Source of the DNA: Dillenia suffruticosa
Taxonomy: Eukaryota > Streptophyta > Magnoliopsida > Dilleniales > Dilleniaceae
Assembly: GCA_033439265.1 (NCBI GenBank)
Contig: JAVTVX010000016.1
Location: 3,108,501 to 3,172,500 of the forward strand
DNA length: 64,000 bases
Direction: 5' to 3'
In this document: positions 1-64,000 of the stretch, piece after piece
Layout: each line of letters begins with the position of its first letter
How positions within the stretch are numbered: the first letter of the stretch is position 1
Notes under the pieces: model-generated
Database searches by the model: none
Told to the model about the DNA's origin: nothing
The model's input: the letters and a program-made list of their open reading frames with translations, nothing else
Made by a program: the position numbers and the translations under genes

Positions 1-821
1 AATTTATTTCCAACTATTGCTAGTACAAATTACTTACTATTTAAGAAGAATTCACATAAAGTAAATCACAATATAATATTTTAGCCATTAAAATTGAGTT
101 GGTTTGTTGAATTCTTATTTTATTAGAATACTAATTAAAGAACAGCATTGCACTACCAAATATATGCGAAAGAATAGTTTGCGTGCATATTAATATTTGA
201 TAATAAAATTTTGATGGAGTCAATCTGAGTGTTATGATGATGCAGATGATGATGTTGTCATTGGTAATACTACAATCGTCCAACACCAATTCAACAAACG
301 TTTCATTGGAAGTCTAGCTTTACACTTTTGCTTGGACACGCACCAATTCCGGTTAGGAGGTGTGAAATTATGTCAAAATAAGATAAGTACACGTATTAAT
401 CAAGAGAAAGGGATATATGAGAAAACTTGAATAATGATTATAAATCAAGATATGAATTATCTAGACATGATACAGATAGTACGATAAAAGCATGATTGGT
501 CCATTCAGGATTCTACGTGTTTGGAAGCATCGTTGCATTTACAGTAAAAAAGAACGCAGTTGAATCGCGGGTTAGAAGGTTTACTAAAAAATCACGGTTC
601 AATCGTACCAACCGGTGGTTCGATTATTTAGAACGGTTGAATCATGTTAACTAGTGGTCCAATTACTTAGACGATATTTTATTCAAAATGATCTGTTTTT
701 CCTTCAAATAACGGTCCAACCACAGTCCAACTGTGGCACTATACAGTTCTGATAACAATGTTTTCATTATTTGTAACTTTATAATTTATAAATACCTTTT
801 CACACATAATGCTTGTGCGTG

Positions 822-893
822 CGCCGTTGCCGGGGATCGAGCCCGGGTCACCTACGTGACAGGCAGGAATACTCACCACTGTACTACAACGAC
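822..893 (-). tRNA. tRNA-Asp(GTC): tRNA-Asp(GTC), divergent left-edge copy
   Basis: The anticodon is GTC and the cloverleaf can form. Compared with the array consensus it has T13C, C40T (G30:U40 wobble), C44T and T54C. T54 is a conserved B-box and T-loop base. The TTTT tract after the gene is absent, and the next one is about 130 nt on, so normal 3' processing is doubtful. Confidence 0.75.
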
Positions 894-1778
894 TTGATTG
901 ACAGAAAGCATATATTACATTACCACAAAAGTGATAGAAATAGGATGCAAATCAAAAATTTATTTCCAACTATTGCTCGTACAAATTACTTACTATTTAA
1001 GAAGAATTCATATAAAGTAAATAACAATATAACATTTTAGCCATTAAAATTGAGTTGGTTTGTTGAATTCTTCTTATATTACAATACTAATAAAAGAACC
1101 GCATTGCACTTCCAAATATATGTAGAAGTATAGTTTGGGTGCATATTAATATTTGATAATAAAATTTTTGATGGAGTCAATTTGAGTGCAATGATGATGC
1201 GGATGACGAAGTTGTCATTGGTAATACTACAATTGTCCAACACCAATTCAACAAACGTTTTATTGGAATTCAAGATTTACACTTTGATGTGGACACGTGC
1301 CAATTCCAGTTAGGCAAGGTGAGATTATGGCAATGTACGATAAATACCCATATTAATCGAGAGAAAGGGATATATAAAAATACTTGAATAATAATTATAA
1401 AACAAGATATGAATCATCTCGATATAATAGAGATAGTAAGATAAAAGCATGATTGGTCCACTCCGAGTTCAATGTGCTAGGAGGCATCATTGCATTTACA
1501 TTAAAAAGGAATGCGGTTTAAACAAGGGTCAGGCGGTTTCTTAAAAAATCTCGGTTGAATTGGGCAAACCGGTGGTTCAATTATATGTAACGGTTGAATC
1601 GTGTTAACCGTTCGTTCAATTACTTAAACGATATTTTCTTCAAACTGATCGGTTTTTCCATTTGATGACGGTATGACCACAGTCCAACTGTGGCACTTTA
1701 CAGTTCTGATAACAACGTTTTCATTATTTGTAACTTTATAATTTATAAATACCTTTTCACACATAATGCTTGTGTGTG

Positions 1779-1850
1779 CGCCGTTGCCGGGGATCGAACC
1801 CGTGTCGCTTGCGTGACAGGCAGGAATACTCACCACTATAATACAACGAC
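1779..1850 (-). tRNA. tRNA-Asp(GTC): tRNA-Asp(GTC), degraded left-edge copy
   Basis: The anticodon is GTC. Changes are G10T (in the A box and D stem), G42A (mismatch with C28) and C49A (mismatch with G65). The nearby TTTT is lost, with the next T run about 230 nt downstream. Probably not a working gene. Confidence 0.65.
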
Positions 1851-2635
1851 TTGATTGACAGAATGCATACAACACCTAACCGTAAAAGTGATAGAAATAG
1901 GATCAAAATCAAAAATATATTTCCAAATATTGCTAGTAAAATTACTTACTGTTTAAGAAGAATTCATATAAAGCACATCATACTATCATATTTTAGCCAT
2001 TAAAACAAAGTTGGTTTGTTGGATTCTTCTTATATTATAATACTAATAAATGAACCGCACTACATTACCAAAAATATATAGAAGCACAGTTTGGGTGCAT
2101 ATAAATATTTGATCATAAAATTTTGATGGAGTCAATTTGAGTGTTATCATGATGCGGATGATGATGTTGTTATTGGTAATACTACAATTATCCAACACCA
2201 ATTCAAAAAATGTTTCATTGGCATTCAAGCTTCACGCTTGGGCATGGACACGCACCAATTCCAGTTAGGCAGTATGAGATTATGACAAAGTACGATAAAT
2301 ACTCATTTTAATCAAGAGAAAGGGATATATGAGAAAACTTGCAAACTGATTATAAATCAAGATATAAATTATCTACATATGAAACAGATAGTACGATAAA
2401 AGAATGATTGGTCCACTCATGACTCTATGTGTTTGGAAGCGTCATTGCATTTACAGTAAAAAAGAACGTGGTTGAATTGCGGCTAAGAAGGTTTACTAAA
2501 AATTCACGATTCAATTGTACCAACCGGTGGTTCAATTATTTAGAATGGTTGAATCATGTTAACTAGTGGTCCAATTACTTAGACGATATTTTATTCAAAC
2601 TGATATGTCTTTCCTTCAGATAACGGTCCAACCAC

Positions 2636-2651
2636 GGCAGGAATACTCACC
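2636..2651 (-). pseudogene. 16-nt tRNA-Asp remnant in a collapsed unit
   Basis: Bases 2636-2651 match the D-arm to anticodon-stem part of the tRNA. On the left they join the spacer just after its ACCACGG motif. On the right they join the spacer at CAGTGTGAG, which normally lies about 500 bp further on. About 573 bp of a unit is therefore missing and the tRNA scrap remains as filler between two deletion joints. Confidence 0.8.
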
Positions 2652-3115
2652 CAGTGTGAGATTATGACAAAGTACGATAAAAACAGATATTAATCAAGAG
2701 AAAGGGATATATGAGAAAACTTGAATATTGATTATAAATCAAGATATGAATTATCTAGACATGAAACAGATAGTACGATAAAAGAATGATTGTTCCACTC
2801 ATGACTCTATGTGTCTGGTAGCGTCATTGCATTTACTGTAAAAACGAACGAAGTTGAATTGCAGCTAAGAAGGTTTACTAAAAAATCACGGTTCAATCGT
2901 ACCAACCGGTGGTCCAATTATTTAGAACGGTTGGATCATGTTAACTAGTGGTCCAATTACTTAGACGATGTTTTATTCAAATTGATCTATTTTTCCTTCA
3001 GATAACGGTCCAACCACGGTCCAGCTGCGGCACTATATAGTTCTGATAACACTGTATTCATTATTTGCGACTTAATAATTCATAAATACTTTTTCACACA
3101 AAATACCTGTGTGTG
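2652..3115. repeat. Truncated array unit (spacer half only)
   Basis: This stretch is the second half of a normal spacer, from the CAGTGTGAG motif to the trailer of the next tRNA. Its first half and its tRNA are lost, giving the single long tRNA-to-tRNA distance of 1337 bp. Confidence 0.8.
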
Positions 3116-3187
3116 CGCCGTTGCCGGGGATCGAACCCGTGTCGCTTGCGTGACAGGCAGGAATACTCACCACTATACTACAATGAC
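3116..3187 (-). tRNA. tRNA-Asp(GTC): tRNA-Asp(GTC), degraded copy
   Basis: Shares G42A and C49A with the copy at 1779, and also has G4A, which breaks the G4:C69 acceptor pair. Anticodon GTC, A box and the T4 terminator are intact. Confidence 0.7.
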
Positions 3188-4053
3188 TTGATTGATAGAA
3201 TGCATACAACACCTAACCGTAAAAGTGATAGAAATAGGATCAAAATCGAAAATATATTTCCAAATATTGCTAGTACAAATTACTTACTATTTAAGAAGAA
3301 TTCATATAAAGCAGATCATAATATCATATTTTAGCCATTAAAACTGAGTTGGTTTGTTGGATTCTTCTTATATTATAATACTAATAAATGAACCGCACTA
3401 CATTACCAAAAATATATAGAAGTACAGTTTGGGTGCATATAAATATTTGATCATAAAATTTTGATGGAGTCAATTTGAGTGTTATAATGATGCGGATGAT
3501 GATGTTGTTATTGGTAATACTACAATTATCCAACACCAATTCAAAAAATGATTCATTGGAATTCAAGCCTCACGCTTTGGCATGGACACGCACCAATTCC
3601 AGTTAGGCTGTGTGAGATTATGACAAAGTACGATAAATACTCATATTAATCAAGACAAAGGGATATGAGAAAACTTGGATGCTGATTTTAAATCAAGATA
3701 TGAATTATCTAGACATGAAACAGATAGTACGATAAAAGAATGATTGGTCCACTCATGACTGTATGTGTTTGGTAGCGTCATTGCATTTACAGTAAAAAAG
3801 AACGTGGTTGAATTGCGGCTAAGAAGGATTACTAAAAAATCACGGTTCAATCGTACCAACCTGTGGTCCAATTATTTAGAACGGTTGAATCATGTTAACT
3901 AGTGGTCCAATTACTTAGGCGATGTTTTATTCAAACTGATCTGTTTTTCCTTCAGATAACGGTCCAACCACGGTCCAACTGCGGCACTATATAGTCCTGA
4001 TAACACTGTATACATTATTTGCGACTTAATAATTCATAAATACTTTTTCACAC

Positions 4054-4057
4054 AAAA
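4054..4057 (-). terminator. Pol III T4 terminator of tRNA-Asp (representative)
   Basis: The tRNA is followed on the minus strand by a 12-nt trailer, CACACACAGGTA, and then TTTT, the minimal Pol III stop signal. The same arrangement sits 13-16 bases below the low-coordinate end of almost every copy. It is missing beside the copies at 822 and 1779, where the tract reads TTAT. Confidence 0.75.
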
Positions 4058-4069
4058 TACCTGTGTGTG

Positions 4070-4141
4070 CGCCGTTGCCGGGGATCGAACCCGGGTCGCC
4101 TGCGTGACAGGCAGGAATACTCACCACTATACTACAACGAC
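4070..4141 (-). tRNA. tRNA-Asp(GTC): tRNA-Asp(GTC), consensus reference copy
   Basis: Decodes GAC/GAU as aspartate in cytosolic translation. The 72 nt fold as a full cloverleaf. The acceptor helix GTCGTTG/CAACGGC pairs at all seven positions with one U2:G71 wobble. The anticodon stem is CCTGC/GCAGG around loop CTGTCAC, with anticodon GTC at 4106-4108. The T stem is CCGGG/CCCGG around TTCGATC. Discriminator G73, G34, U35 and C36 are the known AspRS identity bases. The A box TAGTATAGTGG is at 4124-4134 and the B box GGTTCGATCCC at 4081-4091. There is no intron and no encoded CCA. Thirty copies in the window are identical to this sequence. Transcription by Pol III is inferred from the boxes and flanks. 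Confidence 0.96.
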
Positions 4142-4148
4142 TTGATTG
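4142..4148 (-). promoter_or_regulatory. CAA motifs upstream of tRNA-Asp (representative)
   Basis: Read on the minus strand, the bases just before G1 are CAATCAA, giving CAA at -7 to -5 and -3 to -1. Plant tRNA genes commonly have CAA in the -10 to -1 interval, where Pol III transcription starts. No clear TATA element lies at -30 to -20; the nearest is a TGTATG at -21 to -16, and a real TATATA is only at about -65 to -70. The same flank is present beside nearly all copies. Confidence 0.55.
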
Positions 4149-5024
4149 ACAGAAAGCATACATTACATTACCGCAAAAGTGATAGAAATAGGATCAAAAT
4201 CAAAAATATATTTCCAAATATTGCTAGTACAAATTACTTACTATTTAAGAAGAATTCATATAAAGCAGATCATAATATTATATTTTAGCCATTAAAACTG
4301 AGTTGGTTTGTTGGATTCTTCTTATATTATAATACTAATAAATGAACCGTATTCCATTACCAAAAATATATAGAAGTACAGCTTGGGTGCATATAAATAT
4401 TTGATCATAAAATTTTGATGGAGTCAATTTGAGTGTTATCATGATGCGGATGATGATGTTGTTATTGGTAATACTACAATTATCCAACACCAATTCAAAA
4501 AATGTTTCACTGGAATTCAAGCTTCAGGCTTTGGCATGGACACACACCAATTCCAGTTTGGCAGTGTGAGATTATGACAAAGTACGATAAATACTCATAT
4601 TAATCAAGAGAAAGGGATATATGAGAAAACTTGGATACTGATTTAAATCAATATATGAATTATCTAGACATGAAACAGATAGTACGATAAAAGAATGATT
4701 GATCCACTCATGACTGTATGTGTTTGGAAGCGTCATTGCATTTACAGTAAAAAAGAACGTGGTTGAATTGCGGCTAAGAAGGTTTACTAAAAAATCTTGG
4801 TTCAATCGTACCAACCGGTGGTCCAATTATTTAGAACGGTTGAATCATGTTTACTATCGGTCGAATTACTTAGACGATGTTTTATTCAAACTGATCTTTT
4901 TTTCCTTCAGATAACGGTACAAGCACGGTCCAACTGCGGCACTATATAGTTCTGATAACACTGTATTCATTATTTTCGACTTAATAATTCATAAATTCTT
5001 TTTCACACAAAATACCTGTGTGTG
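4142..5024. repeat. Representative spacer between tRNA genes (no gene seen)
   Basis: This ~883-bp spacer stands for all others. It is AT-rich. It holds a GAT/GATG-rich run near 4441-4463, and two degenerate direct copies of a GGTGGTCCAATTA-like motif about 40 bp apart (4817-4839 and 4857-4879). A further GGTCCAAC doublet follows near 4915-4935. Short open frames occur on both strands but none exceeds 85 codons, and none resembles a known protein. Their conservation between units follows the DNA and not the coding frame, so I call no protein. I see no second RNA gene. Function beyond separating the tRNA genes is unknown. Confidence 0.85.
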
Positions 5025-5096
5025 CGCCGTTGCCGGGGATCGAACCCGGGTCGCCTGCGTGACAGGCAGGAATACTCACCACTATACTACAACGAC
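5025..5096 (-). tRNA. tRNA-Asp(GTC): tRNA-Asp(GTC)
   Basis: Identical to the consensus copy at 4070; T4 terminator at 5009-5012. Confidence 0.95.
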
Positions 5097-5980
5097 TTGA
5101 TTGACAGAAAGCATACATTACATTACCGCAAAAGTGATCGAAATAGGATCAAAATCAAAAATATATTTCCAAATATTGCTAGTACAAATTACTTACTATT
5201 TAAGAAGAATTCATATAAAGCAGATCATAATATCATATTTTAGCCATTAAAACTGAGTTGGTTTGTTGGATTCTTCTTATATTATAATACTAATAAATGA
5301 ACCGCACTACATTACCAAAAATATATAGAAGTACAGTTTGGGTGCATATAAATATTTGATCATAAAAATTTGATGGAGTCAATTTAAGTGATATCATGAT
5401 GCGGATGATGATGTTGTTATTGGTAATACTACAATTATCCAACACCAATTCAAAAAATGTTTCATTGGAAATCATGCTTCACGCTTTGGCATGGACACGC
5501 ACCAATTCCAGTTAGGCAGTATGAGATTATGACAAAGCACGATAAATACACATATTAATCAAGTGAAAGGGATATATGAGAAAACTTGAATATTGATTAT
5601 ATATCAAGATATGAATTATCTAGACATGAAACAGATAGTACGATAAAGGAATGATTGGTCCACTCTTGACTCTATGTGTTTGGAAGCGATATTGCATTTA
5701 CTGTAAAAAAGAACGTGGTTGAATTGGGGCTAAGAAGGTTTACTAAAAAATCACGGTTCAATCGTACCAACAGGTGGTACAATTATTTAGAACGGTTGAA
5801 TCATGTTAACTAGTGGTTCAATTACTTAGACGATGTTTTATTCAAACTGATCTGTTTTTCCTTCAGACAACGGTCCAACCACGGTCCAACTGCGGCACTA
5901 TAAAGTTCTGATAACACTGTATTCATTATTTGCAACTTAATAATTCATAAATACTTTTTCACACAAAATACCTGTGTGTG

Positions 5981-6052
5981 CGCCGTTGCCGGGGATCGAA
6001 CCCGGGTCGCTTGCGTGACAGGCAGGAATACTCACCACTATACTACAACAAC
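5981..6052 (-). tRNA. tRNA-Asp(GTC): tRNA-Asp(GTC), variant
   Basis: C3T gives a U3:G70 wobble, which is tolerable. G42A breaks C28:G42 in the anticodon stem. Otherwise consensus. Confidence 0.85.
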
Positions 6053-6935
6053 TTGATTGACAGAAAGCATACATTACATTACCGCAAAAGTGATAGAAAT
6101 AGGATCAAAATCAAAAATATATTTCCAAATATTGCTAATACAAATTACTTACTATTTAAGTAGAATTCATATAAACAGATCATAATATTATATTTTAGCC
6201 ATTAAAACTGAGTTGGTTTGTTGGATTCTTCTTATATTATAATACTAATAAATGAACCGTATTCCATTACCAAAAATATATAGAAGTACAGCTTGGGTGC
6301 ATATAAATATTTGATCATAAAATTTTGATGGAGTCAATTTGAGTGTTATCATGATGCGGATGATGATGTTGTTATTGGTAATACTACAATTATCCAACAC
6401 CAATTCAAAAAATGTTTCATTGGAATTCAAGCTTCAGGCTTTGGCATGGACACGCACCAATTCCAGTTAGGCAGTGTGAGATTATGACAAAGTACGATAA
6501 ATACTCATATTAATCAAGAGAAAGGGATATATGAGAAAACTTGGATACTGATTCTAAATCAATATATGAATTATCTAGACATGAAACAGATAGTACGATA
6601 AAAGAATGATTGGTCCACTCATGACTGTATGTGTTTGGAAGCGTCATTGCATTTACAGTAAAAAAGAACGTGGTTGAATTGCGGCTAAGAAGGTTTACTA
6701 AAAAATCTTGGTTCAATCGTACCAACCGGTGGTCCAATTATTTAGAACGGTTGAATCATGTTTACTATCGGTCGAATTACTTAGACGATGTTTTATTCAA
6801 ACTGATCTTTTTTTCCTTCAGATAACGGTACAAGCACGGTCCAACTGCGGCACTATATAGTTCTGATAACACTGTATTCATTATTTTCGACTTAATAATT
6901 CATAAATTCTTTTTCACACAAAATACCTGTGTGTG

Positions 6936-7007
6936 CGCCGTTGCCGGGGATCGAACCCGGGTCGCCTGCGTGACAGGTAGGAATACTCACCACTATACTA
7001 CAACGAC
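6936..7007 (-). tRNA. tRNA-Asp(GTC): tRNA-Asp(GTC), variant
   Basis: Only G30A, giving an A30:C40 mismatch in the anticodon stem. The copy at 49743 has the same change. Confidence 0.87.
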
Positions 7008-7891
7008 TTGATTAACAGAAAGCATACATTACATTACCGCAAAATTGATCGAAATAGGATCAAAATCAAAAATATATTTCCAAATATTGCTAGTACAAAT
7101 TACTTACTATTTAAGAAGAATTCTTATAAAGCAGATCATAATATCATATTTTAGCCATTAAAACTGAGTTGGTTTGTTGGATTCTTCTTATATTATAATA
7201 CTAATAAATGAACCGCACTACATTACCAAAAATATATAGAAGTGCAGTTTGGGTGCATATAAATATTTGATCATAAAATTTTGATGGAGTCAATTTGAGT
7301 GATATCATGATGCTGATGATAATGTTGTTATTGGTAATACTACAATTATCCAACACCAATTCAAAAAATGTTTCATTGGAAATCAAGCTTCACGCTTTGG
7401 CATGGACACGCACCAATTCCAGTTAGGCAGTGTGAGATTATGACAAAGTACGATTAAAACACATATTAATCAAGAGAAAGGGATATATGAGAAAACTTGA
7501 ATATTGATTATAAATCAAGATATGAATTATCTAGACATGAAACATATAGTACGATAAAAGAATGATTGCTCCACTAAAGACTGTTTGAGTTTGGAAGCGT
7601 CATTGCATTTACAGTAAAAAAGAACGTGGTTGAATTGCGGCTAAGAAGGTTTACTAAAAAATCACGGTTCAATCGTACCAATCGGTGGTCCAATTATTTA
7701 GAACGGTTGAATCATTTTAACTAGTGGTCCAATTACTTAGACGATGTTTTATTCAAACTGATCTGTTTTTCCTTCAGATAACGGTCCAACCACGGTCCAA
7801 CTGCGGCACTATAAAGTTCTGATAACACTGTATTCATTATTTGCGACTTAATAATTCATAAATACTTTTTCACGCAAAATACCTGTGTGTG

Positions 7892-7963
7892 CGCCGTTGC
7901 CAGGAATCGAACCCGGGTCGCCTGCATGACAGGCAGGAATACTCACCACTATACTACAATGAC
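7892..7963 (-). tRNA. tRNA-Asp(GTC): tRNA-Asp(GTC), four changes
   Basis: G4A breaks the acceptor helix, C38T lies in the anticodon loop, C60T in the T loop, and C63T makes a G51:U63 wobble. The anticodon is intact. Likely weak or silent. Confidence 0.72.
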
Positions 7964-8812
7964 TTGATTGACAGAAAGCATACATTACATTGCCGGAAAA
8001 GTGATAGAAATAGGATCAAAATCAAAAATATATTTCCAAATATTGCTAGTACAAATTACTTACTATTTAAGAAGAATTAAAAAAAAGCAGATCATAATAT
8101 CATATTTTAGCAATTAAAACTGAGTTGGTTTGTTGGATTCTTCTTATATTATAATACTAATAATTGAACCGCACTACATTACCAAAAATATATAGAAGTA
8201 CAGTTTGGGTGCATATAAATATTTGATCATAAAATTTTGATGGAGTCAATTTGAGTGATATCATGATGCGGATGATGATGTTGTTATTGGTAATACCACA
8301 ATTATCCAACACCAATTCAAAAAATGTTTCATTGGAATTCAAGCTTCACGCATTGGCATGGACACGCACCAATTCCAGTTAGGCAGTGTGAGATTAAGAC
8401 AAAATATGATAGATACTCATATTAATCAAGAGAAAGGGATATTTGAGAAAACTTGAATACTGATTATAAATCAAGATATGAATTATCTAGACATGAAACA
8501 GATAGTACGATAAAGGAATGATTGGTCCACTCATGACTCTATGTGTTTGGAAGCGTCACTGCATTTACAGTAAAAAAGAACGTGGTTGAATTGCGGCTAA
8601 GAAGGTTTACTAAAAAATCACGGTTCAATCGTACCAACCGGTGGTCCAATTATTTAGAACGGTTGAATCATGTTAACTAGTGGTCCTTTTTCCTTCAGAT
8701 AACGGTCCAACCACGGTCCAACTGCAGCACTGTATAGTTCTGATAACACTGTATTCATTCTTCGCAACTTAATAATTCATAAATACTTTTTCACACAAAA
8801 TACCTGTGTGTG

Positions 8813-8884
8813 CGCCGTTGCCGGGGATCGAACCCGGGTCGCTTGCGTGACAGGCAGGAATACTCACCACTATACTACAACGAC
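8813..8884 (-). tRNA. tRNA-Asp(GTC): tRNA-Asp(GTC), variant
   Basis: Single change G42A (C28:A42 mismatch). The spacer before this copy, on its low-coordinate side, lacks about 35 bp near 8685, which explains the 921-bp spacing. Confidence 0.87.
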
Positions 8885-9756
8885 TTGATTGACAGAAAGC
8901 ATACATTACATTACCGCAAAAGTGTTAGAAATAGGATCAAAATAAAAAATATATCTCCAAATATTGCTAGTACAAATTACTTACTATTTGAGAAGAATTC
9001 ATATAAAGCAGATCATAATATCATATTTTAGTAATTAAAACTGAGTTGGTTTGTTGGATTCTTCTTATATTATAATACTAATAAATGAACCGCACTACAT
9101 TACCAAAAATATATAGAAGTACAGTTTGGGTGCATATAAATATTTGATCATAAAATTTTGATCGAGTCAATTTGAGTGATATCATGATGCGGATGATGAT
9201 GTTGTTATTGGTAATACTACAATTATCCAACACCAATTCAAAAAATGTTTCATTGGAATTCAAGCTTCACGCTTTGGCATGGACACGCACCAATTCCAGC
9301 TAGGCAGTGTGAGATTATGACAAAGTACGATAAATACTCATATTAATCAAGAGAAAGGGATATTTGAGAAAACTTGAATACTGATTATAAATCAAGATAT
9401 GAATTATCTAGACATGAAACAGATAGTACGATAAAGGAATGATTGGTCCACTCATGACTCTATGTGTTTGGAAGCGTCACTGCATTTACAATAAAGAAGA
9501 ACGTGGTTGAATTGCGGCTAAGAAGGTTTACTAAAAAATCACGATTCAATCGTACCAATTATTTAGAAAAGTTGAATCATGTTAACTAGTGGTCCAATTA
9601 CTTAGACGATGTTTTATTCAAACTGATCTGTTTTTCCTTCAGACAACGGTCCAACCACGGTCCAATTGCGGCACTATAAAGTTCTGATAACACTGTATTC
9701 ATTATTTGTGACTTAATAATTCATAAATACATTTTCACACAAAATACCTGTGTGTG

Positions 9757-9828
9757 CGCCGTTGCCGGGGATCGAACCCGGGTCGATTGCGTGACAGGTA
9801 GGAATACTCACCACTATACTACAACGAC
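9757..9828 (-). tRNA. tRNA-Asp(GTC): tRNA-Asp(GTC) with broken anticodon stem
   Basis: G30A, G42A and G43T leave only two of five anticodon-stem pairs. Acceptor, T arm, both promoter boxes and the GTC triplet are intact. It could be transcribed but probably does not fold as a stable tRNA. Confidence 0.65.
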
Positions 9829-10713
9829 TTGATTGACAGAAAGCATACATTACATTACCGCAAAAGTGATTGAAATAGGATCAAAATCAAAAATATATTT
9901 CCAAATATTGTTAGTACAAATTACTTACTATTTAAGAAGAATTCATATAAAGCAGATCATAATATCATATTTTAGCCATTAAAACTGAGTTGGTTTGTTG
10001 GATTCTTCTTATATTATAATACTAATAAATGAACCGCACTACATTACCAAAAATATACAGAAGCACAGTTTGGGTGCATATAAATATTTGATCATCAAAT
10101 TTTGATGGAGTCAATTTGAGTGATATCATGATGCTGATGATGATGTTGTTATTGGTAATACTACAATTATCCAACACCTATTCAAAAAATGTTTCATTGG
10201 AAATCAAGCTTCACGCTTTGGCATGGACACGAACCAATTCCAGTTCGGCAGTGTGAGATTATGACAAAGTACGATTAAAACACATATTAATCAAGAGAAA
10301 GGGATATATGAGAAAACTTGAATATTGATTATAAATCAAGATATGAATTATCTAGACATGAAACATATAGTACGGTAAAAGAATGATTGCTCCACTCATG
10401 ACTGTTTGTGTTTGGAAGCGTCATTGCATTTACAGTAAAAAAGAACGTGGTTGAATTGCGGCTAAGAAGGTTTACTAAAAAATCACAGGTTCAATCGTAC
10501 CAACCGGTGGTCCAATTATTTAGAACGGTTGAATCATGTTAACTAGTGGTCCAATTACTTAGACGATGTTTTATTCAAACTGATCTGTTTTTCCTTCAGA
10601 CAACGGTCCAACCACGGTCCAATTGCGGCACTATAAAGTTCTGATAACACTATATTCATTATTTGTGACTTAATAATTCATAAATACATTTTCACACAAA
10701 ATACGTGTGTATA

Positions 10714-10785
10714 CGCCGTTGCCGGGGATCGAACCCGGGTCGATTGCGTGACAGGCAGGAATACTCACCACTATACTACAACGAC
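10714..10785 (-). tRNA. tRNA-Asp(GTC): tRNA-Asp(GTC), variant
   Basis: G42A and G43T open the outer two anticodon-stem pairs, as in the neighbour at 9757. The trailer is also changed near the 3' end (ATAC in place of GTGC before the gene on the plus strand). Confidence 0.72.
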
Positions 10786-11669
10786 TTGATTGACAGAAAG
10801 CATACATTACATTACCGCAAAAGTGATCGAAATAGGATCAAAATCAAAAATATATTTCCAAATATTGCTAGTACAAATTACTTACTTTTTAAGAAGAATT
10901 CATATAAAGCAGATCATAATATCATATTTTAGCCATTAAAACTGAGTTGGTTTGTTAGATTCTTCTTATATTATAATACTAATAAATGAACCGCACTACA
11001 TTACCAAAAATATATAGAAGTACAGTTTGGGTGCATATAAATATTTGATCATAAAATTTTGATGGAGTCAATTTGAGTGATATCATGATGCTGATGATGA
11101 TGTTGTTATTGGTAATACTACAATTATCCAACACCTATTCAAAAAATGTTTCATTGGAAATCAAGCTTCACGCTTTGGCATGGACACGCACCAATTCCAG
11201 TTAGGTAGTGTGAGATTATGACAAAGTACGATTAAAACACATATTAATCAAGATAAAGGGATATATGAGAAAACTTGAATATTGATTATAAATCAAGATA
11301 TGAATTATCTAGACATGAAACATATAGTACAATAAAAGAATGATTGCTCCACTCATGACTGTTTGTGTTTGGAAGCGTCATTGCATTTACAGTAAAAAAG
11401 AACGTGGTTGAATTGCGGCTAAGAAGGTTTACTAAAAAATCACGGTTCAATCGTACCAACCGGTGGTCCAATTATTTAGAACGGTTGATTCATGTTAACT
11501 AGTGGTCTAATTACTTAGACGATGTTTTATTCAAACTGATCTGTTTTTCCTTCAGATAACGGTCCAACCACGGTCCAACTGCAGCACTATATAGTTCTGA
11601 TAACATTGTATTCATTCTTTGTGACTTAATAATTCATAAATACATTTTCACACAAAATACCTGTGTGTG

Positions 11670-11741
11670 CGCCGATGCCGGGGATCGAACCCGGGTCGCC
11701 TGCGTGACAGGCAGGAATACTCACCACTATACTACAACGAC
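11670..11741 (-). tRNA. tRNA-Asp(GTC): tRNA-Asp(GTC), acceptor mismatch
   Basis: Only A68T, giving a U5:U68 mismatch in the acceptor helix. Confidence 0.87.
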
Positions 11742-12623
11742 TTGATTGACAGAAAGCATACATTACATTACCGCAAAAGTGATCGAAATAGGATCAAAAT
11801 CAAAAATATATTTTCAAATATTGCTAGTACAAATTACTTACTATTTAAGAAGAATTCATATTAAGCAGATCATAATATCGTATTTTAGCCATTAAAACTT
11901 AGTTGGTTTGTTGGATTCTTCTTATATTATAATACTAATAAATGAACCGCACTACATTACCAAAAATATATAGAAGTACAGTTTGGGTGCATATAAATAT
12001 TTGATCATAAAATTTTGATGGAGTCAATTTGAGTGATATCATGATGCTGATGATGATGTTGTTATTGGTAATACTACAATTATCCAACACCTATTCAAAA
12101 AATGTTTCATTGGAAATCAAGCTTCACGCTTTGGCATGGACACGCACCAATTCCAGTTAGGCAGTGTGAGATTATGACAAAGTACGATAAATACTCATAT
12201 TAATCAAGACAAAGGGATATGAGAAAACTTGGATGCTGATTTTAAATCAAGATATGAATTATCTAGACATGAAACAGATAGTACGATAAAAGAATGATTG
12301 GTCCACTCATGACTGTTTGTGTTTGGAAGCGTCATTGCATTTACAGTAAAAAAGAACGTGGTTGAATTGCGGCTAAGAAGGTTTACTAAAAAATCACGGT
12401 TCAATCGTACCAGCCGGTGGCCTAATTATTTAGAACGGTTGAATCATGTTAACTAGTGGTCCAATTACTTAGACGATGTTTTATTCAAACTGATCTGTTT
12501 TTCCTTCAGATAACGGTCCAACCACGGTCCAACTGCGGCACTATGTAGTTCTGATAACACTGTATTCATTATTTGCGACTTAATAATTCATAAATAATTT
12601 TTCACGCAAAATACCTGTGTGTG

Positions 12624-12695
12624 CGCCGTTGCCGGGGATCGAACCCGGGTCGCCTGCGTGACAGGCAGGAATACTCACCACTATACTACAACGAC
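12624..12695 (-). tRNA. tRNA-Asp(GTC): tRNA-Asp(GTC)
   Basis: Identical to the consensus copy. Confidence 0.95.
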
Positions 12696-13578
12696 TTGAT
12701 TGACAGAAAGCATACATTACATTGCCGCAAAAGTGACAGAAATAGGATCAAAATCAAAAATATATTTCCAAATATTGCTAGTACAAATTACTTACTATTT
12801 AAGAAGAATTCATATAAAGCAAATCATTATATCATATTTTAGCAATTAAAACTGAGTTGGTTTGTTGGATTCTTCTTATATTATAATACTAATAAATGAA
12901 CCGCACTACATTACCAAAAATATATAGAAGAACAGTTTGGTGCATATAAATATTTGATCATAAAATTTTGATGGAGTCAATTTGAGTAATATCATGATGC
13001 GGATGATGATGTTGTTACTGGTAATACTACAATTATCCAACACCAATTCAAAAAAAGTTTCATTAGAATTCAAGCTTCACATTTTGGCATGGACACGCAC
13101 CAATTCCAGTTAGGCAGTGTGAGATTATGACAAAGTACGATAAATACTCATATTAATCAAGAGAAAGGGATATTTGAGAAAACTTGAATACTGATTATAA
13201 ATCAAGATATGAATTATCTAGACATGAAACAGATAGTACGATAAAGGAATGATTGGTCCACTCATGACTGTTTGTGTTTGGAAGCGTCACTGCATTTACC
13301 GTAAAAAAGAACGTGGTTGAGTTGCGGCTAAGAAGGTTTACTAAAAAATCACGGTTCAATCGTAGCAACCGGTGGTCCAATTATTTAGAACGGTTGAAAC
13401 ATGTTAACTAGTGGTCCAATTACTTAGACGATGTTTTATTCAAACTGATCTGTTTTTCCTTCAGATAACGGTCCAACCACGGTCCAACTGCAGCACTATA
13501 TAGTTATGATAACACTGTATTCATTCTTTGTGACTTAATAATTCATAAATACTTTTTCACACAAAATACCTGTGTGTG

Positions 13579-13650
13579 TGCCGTTGCCGGGGATCGAACC
13601 CGGGTCGCCTGCGTGACAGGCAGGAATACTCACCACTATACTACAACGAC
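13579..13650 (-). tRNA. tRNA-Asp(GTC): tRNA-Asp(GTC) with A73
   Basis: The only change is discriminator G73A. G73 is a recognition base for aspartyl-tRNA synthetase, so charging may be reduced. Confidence 0.88.
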
Positions 13651-14534
13651 TTGATTGACAGAAAGCATACATTACATTACCGCAAAAGTGATAGAAATAG
13701 GATCAAAATAAAAAATATATTTCCAAATATTGCTAGTACAAATTACTTACTATTTAAGAAGAATTCATATAAAGCAGATCATAATATCATATTTTAGCCA
13801 TTAAAACTTAGTTGGTTTGTTGGATTCTTCTTATATTATAATACTTATAAATGAACCGCATTCCATTACCAAAAGTATATAGAAGTACAGTTTGGGTGCA
13901 TATAAATATTTGATCATAAAATTTTGGTGGAGTCAATTTGAGTGATATCATGATGTTGATGATGATGTTGTTATTGGTAATACTACAATTATCCAACACC
14001 AATTCAAAAAATGTTTCATTGGAATTCAAGCTTCACGCTTTGGCATGGACACGCACCAATTCCAGTTAGGCAGTGTGAGATTATGACAAAGTACGATAAA
14101 AACACATATTAATCAAGAGAAAGGGATATATGAGAAAACTTGAATATTGATTATAAATCAAGATATGAATTATCTAGACATGAAACATATAGTACGATAA
14201 AAGAATGATTGCTCCACTCATGACTGTTTGTGTTTGGAAGCGTCATTGCATTTCCAGTAAAAAAGAACGTGGTTGAATTGTAGCTAAGAAGGTTTACTAA
14301 AAAATCACGGTTCAATCGTACCAACCGGTGGTCTAATTATTTAGAACGGTTGAATCATGTTAACTAGTGGTCCAATTACTTAGACGATGTTTTATTCAAA
14401 CTGATCTGTTTTTCCTTCAGATAACGGTCCAACCACGGTCCAACTGCGGCACTATATAGTTCTGATAACATTGTATTCATTATTTGCGACTTAATAATTC
14501 ATAAATACTTTTTCACGCAAAATACCTGTGTGTG

Positions 14535-14606
14535 CGCCGTTGCCGGGGATCGAACCCGGGTCGCCTGCGTGACAGGCAGGAATACTCACCACTATACTAC
14601 AACGAC
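14535..14606 (-). tRNA. tRNA-Asp(GTC): tRNA-Asp(GTC)
   Basis: Identical to the consensus copy. Confidence 0.95.
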
Positions 14607-15490
14607 TTGATTGACAGAAAGCATACATTACATTGCCGCAAAAGTGATAGAAATAGGATCAAAATGAAAAATATATTTCCAAATATTGCTAGTACAAATT
14701 ACTTACTATTTAAGAAGAATTCATATAAAGCAGATCATAATATCATATTTTAGCAATTAAAACTGAGTTGGTTTGTTGGATTCTTCTTATATTATAATAC
14801 TAAAAAATGAACCGCACTACATTACCAAAAATATATAGAAGTACAGTTTGGGTGCATATAAATATTTGATCATAAAATTTTGATGGAGTCAATTTGAGTG
14901 ATATTATGATGCGGATGATGATGTTGTTATTGGTAATACTACAATTATCCAACACCAATTCAAAAAATGTATCATTGGAATTCAAGCTTCACGCTTTGGC
15001 CTGGACACGCACCAATTACAGTTAGGCAGTGTGAGATTATGACAAAGTACGATAAATACTCATATTAATCAAGAGAAAGGGATATTTGAGAAAACTTGAA
15101 TACTGATTATAAATCAAGATATGAATTATCTAGACATGAAACAGATAGTACGATAAAGGAATGATTGGTCCACTCTTGACTCTATGTGTTTGGAAGCGTC
15201 ACTGCATTTACAGTAAAAAAGAACGTGGTTGAGTTGCGGCTAAGAAGGTTTACTAAAAAATCACGGTTCAATCGAACCAACCGGTGGTCCAATTATTTAG
15301 AACGGTTGAATCATGTTAACTAGTGGTCCAATTACTTAGACGATATTTTATTCAAACTGATCTGTTTTTCCTTCAGAAAACGGTCCAACCACGGTCCAAC
15401 TGCAGCACTATATAGTTCTGATAACACTGTATTCATTCTTTGCGACTTAATAATTCATAAATACTTTTTCACACAAAATACCTGTGTGTG

Positions 15491-15562
15491 CGCCGTTGCC
15501 GGGGATCGAACCCGGGTCGCCTGCGTGACAGGCAGGAATACTCACCACTATACTACAACGAC
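15491..15562 (-). tRNA. tRNA-Asp(GTC): tRNA-Asp(GTC)
   Basis: Identical to the consensus copy. It is the first of three genes separated by 929-bp units. Confidence 0.95.
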
Positions 15563-16419
15563 TTGATTGACAGAAAGCATACATTACATTACCGCAAAAG
15601 TGATAGAAATAGGATCAAAATCAAAATTATATTTCCAAATATTGCTAGTACAAATTACTTACTATTTAAGAAGAATTCATATAAAGCAGATCATAATATC
15701 ATATTTTAGCAATTAAAACTGAGTTGGTTTGTTAGATTCTTCTTATATTATAATACTAATAAATGAACCGCACTACATTACCAAAAATATATAGAAGTAC
15801 AGTTTGGGTGCATATAAATATTTGATCATAAAATTTTGATGGAGTCAATTTGAGTGATATCATGATGCGGATGATGATGTTGTTATTGGTAATACTACAA
15901 TTATCCAACACCAATTCAAAAAATGTTTCATTGGAATTCAAGCTTCACGCTTTGGCATGGACACGCACCAATTCCAGTTAGGCAATGTGAGATTATGACA
16001 AAGTACGATAAAAACTCATGTTAATCAAGAGAAAGGGATATATGAGAAAACTTGAATATTGATTATAAATCAAGATATGAATTATCTAGACATGAAACAT
16101 ATAGTACGATAAAAGAATGATTGCTCCACTCATGACTGTTTGTGTTTGGAAGCGTCATTGTATTTACAGTAAAAAAGAACGTGGTTGAATTGCGGCTAAG
16201 AAGGATTACTAAAAAATCACGGTTCAATCGTACCAACCGGTGGTCCAATTATTTAGAACGGTTGAATCATGTTACTTAGACGATGTTTTATTCAAACTGA
16301 TCTGTTTTTCCTTTAGATAACGGTCCAACTGTAGCACTATATAGTTCTGATAACACTGTATTCATTCTTTGCGACTTAATAATTCATAAATACTTTTTCA
16401 CACAAAATACCTGTGTGTG

Positions 16420-16491
16420 CGCCGTTGCCGGGGATCGAACCCGGGTCGCCTGCGTGACAGGCAGGAATACTCACCACTATACTACAACGAC
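16420..16491 (-). tRNA. tRNA-Asp(GTC): tRNA-Asp(GTC)
   Basis: Identical to the consensus copy; 929 bp from both neighbours. Confidence 0.95.
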
Positions 16492-17348
16492 TTGATTGAC
16501 AGAAAGCATACATTACATTACCGTAAAAGTGATAGAAATAGGATCAAAATCAAAATTATATTTCCAAATATTGCTAGTACAAATTACTTACTATTTAAGA
16601 AGAATTCATATAAAGCAGATCATAATATCATATTTTAGCAATTAAAACTGAGTTGGTTTGTTAGATTCTTCTTATATTATAATACTAATAAATGAACCGC
16701 ACTACATTACCAAAAATATATAGAAGTACAGTTTGGGTGCATATAAATATTTGATCATAAAATTTTGATGGAGTCAATTTGAGTGATATCATGATGCGGA
16801 TGATGATGTTGTTATTGGTAATACTACAATTATCCAACACCAATTCAAAAAATGTTTCATTGGAATTCAAGCTTCACGCTTTGGCATGGACACGCACCAA
16901 TTCCAGTTAGGCAATGTGAGATTATGACAAAGTACGATAAAAACTCATGTTTATCAAGAGAAAGGGATATATGAGAAAACTTGAATATTGATTATAAATC
17001 ATGATATGAATTATCTAGACATGAAACATATAGTACGATAAAAGAATGATTGCTCCACTCATGACTGTTTGTGTTTGGAAGCGTCATTGTATTTACAGTA
17101 AAAAAGAACGTGGTTGAATTGCGGCTAAGAAGGATTACTAAAAAATCACGGTTCAATCGTACCAACCGGTGGTCCAATTATTTAGAACGGTTGAATCATG
17201 TTACTTAGACGATGTTTTATTCAAACTGATCTGTTTTTCCTTTAGATAACGGTCCAACTGCAGCACTATATAGTTCTGATAACAGTGTATTCATTCTTTG
17301 CGACTTAATAATTCATAAATACTTTTTCACACAAAATACCTGTGTGTG

Positions 17349-17420
17349 CGCCGTTGCCGGGGATCGAACCCGGGTCGCCTGCGTGACAGGCAGGAATACT
17401 CAACACTATACTACAACGAC
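17349..17420 (-). tRNA. tRNA-Asp(GTC): tRNA-Asp(GTC), G19 lost
   Basis: Single change G19T. G19 pairs with C56 to hold the D and T loops together and is also part of the A box, so both folding and transcription may suffer. Confidence 0.82.
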
Positions 17421-18304
17421 TAGATTGACAGAAAGCATACATTACATTACCGCAAAAGTGATAGAAATAGGATCAAAATCAAAATTATATTTCCAAATAT
17501 TGCTAGTACAAATTACTTACTATTTAAGAAGAATTCATATAAAGCAGATCATAATATCATATTTTAGCAATTAAAACTGAGTTGGTTTGTTAGATTCTTC
17601 TTATATTATAATACTAATAAATGAACCGCACTACATTACCAAAAATATATAGAAGTACAATTTGGGTGCATATAAATATTTGATCATAAAATTTTGATGG
17701 AGTCAATTTGAGTGATATCATGATGCGGATGATGATGTTGTTATTGGTAATACTACAATTTTCCAACACCAATTCAAAAAATGTTTCATTGGAATTAAAG
17801 CTTCACGCTTTGGCCTGGACACGCACCAATTCCAGTTAGGCAGTGTGAGATTATGACAAAGTACGATAAATACTCATATTAATCAAGAGAAAGGGATATT
17901 TGAGAAAACTTGAATACTGATTATAAATCAAGATATGAATTATCTAGACATGAAACAGATAGTATGATAAAGGAATGATTGGTCCACTCATGACTCTATG
18001 TGTTTGGAAGCGTCACTGCATTTACAATAAAAAAGAACGTGGTTGAATTGCGGGTAAGAAGGTTTACTAAAAAATCACGGTTCAATCGTACCAATCGGTG
18101 GTCCAATTATTTAGAACGGTTGAATCATGTTAACTAGTGGTCCAATTACTTAGACGATGTTTTATTCAAACTGATCTGTTTTTCCTTCAGACAACGGTCC
18201 AACCACGGTCCAACTGCGGCACTATAAAGTTCTCATAACACTGTATTCATTATTTGCGACTTAATAATTCATAAATACTTTTTCACACAAAATACCTGTG
18301 TGTG

Positions 18305-18376
18305 CGCCGTTGCCGGGGATTGAACCCGGGGCGCCTGCGTGACCGGCAGGAATACTCACCATTATACTACAACGAC
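18305..18376 (-). pseudogene. tRNA-Asp pseudogene, U33 lost
   Basis: Four changes: G15A, T33G, A46C and G57A. U33 forms the anticodon-loop turn and is nearly universal; G15 forms the Levitt pair with C48. The GTC triplet is still present. Likely nonfunctional although the stems pair. Confidence 0.72.
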
Positions 18377-19259
18377 TTGATTGACAGAAAACATACATTA
18401 CATTACCGCAAAAGTGATAGAAATAGGATCAAAATCAAAAATATATTTCCAAATATAGCTAGTACAAATTACTTACTATTTAAGAAGAATTCATATAAAG
18501 CAGATCATAATATCATATTTTAGCCATTAAAACTGAGTTGGTTAGTTGGATTTTTCTTATATTATAATACTAATAAATGAACCGCACTACATTACCAAAA
18601 ATATATAGAAGTACAGTTTGGGTGCATATAAATATTTGATCCTAAAATTTTGTGGAGTCAATTTGAATGATATCATGATGCGGATGATGATGTTGTTATT
18701 GGTAATACTACAATTATCCAACACCAATTCAAAAAATGTTTCATTGGAATTCATGCTTCACACTTTGGCATGGACACGCACCAATTCCAGTTAGGCAGTG
18801 TGAGATTATGACAAAGTACGATAAATACTCATATTAATCAAGAGAAAGGGATATTTGAGAAAACTTGAATACTGATTATAAATCAAGATATGAATTATCT
18901 AGACACGAAACAGATAGTACGATAAAGGAATGATTGGTCCACTCATGACTCTATGTGTTTGGAAGCGTCACTGCATTTACCGTAAAAAAGAACGTGGTTG
19001 AGTTGCGGCTAAGAAGGTTTACTAAAAAATCACGGTTCAATCGTACCAACCGGTGGTCCAATTATTTAGAACGGTTGAACCATGTTAACTAGTGGTCCAA
19101 TTACTTAGACGATGTTTTATTCAAACTGATCTGTTTTTCCTTCAGATAACGGTCCAACCACGGTCCAACTGCAGCACTATATAGTTCTGATAACATTGTA
19201 TTCATTATTTGCGACTTAATAATTCATAAATACTTTTTCACACAAAATACCTGTGTGTG

Positions 19260-19331
19260 CGCCGTTGCCGGGGATCGAACCCGGGTCGCCTGCGTGACAG
19301 GCAGGAATACTCACCACTATACTACAACGAC
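19260..19331 (-). tRNA. tRNA-Asp(GTC): tRNA-Asp(GTC)
   Basis: Identical to the consensus copy. Confidence 0.95.
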
Positions 19332-20214
19332 TTGATTGACAGAAAGCATACATTACACTGCCGCAAAAGTGATAGAAATAGGATCAAAATCAAAAATATA
19401 TTTCCAAATATTGCTAGTACAAATTACTTACTATTTAAGAAGAATTCATATAAAGCAGATCATAATATCATATTTTAGCCATTAAAACTTAGTTGGTTTG
19501 TTGGATTCTTCTTATATTATAATACTAATAAATGAACCGCACTACATTACCAAAATTATATAGAAGTACAGTTTGGGTGCATATAAATATTTGATCATAA
19601 AATTTTGATGGAGTCAATTTGAGTGATATCATGATGCGGATGATGATGTTGTTATTGGTAATACTACAATTATCCAACACCAATTCAAAAAATGTTTCAT
19701 TGGAAATCGAGCTTCACGTTTGGCATGGACACGCACCAATTCCAATTAGGCAGTGTGAGATTATGACAAAGTACGATAAAAACAGATATTTATCAAGAGA
19801 AAGGGATATATGAGAAAACTTGAATATTGATTATAAATCAAGATATGAATTATCTAGACATGAAACAGATAGTACGATAAAAGAATGATTGCTCCACTCA
19901 TGACTGTTTGTGTTTGGAAGCGTCATTGCATTTACAGTAAAAAAGAACGTGGTTGAATTGAGGCTAAGAAGGTTTACTAAAAAATCACGGTTCAATCGTA
20001 CCAACCGGTGGTCCAATTATTTAGAACGGTTGAATCATGTTAACTAGTGGTCCAATTACTTAGACGATGTTTTATTCAAACTGATCTTTTTTTCCTTCAG
20101 ATAACGGTCCAACCACGGTCCAACTGCGGCCCTTTATAGTTCTGATAACATTGTATTCATTATTTGTGACTTCATAATTCATAAATACTTTTTCACACAA
20201 AATACCTGTGTGTG

Positions 20215-20286
20215 CGCCGTTGCCGGGGATCATACCCGGGTCGCCTGCGTGAGAGGCAGGAATACTCATCACTATACTACAACGAC
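20215..20286 (-). pseudogene. tRNA-Asp-derived pseudogene with CTC (Glu) anticodon
   Basis: G34C changes the anticodon to CTC (plus-strand 20251-20253), which would read the glutamate codon GAG. G19A, T55A and C56T also destroy the G19:C56 contact and the B-box core. All stems still pair and G73 remains. B-box damage suggests poor transcription, so I read it as a decaying copy and not a new tRNA-Glu. Confidence 0.75.
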
Positions 20287-21170
20287 TAGATTGACAGAAA
20301 GCATACGTTACATTGCCGCAAAAGAGATAGAAATAGGGTCAAAATCAAAAATATATTTCCAAATATTGCTAGTACAAATTACTTACTATTTAAGAAGAAT
20401 ACATATAAAGCAGATCATAATATCATATTTTAGCAATTAAAACTGAGTTGGTTTGTTGGATTCTTCTTATATTATAATACTAATAAATGAACCGCACTAC
20501 ATTACCAAAAATATATAGAAGTACAGTTTGGGGGCATATAAATATTTGATCATAAAATTTTGATGGAGTCAATTTGAGTGATATCATGATGCGGATGATG
20601 ATGTTGTTATTGGTAATACTACAATTATCCAACACCAATTCAAAAAATGTTTCATTGGAAATCGAGCTTCACGCTTTGGCATGGACACGCACCAATTCCA
20701 GTTAGGCAGTGTGAGATTATGACAAAGTACGATAAAAACAGATATTTATCAAGAGAAAGGGATATACGAGAAAACTTGAATATTGATTATAAATCAAGAT
20801 ATGAATTATCTAGACATGAAACAGATAGTACGATAAAAGAATGATTGCTCCACTCATGACTGTTTGTGTTTGGAAGCGTCATTGCATTTACAGTAAAAAA
20901 GAACGTGGTTGAATTGCGGCTAAGAAGGTTTACTAAAAAATCACGGTTCAATCGTACCAACCGGTGGTCCAATTATTTAGAACGGTTGAATCATGTTAAC
21001 TAGTGGTCCAATTACTTAGACGATGTTTTATTCAAACTGATCTGTTTTTCCTTCAGATAATGGTCCAACCACGGTCCAACTACGGCCCTATATAGTTCTG
21101 ATAACATTGTATTCATTATTTGCGACTTAATAATTCCTAAATACTTTTTCACACAAAATACCTGTGTGTG

Positions 21171-21242
21171 CGCCGTTGCCGGGGATCGAACCCGGGTCGC
21201 CTGCGTGACAGGCAGGAATACTCACCACTATACTACAACGAC
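21171..21242 (-). tRNA. tRNA-Asp(GTC): tRNA-Asp(GTC)
   Basis: Identical to the consensus copy. Confidence 0.95.
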
Positions 21243-22127
21243 TTGATTGACAAAAAGCATACATTACATTGCCGCAAAAGTGATAGAAATAGGATCAAAA
21301 TCAAAAATATATTTCCAAATATTGCTAGTACAAATTACTTACTATTTAAGAAGAATTCATATAAAGCAGATCATAATATCATATTTTAGCAATTAAAACT
21401 GAGTTGGTTTGTTGGATTCTTCTTATATTATAATACTAATAAATGAGCCGCACTACATTACCAAAAATATAAAGAAGTACAGTTTGGGTACATATAAATA
21501 TTTGATCATAAAATTTTGATGGAGTCAATTTGAGTGATATCATGATGCTGATGATGATGTTGTTATTGGTAATACTACAATTATCCAACACCAATTCGAA
21601 AAATGTTTCATTGGAATTCAAGCTTCACGCTTTGGCATGGACACGCACCAATTCCAGTTAGGCAGTGTGAGATTATGACAAAATACGATAAATACTCATA
21701 TTAATCAAGAGAAAGGGATATTTGAGAAAACTTGAATACTGATTATAAATCAAGATATGAATTATCTTGACATGAAACAGATAGTACGATAAAGGAATGA
21801 TGGGTCCACTCATGACTCTATGTGTTTGGAAGCGTCACTGCATTTACAGTAAAAAAGAACGTGGTTGAGTTGCGGCTAAGAAGGTTTACTAAAAAATCAC
21901 GGTTCAATCGTACCAACCGGTGGTCCAATTATTTAGAACGGTTGAATCATGTTAACTAGTGGTCCAATTACTTAGACGATGTTTTAATCAAACTGATCTC
22001 TTTTTCCTTTCAGATAACGGTCCAACCACGGTCCAACTACAGCACTATATAGTTCTGATAACACTGTATTCATTCTTTACGACTTAATAATTCATAAATA
22101 CTTTTTCACACAAAATACCTCTGTGTG

Positions 22128-22199
22128 CGCCGTTACCGGGGATCGAACCCGGGTCGCCTGCGTGACAGGCAGGAATACTCATCACTATACTACAACGAC
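22128..22199 (-). tRNA. tRNA-Asp(GTC): tRNA-Asp(GTC), G19 lost
   Basis: G19A (loss of the G19:C56 contact) and C66T (G7:U66 wobble). G19A is shared with the copy at 28769, its partner in a block duplication. Confidence 0.8.
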
Positions 22200-23083
22200 T
22201 TGATTGACAGAAAGCATACATTACATTACCGCAAAAGTGATAGAAATAGGATCAAAATCAAAAATATATTTCCAAATATAGCTAGTACAAATTACTTACT
22301 ATTTAAGAAGAATTCATATAAAGCAGATCATAATATCATATTTTAGCCATTAAAACTGAGTTGGTTAGTTGGATTCTTCTTATATTATAATACTAATAAA
22401 TGAACCGCACTACATTACCAAAAATATATAGAAGTACAGTTTGGGTGCATATAAATATTTGATAATAAAATTTTGACGGAGTCAATTTGAGTGATATCAT
22501 GATGCGGATGATGATGTTGTTATTGGTAATACTACAATTATCCAACACCAATTCAAAAAATGTTTCATTGGAATTCAAGCTTCACGCTTTGGCATGGACA
22601 CGCACCAATTCCAGTTAGGCAGTGTGAGATTATGACAAAGTACGATAAATACTCATATTAATCAAGAGAAAGGGATATTTGAGAAAACTTGAATACTGAT
22701 TATAAATCAAGATATGAATTATCTAGACATGAAACAGATAGTACGATAAAGGAATGATTGGTCCACTCATGACTCTATGTGTTTGGAAGCATCACTGCAT
22801 TTACAATAAAAAAGAACGTGGTTGAATTGCGGGTAAGAAGGTTTACTAAAAAATCACGGTTCAATCATACCAATCGGTGGTCCAATTATTTTGAACGGTT
22901 GAATCATGTTAACTAGTGGTCCAATTACTTAGACGATGTTTTATTCAAACTGATCTGTTTTTCCTTCAGACAACGGTCCCACCACGGTCCAACTGCGGCA
23001 CTATAAAGTTCTCATAACACTGTATTCATTATTTGCAACTTAATAATTCAAAAATACTTTTTCACACAAAATACCTGTGTGTG

Positions 23084-23154
23084 CGCCGTTGCCGGGATCG
23101 AACCCGGGTCGCCTGCGTGACAGGCAGGAATACTCACCACTATACTACAACGAC
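23084..23154 (-). tRNA. tRNA-Asp(GTC): tRNA-Asp(GTC), 71 nt, T-arm deletion
   Basis: One C of the run at positions 60-63 is missing, so the T loop or T stem is one base short and the B box is shifted. Everything else is consensus. Confidence 0.75.
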
Positions 23155-24022
23155 TTGATTGACAGAAAGCATACATTACATTGCCGCAAAAGTGATAGAA
23201 ATAGGATCAAAATAAAAAATATATTTCCAAATATTGCTAGTACAAATTACTTACTATTTAAGAAGAATTCATATAAAGCAGATCATAATATCATATTTTA
23301 GCAATTAAAACTGAGTTGTTTTGTTGGATTCTTCTTATATTATAATACTAATAAATGAACCGCACTACATTACCAAAAATATATAGAAGTACAGTTTGGG
23401 TGCATATAAATATTTGATCATAAAATTTTGATGGAGTCAATTTAAGTGATATCATGATGCGGATGATGATGTTGTTATTGGTAATACTACAATTATCCAA
23501 CACCAATTCAAAAAATGTTTCATTGGAAATCGAGCTTCACGCTTTGGCATGGACACGCACCAATTCCAGTTAGGCAGTGTGAGATTATGACAAAGTACGA
23601 TAAATACTCATATTAATCAAGAGAAAGGGATATTTGAGAAAACTTGAATACTGATTATAAATCAAGATATGAATTATCTAGACATGAAACAGATAGTACG
23701 ATAAAGGAATGATGGGTCCACTCATGACTCTATGTGTTTGGAAGCGTCACTGCATTTACAGTAAAAAAGAACGTGGTTGAGTTGCGGCTAAGAAGGTTTA
23801 CAAAAAAATCACGGTTCAATCGTACCAACCGGTGGTCCAATTATTTAGAACGGTTGAATCATGTAACTTAGATGATGTTTTATTCAAACTGATCTGTTTT
23901 TCCTTTAGATAACGGTCCAACCACGGTCCAACTGCGGCACTATATAGTTCTGATAACACTGTATTCATTATTTGCGACTTAATAATTCATAAATACTTTT
24001 TCACGCAAAATACCTGTGTGTG

Positions 24023-24094
24023 CGCCGTTGCCGGGGATCGAACCCGGGTCGCCTGCGTGACAGGCAGGAATACTCACCACTATACTACAACGAC
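24023..24094 (-). tRNA. tRNA-Asp(GTC): tRNA-Asp(GTC)
   Basis: Identical to the consensus copy. Confidence 0.95.
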
Positions 24095-24978
24095 TTGATT
24101 GACAGAAAGCATACATTACATTGCCGCAAAAGTGATAGAAATAGGATCAAAATCAAAAATATATTTCCAAATATTGCTAGTACAAATTACTTACTATTTA
24201 AGAAGAATTCATATAAAGCAGATCATAATATCATATTTTAGCAATTAAAACTGAGTTGGTTTGTTGGATTCTTCTTATATTATAATACTAATAAATGAAC
24301 CGCACTACATTACCAAAAATATATAGAAGTACAGTTTGGGTGCATATAAATATTTGATAATAAAATTTTGATGGAGTCAATTTGAGTGATATCATGATGC
24401 GGATGATGATGTTGTTATTGGTAATACTACAATTATCCAACACCAATTCAAAAAATGTTTCATTGGAATTCAAGCTTCACGCTTTGGCATGGACACGCAC
24501 CAATTCCAGTTTGGCAGTGTGAGATTATGACAAAGTACGATAAATACTCATATTAATCAAGAGAAAGGGATATTTGAGAAAACTTGAATACTGATTATAA
24601 ATCAAGATATGAATTATCTAGACATGAAAAAGATAGTACGATAAAGGAATGATTGGTCCACTCATGACTCTATGTGTTTGGAAGTATCACTGCATTTACA
24701 ATAAAAAAGAACGTGGTTGAATTGCGGGTAAGAAGGTTTACTAAAAAATCATGGTTCAATCATACCAATCGGTGGTCCAATTATTTAGAACGGTTGAGTC
24801 ATGTTAACTAGTGGTCCAATTACATAGACGATGTTTTATTCAAACTGATCTGTTTTTCCTTCAGACAACGGTCCAACCACGGTCCAACTGCGGCACTATA
24901 AAGTTCTCCTAACACTGTATTCATTATTTGCGACTTAATAATTCATAAATACTTTTTCACACAAAATACCTGTGTGTG

Positions 24979-25050
24979 CGCTTTTGCCGGGGATCGAACC
25001 CGGGTCGCCTGCGTGACAGGCAGGAATACTCACCACTATACTACAACGAC
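24979..25050 (-). tRNA. tRNA-Asp(GTC): tRNA-Asp(GTC), acceptor double mismatch
   Basis: C69A and G70A give two adjacent mismatches (C3:A70, G4:A69) in the acceptor helix. The same double change is at 31621. Confidence 0.78.
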
Positions 25051-25935
25051 TTGATTGACAGAAAGCATACATTACATTTCCGCAAAAGTGATAGAAATAG
25101 GATCAAAATCAAAAATATATTTCCAAATATTGCTAGTACAAATTACTTACTATTTAAGAAGAATTCATATAAAGCAGATCATAATATCATATTTTAGCAA
25201 TTAAAACTGAGTTGGTTTGTTGGATTCTTCTTATATTATAATACTAATAAATGAACCGCACTACATTACCAAAAATATATAGAAGTACAGTTTGGGTGCA
25301 TATAAATATTTGATAATAAAATTTTGATGGAGTCAATTTGAGTGATATCATGATGCTGATGATGATGTTGTTATTGGTAATACTACAATTATCCAACACC
25401 AATTCAAAAAATGTTTCATTGGAATTCAAGCTTCACGCTTTGGCATGGACACGCACCAATTCCAGTTAGGCAGTGTGAGATTATGACAAAGTACGATAAA
25501 TACTCATATTAATCAAGAGAAAGGGATATTTGAGAAAACTTGAATACTGATTATAAATCAAGATATGAATTATCTTGACATGAAACAGATAATACGATAA
25601 AGGAATGATGGGTCCACTCATGACTCTATGTGTTTGGAAGCGTCACTGCATTTACAGTAAAAAAGAACGTGGTTGAGTTGCGGCTAAGAAGGTTTACTAA
25701 AAAATCACGGTTCAATCGTACCAACCGGTGGTCCAATTATTTAGAACGGTTGAATCATGTTAACTAGTGGTCCAATTACTTAGACGATGTTTTAATCAAA
25801 CTGATCTCTTTTTCCCTTCAGATAACGGTCCAACCACGGTCCAACTACAGCACTATATAGTTCTGATAACACTGTATTCATTCTTTGCGACTTAATAATT
25901 CATAAATACTTTTTCACACAAAATACCTGTGTGTG

Positions 25936-26007
25936 CGCCGTTGCCGGGGATCGAACCCGGGTCGCCTGCGTGACAGGCAGGAATACTCACCACTATACTA
26001 CAACGAC
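25936..26007 (-). tRNA. tRNA-Asp(GTC): tRNA-Asp(GTC)
   Basis: Identical to the consensus copy. Confidence 0.95.
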
Positions 26008-26875
26008 TTGATTGACAGAAAGCATACATTACATTACCGCAAAAGTGATAGAAATAGGATCAAAATCAAAAATATATTTCCAAATATAGCTAGTACAAAT
26101 TACTTACTATTTAAGAAGAATTCATATAAAGCAGATCATAATATCATATTTTAGCTATTAAAACTGAGTTGGTTAGTTGGATTCTTCTTATATTATAATA
26201 CTAATAAATGAACCGCACTACATTACCAAAAATATATAGAAGTACAGTTTGGGTGCATATAAATATTTGATAATAAAATTTTGACGGAGTCAATTTGAGT
26301 GATATCATGATGCGGATGATGATGTTGTTATTGGTAATACTACAATTATCCAACACCAATTCAAAAAATGTTTCATTGGAAATCGAGCTTCACGCTTTGG
26401 CATGGACACGCACCAATTCCAGTTAGGCAGTGTGAGATTATGACAAAGTACGATAAATACTCATATTAATCAAGAGAAAGGGATATTTGAGAAAACTTGA
26501 ATACTGATTATAAATCAAGATATGAATTATCTAGACATGAAACAGATAGTACGATAAAGGAATGATGGGTCCACTCATGACTCTATGTGTTTGGATGCGT
26601 CACTGCATTTATAGTAAAAAAGAACGTGGTTGAGTTGCGGCTAAGAAGGTTTACTAAAAAATCACGGTTCAATCGTACCAACCGGTGGTCCAATTATTTA
26701 GAACGGTTGAATCATGTTACTTAGATGATGTTTTATTCAAACTGATCTGTTTTTCCTTTAGATAACGGTCCAACCACGGTCCAACTGCGGCACTATATAG
26801 TTCTGATAACACTGTATTCATTATTTGCGACTTAATAATTCATAAATACTTTTTCACGCAAAATACCTGTGTGTA

Positions 26876-26947
26876 CGCCGTTGCCGGGGATCGAACCCGG
26901 GTCGCCTGCGTGACAGGCAGGAATACTCACCACTATACTACAACGAC
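26876..26947 (-). tRNA. tRNA-Asp(GTC): tRNA-Asp(GTC)
   Basis: The 72 nt are consensus. The first trailer base is T, not C, a marker shared with copies at 34474, 41140 and 54492. Confidence 0.95.
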
Positions 26948-27059
26948 TTGATTGACAGAAAGCATACATTACATTGCCGCAAAAGTGATAGAAATAGGAT
27001 CAAAATCAAAAATATATTTCCAAATATTGCTAGTACAAATTACTTACTATTTAAGAAGA

Positions 27060-28660
27060 ATTCATATAAAGCAGATCATAATATCTTATTTTAGCAATTA
27101 AAGCTGAGTTGGTTTGTTGGATTCTTCTTATATTATAATATTAATAAATGAACCGCACTACATTACCAAAAATATAGAGAAGTACAGTTTGGGTGCATAT
27201 AAATATTTGATCATAAAATTTTGATGGAGTCAATTTCAGTGATATCATGATGCGGATGATGATGTTGTTATTGGTAATACTACAACTATCCAACACCAAT
27301 TCAAAAAATGTTTCATTGGAATTCAAGCTTCACGCTTTGGCATGGACACGCACCAATTCCAGTTAGGCAATGTGAGATTATGACAAAGTACGATAAAAAC
27401 ACATATTAATCAAGAGAAAGGGATATATGAGAAAACTTGAATATTGATTATAAATCAAGATATGAATTATCTAGACATGAAACAGATAGTACGATAAAAG
27501 AATGATTGCTCCACTCATGACTGTTTGTGTTTGGAAGCGTCATTGCATTTAAAGTAAAAAAGAACGTGGTTGAATTGCGGCTAAGAAGGTTTACTAAAAT
27601 ATCACGGTTCAATCATGCCAACCGGTGGTCCAATTATTTAGAACGGTTGAATCATGTTACTTAGACGATGCTTTATTCAAACTGATCTGTTTTTCCTTTA
27701 GATAACGGTCCAACCACGGTCCAACTGCGGCACTATATAGTTCTGATAACACTGTATTCATTATTTGCGACTTAATAATTCATAAATACTTTTTCACACA
27801 AAATACCTGTGTGTGCGCCGTTGCGGGGGATCGTACCCGGGTCGCCTGCGTGACAGGCAGGAATACTCACCACTATACTACAACGACTTGATTGACAGAA
27901 AGCATACATTACATTGCCGCAAAAGTGATAGAAATAGGATCAAAATCAAAAATATTTCCAAATATTGCTAGTACAAATTACTTACTATTTAAGAAGAATT
28001 CATATAAAGCAGATCATAATATCATATTTTAGCAATCAAAACTGAGTTGGTTTGTTGGATTCTTCTTATATTATAGTACTAATAAATGAACCGCACTACA
28101 TTACCAAAAATATATAGAAGTACAGTTTGGGTGCATATAAATATTTGATAATAAAATTTTGATGGAGTCAATTTGAGTGATATCATGATGCGGATGATGA
28201 GGTTGTTATTGGTAATACTACAATTATCCAACACCAATTCAAAAAATGTTTCATTGGAATTCAAGCTTCACGCTTTGGCATGGACACGCACCAATTCCAG
28301 TTAGGCAGTGTGAGATTATGACAAAGTACGATAAATACTCTTATTAATCAAGAGAAAGGGATATTTGAGAAAACTTCAATACTGATTATAAATCAAGATA
28401 TGAATTATCTAGACATGAAACAGATAGTACGATAAAGGAATGATTGTCCACTCATGACTCTATGTGTTTGGAAGCGTCACTGCATTTACAATAAAAAAGA
28501 ATGTGGTTGAATTGCGGGTAAGAAGGTTTACTAAAAAATCACGGTTCAATCGTACCAATCGGTGGTCCAATTATTTAGAACGGTTGAATCATGTTAACTA
28601 GTGGTCCAATTACTTAGACGATGTTTTATTCAAACTGATCTGTTTTTCTTTCAGACAACG
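27060..28660. repeat. Higher-order block C, copy 1
   Basis: Recurs at 36590-38190 (offset 9530 bp). Shared markers: TTAAAGCTGAG, ATATAGAGAAG, TACAACTATCC, TAAAGTAAAA, the damaged tRNA with T55A/G64C, and AATCAAAACTG with a TATAGTACT variant. Confidence 0.83.
27816..27887 (-). tRNA. tRNA-Asp(GTC): tRNA-Asp(GTC), T-arm damage
   Basis: T55A alters the invariant TTC of the T loop and B box; G64C breaks C50:G64. The same pair of changes is at 37346. Confidence 0.75.
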
Positions 28661-28768
28661 GTCCAACCACGGTCCAACTACGGCACTATAAAGTTCTGGT
28701 AACACTGTATTCATTATTTGCGACTTAATAATTCATAAATACTTTTTCACACAAAATACCTGTGTGTG

Positions 28769-28840
28769 CGCCGTTGCCGGGGATCGAACCCGGGTCGCCT
28801 GCGTGACAGGCAGGAATACTCATCACTATACTACAACGAC
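28769..28840 (-). tRNA. tRNA-Asp(GTC): tRNA-Asp(GTC), G19A
   Basis: Single change G19A, shared with 22128. Confidence 0.84.
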
Positions 28841-29724
28841 TTGATTGACAGAAAGCATACATTACATTACCGCAAAAGTGATAGAAATAGGATCAAAATC
28901 AAAAATATATTTCCAAATATAGCTAGTACAAATTACTTACTATTTAAGAAGAATTCATATAAAGCAGATCATAATATCATATTTTAGCCATTAAAACTGA
29001 GTTGGTTAGTTGGATTCTTCTTATATTATAATACTAATAAATGAACCGCACTACATTACCAAAAATATATAGAAGTACAGTTTGGGTGCATATAAATATT
29101 TGATAATAAAATTTTGACGGAGTCAATTTGAGTGATATCATGATGCGGATGATGATGTTGTTATTGGTAATACTACAATTATCCAACACCAATTCAAAAA
29201 ATGTTTCATTGGAATTCAAGCTTCACGCTTTGGCATGGACACGCACCAATTCCAGTTAGGCAGTGTGAGATTATGACAAAGTACGATAAATACTCATATT
29301 AATCAAGAGAAAGGGATATTTGAGAAAACTTGAATACTGATTATAAATCAAGATATGAATTATCTAGACATGAAACAGATAGTACGATAAAGGAATGATT
29401 GGTCCACTCATGACTCTATGTGTTTGGAAGCATCACTGCATTTACAATAAAAAAGAACGTGGTTGAATTGCGGGTAAGAAGGTTTACTAAAAAATCACGG
29501 TTCAATCATACCAATCGGTGGTCCAATTATTTTGAACGGTTGAATCATGTTAACTAGTGGTCCAATTACTTAGACGATGTTTTATTCAAACTGATCTGTT
29601 TTTCCTTCAGACAACGGTCCCACCACGGTCCAACTGCGGCACTATAAAGTTCTCATAACACTGTATTCATTATTTGCGACTTAATAATTCATAAATACTT
29701 TTTCACACAAAATACCTGTGTGTG

Positions 29725-29796
29725 CGCCGTTGCCGGGGATCGAACCCGGGTCGCCTGCGTGACAGGCAGGAATACTCACCACTATACTACAACGAC
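29725..29796 (-). tRNA. tRNA-Asp(GTC): tRNA-Asp(GTC)
   Basis: Identical to the consensus copy. Its block partner at 23084 has since lost one base. Confidence 0.95.
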
Positions 29797-30664
29797 TTGA
29801 TTGACAGAAAGCATACATTACATTGCCGCAAAAGTGATAGAAATAGGATCAAAATAAAAAATATATTTCCAAATATTGCTAGTACAAATTACTTACTATT
29901 TAAGAAGAATTCATATAAAGCAGATCATAATATCATATTTTAGCAATTAAAACTGAGTTGGTTTGTTGGATTCTTCTTATATTATAATACTAATAAATGA
30001 ACCGCACTACATTACCAAAAATATATAGAAGTACAGTTTGGGTGCATATAAATATTTGATCATAAAATTTTGATGGAGTCAATTTAAGTGATATCATGAT
30101 GCGGATGATGATGTTGTTATTGGTAATACTACAATTATCCAACACCAATTCAAAAAATGTTTCATTGGAAATCGAGCTTCACGCTTTGGCATGGACACGC
30201 ACCAATTCCAGTTAGGCAGTGTGAGATTATGACAAAGTACGATAAATACTCATATTAATCAAGAGAAAGGGATATTTGAGAAAACTTGAATACTGATTAT
30301 AAATCAAGATATGAATTATCTAGACATGAAACAGATAGTACGATAAAGGAATGATGGGTCCACTCATGACTCTATGTGTTTGGAAGCGTCACTGCATTTA
30401 CAGTAAAAAAGAACGTGGTTGAGTTGCGGCTAAGAAGGTTTACAAAAAAATCACGGTTCAATCGTACCAACCGGTGGTCCAATTATTTAGAACGGTTGAA
30501 TCATGTAACTTAGATGATGTTTTATTCAAACTGATCTGTTTTTCCTTTAGATAACGTTCCAACCACGGTCCAACTGCGGCACTATATAGTTCTGATAACA
30601 CTGTATTCATTATTTGCGACTTAATAATTCATAAATACTTTTTTACGCAAAATACCTGTGTGTG

Positions 30665-30736
30665 CGCCGTTGCCGGGGATCGAACCCGGGTCGCCTGCGT
30701 GACAGGCAGGAATACTCACCACTATACTACAACGAC
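30665..30736 (-). tRNA. tRNA-Asp(GTC): tRNA-Asp(GTC)
   Basis: Identical to the consensus copy; block partner of 24023. Confidence 0.95.
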
Positions 30737-31620
30737 TTGATTGACAGAAAGCATACATTACATTGCCGCAAAAGTGATAGAAATAGGATCAAAATCAAAA
30801 ATATATTTCCAAATATTGCTAGTACAAATTACTTACGATTTAAGAAGAATTCATATAAAGCAGATCATAATATCATATTTTAGCAATTAAAACTGAGTTG
30901 GTTTGTTGGATTCTTCTTATATTATAATACTAATAAATGAACCGCACTACATTACCAAAAATATATAGAAGTACAGTTTGGGTGCATATAAATATTTGAT
31001 AATAAAATTTTGATGGAGTCAATTTGAGTGATATCATGATGCGGATGATGATGTTGTTATTGGTAATACTACAATTATCCAACACCAATTCAAAAAATGT
31101 TTCATTGGAATTCAAGCTTCACGCTTTGGCATGGACACGCACCAATTCCAGTTTGGCAGTGTGAGATTATGACAAAGTACGATAAATACTCATATTAATC
31201 AAGAGAAAGGGATATTTGAGAAAACTTGAATACTGATTATAAATCAAGATATGAATTATCTAGACATGAAACAGATAGTACGATAAAGGAATGATTGGTC
31301 CACTCATGACTCTATGTGTTTGGAAGTATCACTGCATTTACAATAAAAAAGAACGTGGTTGAATTGCGGGTAAGAAGGTTTACTAAAAAATCATGGTTCA
31401 ATCATACCAATCGGTGGTCCAATTATTTAGAACGGTTGAGTCATGTTAACTAGTGGTCCAATTACATAGACGATGTTTTATTCAAACTGATCTGTTTTTC
31501 CTTCAGACAACGGTCCAACCACGGTCCAACTGCGGCACTATAAAGTTCTCCTAACACTGTATTCATTATTTGCGACTTAATAATTCATAAATACTTTTTC
31601 ACACAAAATACCTGTGTGTG

Positions 31621-31692
31621 CGCTTTTGCCGGGGATCGAACCCGGGTCGCCTGCGTGACAGGCAGGAATACTCACCACTATACTACAACGAC
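31621..31692 (-). tRNA. tRNA-Asp(GTC): tRNA-Asp(GTC), acceptor double mismatch
   Basis: Carries C69A and G70A, the same as its block partner at 24979. Confidence 0.78.
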
Positions 31693-32576
31693 TTGATTGA
31701 CAGAAAGCATACATTACATTTCCGCAAAAGTGATAGAAATAGGATCAAAATCAAAAATATATTTCCAAATATTGCAAATACAAATTACTTACTATTTAAG
31801 AAGAATTCATATAAAGCAGATCATAATATCATATTTTAGCCATTAAAACTGAGTTGGTTAGTTGGATTCTTCTTATATTATAATACTAATAAATGAACCG
31901 CACTACATTACCAAAAATATATAGAAGTACAGTTTGGGTGCATATAAATATTTGATAATAAAATTTTGACGGAGTCAATTTGAGTGATATCATGATGCGG
32001 ATGATGATGTTGTTATTGGTAATACTACAATTATCCAAAACCACTTCAAAAAATGTTTCATTGCAAATCGAGCTTCACGCTTTGGCATGGACACGCACCA
32101 ATTCCTGTTAGGCAGTGTGAGATTATGACAAAGTACGATAAAAACAGATATTTATCAAGAGAAAGGGATATATGAGGAAACTTGAATATTGATTATAAAT
32201 CAAGATATGAATTATCTAGACATGAAACAGATAGTACGATAAAAGAATGATTGCTCCACTCATGACTGTTTGTGTTTGGAAGCGTCATTGCATTTACAAT
32301 AAAAAAGAACGTGGTTGAATTGCGGCTAAGAAGGTTTACTAAAAAATCACGGTTCAATCGTACCAACCGGTGGTCCAATTATTTAGAACGGTTGAATCAT
32401 GTTAACAAGTGGTCCAATTACTTAGACGATGTTTTATTCAAACTGATCTGTTTTTCCTTCAGATAACGGTCAAACCACGGTCCAACTACGGCCCTATATA
32501 GTTCTGATAACATTGTATTCATTATTTGCGACTTAATAATTCATAAATACTTTTTCACACAAAATACCTGTGTGTG

Positions 32577-32648
32577 CGCCGTTGCCGGGGATCGAACCCG
32601 GGTCGCCTGCGTGACAGGCAGAAATACTCACCACTATACTACAACGAC
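32577..32648 (-). tRNA. tRNA-Asp(GTC): tRNA-Asp(GTC), variant
   Basis: C27T gives a U27:G43 wobble at the top of the anticodon stem. Otherwise consensus and probably functional. Confidence 0.9.
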
Positions 32649-33533
32649 TTGATTGACAAAAACGATACATTACATTGCCGCAAAAGTGATAGAAATAGAA
32701 TCAAAATCAAAAATATATTTCCAAATATTGCTAGTACAAATTACTTACTATTTAAGTAGAATTCATATAAAGCAGATCATAATATCATATTTTAGCAATT
32801 AAAACTAAGTTGGTTTGTTGGATTCTTCTTATATTATAATACTAATAAATGAACCGCACTACATTACCAAAAATATATAGAAGTACAGTTTGGGTGCATA
32901 TAAATATTTGATAATAAAATTTTGATGGAGTCAATTTGAGTGATATCATGATGCTGATGATGATGTTGTTATTGGTAATACTACAATTATCCAACACCAA
33001 TTCAAAAAATGTTTCATTGGAATTCAAGCTTCACGCTTTGGCATGGACACGCACCAATTCCAGTTAGGCAGTGTGAGATTATGACAAAGTACGATAAATA
33101 CTCATATTAATCAAGAGAAAGGGATATTTGAGAAAACTTGAATACTGATTATAAATCAAGATATGAATTATCTTGACATGAAACAGATAATACGATAAAG
33201 GAATGATGGGTCCACTCATGACTCTATGTGTTTGGAAGCGTCACTGCATTTACAGTAAAAAAGAACGTGGTTGAGTTGCGGCTAAGAAGGTTTACTAAAA
33301 AATCACGGTTCAATCGTACCAACCGGTGGTCCAATTATTTAGAACGGTTGAATCATGTTAACTAGTGGTCCAATTACTTAGACGATGTTTTAATCAAACT
33401 GATCTCTTTTTCCCTTCAGATAACGGTCCAACCACGGTCCAACTACAGCACTATATAGTTCTGATAACACTGTATTCATTCTTTGCGACTTAATAATTCA
33501 TAAATACTTTTTCACACAAAATACCTGTGTGTG

Positions 33534-33605
33534 CGCCGTTGCCGGGGATCGAACCCGGGTCGCCTGCGTGACAGGCAGGAATACTCACCACTATACTACA
33601 ACGAC
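33534..33605 (-). tRNA. tRNA-Asp(GTC): tRNA-Asp(GTC)
   Basis: Identical to the consensus copy; block partner of 25936. Confidence 0.95.
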
Positions 33606-34473
33606 TTGATTGACAGAAAGCATACATTACATTACCGCAAAAGTGATAGAAATAGGATCAAAATCAAAAATATATTTCCAAATATAGCTAGTACAAATTA
33701 CTTACTATTTAAGAAGAATTCATATAAAGCAGATCATAATATCATATTTTAGCTATTAAAACTGAGTTGGTTAGTTGGATTCTTCTTATATTATAATACT
33801 AATAAATGAACCGCACTACATTACCAAAAATATATAGAAGTACAGTTTGGGTGCATATAAATATTTGATAATAAAATTTTGACGGAGTCAATTTGAGTGA
33901 TATCATGATGCGGATGATGATGTTGTTATTGGTAATACTACAATTATCCAACACCAATTCAAAAAATGTTTCATTGGAAATCGAGCTTCACGCTTTGGCA
34001 TGGACACGCACCAATTCCAGTTAGGCAGTGTGAGATTATGACAAAGTACGATAAATACTCATATTAATCAAGAGAAAGGGATATTTGAGAAAACTTGAAT
34101 ACTGATTATAAATCAAGATATGAATTATCTAGACATGAAACAGATAGTACGATAAAGGAATGATGGGTCCACTCATGACTCTATGTGTTTGGATGCGTCA
34201 CTGCATTTATAGTAAAAAAGAACGTGGTTGAGTTGCGGCTAAGAAGGTTTACTAAAAAATCACGGTTCAATCGTACCAACCGGTGGTCCAATTATTTAGA
34301 ACGGTAGAATCATGTTACTTAGATGATGTTTTATTCAAACTGATCTGTTTTTCCTTTAGCTAACGGTCCAACCACGGTCCAACTGCGGCACTATATAGTT
34401 CTGATAACACTGTATTCATTATTTGCGACTTAATAATTCATAAATACTTTTTCACGCAAAATACCTGTGTGTA

Positions 34474-34545
34474 CGCCGTTGACGGGGATCGAACCCGGGT
34501 CGCCTGCGTGACAGGCAGGAATACTCACCACTATACTACAACGAC
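34474..34545 (-). tRNA. tRNA-Asp(GTC): tRNA-Asp(GTC), variant
   Basis: Single change G65T, opening the outer T-stem pair C49:G65. Trailer begins with T as in 26876. Confidence 0.87.
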
Positions 34546-35166
34546 TTGATTGACAGAAAGCATACATTACATTGCCGCAAAAGTGATAGAAATAGGATCA
34601 AAATCAAAAATATATTTCCAAATATTGCTAGTACAAATTACTTACTATTTAAGAAGAATTCATATAAAGCAGATCATAATATCATATTTTAGCAATTAAA
34701 ACTGAGTTGGTTTGTTGGATTCTTCTTATATTATAATACTAATAAATGAACCGCACTACATTACCAAAAATATATAGAAGTACAGTTTGGGTGCATATAA
34801 ATATTTGATCATAAAATTTTGATGGAGTCAATTTGAGTGATATCATGATGCGGATGATGATGTTGTTATTGGTAATACTACAATTATCCAACACCAATTC
34901 AAAAAATGTTTCATTGGAAATCGAGCTTCACGCTTTGGCATGGACACGCACCAATTCCAGTTAGGCAGTGTGAGATTATGACAAAGTACGATAAAAACAG
35001 ATATTTATCAAGAGAAAGGGATATATGAGAAAACTTGAATATTGATTATAAATCAAGATATGAATTATCTAGACATGAAACAGATAGTACGATAAAAGAA
35101 TGATTGCTCTACTCATGACTGTTTGTGTTTGGAAGCGTCATTGCATTTACAGTAAAAAAGAACGTG

Positions 35167-35206
35167 GTTGAATTGCGGCTAAGAAGGTTGAATTGCGGCT
35201 AAGAAA
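35167..35206. repeat. 20-bp tandem duplication in one spacer
   Basis: The motif TTGAATTGCGGCTAAGAAGG is present twice in a row here and once in every other unit, making this unit 975 bp. The second copy has a further A change at its end. Confidence 0.85.
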
Positions 35207-35448
35207 GTTTACTAAAAAATCACGGTTCAATCGTACCACCGGTGGTCCAATTATTTAGAACGGTTGAATCATGTTAACTAGTGGTCCAATTACTTAGACG
35301 ATATTTTATTCAACCTGATCTGTTTTTCCTTCAGATAACGGTCCAACCACGGTCCAACTGCGGCCCTATATAGTTCTAATAACATTGTATTCATTATTTG
35401 CGACTTAAAAATCCATAAATACTTTTTCACGCAAAATACCTGTGTGTG

Positions 35449-35520
35449 CGCCGTTGCCGGGGATCGAACCCGGGTCGCCTGCGTGACAGGCAGGAATACT
35501 CACCACTATACTACAACGAC
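35449..35520 (-). tRNA. tRNA-Asp(GTC): tRNA-Asp(GTC)
   Basis: Identical to the consensus copy. The unit on its low-coordinate side is the longest normal one (975 bp) owing to a 20-bp duplication near 35167-35206. Confidence 0.95.
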
Positions 35521-36405
35521 TTGATTGACAGAAAGCATACATTACATTGCCGCAAAAGTGATAGAAATAGCATCAAAATCAAAAATATATTTCCAAATAC
35601 TGCTAGTTCAAATTACTTACTATTTAAGAAGAATTCATATAAAGCAGATCATAATATCATATTTTAGCAATTAAAACTGAGTTGGTTTGTTGGATTCTTC
35701 TTATATTATAATACTAATAAATGAACCGCACTACATTACCAAAAATATATAGAAGTACAGTTTGGGTGCATATAAATATTTGATCATAAAATTTTGATGG
35801 AGTCAATTTGAGTGATATCATGATGCGGATGATGATGTTGTTATTGGTATTACTACAATTATCCAACACCAATTCAAAAAAGGTTTCATTGGAATTCAAG
35901 CTTCACGCTTTGGCATGGACACGCACCAATTCCAGTTAGGCAGTGTGAGATTATGACAAAGTACGATAAATACTCATATTAATCAAGAGAAAGGGATATT
36001 TGAGAAAACTTGAATACTGATTATAAATCAAGATATGAATTATCTAGACATGAAACAGATAGTACGATAAAGGAATGATTGGTCCACTCATGACTCTATG
36101 TGTTTGGAAGCGTCACTGCATTTACAGTAAAAAAGAACGTGGTTGTGTTGCGGCTAAGAAGGTTTACTAAAAAATCACAGTTCAATCGTACCAACCGGTG
36201 GTCCAATTATTTAGAACGGTTGAATCATGTTAACTAGTGGTCCAATTACTTAGACGATGTTTTATTCAAACTGATCTCTTTTTCCTTTCAGATAACGGTC
36301 CAACCACGGTCCAACTACAGCACTATATAGTTCTGATAACACTGTATTCATTCTTTGCTACATAATAATTCATAAATACTTTTTCACACAAAATACCTGT
36401 GTGTG

Positions 36406-36477
36406 CGCCGTTGCCGGGGATCGAACCCGTGTTGCCTGCGTGACAGGCAAGAATACTCACCACTATACTACAACGAC
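36406..36477 (-). tRNA. tRNA-Asp(GTC): tRNA-Asp(GTC), three changes
   Basis: C28T (U28:G42 wobble), G45A in the variable loop and C49A (mismatch with G65). The anticodon and both promoter-box cores are intact. Confidence 0.78.
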
Positions 36478-36589
36478 TTGATTGACAGAAAGCATACATT
36501 ACATTACCGCAAAAGTGATAGAAATAGGATCAAAATCAAAAATATATTTCCAAATATTGCGAGTACAAATTACTTACTATTTAAGAAGA

Positions 36590-38190
36590 ATTCATATAAA
36601 GCAGATCATAATATCTTATTTTAGCAATTAAAGCTGAGTTGGTTTGTTGGATTCTTCTTATATTATAATACTAATAAATGAACCGCACTACATTACCAAA
36701 AATATAGAGAAGTACAGTTTGGGTGCATATAAATATTTGATCATAAAATTTTGATGGAGTCAATTTGAGTGATATCATGATGCGGATGATGATGTTGTTA
36801 TTGGTAATACTACAACTATCCAACACCAATTCAAAAAATGTTTCATTGGAATTCAAGCTTCACGCTTTGGCATGGACACGCACCAATTCCAGTTAGGCAA
36901 TGTGAGATTATGACAAAGTACGATAAAAACACATATTAATCAAGAGAAAGGGATATATGAGAAAACTTGAATATTGATTATAAATCAAGATATGAATTAT
37001 CTAGACATGAAACAGATAGTACGATAAAAGAATGATTGCTCCACTCATGACTGTTTGTGTTTGGAAGCGTCATTGCATTTAAAGTAAAAAAGAACGTGGT
37101 TGAATGGCGGCTAAGAAGGTTTACTAAAATATCACGGTTCAATCATGCCAACCGGTGGTCCAATTATTTAGAACGGTTGAATCATGTTACTTAGACGATG
37201 CTTTATTCAAACTGATCTGTTTTTCCTTTAGATAACGGTCCAACCACGGTCCAACTGCGGCACTATATAGTTCTGATAACACTGTATTCATTATTTGCGA
37301 CTTAATAATTCATAAATACTTTTTCACGCAAAATACCTGTGTGTGCGCCGTTGCGGGGGATCGTACCCGGGTCGCCTGCGTGACAGGCAGGAATACTCAC
37401 CACTATACTACAACGACTTGATTGACAGAAAGCATACATTACATTGCTGCAAAAGTGATAGAAATAGGATCAAAATCAAAAATATTTACAAATATTGCTA
37501 GTACAAATTACTTACTATTTAAGAAGAATTCATATAAAGCAGATCATAATATCATATTTTAGCAATCAAAACTGAGTTGGTTTGTTGGATTCTTCTTATA
37601 TTATAGTACTAATAAATGAACCGCACTACATTACCAAAAATATATAGAAGTACAGTTTGGGTGCATATAAATATTTGATAATAAAATTTTGATGGAGTCA
37701 ATTTGAGTGATATCATGATGCGGATGATGATGTTGTTATTGGTAATACTACAATTATCCAACACCAATTCAAAAAATGTTTCATTGGAATTCAAGCTTCA
37801 CGCTTTGGCATGGACACGCACCAATTCCAGTTAGGCAGTGTGAGATTATGACAAAGTATGATAAATACTCATATTAATCAAGAGAAAGGGATATTTGAGA
37901 AAACTTCAATACTGATTATAAATCAAGATATGAATTATCTAGACATGAAACAGATAGTACGATAAAGGAATGATTGTCCACTCATGACTCTATGTGTTTG
38001 GAAGCGTCACTGCATTTACAATAAAAAAGAATGTGGTTGAATTGCGGGTAAGAAGGTTTACTAAAAAATCACGGTTCAATCGTACCAATCGGTGGTCCAA
38101 TTATTTAGAACGGTTGAATCATGTTAACTAGTGGTCCAATTACTTAGACGATGTTTTATTCAAACTGATCTGTTTTTCTTTCAGACAACG
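36590..38190. repeat. Higher-order block C, copy 2
   Basis: Second copy of 27060-28660; it ends near an 11-bp loss at a GGTCCAAC repeat not present in copy 1. Confidence 0.83.
37346..37417 (-). tRNA. tRNA-Asp(GTC): tRNA-Asp(GTC), T-arm damage
   Basis: T55A and G64C, identical to the copy at 27816 and part of the same block duplication. Confidence 0.75.
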
Positions 38191-38287
38191 GTCCAACTGC
38201 GGCACTATAAAGTTCTGGTAACACTGTATTCATTATTTGCGACTTAATAATTCATAAATACTTTTTCACACAAAATACCTGTGTGTG

Positions 38288-38359
38288 CGCCGTTGCCGGG
38301 GATCGAACCCGGGTCGCCTGCGTGACAGGCAGGAATACTCACCACTATACTACAACGAC
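38288..38359 (-). tRNA. tRNA-Asp(GTC): tRNA-Asp(GTC)
   Basis: Identical to the consensus copy. The spacer before it lacks one of the paired GGTCCAAC motifs (an 11-bp loss near 38190). Confidence 0.95.
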
Positions 38360-39244
38360 TTGATTGACAGAAAGCATACATTACATTACCGAAAAAGTGA
38401 TAGAAATAGGATCAAAATCAAAAATATATTTCCAAATATTGCTAGTACAAATTACTTACTATTTAAGAAGAATTCATATAAAGCAGATCATAATATCATA
38501 TTTTAGCCATTAAAACTGAGTTGGTTAGTTGGATTCTTCTTATATTATAATACTAATAAATGAACCGCACTACATTACCAAAAATATATAGAAGTACAGT
38601 TTGGGTGCATATAAATATTTGATAATAAAATTTTGACGGAGTCAATTTGAGTGATATCATGATGCGGATGATGATGTTGTTATTGGTAATACTACAATTA
38701 TCCAACACCAATTCAAAAAATGTTTCATTGGAATTCAAGCTTCACGCTTTGGCATGGACACGCACCAATTCCAGTTAGGCAGTGTGAGATTATGACAAAG
38801 TACGATAAATACTCATATTAATCAAGAGAAAGGGATATTTGAGAAAACTTGAATACTGATTATAAATCAAGATATGAATTATCTTGACATGAAACAGATA
38901 ATACGATAAAGGAATGATGGGTCCACTCATGACTCTATGTGTTTGGAAGCGTCACTGCATTTATAGTAAAAAAGAACGTGGTTGAGTTGCGGCTAAGAAC
39001 GTTTACTAAAAAATCACGGTTCAATCGTACCAACCGGTGGTCCAATTATTTAGAACGGTTGAATCATGTTAACTAGTTGTCCAATTACTTAGACGATGTT
39101 TTAATCAAACTGATCTCTTTTTCCTTTCAGATAACGGTCCAACCACGGTCCAACTACAGCACTATATAGTTCTGATAACACTGTATTCATTCTTTGCGAC
39201 TTAATAATTCATAAATACTTTTTCACACAAAATACCTGTGTGTG

Positions 39245-39316
39245 CGCCGTTGCCGGGGATCGAACCCGGGTCGCCTGCGTGACAGGCAGGAATACTCACC
39301 ACTATACTACAACGAC
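39245..39316 (-). tRNA. tRNA-Asp(GTC): tRNA-Asp(GTC)
   Basis: Identical to the consensus copy. Confidence 0.95.
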
Positions 39317-40200
39317 TTGATTGACAGAAAGCATACATTACATTACCGCAAAAGTGATAGAAATAGGATCAAAATCAAAAATATATTTCCAAATATAGCT
39401 AGTACAAATTACTTACTATTTAAGAAGAATTCATATAAAGCAGATCATAATATCATATTTTAGCCATTAAAACTGAGTTGGTTAGTTGGATTCTTCTTAT
39501 ATTATAATACTAATAAATGAACCGTACTACATTACCAAAAATATATAGAAGTACAGTTTGGGTGCATATAAATATTTGATAATAAAATTTTGACGGAGTC
39601 AATTTGAGTGATATCATGATGCGGATGATGATGTTGTTATTGGTAATACTACAATTATCCAACACCAATTCAAAAAATGTTTCATTGGAATTCAAGCTTC
39701 ACGCTTTGGCATGGACACGCACCAATTCCAGTTAGGCAGTGTGAGATTATGACAAAGTACGATAAATACTCATATTAATCAAGAGAAAGGGATATTTGAG
39801 AAAACTTGAATACTGATTATAAATCAAGATATGAATTATCTAGACATGAAACAGATAGTACGATAAAGGAATGATTGGTCCACTCATGACTCTATGTGTT
39901 TGGAAGCATCACTGCATTTACAATAAAAAAGAACGTGGTTGAATTGCGGGTAAGAAGGTTTACTAAAAAATCACGGTTCAATCATACCAATCGGTGGTCC
40001 AATTATTTAGAACGGTTGAATCATGTTAACTAGTGGTCCAATTACTTATACGATGTTTTATTCAAACTGATCTGTTTTTCCTTCAGACAACGGTCCCACC
40101 ACGGTCCAACTGCGGCACTATAAAGTTCTCATAACACTGTATTCATTATTTGCGACTTAATATTTCATAAATACTTTTTCACACAAAATACCTGTGTGTG

Positions 40201-40272
40201 CGCCGTTGCCGGGGATCGAACCCGGGTCGCCTGCGTGACAGGCAGGAATACTCACCACTATACTACAACGAC
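40201..40272 (-). tRNA. tRNA-Asp(GTC): tRNA-Asp(GTC)
   Basis: Identical to the consensus copy. Confidence 0.95.
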
Positions 40273-41139
40273 TTGATTGACAGAAAGCATACATTACATT
40301 GCCGCAAAAGTGATAGAAATAGGATCAAAATCAAAAATATATTTCCAAATATTGCTAGTACAAATTACTTACTATTTAAGAAGAATTCATATAAAGCAGA
40401 TCATAATATCATATTTTAGCAATTAAAACTGAGTTGGTTTGTTGGATTCTTCTTATATTATAATACTAATAAATGAACCGCACTACATTACCAAAAATAT
40501 ATAGAAGTACAGTTTGGGTGCATATAAATATTTGATCATAAAATTTTGATGGAGTCAATTTGAGTGATATCATGATGCGGATGATGATCTTGTTATTGGT
40601 AATACTACAATTATCCAACACCAATTCAAAAAATGTTTCATTGGAAATCGAGCTTCACGCTTTGGCATGGACACGCACCAATTCCAGTTAGGCAGTGTGA
40701 GATTATGACAAAGTACGATAAATACTCATATTAATCAAGAGAAAGGGATATTTGAGAAAACTTGAATACTGATTATAAATCAAGATATGAATTATCTAGA
40801 CATGAAACAGAAAGTACGATAAAGGAATGATGGGTCCACTCATGACTCTATGTGTTTGGATGCGTCACTGCATTTATAGTAAAAGAGAACGTGGTTGAGT
40901 TGCGGCTAAGAAGGTTTACTAAAAAATCACGGTTCAATCGTACCAACCAGTGGTCCAATTATTTAGAACGGTTGAATCATGTTACTTAAATGATGTTTTA
41001 TTCAAACTGATCTGTTTTTCCTTTAGCTAACGGTCCAACCACGGTCCAACTGCGGCACTATATAGTTCTGATAACACTGTATTCATTATTTGCGACTTAA
41101 TAATTCATAAATATTTTTCACGCAAAATACCTGTGTGTA

Positions 41140-41211
41140 CGCCGTTGCCGGGGATCGAACCCGGGTCGCCTGCGTGACAGGCAGGAATACTCACCACTAT
41201 ACTACAACGAC
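41140..41211 (-). tRNA. tRNA-Asp(GTC): tRNA-Asp(GTC)
   Basis: Consensus 72 nt; trailer starts with T as in 26876, 34474 and 54492. Confidence 0.95.
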
Positions 41212-42095
41212 TTGATTGACAGAAAGCATACATTACATTGCCGCAAAAGTGATAGAAATAGGATCAAAATCAAAAATATATTTCCAAATATTGCTAGTAC
41301 AAATTACTTACTATTTAAGAAGAATTCATATAAAGCAGATCATAATATCATATTTTAGCAATTAAAACTGAGTTGGTTTGTTGGATTCTTCTTATATTAT
41401 AATACTAATAAATGAACCGCACTACATTACCAAAAATATATAGAAGTACAGTTTGGGTGCATATAAATATTTGATAATAAAATTTTGATGGAGTCAATTT
41501 GAGTGATATCATGATGCGGATGATGATGTTGTTACTGGTAATACTACAATTATCCAATACCAATTCAAAAAATGTTTCATTGGAATTCAAGCTTCACGCT
41601 TTGGCATGGACACGCACCAATTCCAGTTAGGCAGTGTGAGATTATGACAAAGTACGATAAATACTCATATTAATCAAGAGAAATGGATATTTGAGAAAAC
41701 TTGAATACTGATTATAAATCAAGATATGAATTATCTAGACATGAAACAGATAGTACGATAAAGGAATGATTGGTCCACTCATGACTCTATGTGTTTGGAA
41801 GTGTCACTGCATTTACAATAAAAAAGAATGTGGTTGAATTGCGGGTAAGAAGGTTTACTAAAAAATCACGGTTCAATCGTACCAATCGGTGGTCCAATTA
41901 TTTAGAACGGTTGAATCATGTTAACTAGTGGTCCAATTACTTAGACGATGTTTTATTCAAACTGATCTGTTTTTCCTTCAGACAACGGTCCAACCACGGT
42001 CCAACTGCGGCACTATAAAGTTCTCATAACACTGTATTCATTATTTGCGACTTAATAATTCATAAATACTTTTTCACACAAAATACCTGTGTGTG

Positions 42096-42167
42096 CGCCG
42101 TTGCCGGGGATCGAACCCGGGTCGCCTGCGTGACAGGCAGGAATACTCACCACTATACTACAACGAC
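42096..42167 (-). tRNA. tRNA-Asp(GTC): tRNA-Asp(GTC)
   Basis: Identical to the consensus copy. Confidence 0.95.
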
Positions 42168-43051
42168 TTGATTGACAGAAAGCATACATTACATTACCGC
42201 AAAAGTGATAGAAATAGGATCAAACTCGAAAATATATTTCCAAATATTGCTAGTACAAATTACTTACTATTTAAGAAGAATTCATATAAAGCAGATCATA
42301 ATATCATATTTTAGCCATTAAAACTGAGTTGGTTAGTTGGATTCTTCTTATATTATAATACTAATAAATGAACCGCACTACATTACCAAAAATATATAGA
42401 AGTACAGTTTGGGTGCATATAAATATTTGATCATAAAATTTTGATGGAGTCAATTTGAGTGATATCATGATGCGGATGATGATGTTGTTATTGGTAATAC
42501 TACAATTATCCAACACCAATTCAAAAAATGTTTCATTGGAAATCGAGCTTCACGCTTTGGCATGGACACGCACCAATTCCAGTTAGGCAGTGTGAGATTA
42601 TGACAAAGTACGATAAAAACAGATATTTATCAAGAGAAAGGGATATATGAGAAAACTTGAATATTGATTATAAATCAAGATATGAATTATCTAGACATGA
42701 AACAGATAGTACGATAAAAGAATGATTGCTCCACTCATGACTGTTTGTGTTTGGAAGCGTCATTGCATTTACAGTAAAAAAGAACGTGGTTGAATTGCGG
42801 CTAAGAAGGTTTACTAAAAAATCACGGTTCAATCGTACCAACCGGTGGTCCAATTATTTAGAACGGTTGAATCATGTTAACTAGTGGTCCAATTACTTAG
42901 ACGATGTTTTATTCAAACTGATCTGTTTTTCCTTCAGATAACGGTCCAACCACGGTCCAACTGCGGCCCTATATAGTTCTGATAACATTGTATTCATTAT
43001 TTGCGACTTAATAATCCATAAATACTTTTTCACACAAAATACCTGAGTGTG

Positions 43052-43123
43052 CGCCGTTGCCGGTGATCGAACCCGGGTCGCCTGCGTGACAGGCAGGAAT
43101 ACTCACCACTATACTACAACGAC
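43052..43123 (-). tRNA. tRNA-Asp(GTC): tRNA-Asp(GTC), C61A subfamily
   Basis: C61A breaks the nearly universal G53:C61 pair that closes the T loop and changes the end of the B box. Five copies share it, together with an A in the trailer (CTGAGTG on the plus strand). Confidence 0.83.
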
Positions 43124-44008
43124 TTGATTGACAGAAAGCATACATTACATTGCCGGAAAAGTGATAGAAATAGGATCAAAATCAAAAATATATTTCCAAA
43201 TATTGCTAGTACAAATTACTTACTATTTAAGAAGAATTCATATAAAGCAGATCATAATATCATATTTTAGCAATTAAAACTGAGTTGGTTTGTTGGATTC
43301 TTCTTATATTATAATACTAATAAATGAACCGCACTACATTACCAAAAATATATAGAAGTACAGTTTGGGTGCATATAAATATTTGATCATAAAAGTTTGA
43401 TGGAGTCAATTTGAGTGATATCATGATGCTGATGATGATGTTGTTATTGGTAATACTACAATTATCCAACACCAATTCAAAAAATGTTTCATTAGAATTC
43501 AAGCTTCACGCTTTGGCATGGACACGCACCAATTCCAGTTAGGCAGTGTGAGATTATGACAAAGTACGATAAATACTCATATTAATCTAGAGAAAGGGAT
43601 ATTTGAGAAAACTTCAATACTGATTATAAATCAAGATATGAATTATCTAGACATGAAACAGATAGTACGATAAAGGAATGATGGGTCCACTCATGACTCT
43701 ATGTGTTTGGAAGTGTCACTGCATTTACAGTAAAAAAGAACGTGGTTGAGTTGCGGCTAAGAAGGTTTACTAAAAAATCACGGTTCAATCGTACCAACCG
43801 GTGGTCTAATTATTTAGAACGGTTGAATCATGTTAACGAGTGGTCCAATTACTTAGACGATGTTTTATTCAAACTGATCACTTTTTCCTTTCAGATAACG
43901 GTCCAACCACGGTCCAACTACAGCACTATATAGTTCTGATAACACTGTATTCATTCTTTGCGACTTAATAATTCATAAATACTTTTTCACACAAAATACC
44001 TGTGTGTG

Positions 44009-44080
44009 CGCCGTTGCCGGGGATCGAACCCGGGTCGCCTGCGTGACAGGCAGGAATACTCACCACTATACTACAACGAC
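44009..44080 (-). tRNA. tRNA-Asp(GTC): tRNA-Asp(GTC)
   Basis: Identical to the consensus copy. Confidence 0.95.
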
Positions 44081-44964
44081 TTGATTGACAAAAAGCATAC
44101 ATTACATTGCCGCCAAAGTGATAGAAATAGGATCAAAATCAAAAATATATTTCCAAATATAGCTAGTTCAAATTACTTACTATTTAAGAAGAATTCATAT
44201 AAAGCAGATCATAATATCATATTTTAGCCATTAAAACTGAGTTGGTTAGTTGGATTCTTCTTATATTATAATACTAATAAATGAACCGCACTACATTACC
44301 AAAAATATATAGAAGTACAGTTTGGGTGCATATAAATATTTGATAATAAAATTTTGACGGAGTCAATTTGAGTGATATCATGATGCGGATGATGATGTTG
44401 TTATTGGTAATACTACAATTATCCAACACCAATTCAAAAAATGTTTCATTGGAATTCAAGCTTCACGCTTTGGCATGGACACGCACCAATTCCAGTTAGG
44501 CAGTGTGAGATTATGACAAAGTACGATAAATACTCATATTAATCAAGAGAAAGGGATATTTGAGAAAACTTGAATACTGATTATAAATCAAGATATGAAT
44601 TATCTAGACATGAAACAGATAGTACGATAAAGGAATGATTGGTCCACTCATGACTCTATGTGTTTGGAAGCATCACTGCATTTACAATAAAAAAGAACGT
44701 GGTTGAATTGCGGGTAAGAAGGTTTACTAAAAAATCACGGTTCAATCATACCAATCGGTGGTCCAATTATTTAGAACGGTTGAATCATGTTAACTAGTGG
44801 TCCAATTACTTAGACGATGTTTTATTCAAACTGATCTGTTTTTCCTTCAGACAACGGTCCCACCACGGTCCAACTGCGGCACTATAAAGTTCTCATAACA
44901 CTGTATTCATTATTTGCGACTTAATAATTCATAAATACTTTTTCACACAAAATACCTGTGTGTG

Positions 44965-45036
44965 CGCCGTTGCCGGGGATCGAACCCGGGTCGCCTGCGT
45001 GACAGGCAGGAATACTCACCACTATACTACAACGAC
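44965..45036 (-). tRNA. tRNA-Asp(GTC): tRNA-Asp(GTC)
   Basis: Identical to the consensus copy. Confidence 0.95.
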
Positions 45037-45920
45037 TTGATTGACAGAAAGCATACATTACATTGCCGCAAAAGTGATAGAAATAGGATCAAAATCAAAA
45101 ATATATTTCCAAATATTGCTAGTACAAATTACTTACTATTTAAGAAGAATTCATATAAAGCAGATCATAATATCATATTTTAGCAATTAAAACTGAGTTG
45201 GTTTGTTGGATTCTTCTTATATTATAATACTAATAAATGAACCGCACTACATTACCAAAAATATATAGAAGTACAGTTTGGGTGCATATAAATATTTGAT
45301 CATAAAATTTTGATGGAGTCAATTTGAGTGATATCATGATGCGGATGATGATGTTGTTATTGGTAATACTACAATTATCCAACACCAATTCAAAAAATGT
45401 TTCATTGGAATTCAAGCTTCACGCTTTGGCATGGACACGCACCAATTCCAGTTAGGCAGTGTGAGATTATGACAAAGTACGATAAATACTCTTATTAATC
45501 AAGAGAAATGGATATTTGAGAAAACTTGAATACTGATTATAAATCAAGATATGAATTATCTAGACATGAAACAGATAGTACGATAAAGGAATGATTGGTC
45601 CACTCATGACTCTATGTGTTTGGAAGCGTCACTGCATTTACAATAAAAAAGAATGTGGTTGAATTGCGGGTAAGAAGGTTTACTAAAAAATCACGGTTCA
45701 ATCGTACCAATCGGTGGTCCAATTATTTAGAACGGTTGAATCATGTTAACTAGTGGTCCAATTACTTAGACGATGTTTTATTCAAACTGATCTGTTTTTC
45801 CTTCAGACAACGGTCCAACCACGGTCCAACTGCGGCACTATAAAGTTCTCATAACACTGTATTCATTATTTGCGACTTAATAATTCATAAATACTTTTTC
45901 ACACAAAATACCTGTGTGTG

Positions 45921-45992
45921 CGCCGTTGCCGGGGATCGAACCCGGGTCGCCTGCGTGACAGGCAGGAATACTCACCACTATACTACAACGAC
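45921..45992 (-). tRNA. tRNA-Asp(GTC): tRNA-Asp(GTC)
   Basis: Identical to the consensus copy. Confidence 0.95.
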
Positions 45993-46876
45993 TTGATTGA
46001 CAGAAAGCATACATTACATTACCGCAAAAGTGATAGAAATAGGATCAAAATCAAAAATATATTTCCAAATATTGCTAGTACAAATTACTTACTATTTAAG
46101 AAGAATTCATATAAAGCAGATCATAATATCATATTTTAGCCATTAAAACTGAGTTGGTTAGTTGGATTCTTCTTATATTATAATACTAATAAATGAACCG
46201 CACTACATTACCAAAAATATATAGAAGTACAGTTTGGGTGCATATAAATATTTGATCATAAAATTTTGATGGAGTCAATTTGAGTGATATCATGATGCGG
46301 ATGATGATGTTGTTATTGGTAATACTACAATTATCCAACACCAATTCAAAAAATGTTTCATTGGAAATCGAGCTTCACGCTTTGGCATGGACACGGACCA
46401 ATTCCAGTTAGGCAGTGTGAGATTATGACAAAGTACGATAAAAACAGATATTTATCAAGAGAAAGGGATATATGAGAAAACTTGAATATTGATTATAAAT
46501 CAAGATATGAATTATCTAGACATGAAACAGATAGTACGATAAAAGAATGATTGCTCCACTCATGACTGTTTGTGTTTGGAAGCGTCATTGCATTTACAGT
46601 AAAAAAGAACGTGGTTGAATTGCGGCTAAGAAGGTTTACTAAAAAATCACGGTTCAATCGTACCAACCGGTGGTCCAATTATTTAGAACGGTTGAATCAT
46701 GTTAACTAGTGGTCCAATTACTTAGACGATGTTTTATTCAAACTGATCTGTTTTTCCTTCAGATAACGGTCCAACCACGGTCCAACTACGGCCCTATATA
46801 GTTCTGATAACATTGTATTCATTATTTGCGACTTAATAATCCATAAATACTTTTTCACACAAAATACCTGAGTGTG

Positions 46877-46945
46877 CGCCGTTGCCGGTGATCGAACCCG
46901 GGTCGCCTGCGTGACAGGCAGGAATACTCACCACTATACTACGAC
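46877..46945 (-). pseudogene. tRNA-Asp pseudogene, acceptor deletion (69 nt)
   Basis: Belongs to the C61A subfamily and has also lost three bases at the 5' acceptor strand/position 8 region, so a seven-pair acceptor helix cannot form. The anticodon arm is intact. Confidence 0.78.
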
Positions 46946-47830
46946 TTGATTGACAGAAAGCATACATTACATTGCCGAAAAAGTGATAGAAATAGGATCA
47001 AAATCAAAAATATATTTCCAAATATTGCTAGTACAAATTACTTACTATTTAAGAAGAATTCATATAAAGCAGATCATAATATCATATTTTAGCAATTAAA
47101 ACTGAGTTGGTTTGTTGGATTCTTCTTATATTATAATACTAATAAATGAACCGCACTACATTACCAAAAATATATAGAAGTACAGTTTGGGTGCATATAA
47201 ATATTTGATCATAAAAGTTTGATGGAGTCAATTTGAGTGATATCATGATGCTGATGATGATGTTGTTATTGGTAATACTACAATTATCCAACACCAATTC
47301 AAAAAATGTTTCATTAGAATTCAAGCTTCACGCTTTGGCATGGACACGCACCAATTCCAGTTAGGCAGTGTGAGATTATGACAAAGTACGATAAATACTC
47401 ATATTAATCAAGAGAAAGGGATATTTGAGAAAACTTCAATACTGATTATAAATCAAGATATGAATTATCTAGACATGAAACAGATAGTACGATAAAGGAA
47501 TGATGGGTCCACTCATGACTCTATGTGTTTGGAAGTGTCACTGCATTTACAGTAAAAAAGAACGTGGTTGAGTTGCGGCTAAGAAGGTTTACTAAAAAAT
47601 CACGGTTCAATCGTACCAACCGGTGGTCCAATTATTTAGAACGGTTGAATCATGTTAACTAGTGGTCCAATTACTTAGACGATGTTTTATTCAAACTGAT
47701 CTCTTTTTCCTTTCAGATAACGGTCCAACCACGGTCCAACTACAGCACTATATAGTTCTGATAACACTGTATTCATTCTTTGCGACTTAATAATTCATAA
47801 ATACTTTTTCACACAAAATACCTGTGTGTG

Positions 47831-47902
47831 CGCCGTTGCCGGGGATCGAACCCGGGTCGCCTGTGTGACAGGCAGGAATACTCACCACTATACTACAACG
47901 AC
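47831..47902 (-). tRNA. tRNA-Asp(GTC): tRNA-Asp(GTC), G39A
   Basis: Single change G39A, giving a C31:A39 mismatch next to the anticodon loop. Shared with the next copy at 48787. Confidence 0.86.
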
Positions 47903-48786
47903 TTGATTGACAGAAAGCATACATTACATTACCGCAAAAGTGATAGAAATAGGATCAAAATCAAAAATATATTTCCAAATATTGCTAGTACAAATTACTT
48001 ACTATTTAAGAAGAATTCATACAAAGCAGATCATAATATCATATTTTAGCCATTAAAACTGAGTTGGTTAGTTGGATTCTTCTTATATTATAATACTAAT
48101 AAATGAACCGCACTACATTACCAAAAATATATAGAAGTACAGTTTGGGTGCATATAAATATTTGATAATAAAATTTTGATGGAGTCAATTTGAGTGATAT
48201 CATGATGCGGATGATGATGTTGTTATTGGTAATACCACAATTATCCAACACCAATTCAAAAAATGTTTCATTGGAATTCAAGCTTCACGCTTTGGCATGG
48301 ACACGCACCAATTCCAGTTAGGCAGTGTGAGATTATGACAAAGTACGATAAATACTCATATTAATCAAGAGAAAGGGATATTTGAGAAAACTTGAATACT
48401 GATTATAAATCAAGATATGAATTATCTAGACATGAAACAGATAGTACGATAAAGGAATGATTGGTCCACTCATGACTCTATGTGTTTGGAAGCATCACTG
48501 CATTTACAATAAAAAAGAACGTGGTTGAATTGCGGGTAAGATGGTTTACTAAAAAATCACGGTTCAATCATACCAATCGGTGGTCCAATTATTTAGAACG
48601 GTTGAATCATGTTAACTAGTGGTCCAATTACTTAGACGATGTTTTATTCAAACTGATCTGTTTTTCCTTCAGACAACGGTCCAACCACAGTCCAACTGCG
48701 GCACTATAAAGTTCTCAAAACACTGTATTCATTATTTGCGACTTAATAATTCATAAATACTTTTTCACACAAAATACCTGTGTGTG

Positions 48787-48858
48787 CGCCGTTGCCGGGG
48801 ATCGAACCCGGGTCGCCTGTGTGACAGGCAGGAATACTCACCACTATACTACAACGAC
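48787..48858 (-). tRNA. tRNA-Asp(GTC): tRNA-Asp(GTC), G39A
   Basis: Same single change as its neighbour at 47831, which suggests duplication or conversion between adjacent units. Confidence 0.86.
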
Positions 48859-49742
48859 TTGATAGACAGAAAGCATACATTACATTACCGCAAAAGTGAT
48901 AGAAATAGGATCAAAATCAAAAATATATTTCCAAATATTGCTAGTACAAATTACTTACTATTTAAGAAGAATTCATACAAAGCAGATCATAATATCATAT
49001 TTTAGCCATTAAAACTGAGTTGGTTAGTTGGATTCTTCTTATATTATAATACTAATAAATGAACCGCACTACATTACCAAAAATATATAGAAGTACAGTT
49101 TGGGTGCATATAAATATTTGATAATAAAATTTTGACGGAGTCAATTTGAGTGATATCATGATGCGGATGATGATGTTGTTATTGGTAATACTACAATTAT
49201 CCAACACCAATTCAAAAAATGTTTCATTGGAATTCAAGCTTCACGCTTTGGCATGGACACGCACCAATTCCAGTTAGGCAGTGTGAGATTATGACAAAGT
49301 ACGATAAATACTCATATTAATCAAGAGAAAGGGATATTTGAGAAAACTTGAATACTGATTATAAATCAAGATATGAATTATCTAGACATGAAACAGATAG
49401 TACGATAAAGGAATGATTGGTCCACTCATGACTCTATGTGTTTGGAAGCATCACTGCATTTACAATAAAAAAGAACGTGGTTGAATTGCGGGTAAGATGG
49501 TTTACTAAAAAATCACGGTTCAATCGTACCAACCGGTGGTCCAATTATTTAGAACGGTTGAATCATATTAACTAGTGGTCCAATTACTTAGACGATGTTT
49601 TATTCAAACTGATCTGTTTTTCCTTCAGATAACGGTCCAACCACGGTCCAACTACGGCCCTATATAGTTCTGATAACATTGTATTCATTATTTGCGACTT
49701 AAAAATTCATAAATACTTTTTCACACAAAATACCTGTGTGTG

Positions 49743-49814
49743 CGCCGTTGCCGGGGATCGAACCCGGGTCGCCTGCGTGACAGGTAGGAATACTCACCAC
49801 TATACTACAACGAC
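49743..49814 (-). tRNA. tRNA-Asp(GTC): tRNA-Asp(GTC), G30A
   Basis: Single change G30A (A30:C40 mismatch), as in the distant copy at 6936. Confidence 0.86.
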
Positions 49815-50697
49815 TTGATTGACAGAAAGCATACATTACATTACCGCAAAAGTGATAGAAATAGGATCAAAATCAAAAATATATTTCCAAATATTGCTAG
49901 TACAAATTACTTACTATTTAAGAAGATTCATATAAAGCAGATCATAATATCATATTTTAGCCATTAAAACTGAGTTGGTTAGTTGGATTCTTCTTATATT
50001 ATAATACTAATAAATGAACCGCACTACATTACCAAAAATATATAGAAGTACAGTTTGGGTGCATATAAATATTTGATCATAAAATTTTGATGGAGTCAAT
50101 TTGAGTGATATCATGATGCGGATGATGATGTTGTTATTGGTAATACTACAATTATCCAACACCAATTCAAAAAATGTTTCATTGGAAATCGAGCTTCACG
50201 CTTTGGCATGGACACGCACCAATTCCAGTTAGGCAGTGTGAGATTATGACAAAGTACGATAAATACTCATATTAATCAAGAGAAAGGGATATTTGAGAAA
50301 ACTTGAATACTGATTATAAATCAAGATATGAATTATCTAGACATGAAACAGATAGTACGATAAAGGAATGATTGGTCCACTCATGACTCTATGTGTTTGG
50401 AAGCGTCACTGCATTTACAATAAAAAAGAATGTGGTTGAATTGCGGGTAAGAAGGTTTACTAAAAAATCACGGTTCAATCGTACCAATCGGTGGTCCAAT
50501 TATTTAGAACGGTTGAATCATTTTAACTAGTGGTCCAATTACTTAGACGATGTTTTATTCAAACTGATCTGTTTTTCCTTCAGACAACGGTCCAACCACG
50601 GTCCAACTGCGGCACTATAAAGTTCTCATAACACTGTATTCATTATTTGCGACTTAATAATTCATAAATACTTTTTCACACAAAATACCTGTGTGTG

Positions 50698-50769
50698 CGC
50701 CGTTGCCCGGGATCGAGCCCGGGTCGCCTGCGTGACAGGCAGGAATACTCACCACTATACTACAACGAC
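50698..50769 (-). tRNA. tRNA-Asp(GTC): tRNA-Asp(GTC), T-arm changes
   Basis: T54C alters the T loop and B box; C63G gives a G51:G63 mismatch. Its block partner at 42096 is consensus, so both changes are recent. Confidence 0.8.
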
Positions 50770-51653
50770 TTGATTGACAGAAAGCATACATTACATTACC
50801 GCAAAAGTGATAGAAATAGGATCAAAATCAAAAATATATTTCCAAATATTGCTAGTACAAATTACTTACTATTTAAGAAGAATTCATATAAAGCAGATCA
50901 TAATATCATATTTTAGCCATTAAAACTGAGTTGGTTAGTTGGATTCTTCTTATATTATAATACTAATAAATGAACCGCACTACATTACCAAAAATATATA
51001 GAAGTACAGTTTGGGTGCATATAAATATTTGATCATAAAATTTTGATGGAGTCAATTTGAGTGATATCATGATGCGGATGATGATGTTGTTATTGGTAAT
51101 ACTACAATTATCCAACACCAATTCAAAAAATGTTTCATTGGAAATCGAGCTTCACGCTTTGGCATGGACACGCACCAATTCCAGTTAGGCAGTGTGAGAT
51201 TATGACAAAGTACGATAAAAACAGATATTTATCAAGAGAAAGGGATATATGAGAAAACTTGAATATTGATTATAAATCAAGATATGAATTATCTAGACAT
51301 GAAACAGATAGTACGATAAAAGAATGATTGCTCCACTCATGACTGTTTGTGTTTGGAAGCGTCATTGCATTTACAGTAAAAAAGAACGTGGTTGAATTGC
51401 GGCTAAGAAGGTTTACTAAAAAATCACGGTTCAATCGTACCAACCGGTGGTCCAATTATTTAGAACGGTTGAATCATGTTAACTACTGGTCCAATTACTT
51501 AGACGATGTTTTATTCAAACTGATCTGTTTTTCCTTCAGATAACGGTCCAACCACGGTCCAACTGCGGCCCTATATAGTTCTGATAACATTGTATTCATT
51601 ATTTGCGACTTAATAATCCATAAATACTTTTTCACACAAAATACCTGAGTGTG

Positions 51654-51725
51654 CGCCGTTGCCGGTGATCGAACCCGGGTCGCCTGCGTGACAGGCAGGA
51701 ATACTCACCACTATACTACAACGAC
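51654..51725 (-). tRNA. tRNA-Asp(GTC): tRNA-Asp(GTC), C61A subfamily
   Basis: Only C61A; block partner of 43052. Confidence 0.83.
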
Positions 51726-52610
51726 TTGATTGACAGAAAGCATACATTACATTGCCGGAAAAGTGATAGAAATAGGATCAAAATCAAAAATATATTTCCA
51801 AATATTGCTAGTACAAATTACTTACTATTTAAGAAGAATTCATATAAAGCAGATCATAATATCATATTTTAGCAATTAAAACTGAGTTGGTTTGTTGGAT
51901 TCTTCTTATATTATAATACTAATAAATGAACCGCACTACATTACCAAAAATATATAGAAGTACAGTTTGGGTGCATATAAATATTTGATCATAAAAGTTT
52001 GATGGAGTCAATTTGAGTGATATCATGATGCTGATGATGATGTTGTTATTGGTAATACTACAATTATCCAACACCAATTCAAAAAATGTTTCATTAGAAT
52101 TCAAGCTTCACGCTTTGGCATGGACACGCACCAATTCCAGTTAGGCAGTGTGAGATTATGACAAAGTACGATAAATACTCATATTAATCAAGAGAAAGGG
52201 ATATTTGAGAAAACTTCAATACTGATTATAAATCAAGATATGAATTATCTAGACATGAAACAGATAGTACGATAAAGGAATGATGGGTCCACTCATGACT
52301 CTATGTGTTCGGAAGTGTCACTGCATTTACAGTAAAAAAGAACGTGGTTGAGTTGCGGATAAGAAGGTTTACTAAAAAATCACTGTTCAATCGTACCAAC
52401 CGGTGGTCCAAATATTTAGAACGGTTGAATCATGTTAACGAGTGGTCCAATTACTTAGACGATGTTTTATTCAAACTGATCTCTTTTTCCTTTCAGATAA
52501 CGGTCCAACCACGGTCCAACTACAGCACTATATAGTTCTGATAACACTGTATTCATTCTTTGCGACTTAATAATTCATAAATACTTTTTCACACAAAATA
52601 CCTGTGTGTG

Positions 52611-52682
52611 CGCCGTTGCCGGGGATCGAACCCGGGTCGCCTGCGTGACAGGCAGGAATACTCACCACTATACTACAACGAC
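52611..52682 (-). tRNA. tRNA-Asp(GTC): tRNA-Asp(GTC)
   Basis: Identical to the consensus copy; block partner of 44009. Confidence 0.95.
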
Positions 52683-53551
52683 TTGATTGACAAAAAGCAT
52701 ACATTACATTGCCGCAAAAGTGATAGAAATAGGATCAAAATCAAAAATATATTTCCAAATATAGCTAGTTCAAATTACTTACTATTTAAGAAGAATTCAT
52801 ATAAAGCAGATCATAATATCATATTTTAGCCATTAAAACTGAGTTGGTTAGTTGGATTCTTCTTATATTATAATACTAATAAATGAACCGCACTACATTA
52901 CCAAAAATATATAGAAGTACAGTTTGGGTGCATATAAATATTTGATAATAAAATTTTGACGGAGTCAATTTGAGTGATATCATGATGCGGATGATGATGT
53001 TGTTATTGGTAATACTACAATTATCCAACACCAATTCAAAAAATGTTTCATTGGAATTCAAGCTTCACGCTTTGGCATGGACACGCACCAATTCCAGTTA
53101 GGCAGTGTGAGATTATGACAAAGTACGATAAATACTCATATTAATCAAGAGAAAGGGATATTTGAGAAAACTTGAATACTGATTATAAATCAAGATATGA
53201 ATTATCTAGACATGAAACAGATAGTACGATAAAGGAATGATTGGTCCACTCATGACTCTATGTGTTTGGAAGCATCACTGCATTTACAATAAAAAAGAAC
53301 GTGGTTGAATTGCGGGTAAGAAGGTTTACTAAAAAATCACGGTTCAATCATACCAATCGGTGGTCCAATTATTTAGAACGGTTGAATCATGTTAACTAGT
53401 GGTCCAATTACTTAGACGATGTTTTATTCAAACTTGATCTGTTTTTCCTTCAGACAACGGTCCCACCACGGTCCAACTGCGGCAACACTGTATTCATTAT
53501 TTGCGACTTAATAATTCATAAATACTTTTTCACACAAAATACCTGTGTGTG

Positions 53552-53623
53552 CGCCGTTGCCGGGGATCGAACCCGGGTCGCCTGCGTGACTGGCAGGAAT
53601 ACTCACCACTATACTACAACGAC
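53552..53623 (-). tRNA. tRNA-Asp(GTC): tRNA-Asp(GTC), U33A
   Basis: Single change T33A removes the nearly universal U33 of the anticodon-loop turn. The fold is otherwise perfect, so it may be made but decode poorly. Confidence 0.8.
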
Positions 53624-54491
53624 TTGATTGACAGAAAGCATACATTACATTGCCGCAAAAGTGATAGAAATAGGATCAAAATCAAAAATATATTTCCAAA
53701 TATTGCTAGTACAAATTACTTACTATTTAAGAAGAATTCATATAAAGCAGATCATAATATCATATTTTAGCAATTAAAACTGAGTTGGTTTGTTGGATTC
53801 TTCTTATATTATAATACTAATAAATGAACCGCACTACATTACCAAAAATATATAGAAGTACAGTTTGGGTGCATATAAATATTTGATCATAAAATTTTGA
53901 TGGAGTCAATTTGAGTGATATCATGATGCGGATGATGATGTTGTTATTGGTAATACTACAATTATCCAACACCAATTCAAAAAATGTTTCATTGGAAATC
54001 GAGCTTCACGCTTTGGCATGGACACGCACCAATTCCAGTTAGGCAGTGTGAGATTATGACAAAGTACGATAAATACTCATATTAATCAAGAGAAAGGGAT
54101 ATTTGAGAAAACTTGAATACTGATTATAAATCAAGATATGAATTATCTAGACATGAAACAGATAGTACGATAAAGGAATGATGGGTCCACTCATGACTCT
54201 ATGTGTTTGGATGCGTCACTGCATTTATAGTAAAAGAGAACGTGGTTGAGTTGTGGCTAAGAAGGTTTACTAAAAAATCACGGTTCAATCGTACCAACCG
54301 GTGGTCCAATTATTTAGAACGGTTGAATCATGTTACTTAGATGATGTTTTATTCAAACTGATCTGTTTTTCCTTTAGCTAACGGTCCAACCACGGTCCAA
54401 CTGCGGCACTATATAGTTCTGATAACACTGTATTCATTATTTGCGACTTAATAATTCATAAATACTTTTTCACACAAAATACCTGTGTGTA

Positions 54492-54563
54492 CGCCGTTGC
54501 CGGGGATCGAACCCGGGTCGCCTGCGTGACAGGCAGGAATACTCACCACTATACTACAACGAC
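54492..54563 (-). tRNA. tRNA-Asp(GTC): tRNA-Asp(GTC)
   Basis: Consensus 72 nt; trailer starts with T. Confidence 0.95.
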
Positions 54564-55447
54564 TTGATTGACAGAAAGCATACATTACATTGCCGCAAAA
54601 GTGATAGAAATAGGATCAAAATCAAAAATATATTTCCAAATATTGCTAGTACAAATTACTTACTATTTAAGAAGAATTCATATAAATCAGATCATAATAT
54701 CATATTTTAGCAATTAAAACTGAGTTGGTTTGTTGGATTCTTCTTATATTATAATACTAATAAATGAACCGCACTACATTACCAAAAATATATAGAAGTA
54801 CAGTTTGGGTGCATATAAATATTTGATAATAAAATTTTGATGGAGTCAATTTGAGTGATATCATGATGCGGATGATGATGTTGTTATTGGTAATACTACA
54901 ATTATCCAATACCAATTCAAAAAATGTTTCATTGGAATTCAAGCTTCACGCTTTGGCATGGACACGCACCAATTCCAGTTAGGCAGTGTGAGATTATGAC
55001 AAAGTACGATAAATACTCATATTAATCAAGAGAAATGGATATTTGAGAAAACTTGAATACTGATTATAAATCAAGATATGAATTATCTAGACATGAAACA
55101 GATAGTACGATAAAGGAATGATTGGTCCACTCATGACTCTATGTGTTTGGAAGCGTCACTGCATTTACAATAAAAAAGAATGTGGTTGAATTGCGGGTAA
55201 GAAGGTTTACTAAAAAATCACGGTTCAATCGTACCAATCGGTGGTCCAATTATTTAGAACGGTTGAATCATGTTAACTAGTGGTCCAATTACTTAGACGA
55301 TGTTTTATTCAAACTGATCTGTTTTTCCTTCAGACAACGGTCCAACCACGGTCCAACTGCGGCACTATAAAGTTCTCATAACACTGTATTCATTATTTGC
55401 GACTTAATAATTCATAAATACTTTTTCACACAAAATACCTGTGTGTG

Positions 55448-55519
55448 CGCCGTTGCCGGGGATCGAACCCGGGTCGCCTGCGTGACAGGCAGGAATACTC
55501 ACCACTATACTACAACGAC
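55448..55519 (-). tRNA. tRNA-Asp(GTC): tRNA-Asp(GTC)
   Basis: Identical to the consensus copy. Confidence 0.95.
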
Positions 55520-56403
55520 TTGATTGACAGAAAGCATACATTACATTACCGCAAAAGTGATAGAAATAGGATCAAAATCAAAAATATATTTCCAAATATT
55601 GCTAGTACAAATTACTTACTATTTAAGAAGAATTCATATAAAGCAGATCATAATATCATATTTTAGCCATTAAAACTGAGTTGGTTAGTTGGATTCTTCT
55701 TATATTATAATACTAATAAATGAACCGCACTACATTACCAAAAATATATAGAAGTACAGTTTGGGTGCATATAAATATTTGATCATAAAATTTTGATGGA
55801 GTCAATTTGAGTGATATCATGATGCGGATGATGATGTTGTTATTGGTAATACTACAATTATCCAACACCAATTCAAAAAATGTTTCATTGGAAATCGAGC
55901 TTCACGCTTTGGCATGGACACGCACCAATTCCAGTTAGGCAGTGTGAGATTATGACAAAGTACGATAAAAACAGATATTTATCAAGAGAAAGGGATATAT
56001 GAGAAAACTTGAATATTGATTATAAATCAAGATATGAATTATCTAAACATGAAACAGATAGTACGATAAAAGAATGATTGCTCCACTCATGACTGTTTGT
56101 GTTTGGAAGCGTCATTGCATTTACAGTAAAAAAGAACGTGGTTGAATTGCGGCTAAGAAGGTTTACTAAAAAATCACGGTTCAATCGTACCAACCGGTGG
56201 TCCAATTATTTAGAACGGTTGAATCATGTTAACTAGTGGTCCAATTACTTAGACAATGTTTTATTCAAACTGATCTGTTTTTCCTTTAGACAACGGTCCA
56301 ACCACGGTCCAACTGCGGCCCTATATAGTTCTGATAACATTGTATTCATTATTTGCGACTTAATAATCCATAAATACTTTTTCACACAAAATACCTGAGT
56401 GTG

Positions 56404-56475
56404 CGCCGTTGCCGGTGATCGAACCCGGGTCGCCTGCGTGACAGGCAGGAATACTCACCACTATACTACAACGAC
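56404..56475 (-). tRNA. tRNA-Asp(GTC): tRNA-Asp(GTC), C61A subfamily
   Basis: Only C61A, with the subfamily trailer. Confidence 0.83.
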
Positions 56476-57358
56476 TTGATTGACAGAAAGCATACATTAC
56501 ATTGCCGGAAAAGTGATAGAAATAGGATCAAAATCAAAAATATATTTCCAAATATTGCTAGTACAAATTACTTACTATTTAAGAAGAATTCATATAAAGC
56601 AGATCATAATATCATATTTTAGCAATTAAAACTGAGTTGGTTTGTTGGATTCTTCTTATATTATAATACTAATAAATGAACCGCACTACATTACCAAAAA
56701 TATATAGAAGTACAGTTTGGGTGCATATAAATATTTGATCATAAAAGTTTGATGGAGTCAATTTGAGTGATATCATGATGCTGATGATGATGTTGTTATT
56801 GGTAATACTACAATTATCCAACACCAATTCAAAAAATGTTTCATTGGAATTCAAGCTTCACGCTTTGGCATGGACACGCACCAATTCCAGTTAGGCAGTG
56901 TGAGATTATGACAAAGTACGATAAATACTCATATTAATCAAGAGAAAGGGATATTTGAGAAAACTTGAATACTGATTATAAATCAAGATATGAATTATCT
57001 AGACATGAAACAGATAGTACGATAAAGGAATGATTGTCCACTCATGACTCTATGTGTTTGGAAGCGTCACTGCATTTACAATAAAAAAGAATGTGGTTGA
57101 ATTGCGGGTAAGAAGGTTTACTAAAAAATCACGGTTCAATCGTACCAATCGGTGGTCCAATTATTTAGAACGGTTGAATCATGTTAACTAGTGGTCCAAT
57201 TACTTAGACGATGTTTTATTCAAACTGATCTGTTTTTCTTTCAGACAACGGTCCAACCACGGTCCAACTGCGGCACTATAAAGTTCTGGTAACACTGTAT
57301 TCATTATTTGCGACTTAATAATTCATAAATACTTTTTCACACAAAATACCTGTGTGTG

Positions 57359-57430
57359 CGCCGTTGCCGGGGATCGAACCCGGGTCGCCTGCGTGACAGG
57401 CAGGAATACTCACCACTATACTACAACGAC
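57359..57430 (-). tRNA. tRNA-Asp(GTC): tRNA-Asp(GTC)
   Basis: Identical to the consensus copy. Confidence 0.95.
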
Positions 57431-58314
57431 TTGATTGACAGAAAGCATACATTACATTACCGCAAAAGTGATAGAAATAGGATCAAAATCAAAAATATAT
57501 TTCCAAATATTGCTAGTACAAATTACTTACTATTTAAGAAGAATTCATATAAAGCAGATCATAATATCATATTTTAGCCATTAAAACTGAGTTGGTTAGT
57601 TGGACTCTTCTTATATTATAATACTAATAAATGAACCGCACTACATTACCAAAAATATATAGAAGTACAGTTTGGGTGCATATAAATATTTGATCATAAA
57701 ATTTTGATGGAGTCAATTTGAGTGATATCATGATGCGGATGATGATGTTGTTATTGGTAATACTACAATTATCCAACACCAATTCAAAAAATGTTTCATT
57801 GGAAATCGAGCTTCACGCTTTGGCATGGACACGCACCAATTCCAGTTAGGCAGTGTGAGATTATGACAAAGTACGATAAAAATAGATATTTATCAAGAGA
57901 AAGGGATATATGAGAAAACTTGAATATTGATTATAAATCAAGATATGAATTATCTAGACATGAAACAGATAGTACGATAAAAGAATGATTGCTCCACTCA
58001 TGACTGTTTGTGTTTGGAAGCGTCGTTGCATTTACAGTAAAAAAGAACGTGGTTGAATTGCGGCTAAGAAGGTTTACTAAAAAATCACGGTTCAATCGTA
58101 CCAACCGGTGGTCCAATTATTTAGAACGGTTGAATCATGTTAACTAGTGGTCCAATTACTTAGACAATGTTTTATTCAAACTGATCTGTTTTTCCTTTAG
58201 ACAACGGTCCAACCACGGTCCAACTGCGGCCCTATATAGTTCTGATAACATTGTATTCATTATTTGCGACTTAATAATCCATAAATACTTTTTCACACAA
58301 AATACCTGAGTGTG

Positions 58315-58386
58315 TGCCGTTGCCGGTGATCGAACCCGGGTCGCCTGCGTGACAGGCAGGAATACTCACCACTATACTACAACGAC
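58315..58386 (-). tRNA. tRNA-Asp(GTC): tRNA-Asp(GTC), C61A subfamily with A73
   Basis: C61A plus discriminator G73A, so it combines T-arm damage with loss of an AspRS identity base. Confidence 0.78.
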
Positions 58387-59271
58387 TTGATTGACAGAAA
58401 GCATACATTACATTGCCGGAAAAGTGATAGAAATAGGATCAAAATCAAAAATATATTTCCAAATATTGCTAGTACAAATTACTTACTATTTAAGAAGAAT
58501 TCATATAAAGCAGATCATAATATCATATTTTAGCAATTAAAACTGAGTTGGTTTGTTGGATTCTTCTTATATTATAATATTAATAAATGAACCGCACTAC
58601 ATTACCAAAAATATATAGAAGTACAGTTTGGGTGCATATAAATATTTGATCGTAAAAGTTTGATGGAGTCAATTTGAGTGGTATCATGATGCTGATGATG
58701 ATGTTGTTATTGGTAATACTACAATTATCCAACACCAATTCAAAAAATGTTTCATTAGAATTCAAGCTTCACGCTTTTGCATGGACACGCACCAATTCCA
58801 GTTAGGCAGTGTGAGATTATGACAAAGTACGATAAATACTCATATTAATCAAGAGAAAGGGATATTTGAGAAAACTTCAATACTGATTATAAATCAAGAT
58901 ATGAATTATCTAGACATGAAACAGATAGTACGACAAAGGAATGATGGGTCCACTCATGACTCTATGTGTTTGGAAGTGTCACTGCATTTACAGTAAAAAA
59001 GAACGTGGTTGAGTTGCGGCTAAGAAGGTTTACTAAAAAATCACGGTTCAATCGTACCAACCGGTGGTCCAATTATTTAGAACGGTTGAATCATGTTAAC
59101 GAGTGGTCCAATTACTTAGACGATGTTTTATTCAAACTGATCTCTTTTTCCTTTCAGATAACGGTCCAACCACGGTCCAACTACAGCACTATATAGTTCT
59201 GATAACACTGTATTCATTCTTTGCGACTTAATAATTCATAAATACTTTTTCACACAAAATACCTGTGTGTG

Positions 59272-59343
59272 CGCCGTTGCCGGGGATCGAACCCGGGTTG
59301 CCTGCGTGACAGGCAGGAATACTCACCACTATACTACAACGAC
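59272..59343 (-). tRNA. tRNA-Asp(GTC): tRNA-Asp(GTC), variant
   Basis: Single change G45A in the variable loop; all stems are intact and it is probably functional. Confidence 0.91.
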
Positions 59344-60227
59344 TTGATTGACAGAAAGCATACATTACATTGCCGGAAAAGTGATAGAAATAGGATCAAA
59401 ATCAAAAATATATTTCCAAATATTGCTACTTCAAATTACTTACTATTTAAGAAGAATTCATATAAAGCAGATCATAATATCATATTTTAGCAATCAAAAC
59501 TGAGTTGGTTTGTTGGATTCTTCTTATATTATAGTACTAATAAATGAACCGCACTACATTACCAAAAATATATAGAAGTACAGTTTGGGTGCATCTAAAT
59601 ATTTGATAATAAAATTTTGACGGAGTCAATTTGAGTGATATCATGATGCGGATGATGATTTTGTAATAGGTAATACTACAATTATCCAACACCAATTCAA
59701 AAAATGTTTCATTGGAATTCAAGCTTCACGCTTTGGCATGGACACGCACCAATTCCAGTTAGGCAGTGTGAGATTATGACAAAGTACGATAAATACTCAT
59801 ATTAATCAAGAGAAAGGGATATTTGAGAAAACTTGAATACTGATTATAAATCAAGATATGAATTATCTAGACATGAAACAGATAGTACGATAAAGGAATG
59901 ATTGGTCCACTCATGACTCTATGTGTTTGGAAGCATCACTGCATTTACAATAAAAAAGAACGTGGTTGAATTGCGGGTAAGATGGTTTACTAAAAAATCA
60001 CGGTTCAATCATACCAATCGGTGGTCCAATTATTTAGAACGGTTGAATCATGTTAACTAGTGGTCCAATTACTTAGACGATGTTTTATTCAAACTGATCT
60101 GTTTTTCCTTCAGACAACGGTCCCACCACGGTCCAACTGCGGCACTATAAAGTTCTCATAACACTGTATTCATTATTTGCGACTTAATAATTCATAAATA
60201 CTTTTTCACACAAAATACCTGTGTGTG

Positions 60228-60299
60228 CGCCGTTGCCGGGGATCGAACCCGGGTCGCCTGCGTGACAGGCAGGAATACTCACCACTATACTACAACGAC
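60228..60299 (-). tRNA. tRNA-Asp(GTC): tRNA-Asp(GTC)
   Basis: Identical to the consensus copy. Confidence 0.95.
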
Positions 60300-61180
60300 T
60301 TGATTGACAGAAAGCATACATTACATTGCCGCAAAAGTGATAGAAATAGGATCAAAATCAAAAATATATTTCCAAATATTGCTAGTACAAATTACTTACT
60401 ATTTAAGAAGAATTCATATAAAGCAGATCATAATATCATATTTTAGCAATCAAAACTGAGTTGGTTTGTTGGATTCTTCTTATATTATAGTACTAATAAA
60501 TGAACCGCACTACATTACCAAAAATATATAGAAGTACAGTTTGGGTGCATCTAAATATTTGATAATAAAATTTTGACGGAGTCAATTTGAGTGATATCAT
60601 GATGCGGATGATGATTTTGTAATAGGTAATACTACAATTATCCAACACCAATTCAAAAAATGTTTCATTGGAATTCAAGCTTCACGCTTTGGCATGGACA
60701 CGCACCAATTCCAGTTAGGCAGTGTGAGATTATGACAAAGTACGATAAATACTCATATTAATCAAGAGAAAGGGATATTTGAGAAAACTTGAATACTGAT
60801 TATAAATCAAGATATGAATTATCTAGACATGAAACAGATAGTACGATAAAGGAATGATTGTCCACTCATGACTCTGTGTTTGGAAGCGTCACTGCATTTA
60901 CAATAAAAAAGAATGTGGTTGAATTGCGGGTAAGAAAGTATACTAAAAAATCACGGTTCAATCGTACCAATCGGTGGTCCAATTATTTAGAACGGTTGAA
61001 TCATGTTAACTAGTGGTCCAATTACTTAGACGATGTTTTATTCAAACTGATCTGTTTTTCTTTCAGACAACGGTCCAACCACGGTCCAACTGCGGCACTA
61101 TAAAGTTCTGGTAACACTGTATTCATTATTTGCGACTTAATAATTCATAAATACTTTTTCACACAAAATACCTGTGTGTG

Positions 61181-61252
61181 CGCCGTTGCCGGGGATCGAA
61201 CCCGGGTCGCCTGCGTGACAGGCAGGAATACTCACCACTATACTACAACGAC
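61181..61252 (-). tRNA. tRNA-Asp(GTC): tRNA-Asp(GTC)
   Basis: Identical to the consensus copy. Confidence 0.95.
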
Positions 61253-62120
61253 TTGATTGACAGAAAGCATACATTACATTACCGCAAAAGTGATAGAAAT
61301 AGGATCAAAATCAAAAATATATTTCCAAATATTGCTAGTACAAATTACTTACTATTTAAGAAGAATTCATATAAAGCAGATCATAATATCATATTTTAGC
61401 CATTAAAACTGAGTTGGTTAGTTGGATTCTTCTTATATTATAATACTAATAAATGAACCGCACTACATTACCAAAAATATATAGAAGTACAGTTTGGGTG
61501 CATATAAATATTTGATCATAAAATTTTGATGGAGTCAATTTGAGTGATATCATGATGCGGATGATGATGTTGTTATTGGTAATACTACAATTATCCAACA
61601 CCAATTCAAAAAATGTTTCATTGGAAATCGAGCTTCACGCTTTGGCATGGACACGCACCAATTCCAGTTAGGCAGTGTGAGATTATGACAAAGTACGATA
61701 AAAACAGATATTTATCAACAGAAAGGGATATATGAGAAAACTTGAATATTGATTATAAATCAAGATATGAATTATCTAGACGTGAAACAGATAGTACGAT
61801 AAAGGAATGATGGGTCCACTCATGACTCTATGTGTTTGGAAGCGTCACTGCATTTACAGTAAAAAAGAACGTGGTTGAGTTGCGGCTAAGAAGGTTTACT
61901 AAAAAATCACGGTTCAATCGTACCAACCGGTGGTCCAATTATTTAGAACGGTTGAATCATGTTACTTAGACGATGTTTTATTCAAACTGATCTGTTTTTC
62001 GTTTAGATAACGGTCCAACCACGGTCCAACTGCGGCACTATATAGTTCTGATAACACTGTATTCATTATTTGCGACTTCATAATTCATAAATACTTTTTC
62101 ACACAAAAGACCTGTGTGTG

Positions 62121-62192
62121 CGCCATTGCCGGGGATCGAACCCGGGTCGCCTGCGTGACAGGCAGGAATACTCAACACTATACTACAACGAC
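62121..62192 (-). tRNA. tRNA-Asp(GTC): tRNA-Asp(GTC), G19 lost
   Basis: G19T (loss of the G19:C56 contact and A-box change) and C69T (G4:U69 wobble). Confidence 0.8.
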
Positions 62193-63076
62193 TTGATTGA
62201 CAGAAAGCAAACATTACATTGCCGCAAAAGTGATAGAAATAGGATCAAAATCAAAAATATATTTCCAAATATTGCTAGTACAAATTACTTACTATTTAAG
62301 AAGAATTCATATAAAGCAGATCATAATATCATATTTTAGCAATTAAAACTGAGTTGGTTTGTTGGATTCTTCTTATATTATAATACTAATAAATGAACCG
62401 CACTACATTACCAAAAATATATAGAAGTACAGTTTGGGTGCATATAAATATTTGATAATAAAATTTTGATGGAGTCAATTTGAGTGATATCACGATGCGG
62501 ATGATGATGTTGTTATTGGTAATACAACAATTATCCAACACCAATTCAAAAAATGTTTCATTGGAATTCAAGCTTCACGCTTTGGCATGGACACGCACCA
62601 ATTCCAGTTAGGCAGTGTGAGATTATGACAAAGTACGATAAATACTCATATTAATCAAGAGAAAGGGATATTTGAGAAAACTTGAATACTGATTATAAAT
62701 CAAGATATGAATTATCTAGACATGAAACAGATAGTACGATAAAGGAACGATTGGTCCACTCATGACTCTATGTGTTTGGAAGCATCACTGCATTTACAAT
62801 AAAAAAGAACGTGGTTGAATTGCGGGTAAGAAGGTTTACTAAAAAATCACGGTTCAATCATACCAATCGGTGGTCCAATTATTTAGAACGGTTGAATCAT
62901 GTTAACTAGTGGTCCAATTACTTAGACGATGTTTTATTCAAACTGATCTGTTTTTCCTTCAGACAACGGTCCAACCACGGTCCAACTGCGGCACTATAAA
63001 GTTCTCATAACACTGTATTCATTATTTGTGACTTAATAATTCATAAATACTTTTTCACACAAAATACCTGTGTGTG

Positions 63077-63148
63077 CGCCGTTGCCGGGGATCGAACCCG
63101 GGTCGCCTGCGTGACAGGCAGGAATACTCACCACTATACTACAACGAC
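63077..63148 (-). tRNA. tRNA-Asp(GTC): tRNA-Asp(GTC)
   Basis: Identical to the consensus copy; last gene in the window, with the array continuing to base 64000. Confidence 0.95.
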
Positions 63149-64000
63149 TTGATTGACAGAAAGCATATATTACATTACCGCAAAAGTGATAGAAATAGGA
63201 TCAAAATCAAAAATATATTTCCAAATATTATTAGTACAAATTACTTACTATTTAAAAAGAATTCATATAAAGCAGATCATAATATCATATTTTAGCCATT
63301 AAAACTGAGTTGGTTAGTTGGATTCTTCTTATATTATAATACTAATAAATGAACCGCACACCATTACCAAAAATATATAGAAGTACAGTTTGGGTGCATA
63401 TAAATATTTGATCATAAAATTTTGATGGAGTCAATTTGAGTGATATCATGATGCGGATGATGATGTTGTTATTGGTAATACTACAATTATCCAACACCAA
63501 TTCAAAAAATGTTTCATTGGAAATCGAGCTTCACGCTTTGGCATGGACACGCACCAATTCCAGTTAGGCAGTGTGAGATTATGACAAAGTACGATAAAAA
63601 CAGATATTTATCAAGAGAAAGGGATATATGAGAAAACTTGAATATTGATTATAAATCAAGATATGAATTATCTAGACATGAAACAGATAGTACGATAAAA
63701 AAATGATTGCTCCACTCATGACTGTTTGTGTTTGGAAGCGTCATTGCATTTACAATAAAAAAGAACGTGGTTGAATTGCGGCTAAGAAGGTTTACTAAAA
63801 AATCACGGTTCAATCGTACCAACCGGTGGTCCAATTATTTAGAACGGTTGAATCATGTTAACTAGTGGTCCAATTACTTAGACGATGTTTTATTCAAACT
63901 GATCTGTTTTTCCTTCAGATAACGGTCCAACCACGGTCCAACTGCGGCCCTATATAGTTCTGATAACATTGTATTCATTATTTGCGACTTAATAATCCAT

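Follow-up and report, generated by a model that had tools for sequence, protein, structure and literature searches.

The 64-kb stretch of DNA analysed here, referred to as the window, carries 66 tRNA-Asp loci arranged head to tail, all on the minus strand, when the predictions of ARAGORN and Rfam RF00005 are united. Each method finds 65 of them; ARAGORN misses the locus at 9757-9828 and Rfam that at 18304-18376. Chance is no explanation of the array, since the 65 RF00005 matches are regularly spaced and have E-values between 6e-11 and 0.006. The modal distance from one tRNA gene to the next is 956 bp, which is found exactly in 24 of the 65 intervals (range 921-1337), and a consensus unit of 956 bp covers 63,986 of the 64,000 bases, on the minus strand only; the 14 unmatched bases lie at 2638-2651. 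Both ends of the window are unit sequence (1-893 and 63149-64000, with 89.5% and 96.9% identity to the consensus, respectively), and thus the array reaches both of them. The first-pass annotation had counted 66 same-strand copies at about 956 bp per gene, which is borne out; its further claim that the array passes both ends would be compatible with the terminal unit sequence. TRF was run with a longest period of 500 and therefore lists three local repeats but not the 956-bp period.

By the rule that neighbouring genes lie less than 1 kb apart (PMC12652284), the array is a plant tandem tRNA gene cluster with a run of 2 plus 64 genes; 64 of the 65 gaps between adjacent loci are below 1 kb, while loci 2 and 3 are separated by 1264 bp. 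At one gene per 956 bp it does not reach three tRNA genes per kb, the detection threshold of another survey (PMC11700998), which its authors call stricter than that of others. The array suggests that surveys of the latter kind overlook arrays with long units.

Apart from the tRNA genes, the window contains only two open frames of at least 80 codons, with 83 and 84 codons (standard code; frames lying wholly within the window). When the unit at 13651-14606 is compared with Rfam at E ≤1, just two sub-threshold matches accompany the tRNA, and both overlap it. An exact 28-base tRNA pattern has no match in collections of genome contigs and viral contigs, nor has an exact 24-base spacer pattern in viral contigs, which says little of collections devoid of plant nuclear genomes.

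The tRNA gene copies

One identical 72-mer, scoring 60.3 bits in Rfam, is common to 30 of the 66 loci. All 30 copies are followed by TTTT 13 nt downstream, match the B-box pattern and are preceded by CAA within 12 bases. Judged by their sequence, they have the properties of functional tRNA-Asp genes, namely a paired cloverleaf, the GTC anticodon, a B box and a terminator, in agreement with the earlier count of at least 30 identical, intact copies. Taken over the 66 loci, CAA precedes the tRNA in every case, TTTT follows it in 64, and the B-box pattern is matched in 55. The T29:A41 pair, which had been named before, is present in each of the 65 copies examined, the copy with the 3-base deletion being left out of this count. 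In 25 of the 66 copies, one or more stem pairs are broken or an indel is present, and the copy with the CTC anticodon (Table 1) is likely a pseudogene. The hairpin 3' of the tRNA is short, and tRNA plus trailer fold no better than shuffled sequences (z -0.32).

Table 1. Coordinates of the array, of selected units and blocks, and of features within them
Feature	Position	Strand	Remarks
Tandem array	1-64000	-	65 complete intervals among 66 tRNA-Asp loci, plus partial end units; consensus unit 956 bp
Unit U01	1-893	-	Partial; 10.5% from consensus
Unit U02	894-1850	-	14.5% from consensus
Unit U03	1851-3187	-	1337 bp; local 382-bp tandem duplication (2270-3019)
Unit U15	13651-14606	-	Example of a full 956-bp unit; tRNA gene, then 884 bp spacer
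Primer-binding-site-like 12-mer	14459-14470	-	2 of 12 bases mismatched; 45 occurrences in the window; a lead only
Majority tRNA-Asp(GTC) gene	14535-14606	-	Example of 30/66 identical copies; cloverleaf fully paired, no intron, T29:A41
tRNA copy with CTC anticodon	20214-20286	-	Called tRNA-Glu by ARAGORN; altered B box
tRNA copy with 3-base deletion	46876-46945	-	Deletion near 5' end; 70-base call, Rfam 32.8 bits
Block U24-U26	22200-25050	-	Units 0.2-0.3% from U31-U33; coordinates from unit boundaries
Block U31-U33	28841-31692	-	Partner of U24-U26
Block U42-U45	39317-43123	-	Units 0.3-0.7% from U56-U59
Block U56-U59	52683-56475	-	Partner of U42-U45
Block U45-U47	42168-45036	-	Units 0.2-0.7% from U54-U56
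Block U54-U56	50770-53623	-	Partner of U45-U47

Divergence, exchange and probable methylation of the units

The units differ from each other by 3.5-3.9% in the mean. Among the 2080 unit pairs, the closest differs by 0.2% and seven lie at 0.2-0.3%, which is what might be seen if few real units had been multiplied by the assembler. Such an artefact is given hardly any probability; the mean difference, the 215 variants that occur as singletons in the spacer (63 units) and the diverged units at one end all argue against it. The concern, raised at first pass, is reduced rather than removed, with even the closest pair still 0.2% apart and the mean at 3.9%.

Near-identical runs of two to four neighbouring units recur at a constant offset, in total 37 unit pairs in 14 runs. 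Shuffled unit orders give a mean of 3.6 such pairs and none of 1000 reaches 37, at a distance limit of 1.35% that was chosen after the unit distances were seen. Nearby units are also more alike than distant ones (rho 0.17 in 63 units; largest value of 500 permutations, 0.12). Runs of near-identical neighbours are the mark of unequal crossing-over. With its blocks, its distance dependence and its full coverage on one strand, the array is satellite DNA in the sense of head-to-tail units homogenised by unequal exchange.

The divergence of U01 and U02, at 10-15%, may indicate that an edge of the array is near the low-coordinate end. The tRNA of U01 (821-893) has four changes and that of U02 three broken pairs; in both, TTTT is absent from the 60 bases downstream. 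The first 12 loci hold just 2 of the 30 majority copies. Edge-like units occur at this end of the window only, while tRNA variants are found throughout the array.

Transitions are 3.2 times as frequent at CG and 2.5 times as frequent at CHG as at CHH, whereas transversions are flat. Counted by sites, 25 of 38 CG and 20 of 45 CHG have transitions, versus 46 of 202 CHH; CHC is intermediate (12 of 36 sites). The CHG excess is absent in singletons alone (p 0.25) and inside the tRNA (3 of 11 sites versus 5 of 17 CHH). The excess, strong at CG and moderate at CHG, would be the footprint of plant cytosine methylation, and the array is, as far as its mutation pattern tells, probably methylated in the germ line. 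Methylation need not mean silence, since the Arabidopsis Ser-Tyr-Tyr (SYY) tRNA cluster is expressed in the root tip despite being highly methylated, and the authors of that work consider methylation as likely not the silencer of that cluster (PMC12308677).

Selection and origin of the array

The tRNA copies evolve near-neutrally, almost as the spacer does, and structure-preserving changes are not preferred. In 63 units (partial U01 being outside the alignment, U02 and U03 removed from it, indels uncounted), 48 tRNA changes are seen where 63.4 would be expected from spacer rates, the parsimony counts being inflated by recombination between units. At a ratio of 0.76 (Poisson p 0.027), some selection is possible. 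Observed and expected numbers are 21 and 26.4 for stem-breaking, 6 and 13.5 for stem-preserving and 21 and 23.6 for loop changes. Taken over all 65 units, tRNA and spacer have nearly the same fraction of variable sites (0.444 and 0.445, respectively), and 11.4% of the 72-bp spacer windows match or exceed the tRNA in the number of consensus-identical copies (30 of 63). Past selection is only hinted at by the divergence profiles of the outermost units; in U02, divergence is lowest (0.04) in the first 80 bp, which hold the tRNA, while in U01 the tRNA window has 0.06 and two spacer windows are lower (0.05 and 0.03).

We consider it unlikely that the array is maintained by selection for raising the supply of tRNA-Asp, be it constantly or in particular cells. 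The 30 identical, intact copies with TTTT and CAA as well as the deficit of tRNA changes would be in line with such a role. A precedent is the Arabidopsis Ser/Tyr cluster, for which such a role in root-cap cells is proposed and for which tissue-specific reactivation and an effect of deletion are described (PMC12308677). Furthermore, one survey counts more genes for tRNA-Asp than for any other tRNA in 17 angiosperm species (PMC12652284), from which it follows that a high Asp copy number is common. On the other side stand the 25 copies with broken pairs or an indel, the lack of preferential avoidance of damaging tRNA changes, the spacer windows that equal or surpass the tRNA in consensus-identical copies, and the CG/CHG methylation footprint. 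Even if dose were the reason for the array, redundancy on this scale would leave any single copy under weak selection. The slight deficit of tRNA changes, not being aimed at structure, gives little positive support for selection on tRNA-Asp dose.

Another possibility is a pre-existing satellite which captured a tRNA gene by insertion, the tRNA being spread subsequently by homogenisation. A spacer without any open frame above 84 codons and a window consisting entirely of repeat would suit this scenario. It is, however, highly improbable, given the tRNA locus in each of the 65 intervals and in partial U01 and the pol III signals of native appearance next to the tRNA; CAA and TTTT near it would sooner point to the amplification of a working gene together with its flanks.

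In favour of a retroelement origin is the 12-mer listed in Table 1, which begins at unit position 137, one base after CA, and resembles the primer-binding site of initiator tRNA-Met type that is common in retrotransposons. A match this good (10 of 12 bases, either strand) is found in 10 of 500 spacer shuffles. The TRIM elements Cassandra and Helenus hold pol III gene sequence (5S or tRNA), as does the array, and Cassandra forms tandem arrays in plants (PMC7215508). Unlike in these elements, a polypurine tract in front of a TG-starting LTR is not found in the Asp array; of the three purine runs (≥7) on the same strand as the 12-mer, none has TG after it, and of the six on the other, wrong strand one does. 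Also, the tRNA is intact in the array. A Helenus or TRIM-type (TRIMp3) element is judged very unlikely, and this reading was not adopted.

Most probably, a tRNA-Asp(GTC) gene was amplified with its flanks into a satellite-like, methylated, mostly silent array that homogenises itself. The founder would have been a tRNA-Asp(GTC) gene of the nucleus plus some 880 bp of the non-coding DNA that flanked it, multiplied head to tail. Unequal crossing-over, involving single units or blocks of several, would hold the units similar. That many copies are intact would be due to amplification and homogenisation being recent relative to mutation, and not to close selection on each copy. Most copies would probably be silent in most tissues, like the clustered tRNA genes of Arabidopsis, while intact ones could be transcribed by RNA polymerase III whenever chromatin permits. 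Of the two initial ideas, uptake of a tRNA gene by a satellite and a means of raising dose, the satellite-like behaviour is retained, as seen from blocks, homogenisation, a diverged end and near-neutral copies; the direction of gene uptake is not, and dose is little supported. It would be quite a long shot to assume a chromosome-scale tRNA-Asp satellite of far more than 66 units, which served as a silenced reserve of a separate tRNA-Asp species, the T29:A41 form, activated in certain cells or conditions, tRNA-Asp supply thereby becoming a trait that varies individually with array length.

Large tRNA arrays pose the puzzle of why a genome should maintain so many tRNA genes that it seemingly does not use. 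The present array is a clean setting for this question, as each unit has a single gene, identical copies number in the dozens, and the T29:A41 form may set its product apart from dispersed tRNA-Asp genes. It also suggests that genome-wide tRNA counts can rise through a satellite whose copies are maybe mostly silent.

Comparison with known tRNA arrays

No Asp array with so long a unit was known to the first-pass annotation, and no tandem tRNA-Asp array is named in the titles, abstract beginnings and passages among the literature matches listed, which is no proof of absence; large plant tandem tRNA clusters as such are well documented. The Asp array behaves like a kind of repeat already known from plants, albeit one of large size and with an isotype unnamed in the literature examined. 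For S. alba, 82 first-pass tRNA-Asp predictions are given, which are not described as tandem there (PMC11700998). Single-isotype tandem arrays are also formed by the tRNA-Pro clusters of Arabidopsis and many angiosperms and by a tRNA-Ile array of maize, albeit of other amino acids and with denser spacing; they comprise 3-10 Pro genes generally, 25-27 Pro genes in Arabidopsis and 28 Ile genes in maize (PMC11700998). The tRNA-Cys cluster on Arabidopsis chromosome 5 likewise has one tRNA gene per repeat, a pseudogene at its boundary and a repeat number that varies between accessions (PMC10701932), but its 4-6 units are of about 420 bp, are 84-94% identical in the reference and overlap annotated Helitrons. 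In a survey of 50 plant species, clusters of non-identical genes range from 2 to 110 genes, and the moss 'Cpu' (taken to be Ceratodon purpureus) and others have large tandem tRNA arrays; those named for 'Cpu', in contrast to the Asp array, consist of Ile, Cys or repeats of two to three genes (PMC12652284). Outside plants, the large tRNA tandem repeat at human 1q23.3 is comparable, its copy number varying from 9 to 43 units, yet its unit is GC-rich, measures 7.3 kb and contains tRNA genes and a CTCF site (PMC4041453).

The SYY cluster on chromosome 1 of Arabidopsis thaliana has 27 units of three genes each in almost 40 kb (PMC10701932) and is not strictly regular (PMC11700998). Major copies abound in its core, its flanks are variable and richer in pseudogenes, and CG and CHG methylation predominates (PMC12308677). 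Tandem tRNA genes with many identical major copies, variants and pseudogenes are common to both arrays. A homogeneous core with variable flanks would fit the Asp array at one end, the low-coordinate one, with variants throughout and the other edge beyond the window. CG/CHG methylation has been measured in SYY, while in the Asp array it is deduced from the mutation pattern. In place of the three-gene units of SYY, the Asp array has one gene per 956-bp unit, repeated no fewer than 66 times across 64 kb or more.

Organization of the tRNA-Asp array

The window contains 66 tRNA loci, a total obtained as the union of 65 genes predicted by ARAGORN (64 Asp(GTC) and one Glu(CTC), all on the minus strand) and 65 matches to the Rfam tRNA model, each program lacking one locus of the other. 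All 66 lie on the minus strand, and the locus-to-locus interval is most often exactly 956 bp (24/65), while 32 of the remaining 41 intervals measure 953, 954, 955, 957 or 940 bp. Copy number, common orientation and spacing are thus as the first-pass annotation had given them, and its description of the tRNA by the T29:A41 base pair is likewise correct. The 956-bp consensus of the unit, which comprises the gene and its spacer, covers 63,986 of 64,000 bases, on the minus strand only, and unit sequence is present at both window ends. Certain unit lengths recur (940 bp in 8 of 65 units; 929 bp in two neighbours) and may be traces of unit duplications.

Features of the array by window coordinates
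Feature	Coordinates	Remark
Local tandem duplication, 382 bp, 2.0 copies	2270-3019	inside the third unit, U03 (1337 bp)
14 bases unmatched by the unit consensus	2638-2651	within the U03 duplication
Short spacer motifs of type ACGGTCCAACC	14307-14317, 14424-14434, 14435-14445	
Primer-binding-site-like 12-mer	14459-14470 and 44 like sites	starts at unit position 137, one base after CA
Adjacent 929-bp units	15563-16491, 16492-17420	
Asp-body copy with CTC (Glu) anticodon	20214-20286	altered B box
940-bp unit (example)	23155-24094	
39-bp repeat, two copies in one unit	49515-49592	

A single 72-base sequence is common to 30 of the 66 loci. In this majority copy the cloverleaf is complete, the anticodon is GTC and the B-box pattern is matched; CAA stands no more than 12 bases before the gene, and TTTT follows 13 bases after it. 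Upstream CAA accompanies all 66 loci, and TTTT within 40 bases downstream accompanies 64. In 25 copies a stem pair is disrupted or an indel is present. The other 41 are made up of the 30 majority copies and 11 changed elsewhere, several of them at normally invariant sites (position 33 or the D-loop G, for example) and one of them with the CTC anticodon; 30 copies can safely be called fully intact. The CTC copy is probably a pseudogene.

The window holds only two open frames of at least 80 codons (83 and 84), and in the one unit tested against Rfam no other RNA family reached threshold. The short spacer repeats are perhaps remains of an older element. Since some TRIM elements carry tRNA or 5S sequences (PMC10886601) and Cassandra occurs as tandem arrays (PMC7215508), the unit was also examined as a retroelement of this kind. 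A 12-mer resembling a primer-binding site in 10 of 12 bases, equalled in 10 of 500 shuffles, recurs in the same form at 45 places. Against this, TG follows 0/3 polypurine runs on the strand of the 12-mer and 1/6 on the other, and for lack of such a run on the same strand the unit was not assigned to these elements.

Homogenization and divergence of the units

The 65 complete units differ by 3.9% on average, or by 3.5% once U02 and U03 are left out (units being numbered from the low-coordinate end), and because of this divergence it is unlikely that the array is an artefact of assembly. Near-identical units, defined as less than 1.35% apart, a limit chosen after the distances had been seen, form runs at constant offset (e.g., U24-U26/U31-U33, U42-U45/U56-U59 and U45-U47/U54-U56); 14 runs hold 37 unit pairs, whereas shuffled unit orders average 3.6 and none of 1000 shuffles is as high. 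Likeness also rises with proximity (rho 0.17; largest value in 500 permutations, 0.12). Both observations are expected under unequal crossing-over that duplicates blocks of a few units. At the low-coordinate end, divergence from the consensus is 10.5% in the partial unit U01 and 14.5% in U02, and the two differ from each other by 13.2%; by sequence, this end looks like an old, poorly homogenized array edge, a status judged inside the window and decided only by the DNA beyond it. The least diverged window of U02 is the tRNA (0.04), while in U01 two spacer windows (0.03, 0.05) lie below the tRNA window (0.06), by which older selection on the founder gene would be only hinted at.

Base changes in genes and spacers

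Selection was assessed on 63 units (U02 and U03 dropped, partial U01 never aligned, indels uncounted), with expected tRNA changes calculated from the spacer rates of the corresponding CG, CHG, CHH and A/T contexts. The tRNA carries 48 changes versus 63.4 expected (ratio 0.76, Poisson p 0.027). Stem-preserving changes are the most depleted class (observed/expected 0.45), followed by stem-breaking (0.80) and loop changes (0.89), so that the small shortfall does not target structure. The tRNA is consensus-identical in 30 of 63 units, a count equalled or exceeded in 11.4% of 72-bp spacer windows; single tRNA copies are accordingly close to neutral now. Over all 65 units, variable sites make up 0.444 of the tRNA and 0.445 of the spacer, and variants have spread to fewer copies in the tRNA (0.86 per site versus 1.54).

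In the spacer, transitions are 3.2 times as frequent in CG and 2.5 times as frequent in CHG as in CHH, while transversions are flat. Sites with any transition number 25/38, 20/45 and 46/202, respectively (Fisher p on site counts versus CHH, 4e-7 for CG and 0.005 for CHG), CHC sites being intermediate (12/36). The CHG excess is less secure than that of CG; from singletons alone its p value is 0.25. Within the tRNA only CG stands out (11/16, versus 5/17 for CHH; CHG 3/11). A transition excess in both CG and CHG is the pattern that plant cytosine methylation would leave. It speaks for a plant origin of the DNA as well, alongside the CAA motif and the general character of plant tRNA-Asp sequences.

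Origin of the array and comparison with known clusters

The most economical account is that a tRNA-Asp gene together with its flanks would have been amplified through unequal exchange to a satellite-like array, which would be under methylation and most copies of which would probably be silent most of the time. The first-pass annotation had proposed either a satellite with an acquired tRNA gene or a raising of tRNA-Asp dose. Capture by a pre-existing satellite is separable from gene amplification only with relatives, and the presence of a tRNA locus in every one of the 65 intervals speaks against it.

For gene-plus-flank amplification, the Ser-Tyr-Tyr (SYY) cluster of Arabidopsis serves as a model. 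As described in PMC12308677, its core is rich in the major copy, its flanks are variable with pseudogenes commoner there, its methylation is predominantly CG and CHG, and it is silent in most tissues and reactivated in root-cap cells. Expression occurs despite high methylation, which counts against a simple link between methylation and silence, the authors considering methylation likely not the silencer. By this precedent, a conditional dose function of the tRNA-Asp array is kept open. In one survey, tRNA-Asp has the highest gene count of all tRNA types in 17 angiosperm species (PMC12652284).

Clustering of tRNA genes is known from other eukaryotes, such as zebrafish and stickleback (PMC2888827), and tandem clusters are already known in plants. 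Cys clusters have been reported (PMC10701932), one moss has large clusters, and in a survey of 50 species clusters contain up to 110 genes (PMC12652284). The searched portions of the tRNA-array literature name no tandem tRNA-Asp array; the cluster rule of one survey, three genes per kb (PMC11700998), would miss an array with a 956-bp unit. The Dillenia array is large for a single isotype, and it differs in being of Asp from the arrays of Arabidopsis (27 Pro and 27 Tyr-Tyr-Ser repeats) and maize (28 Ile) described in the same survey (PMC11700998).
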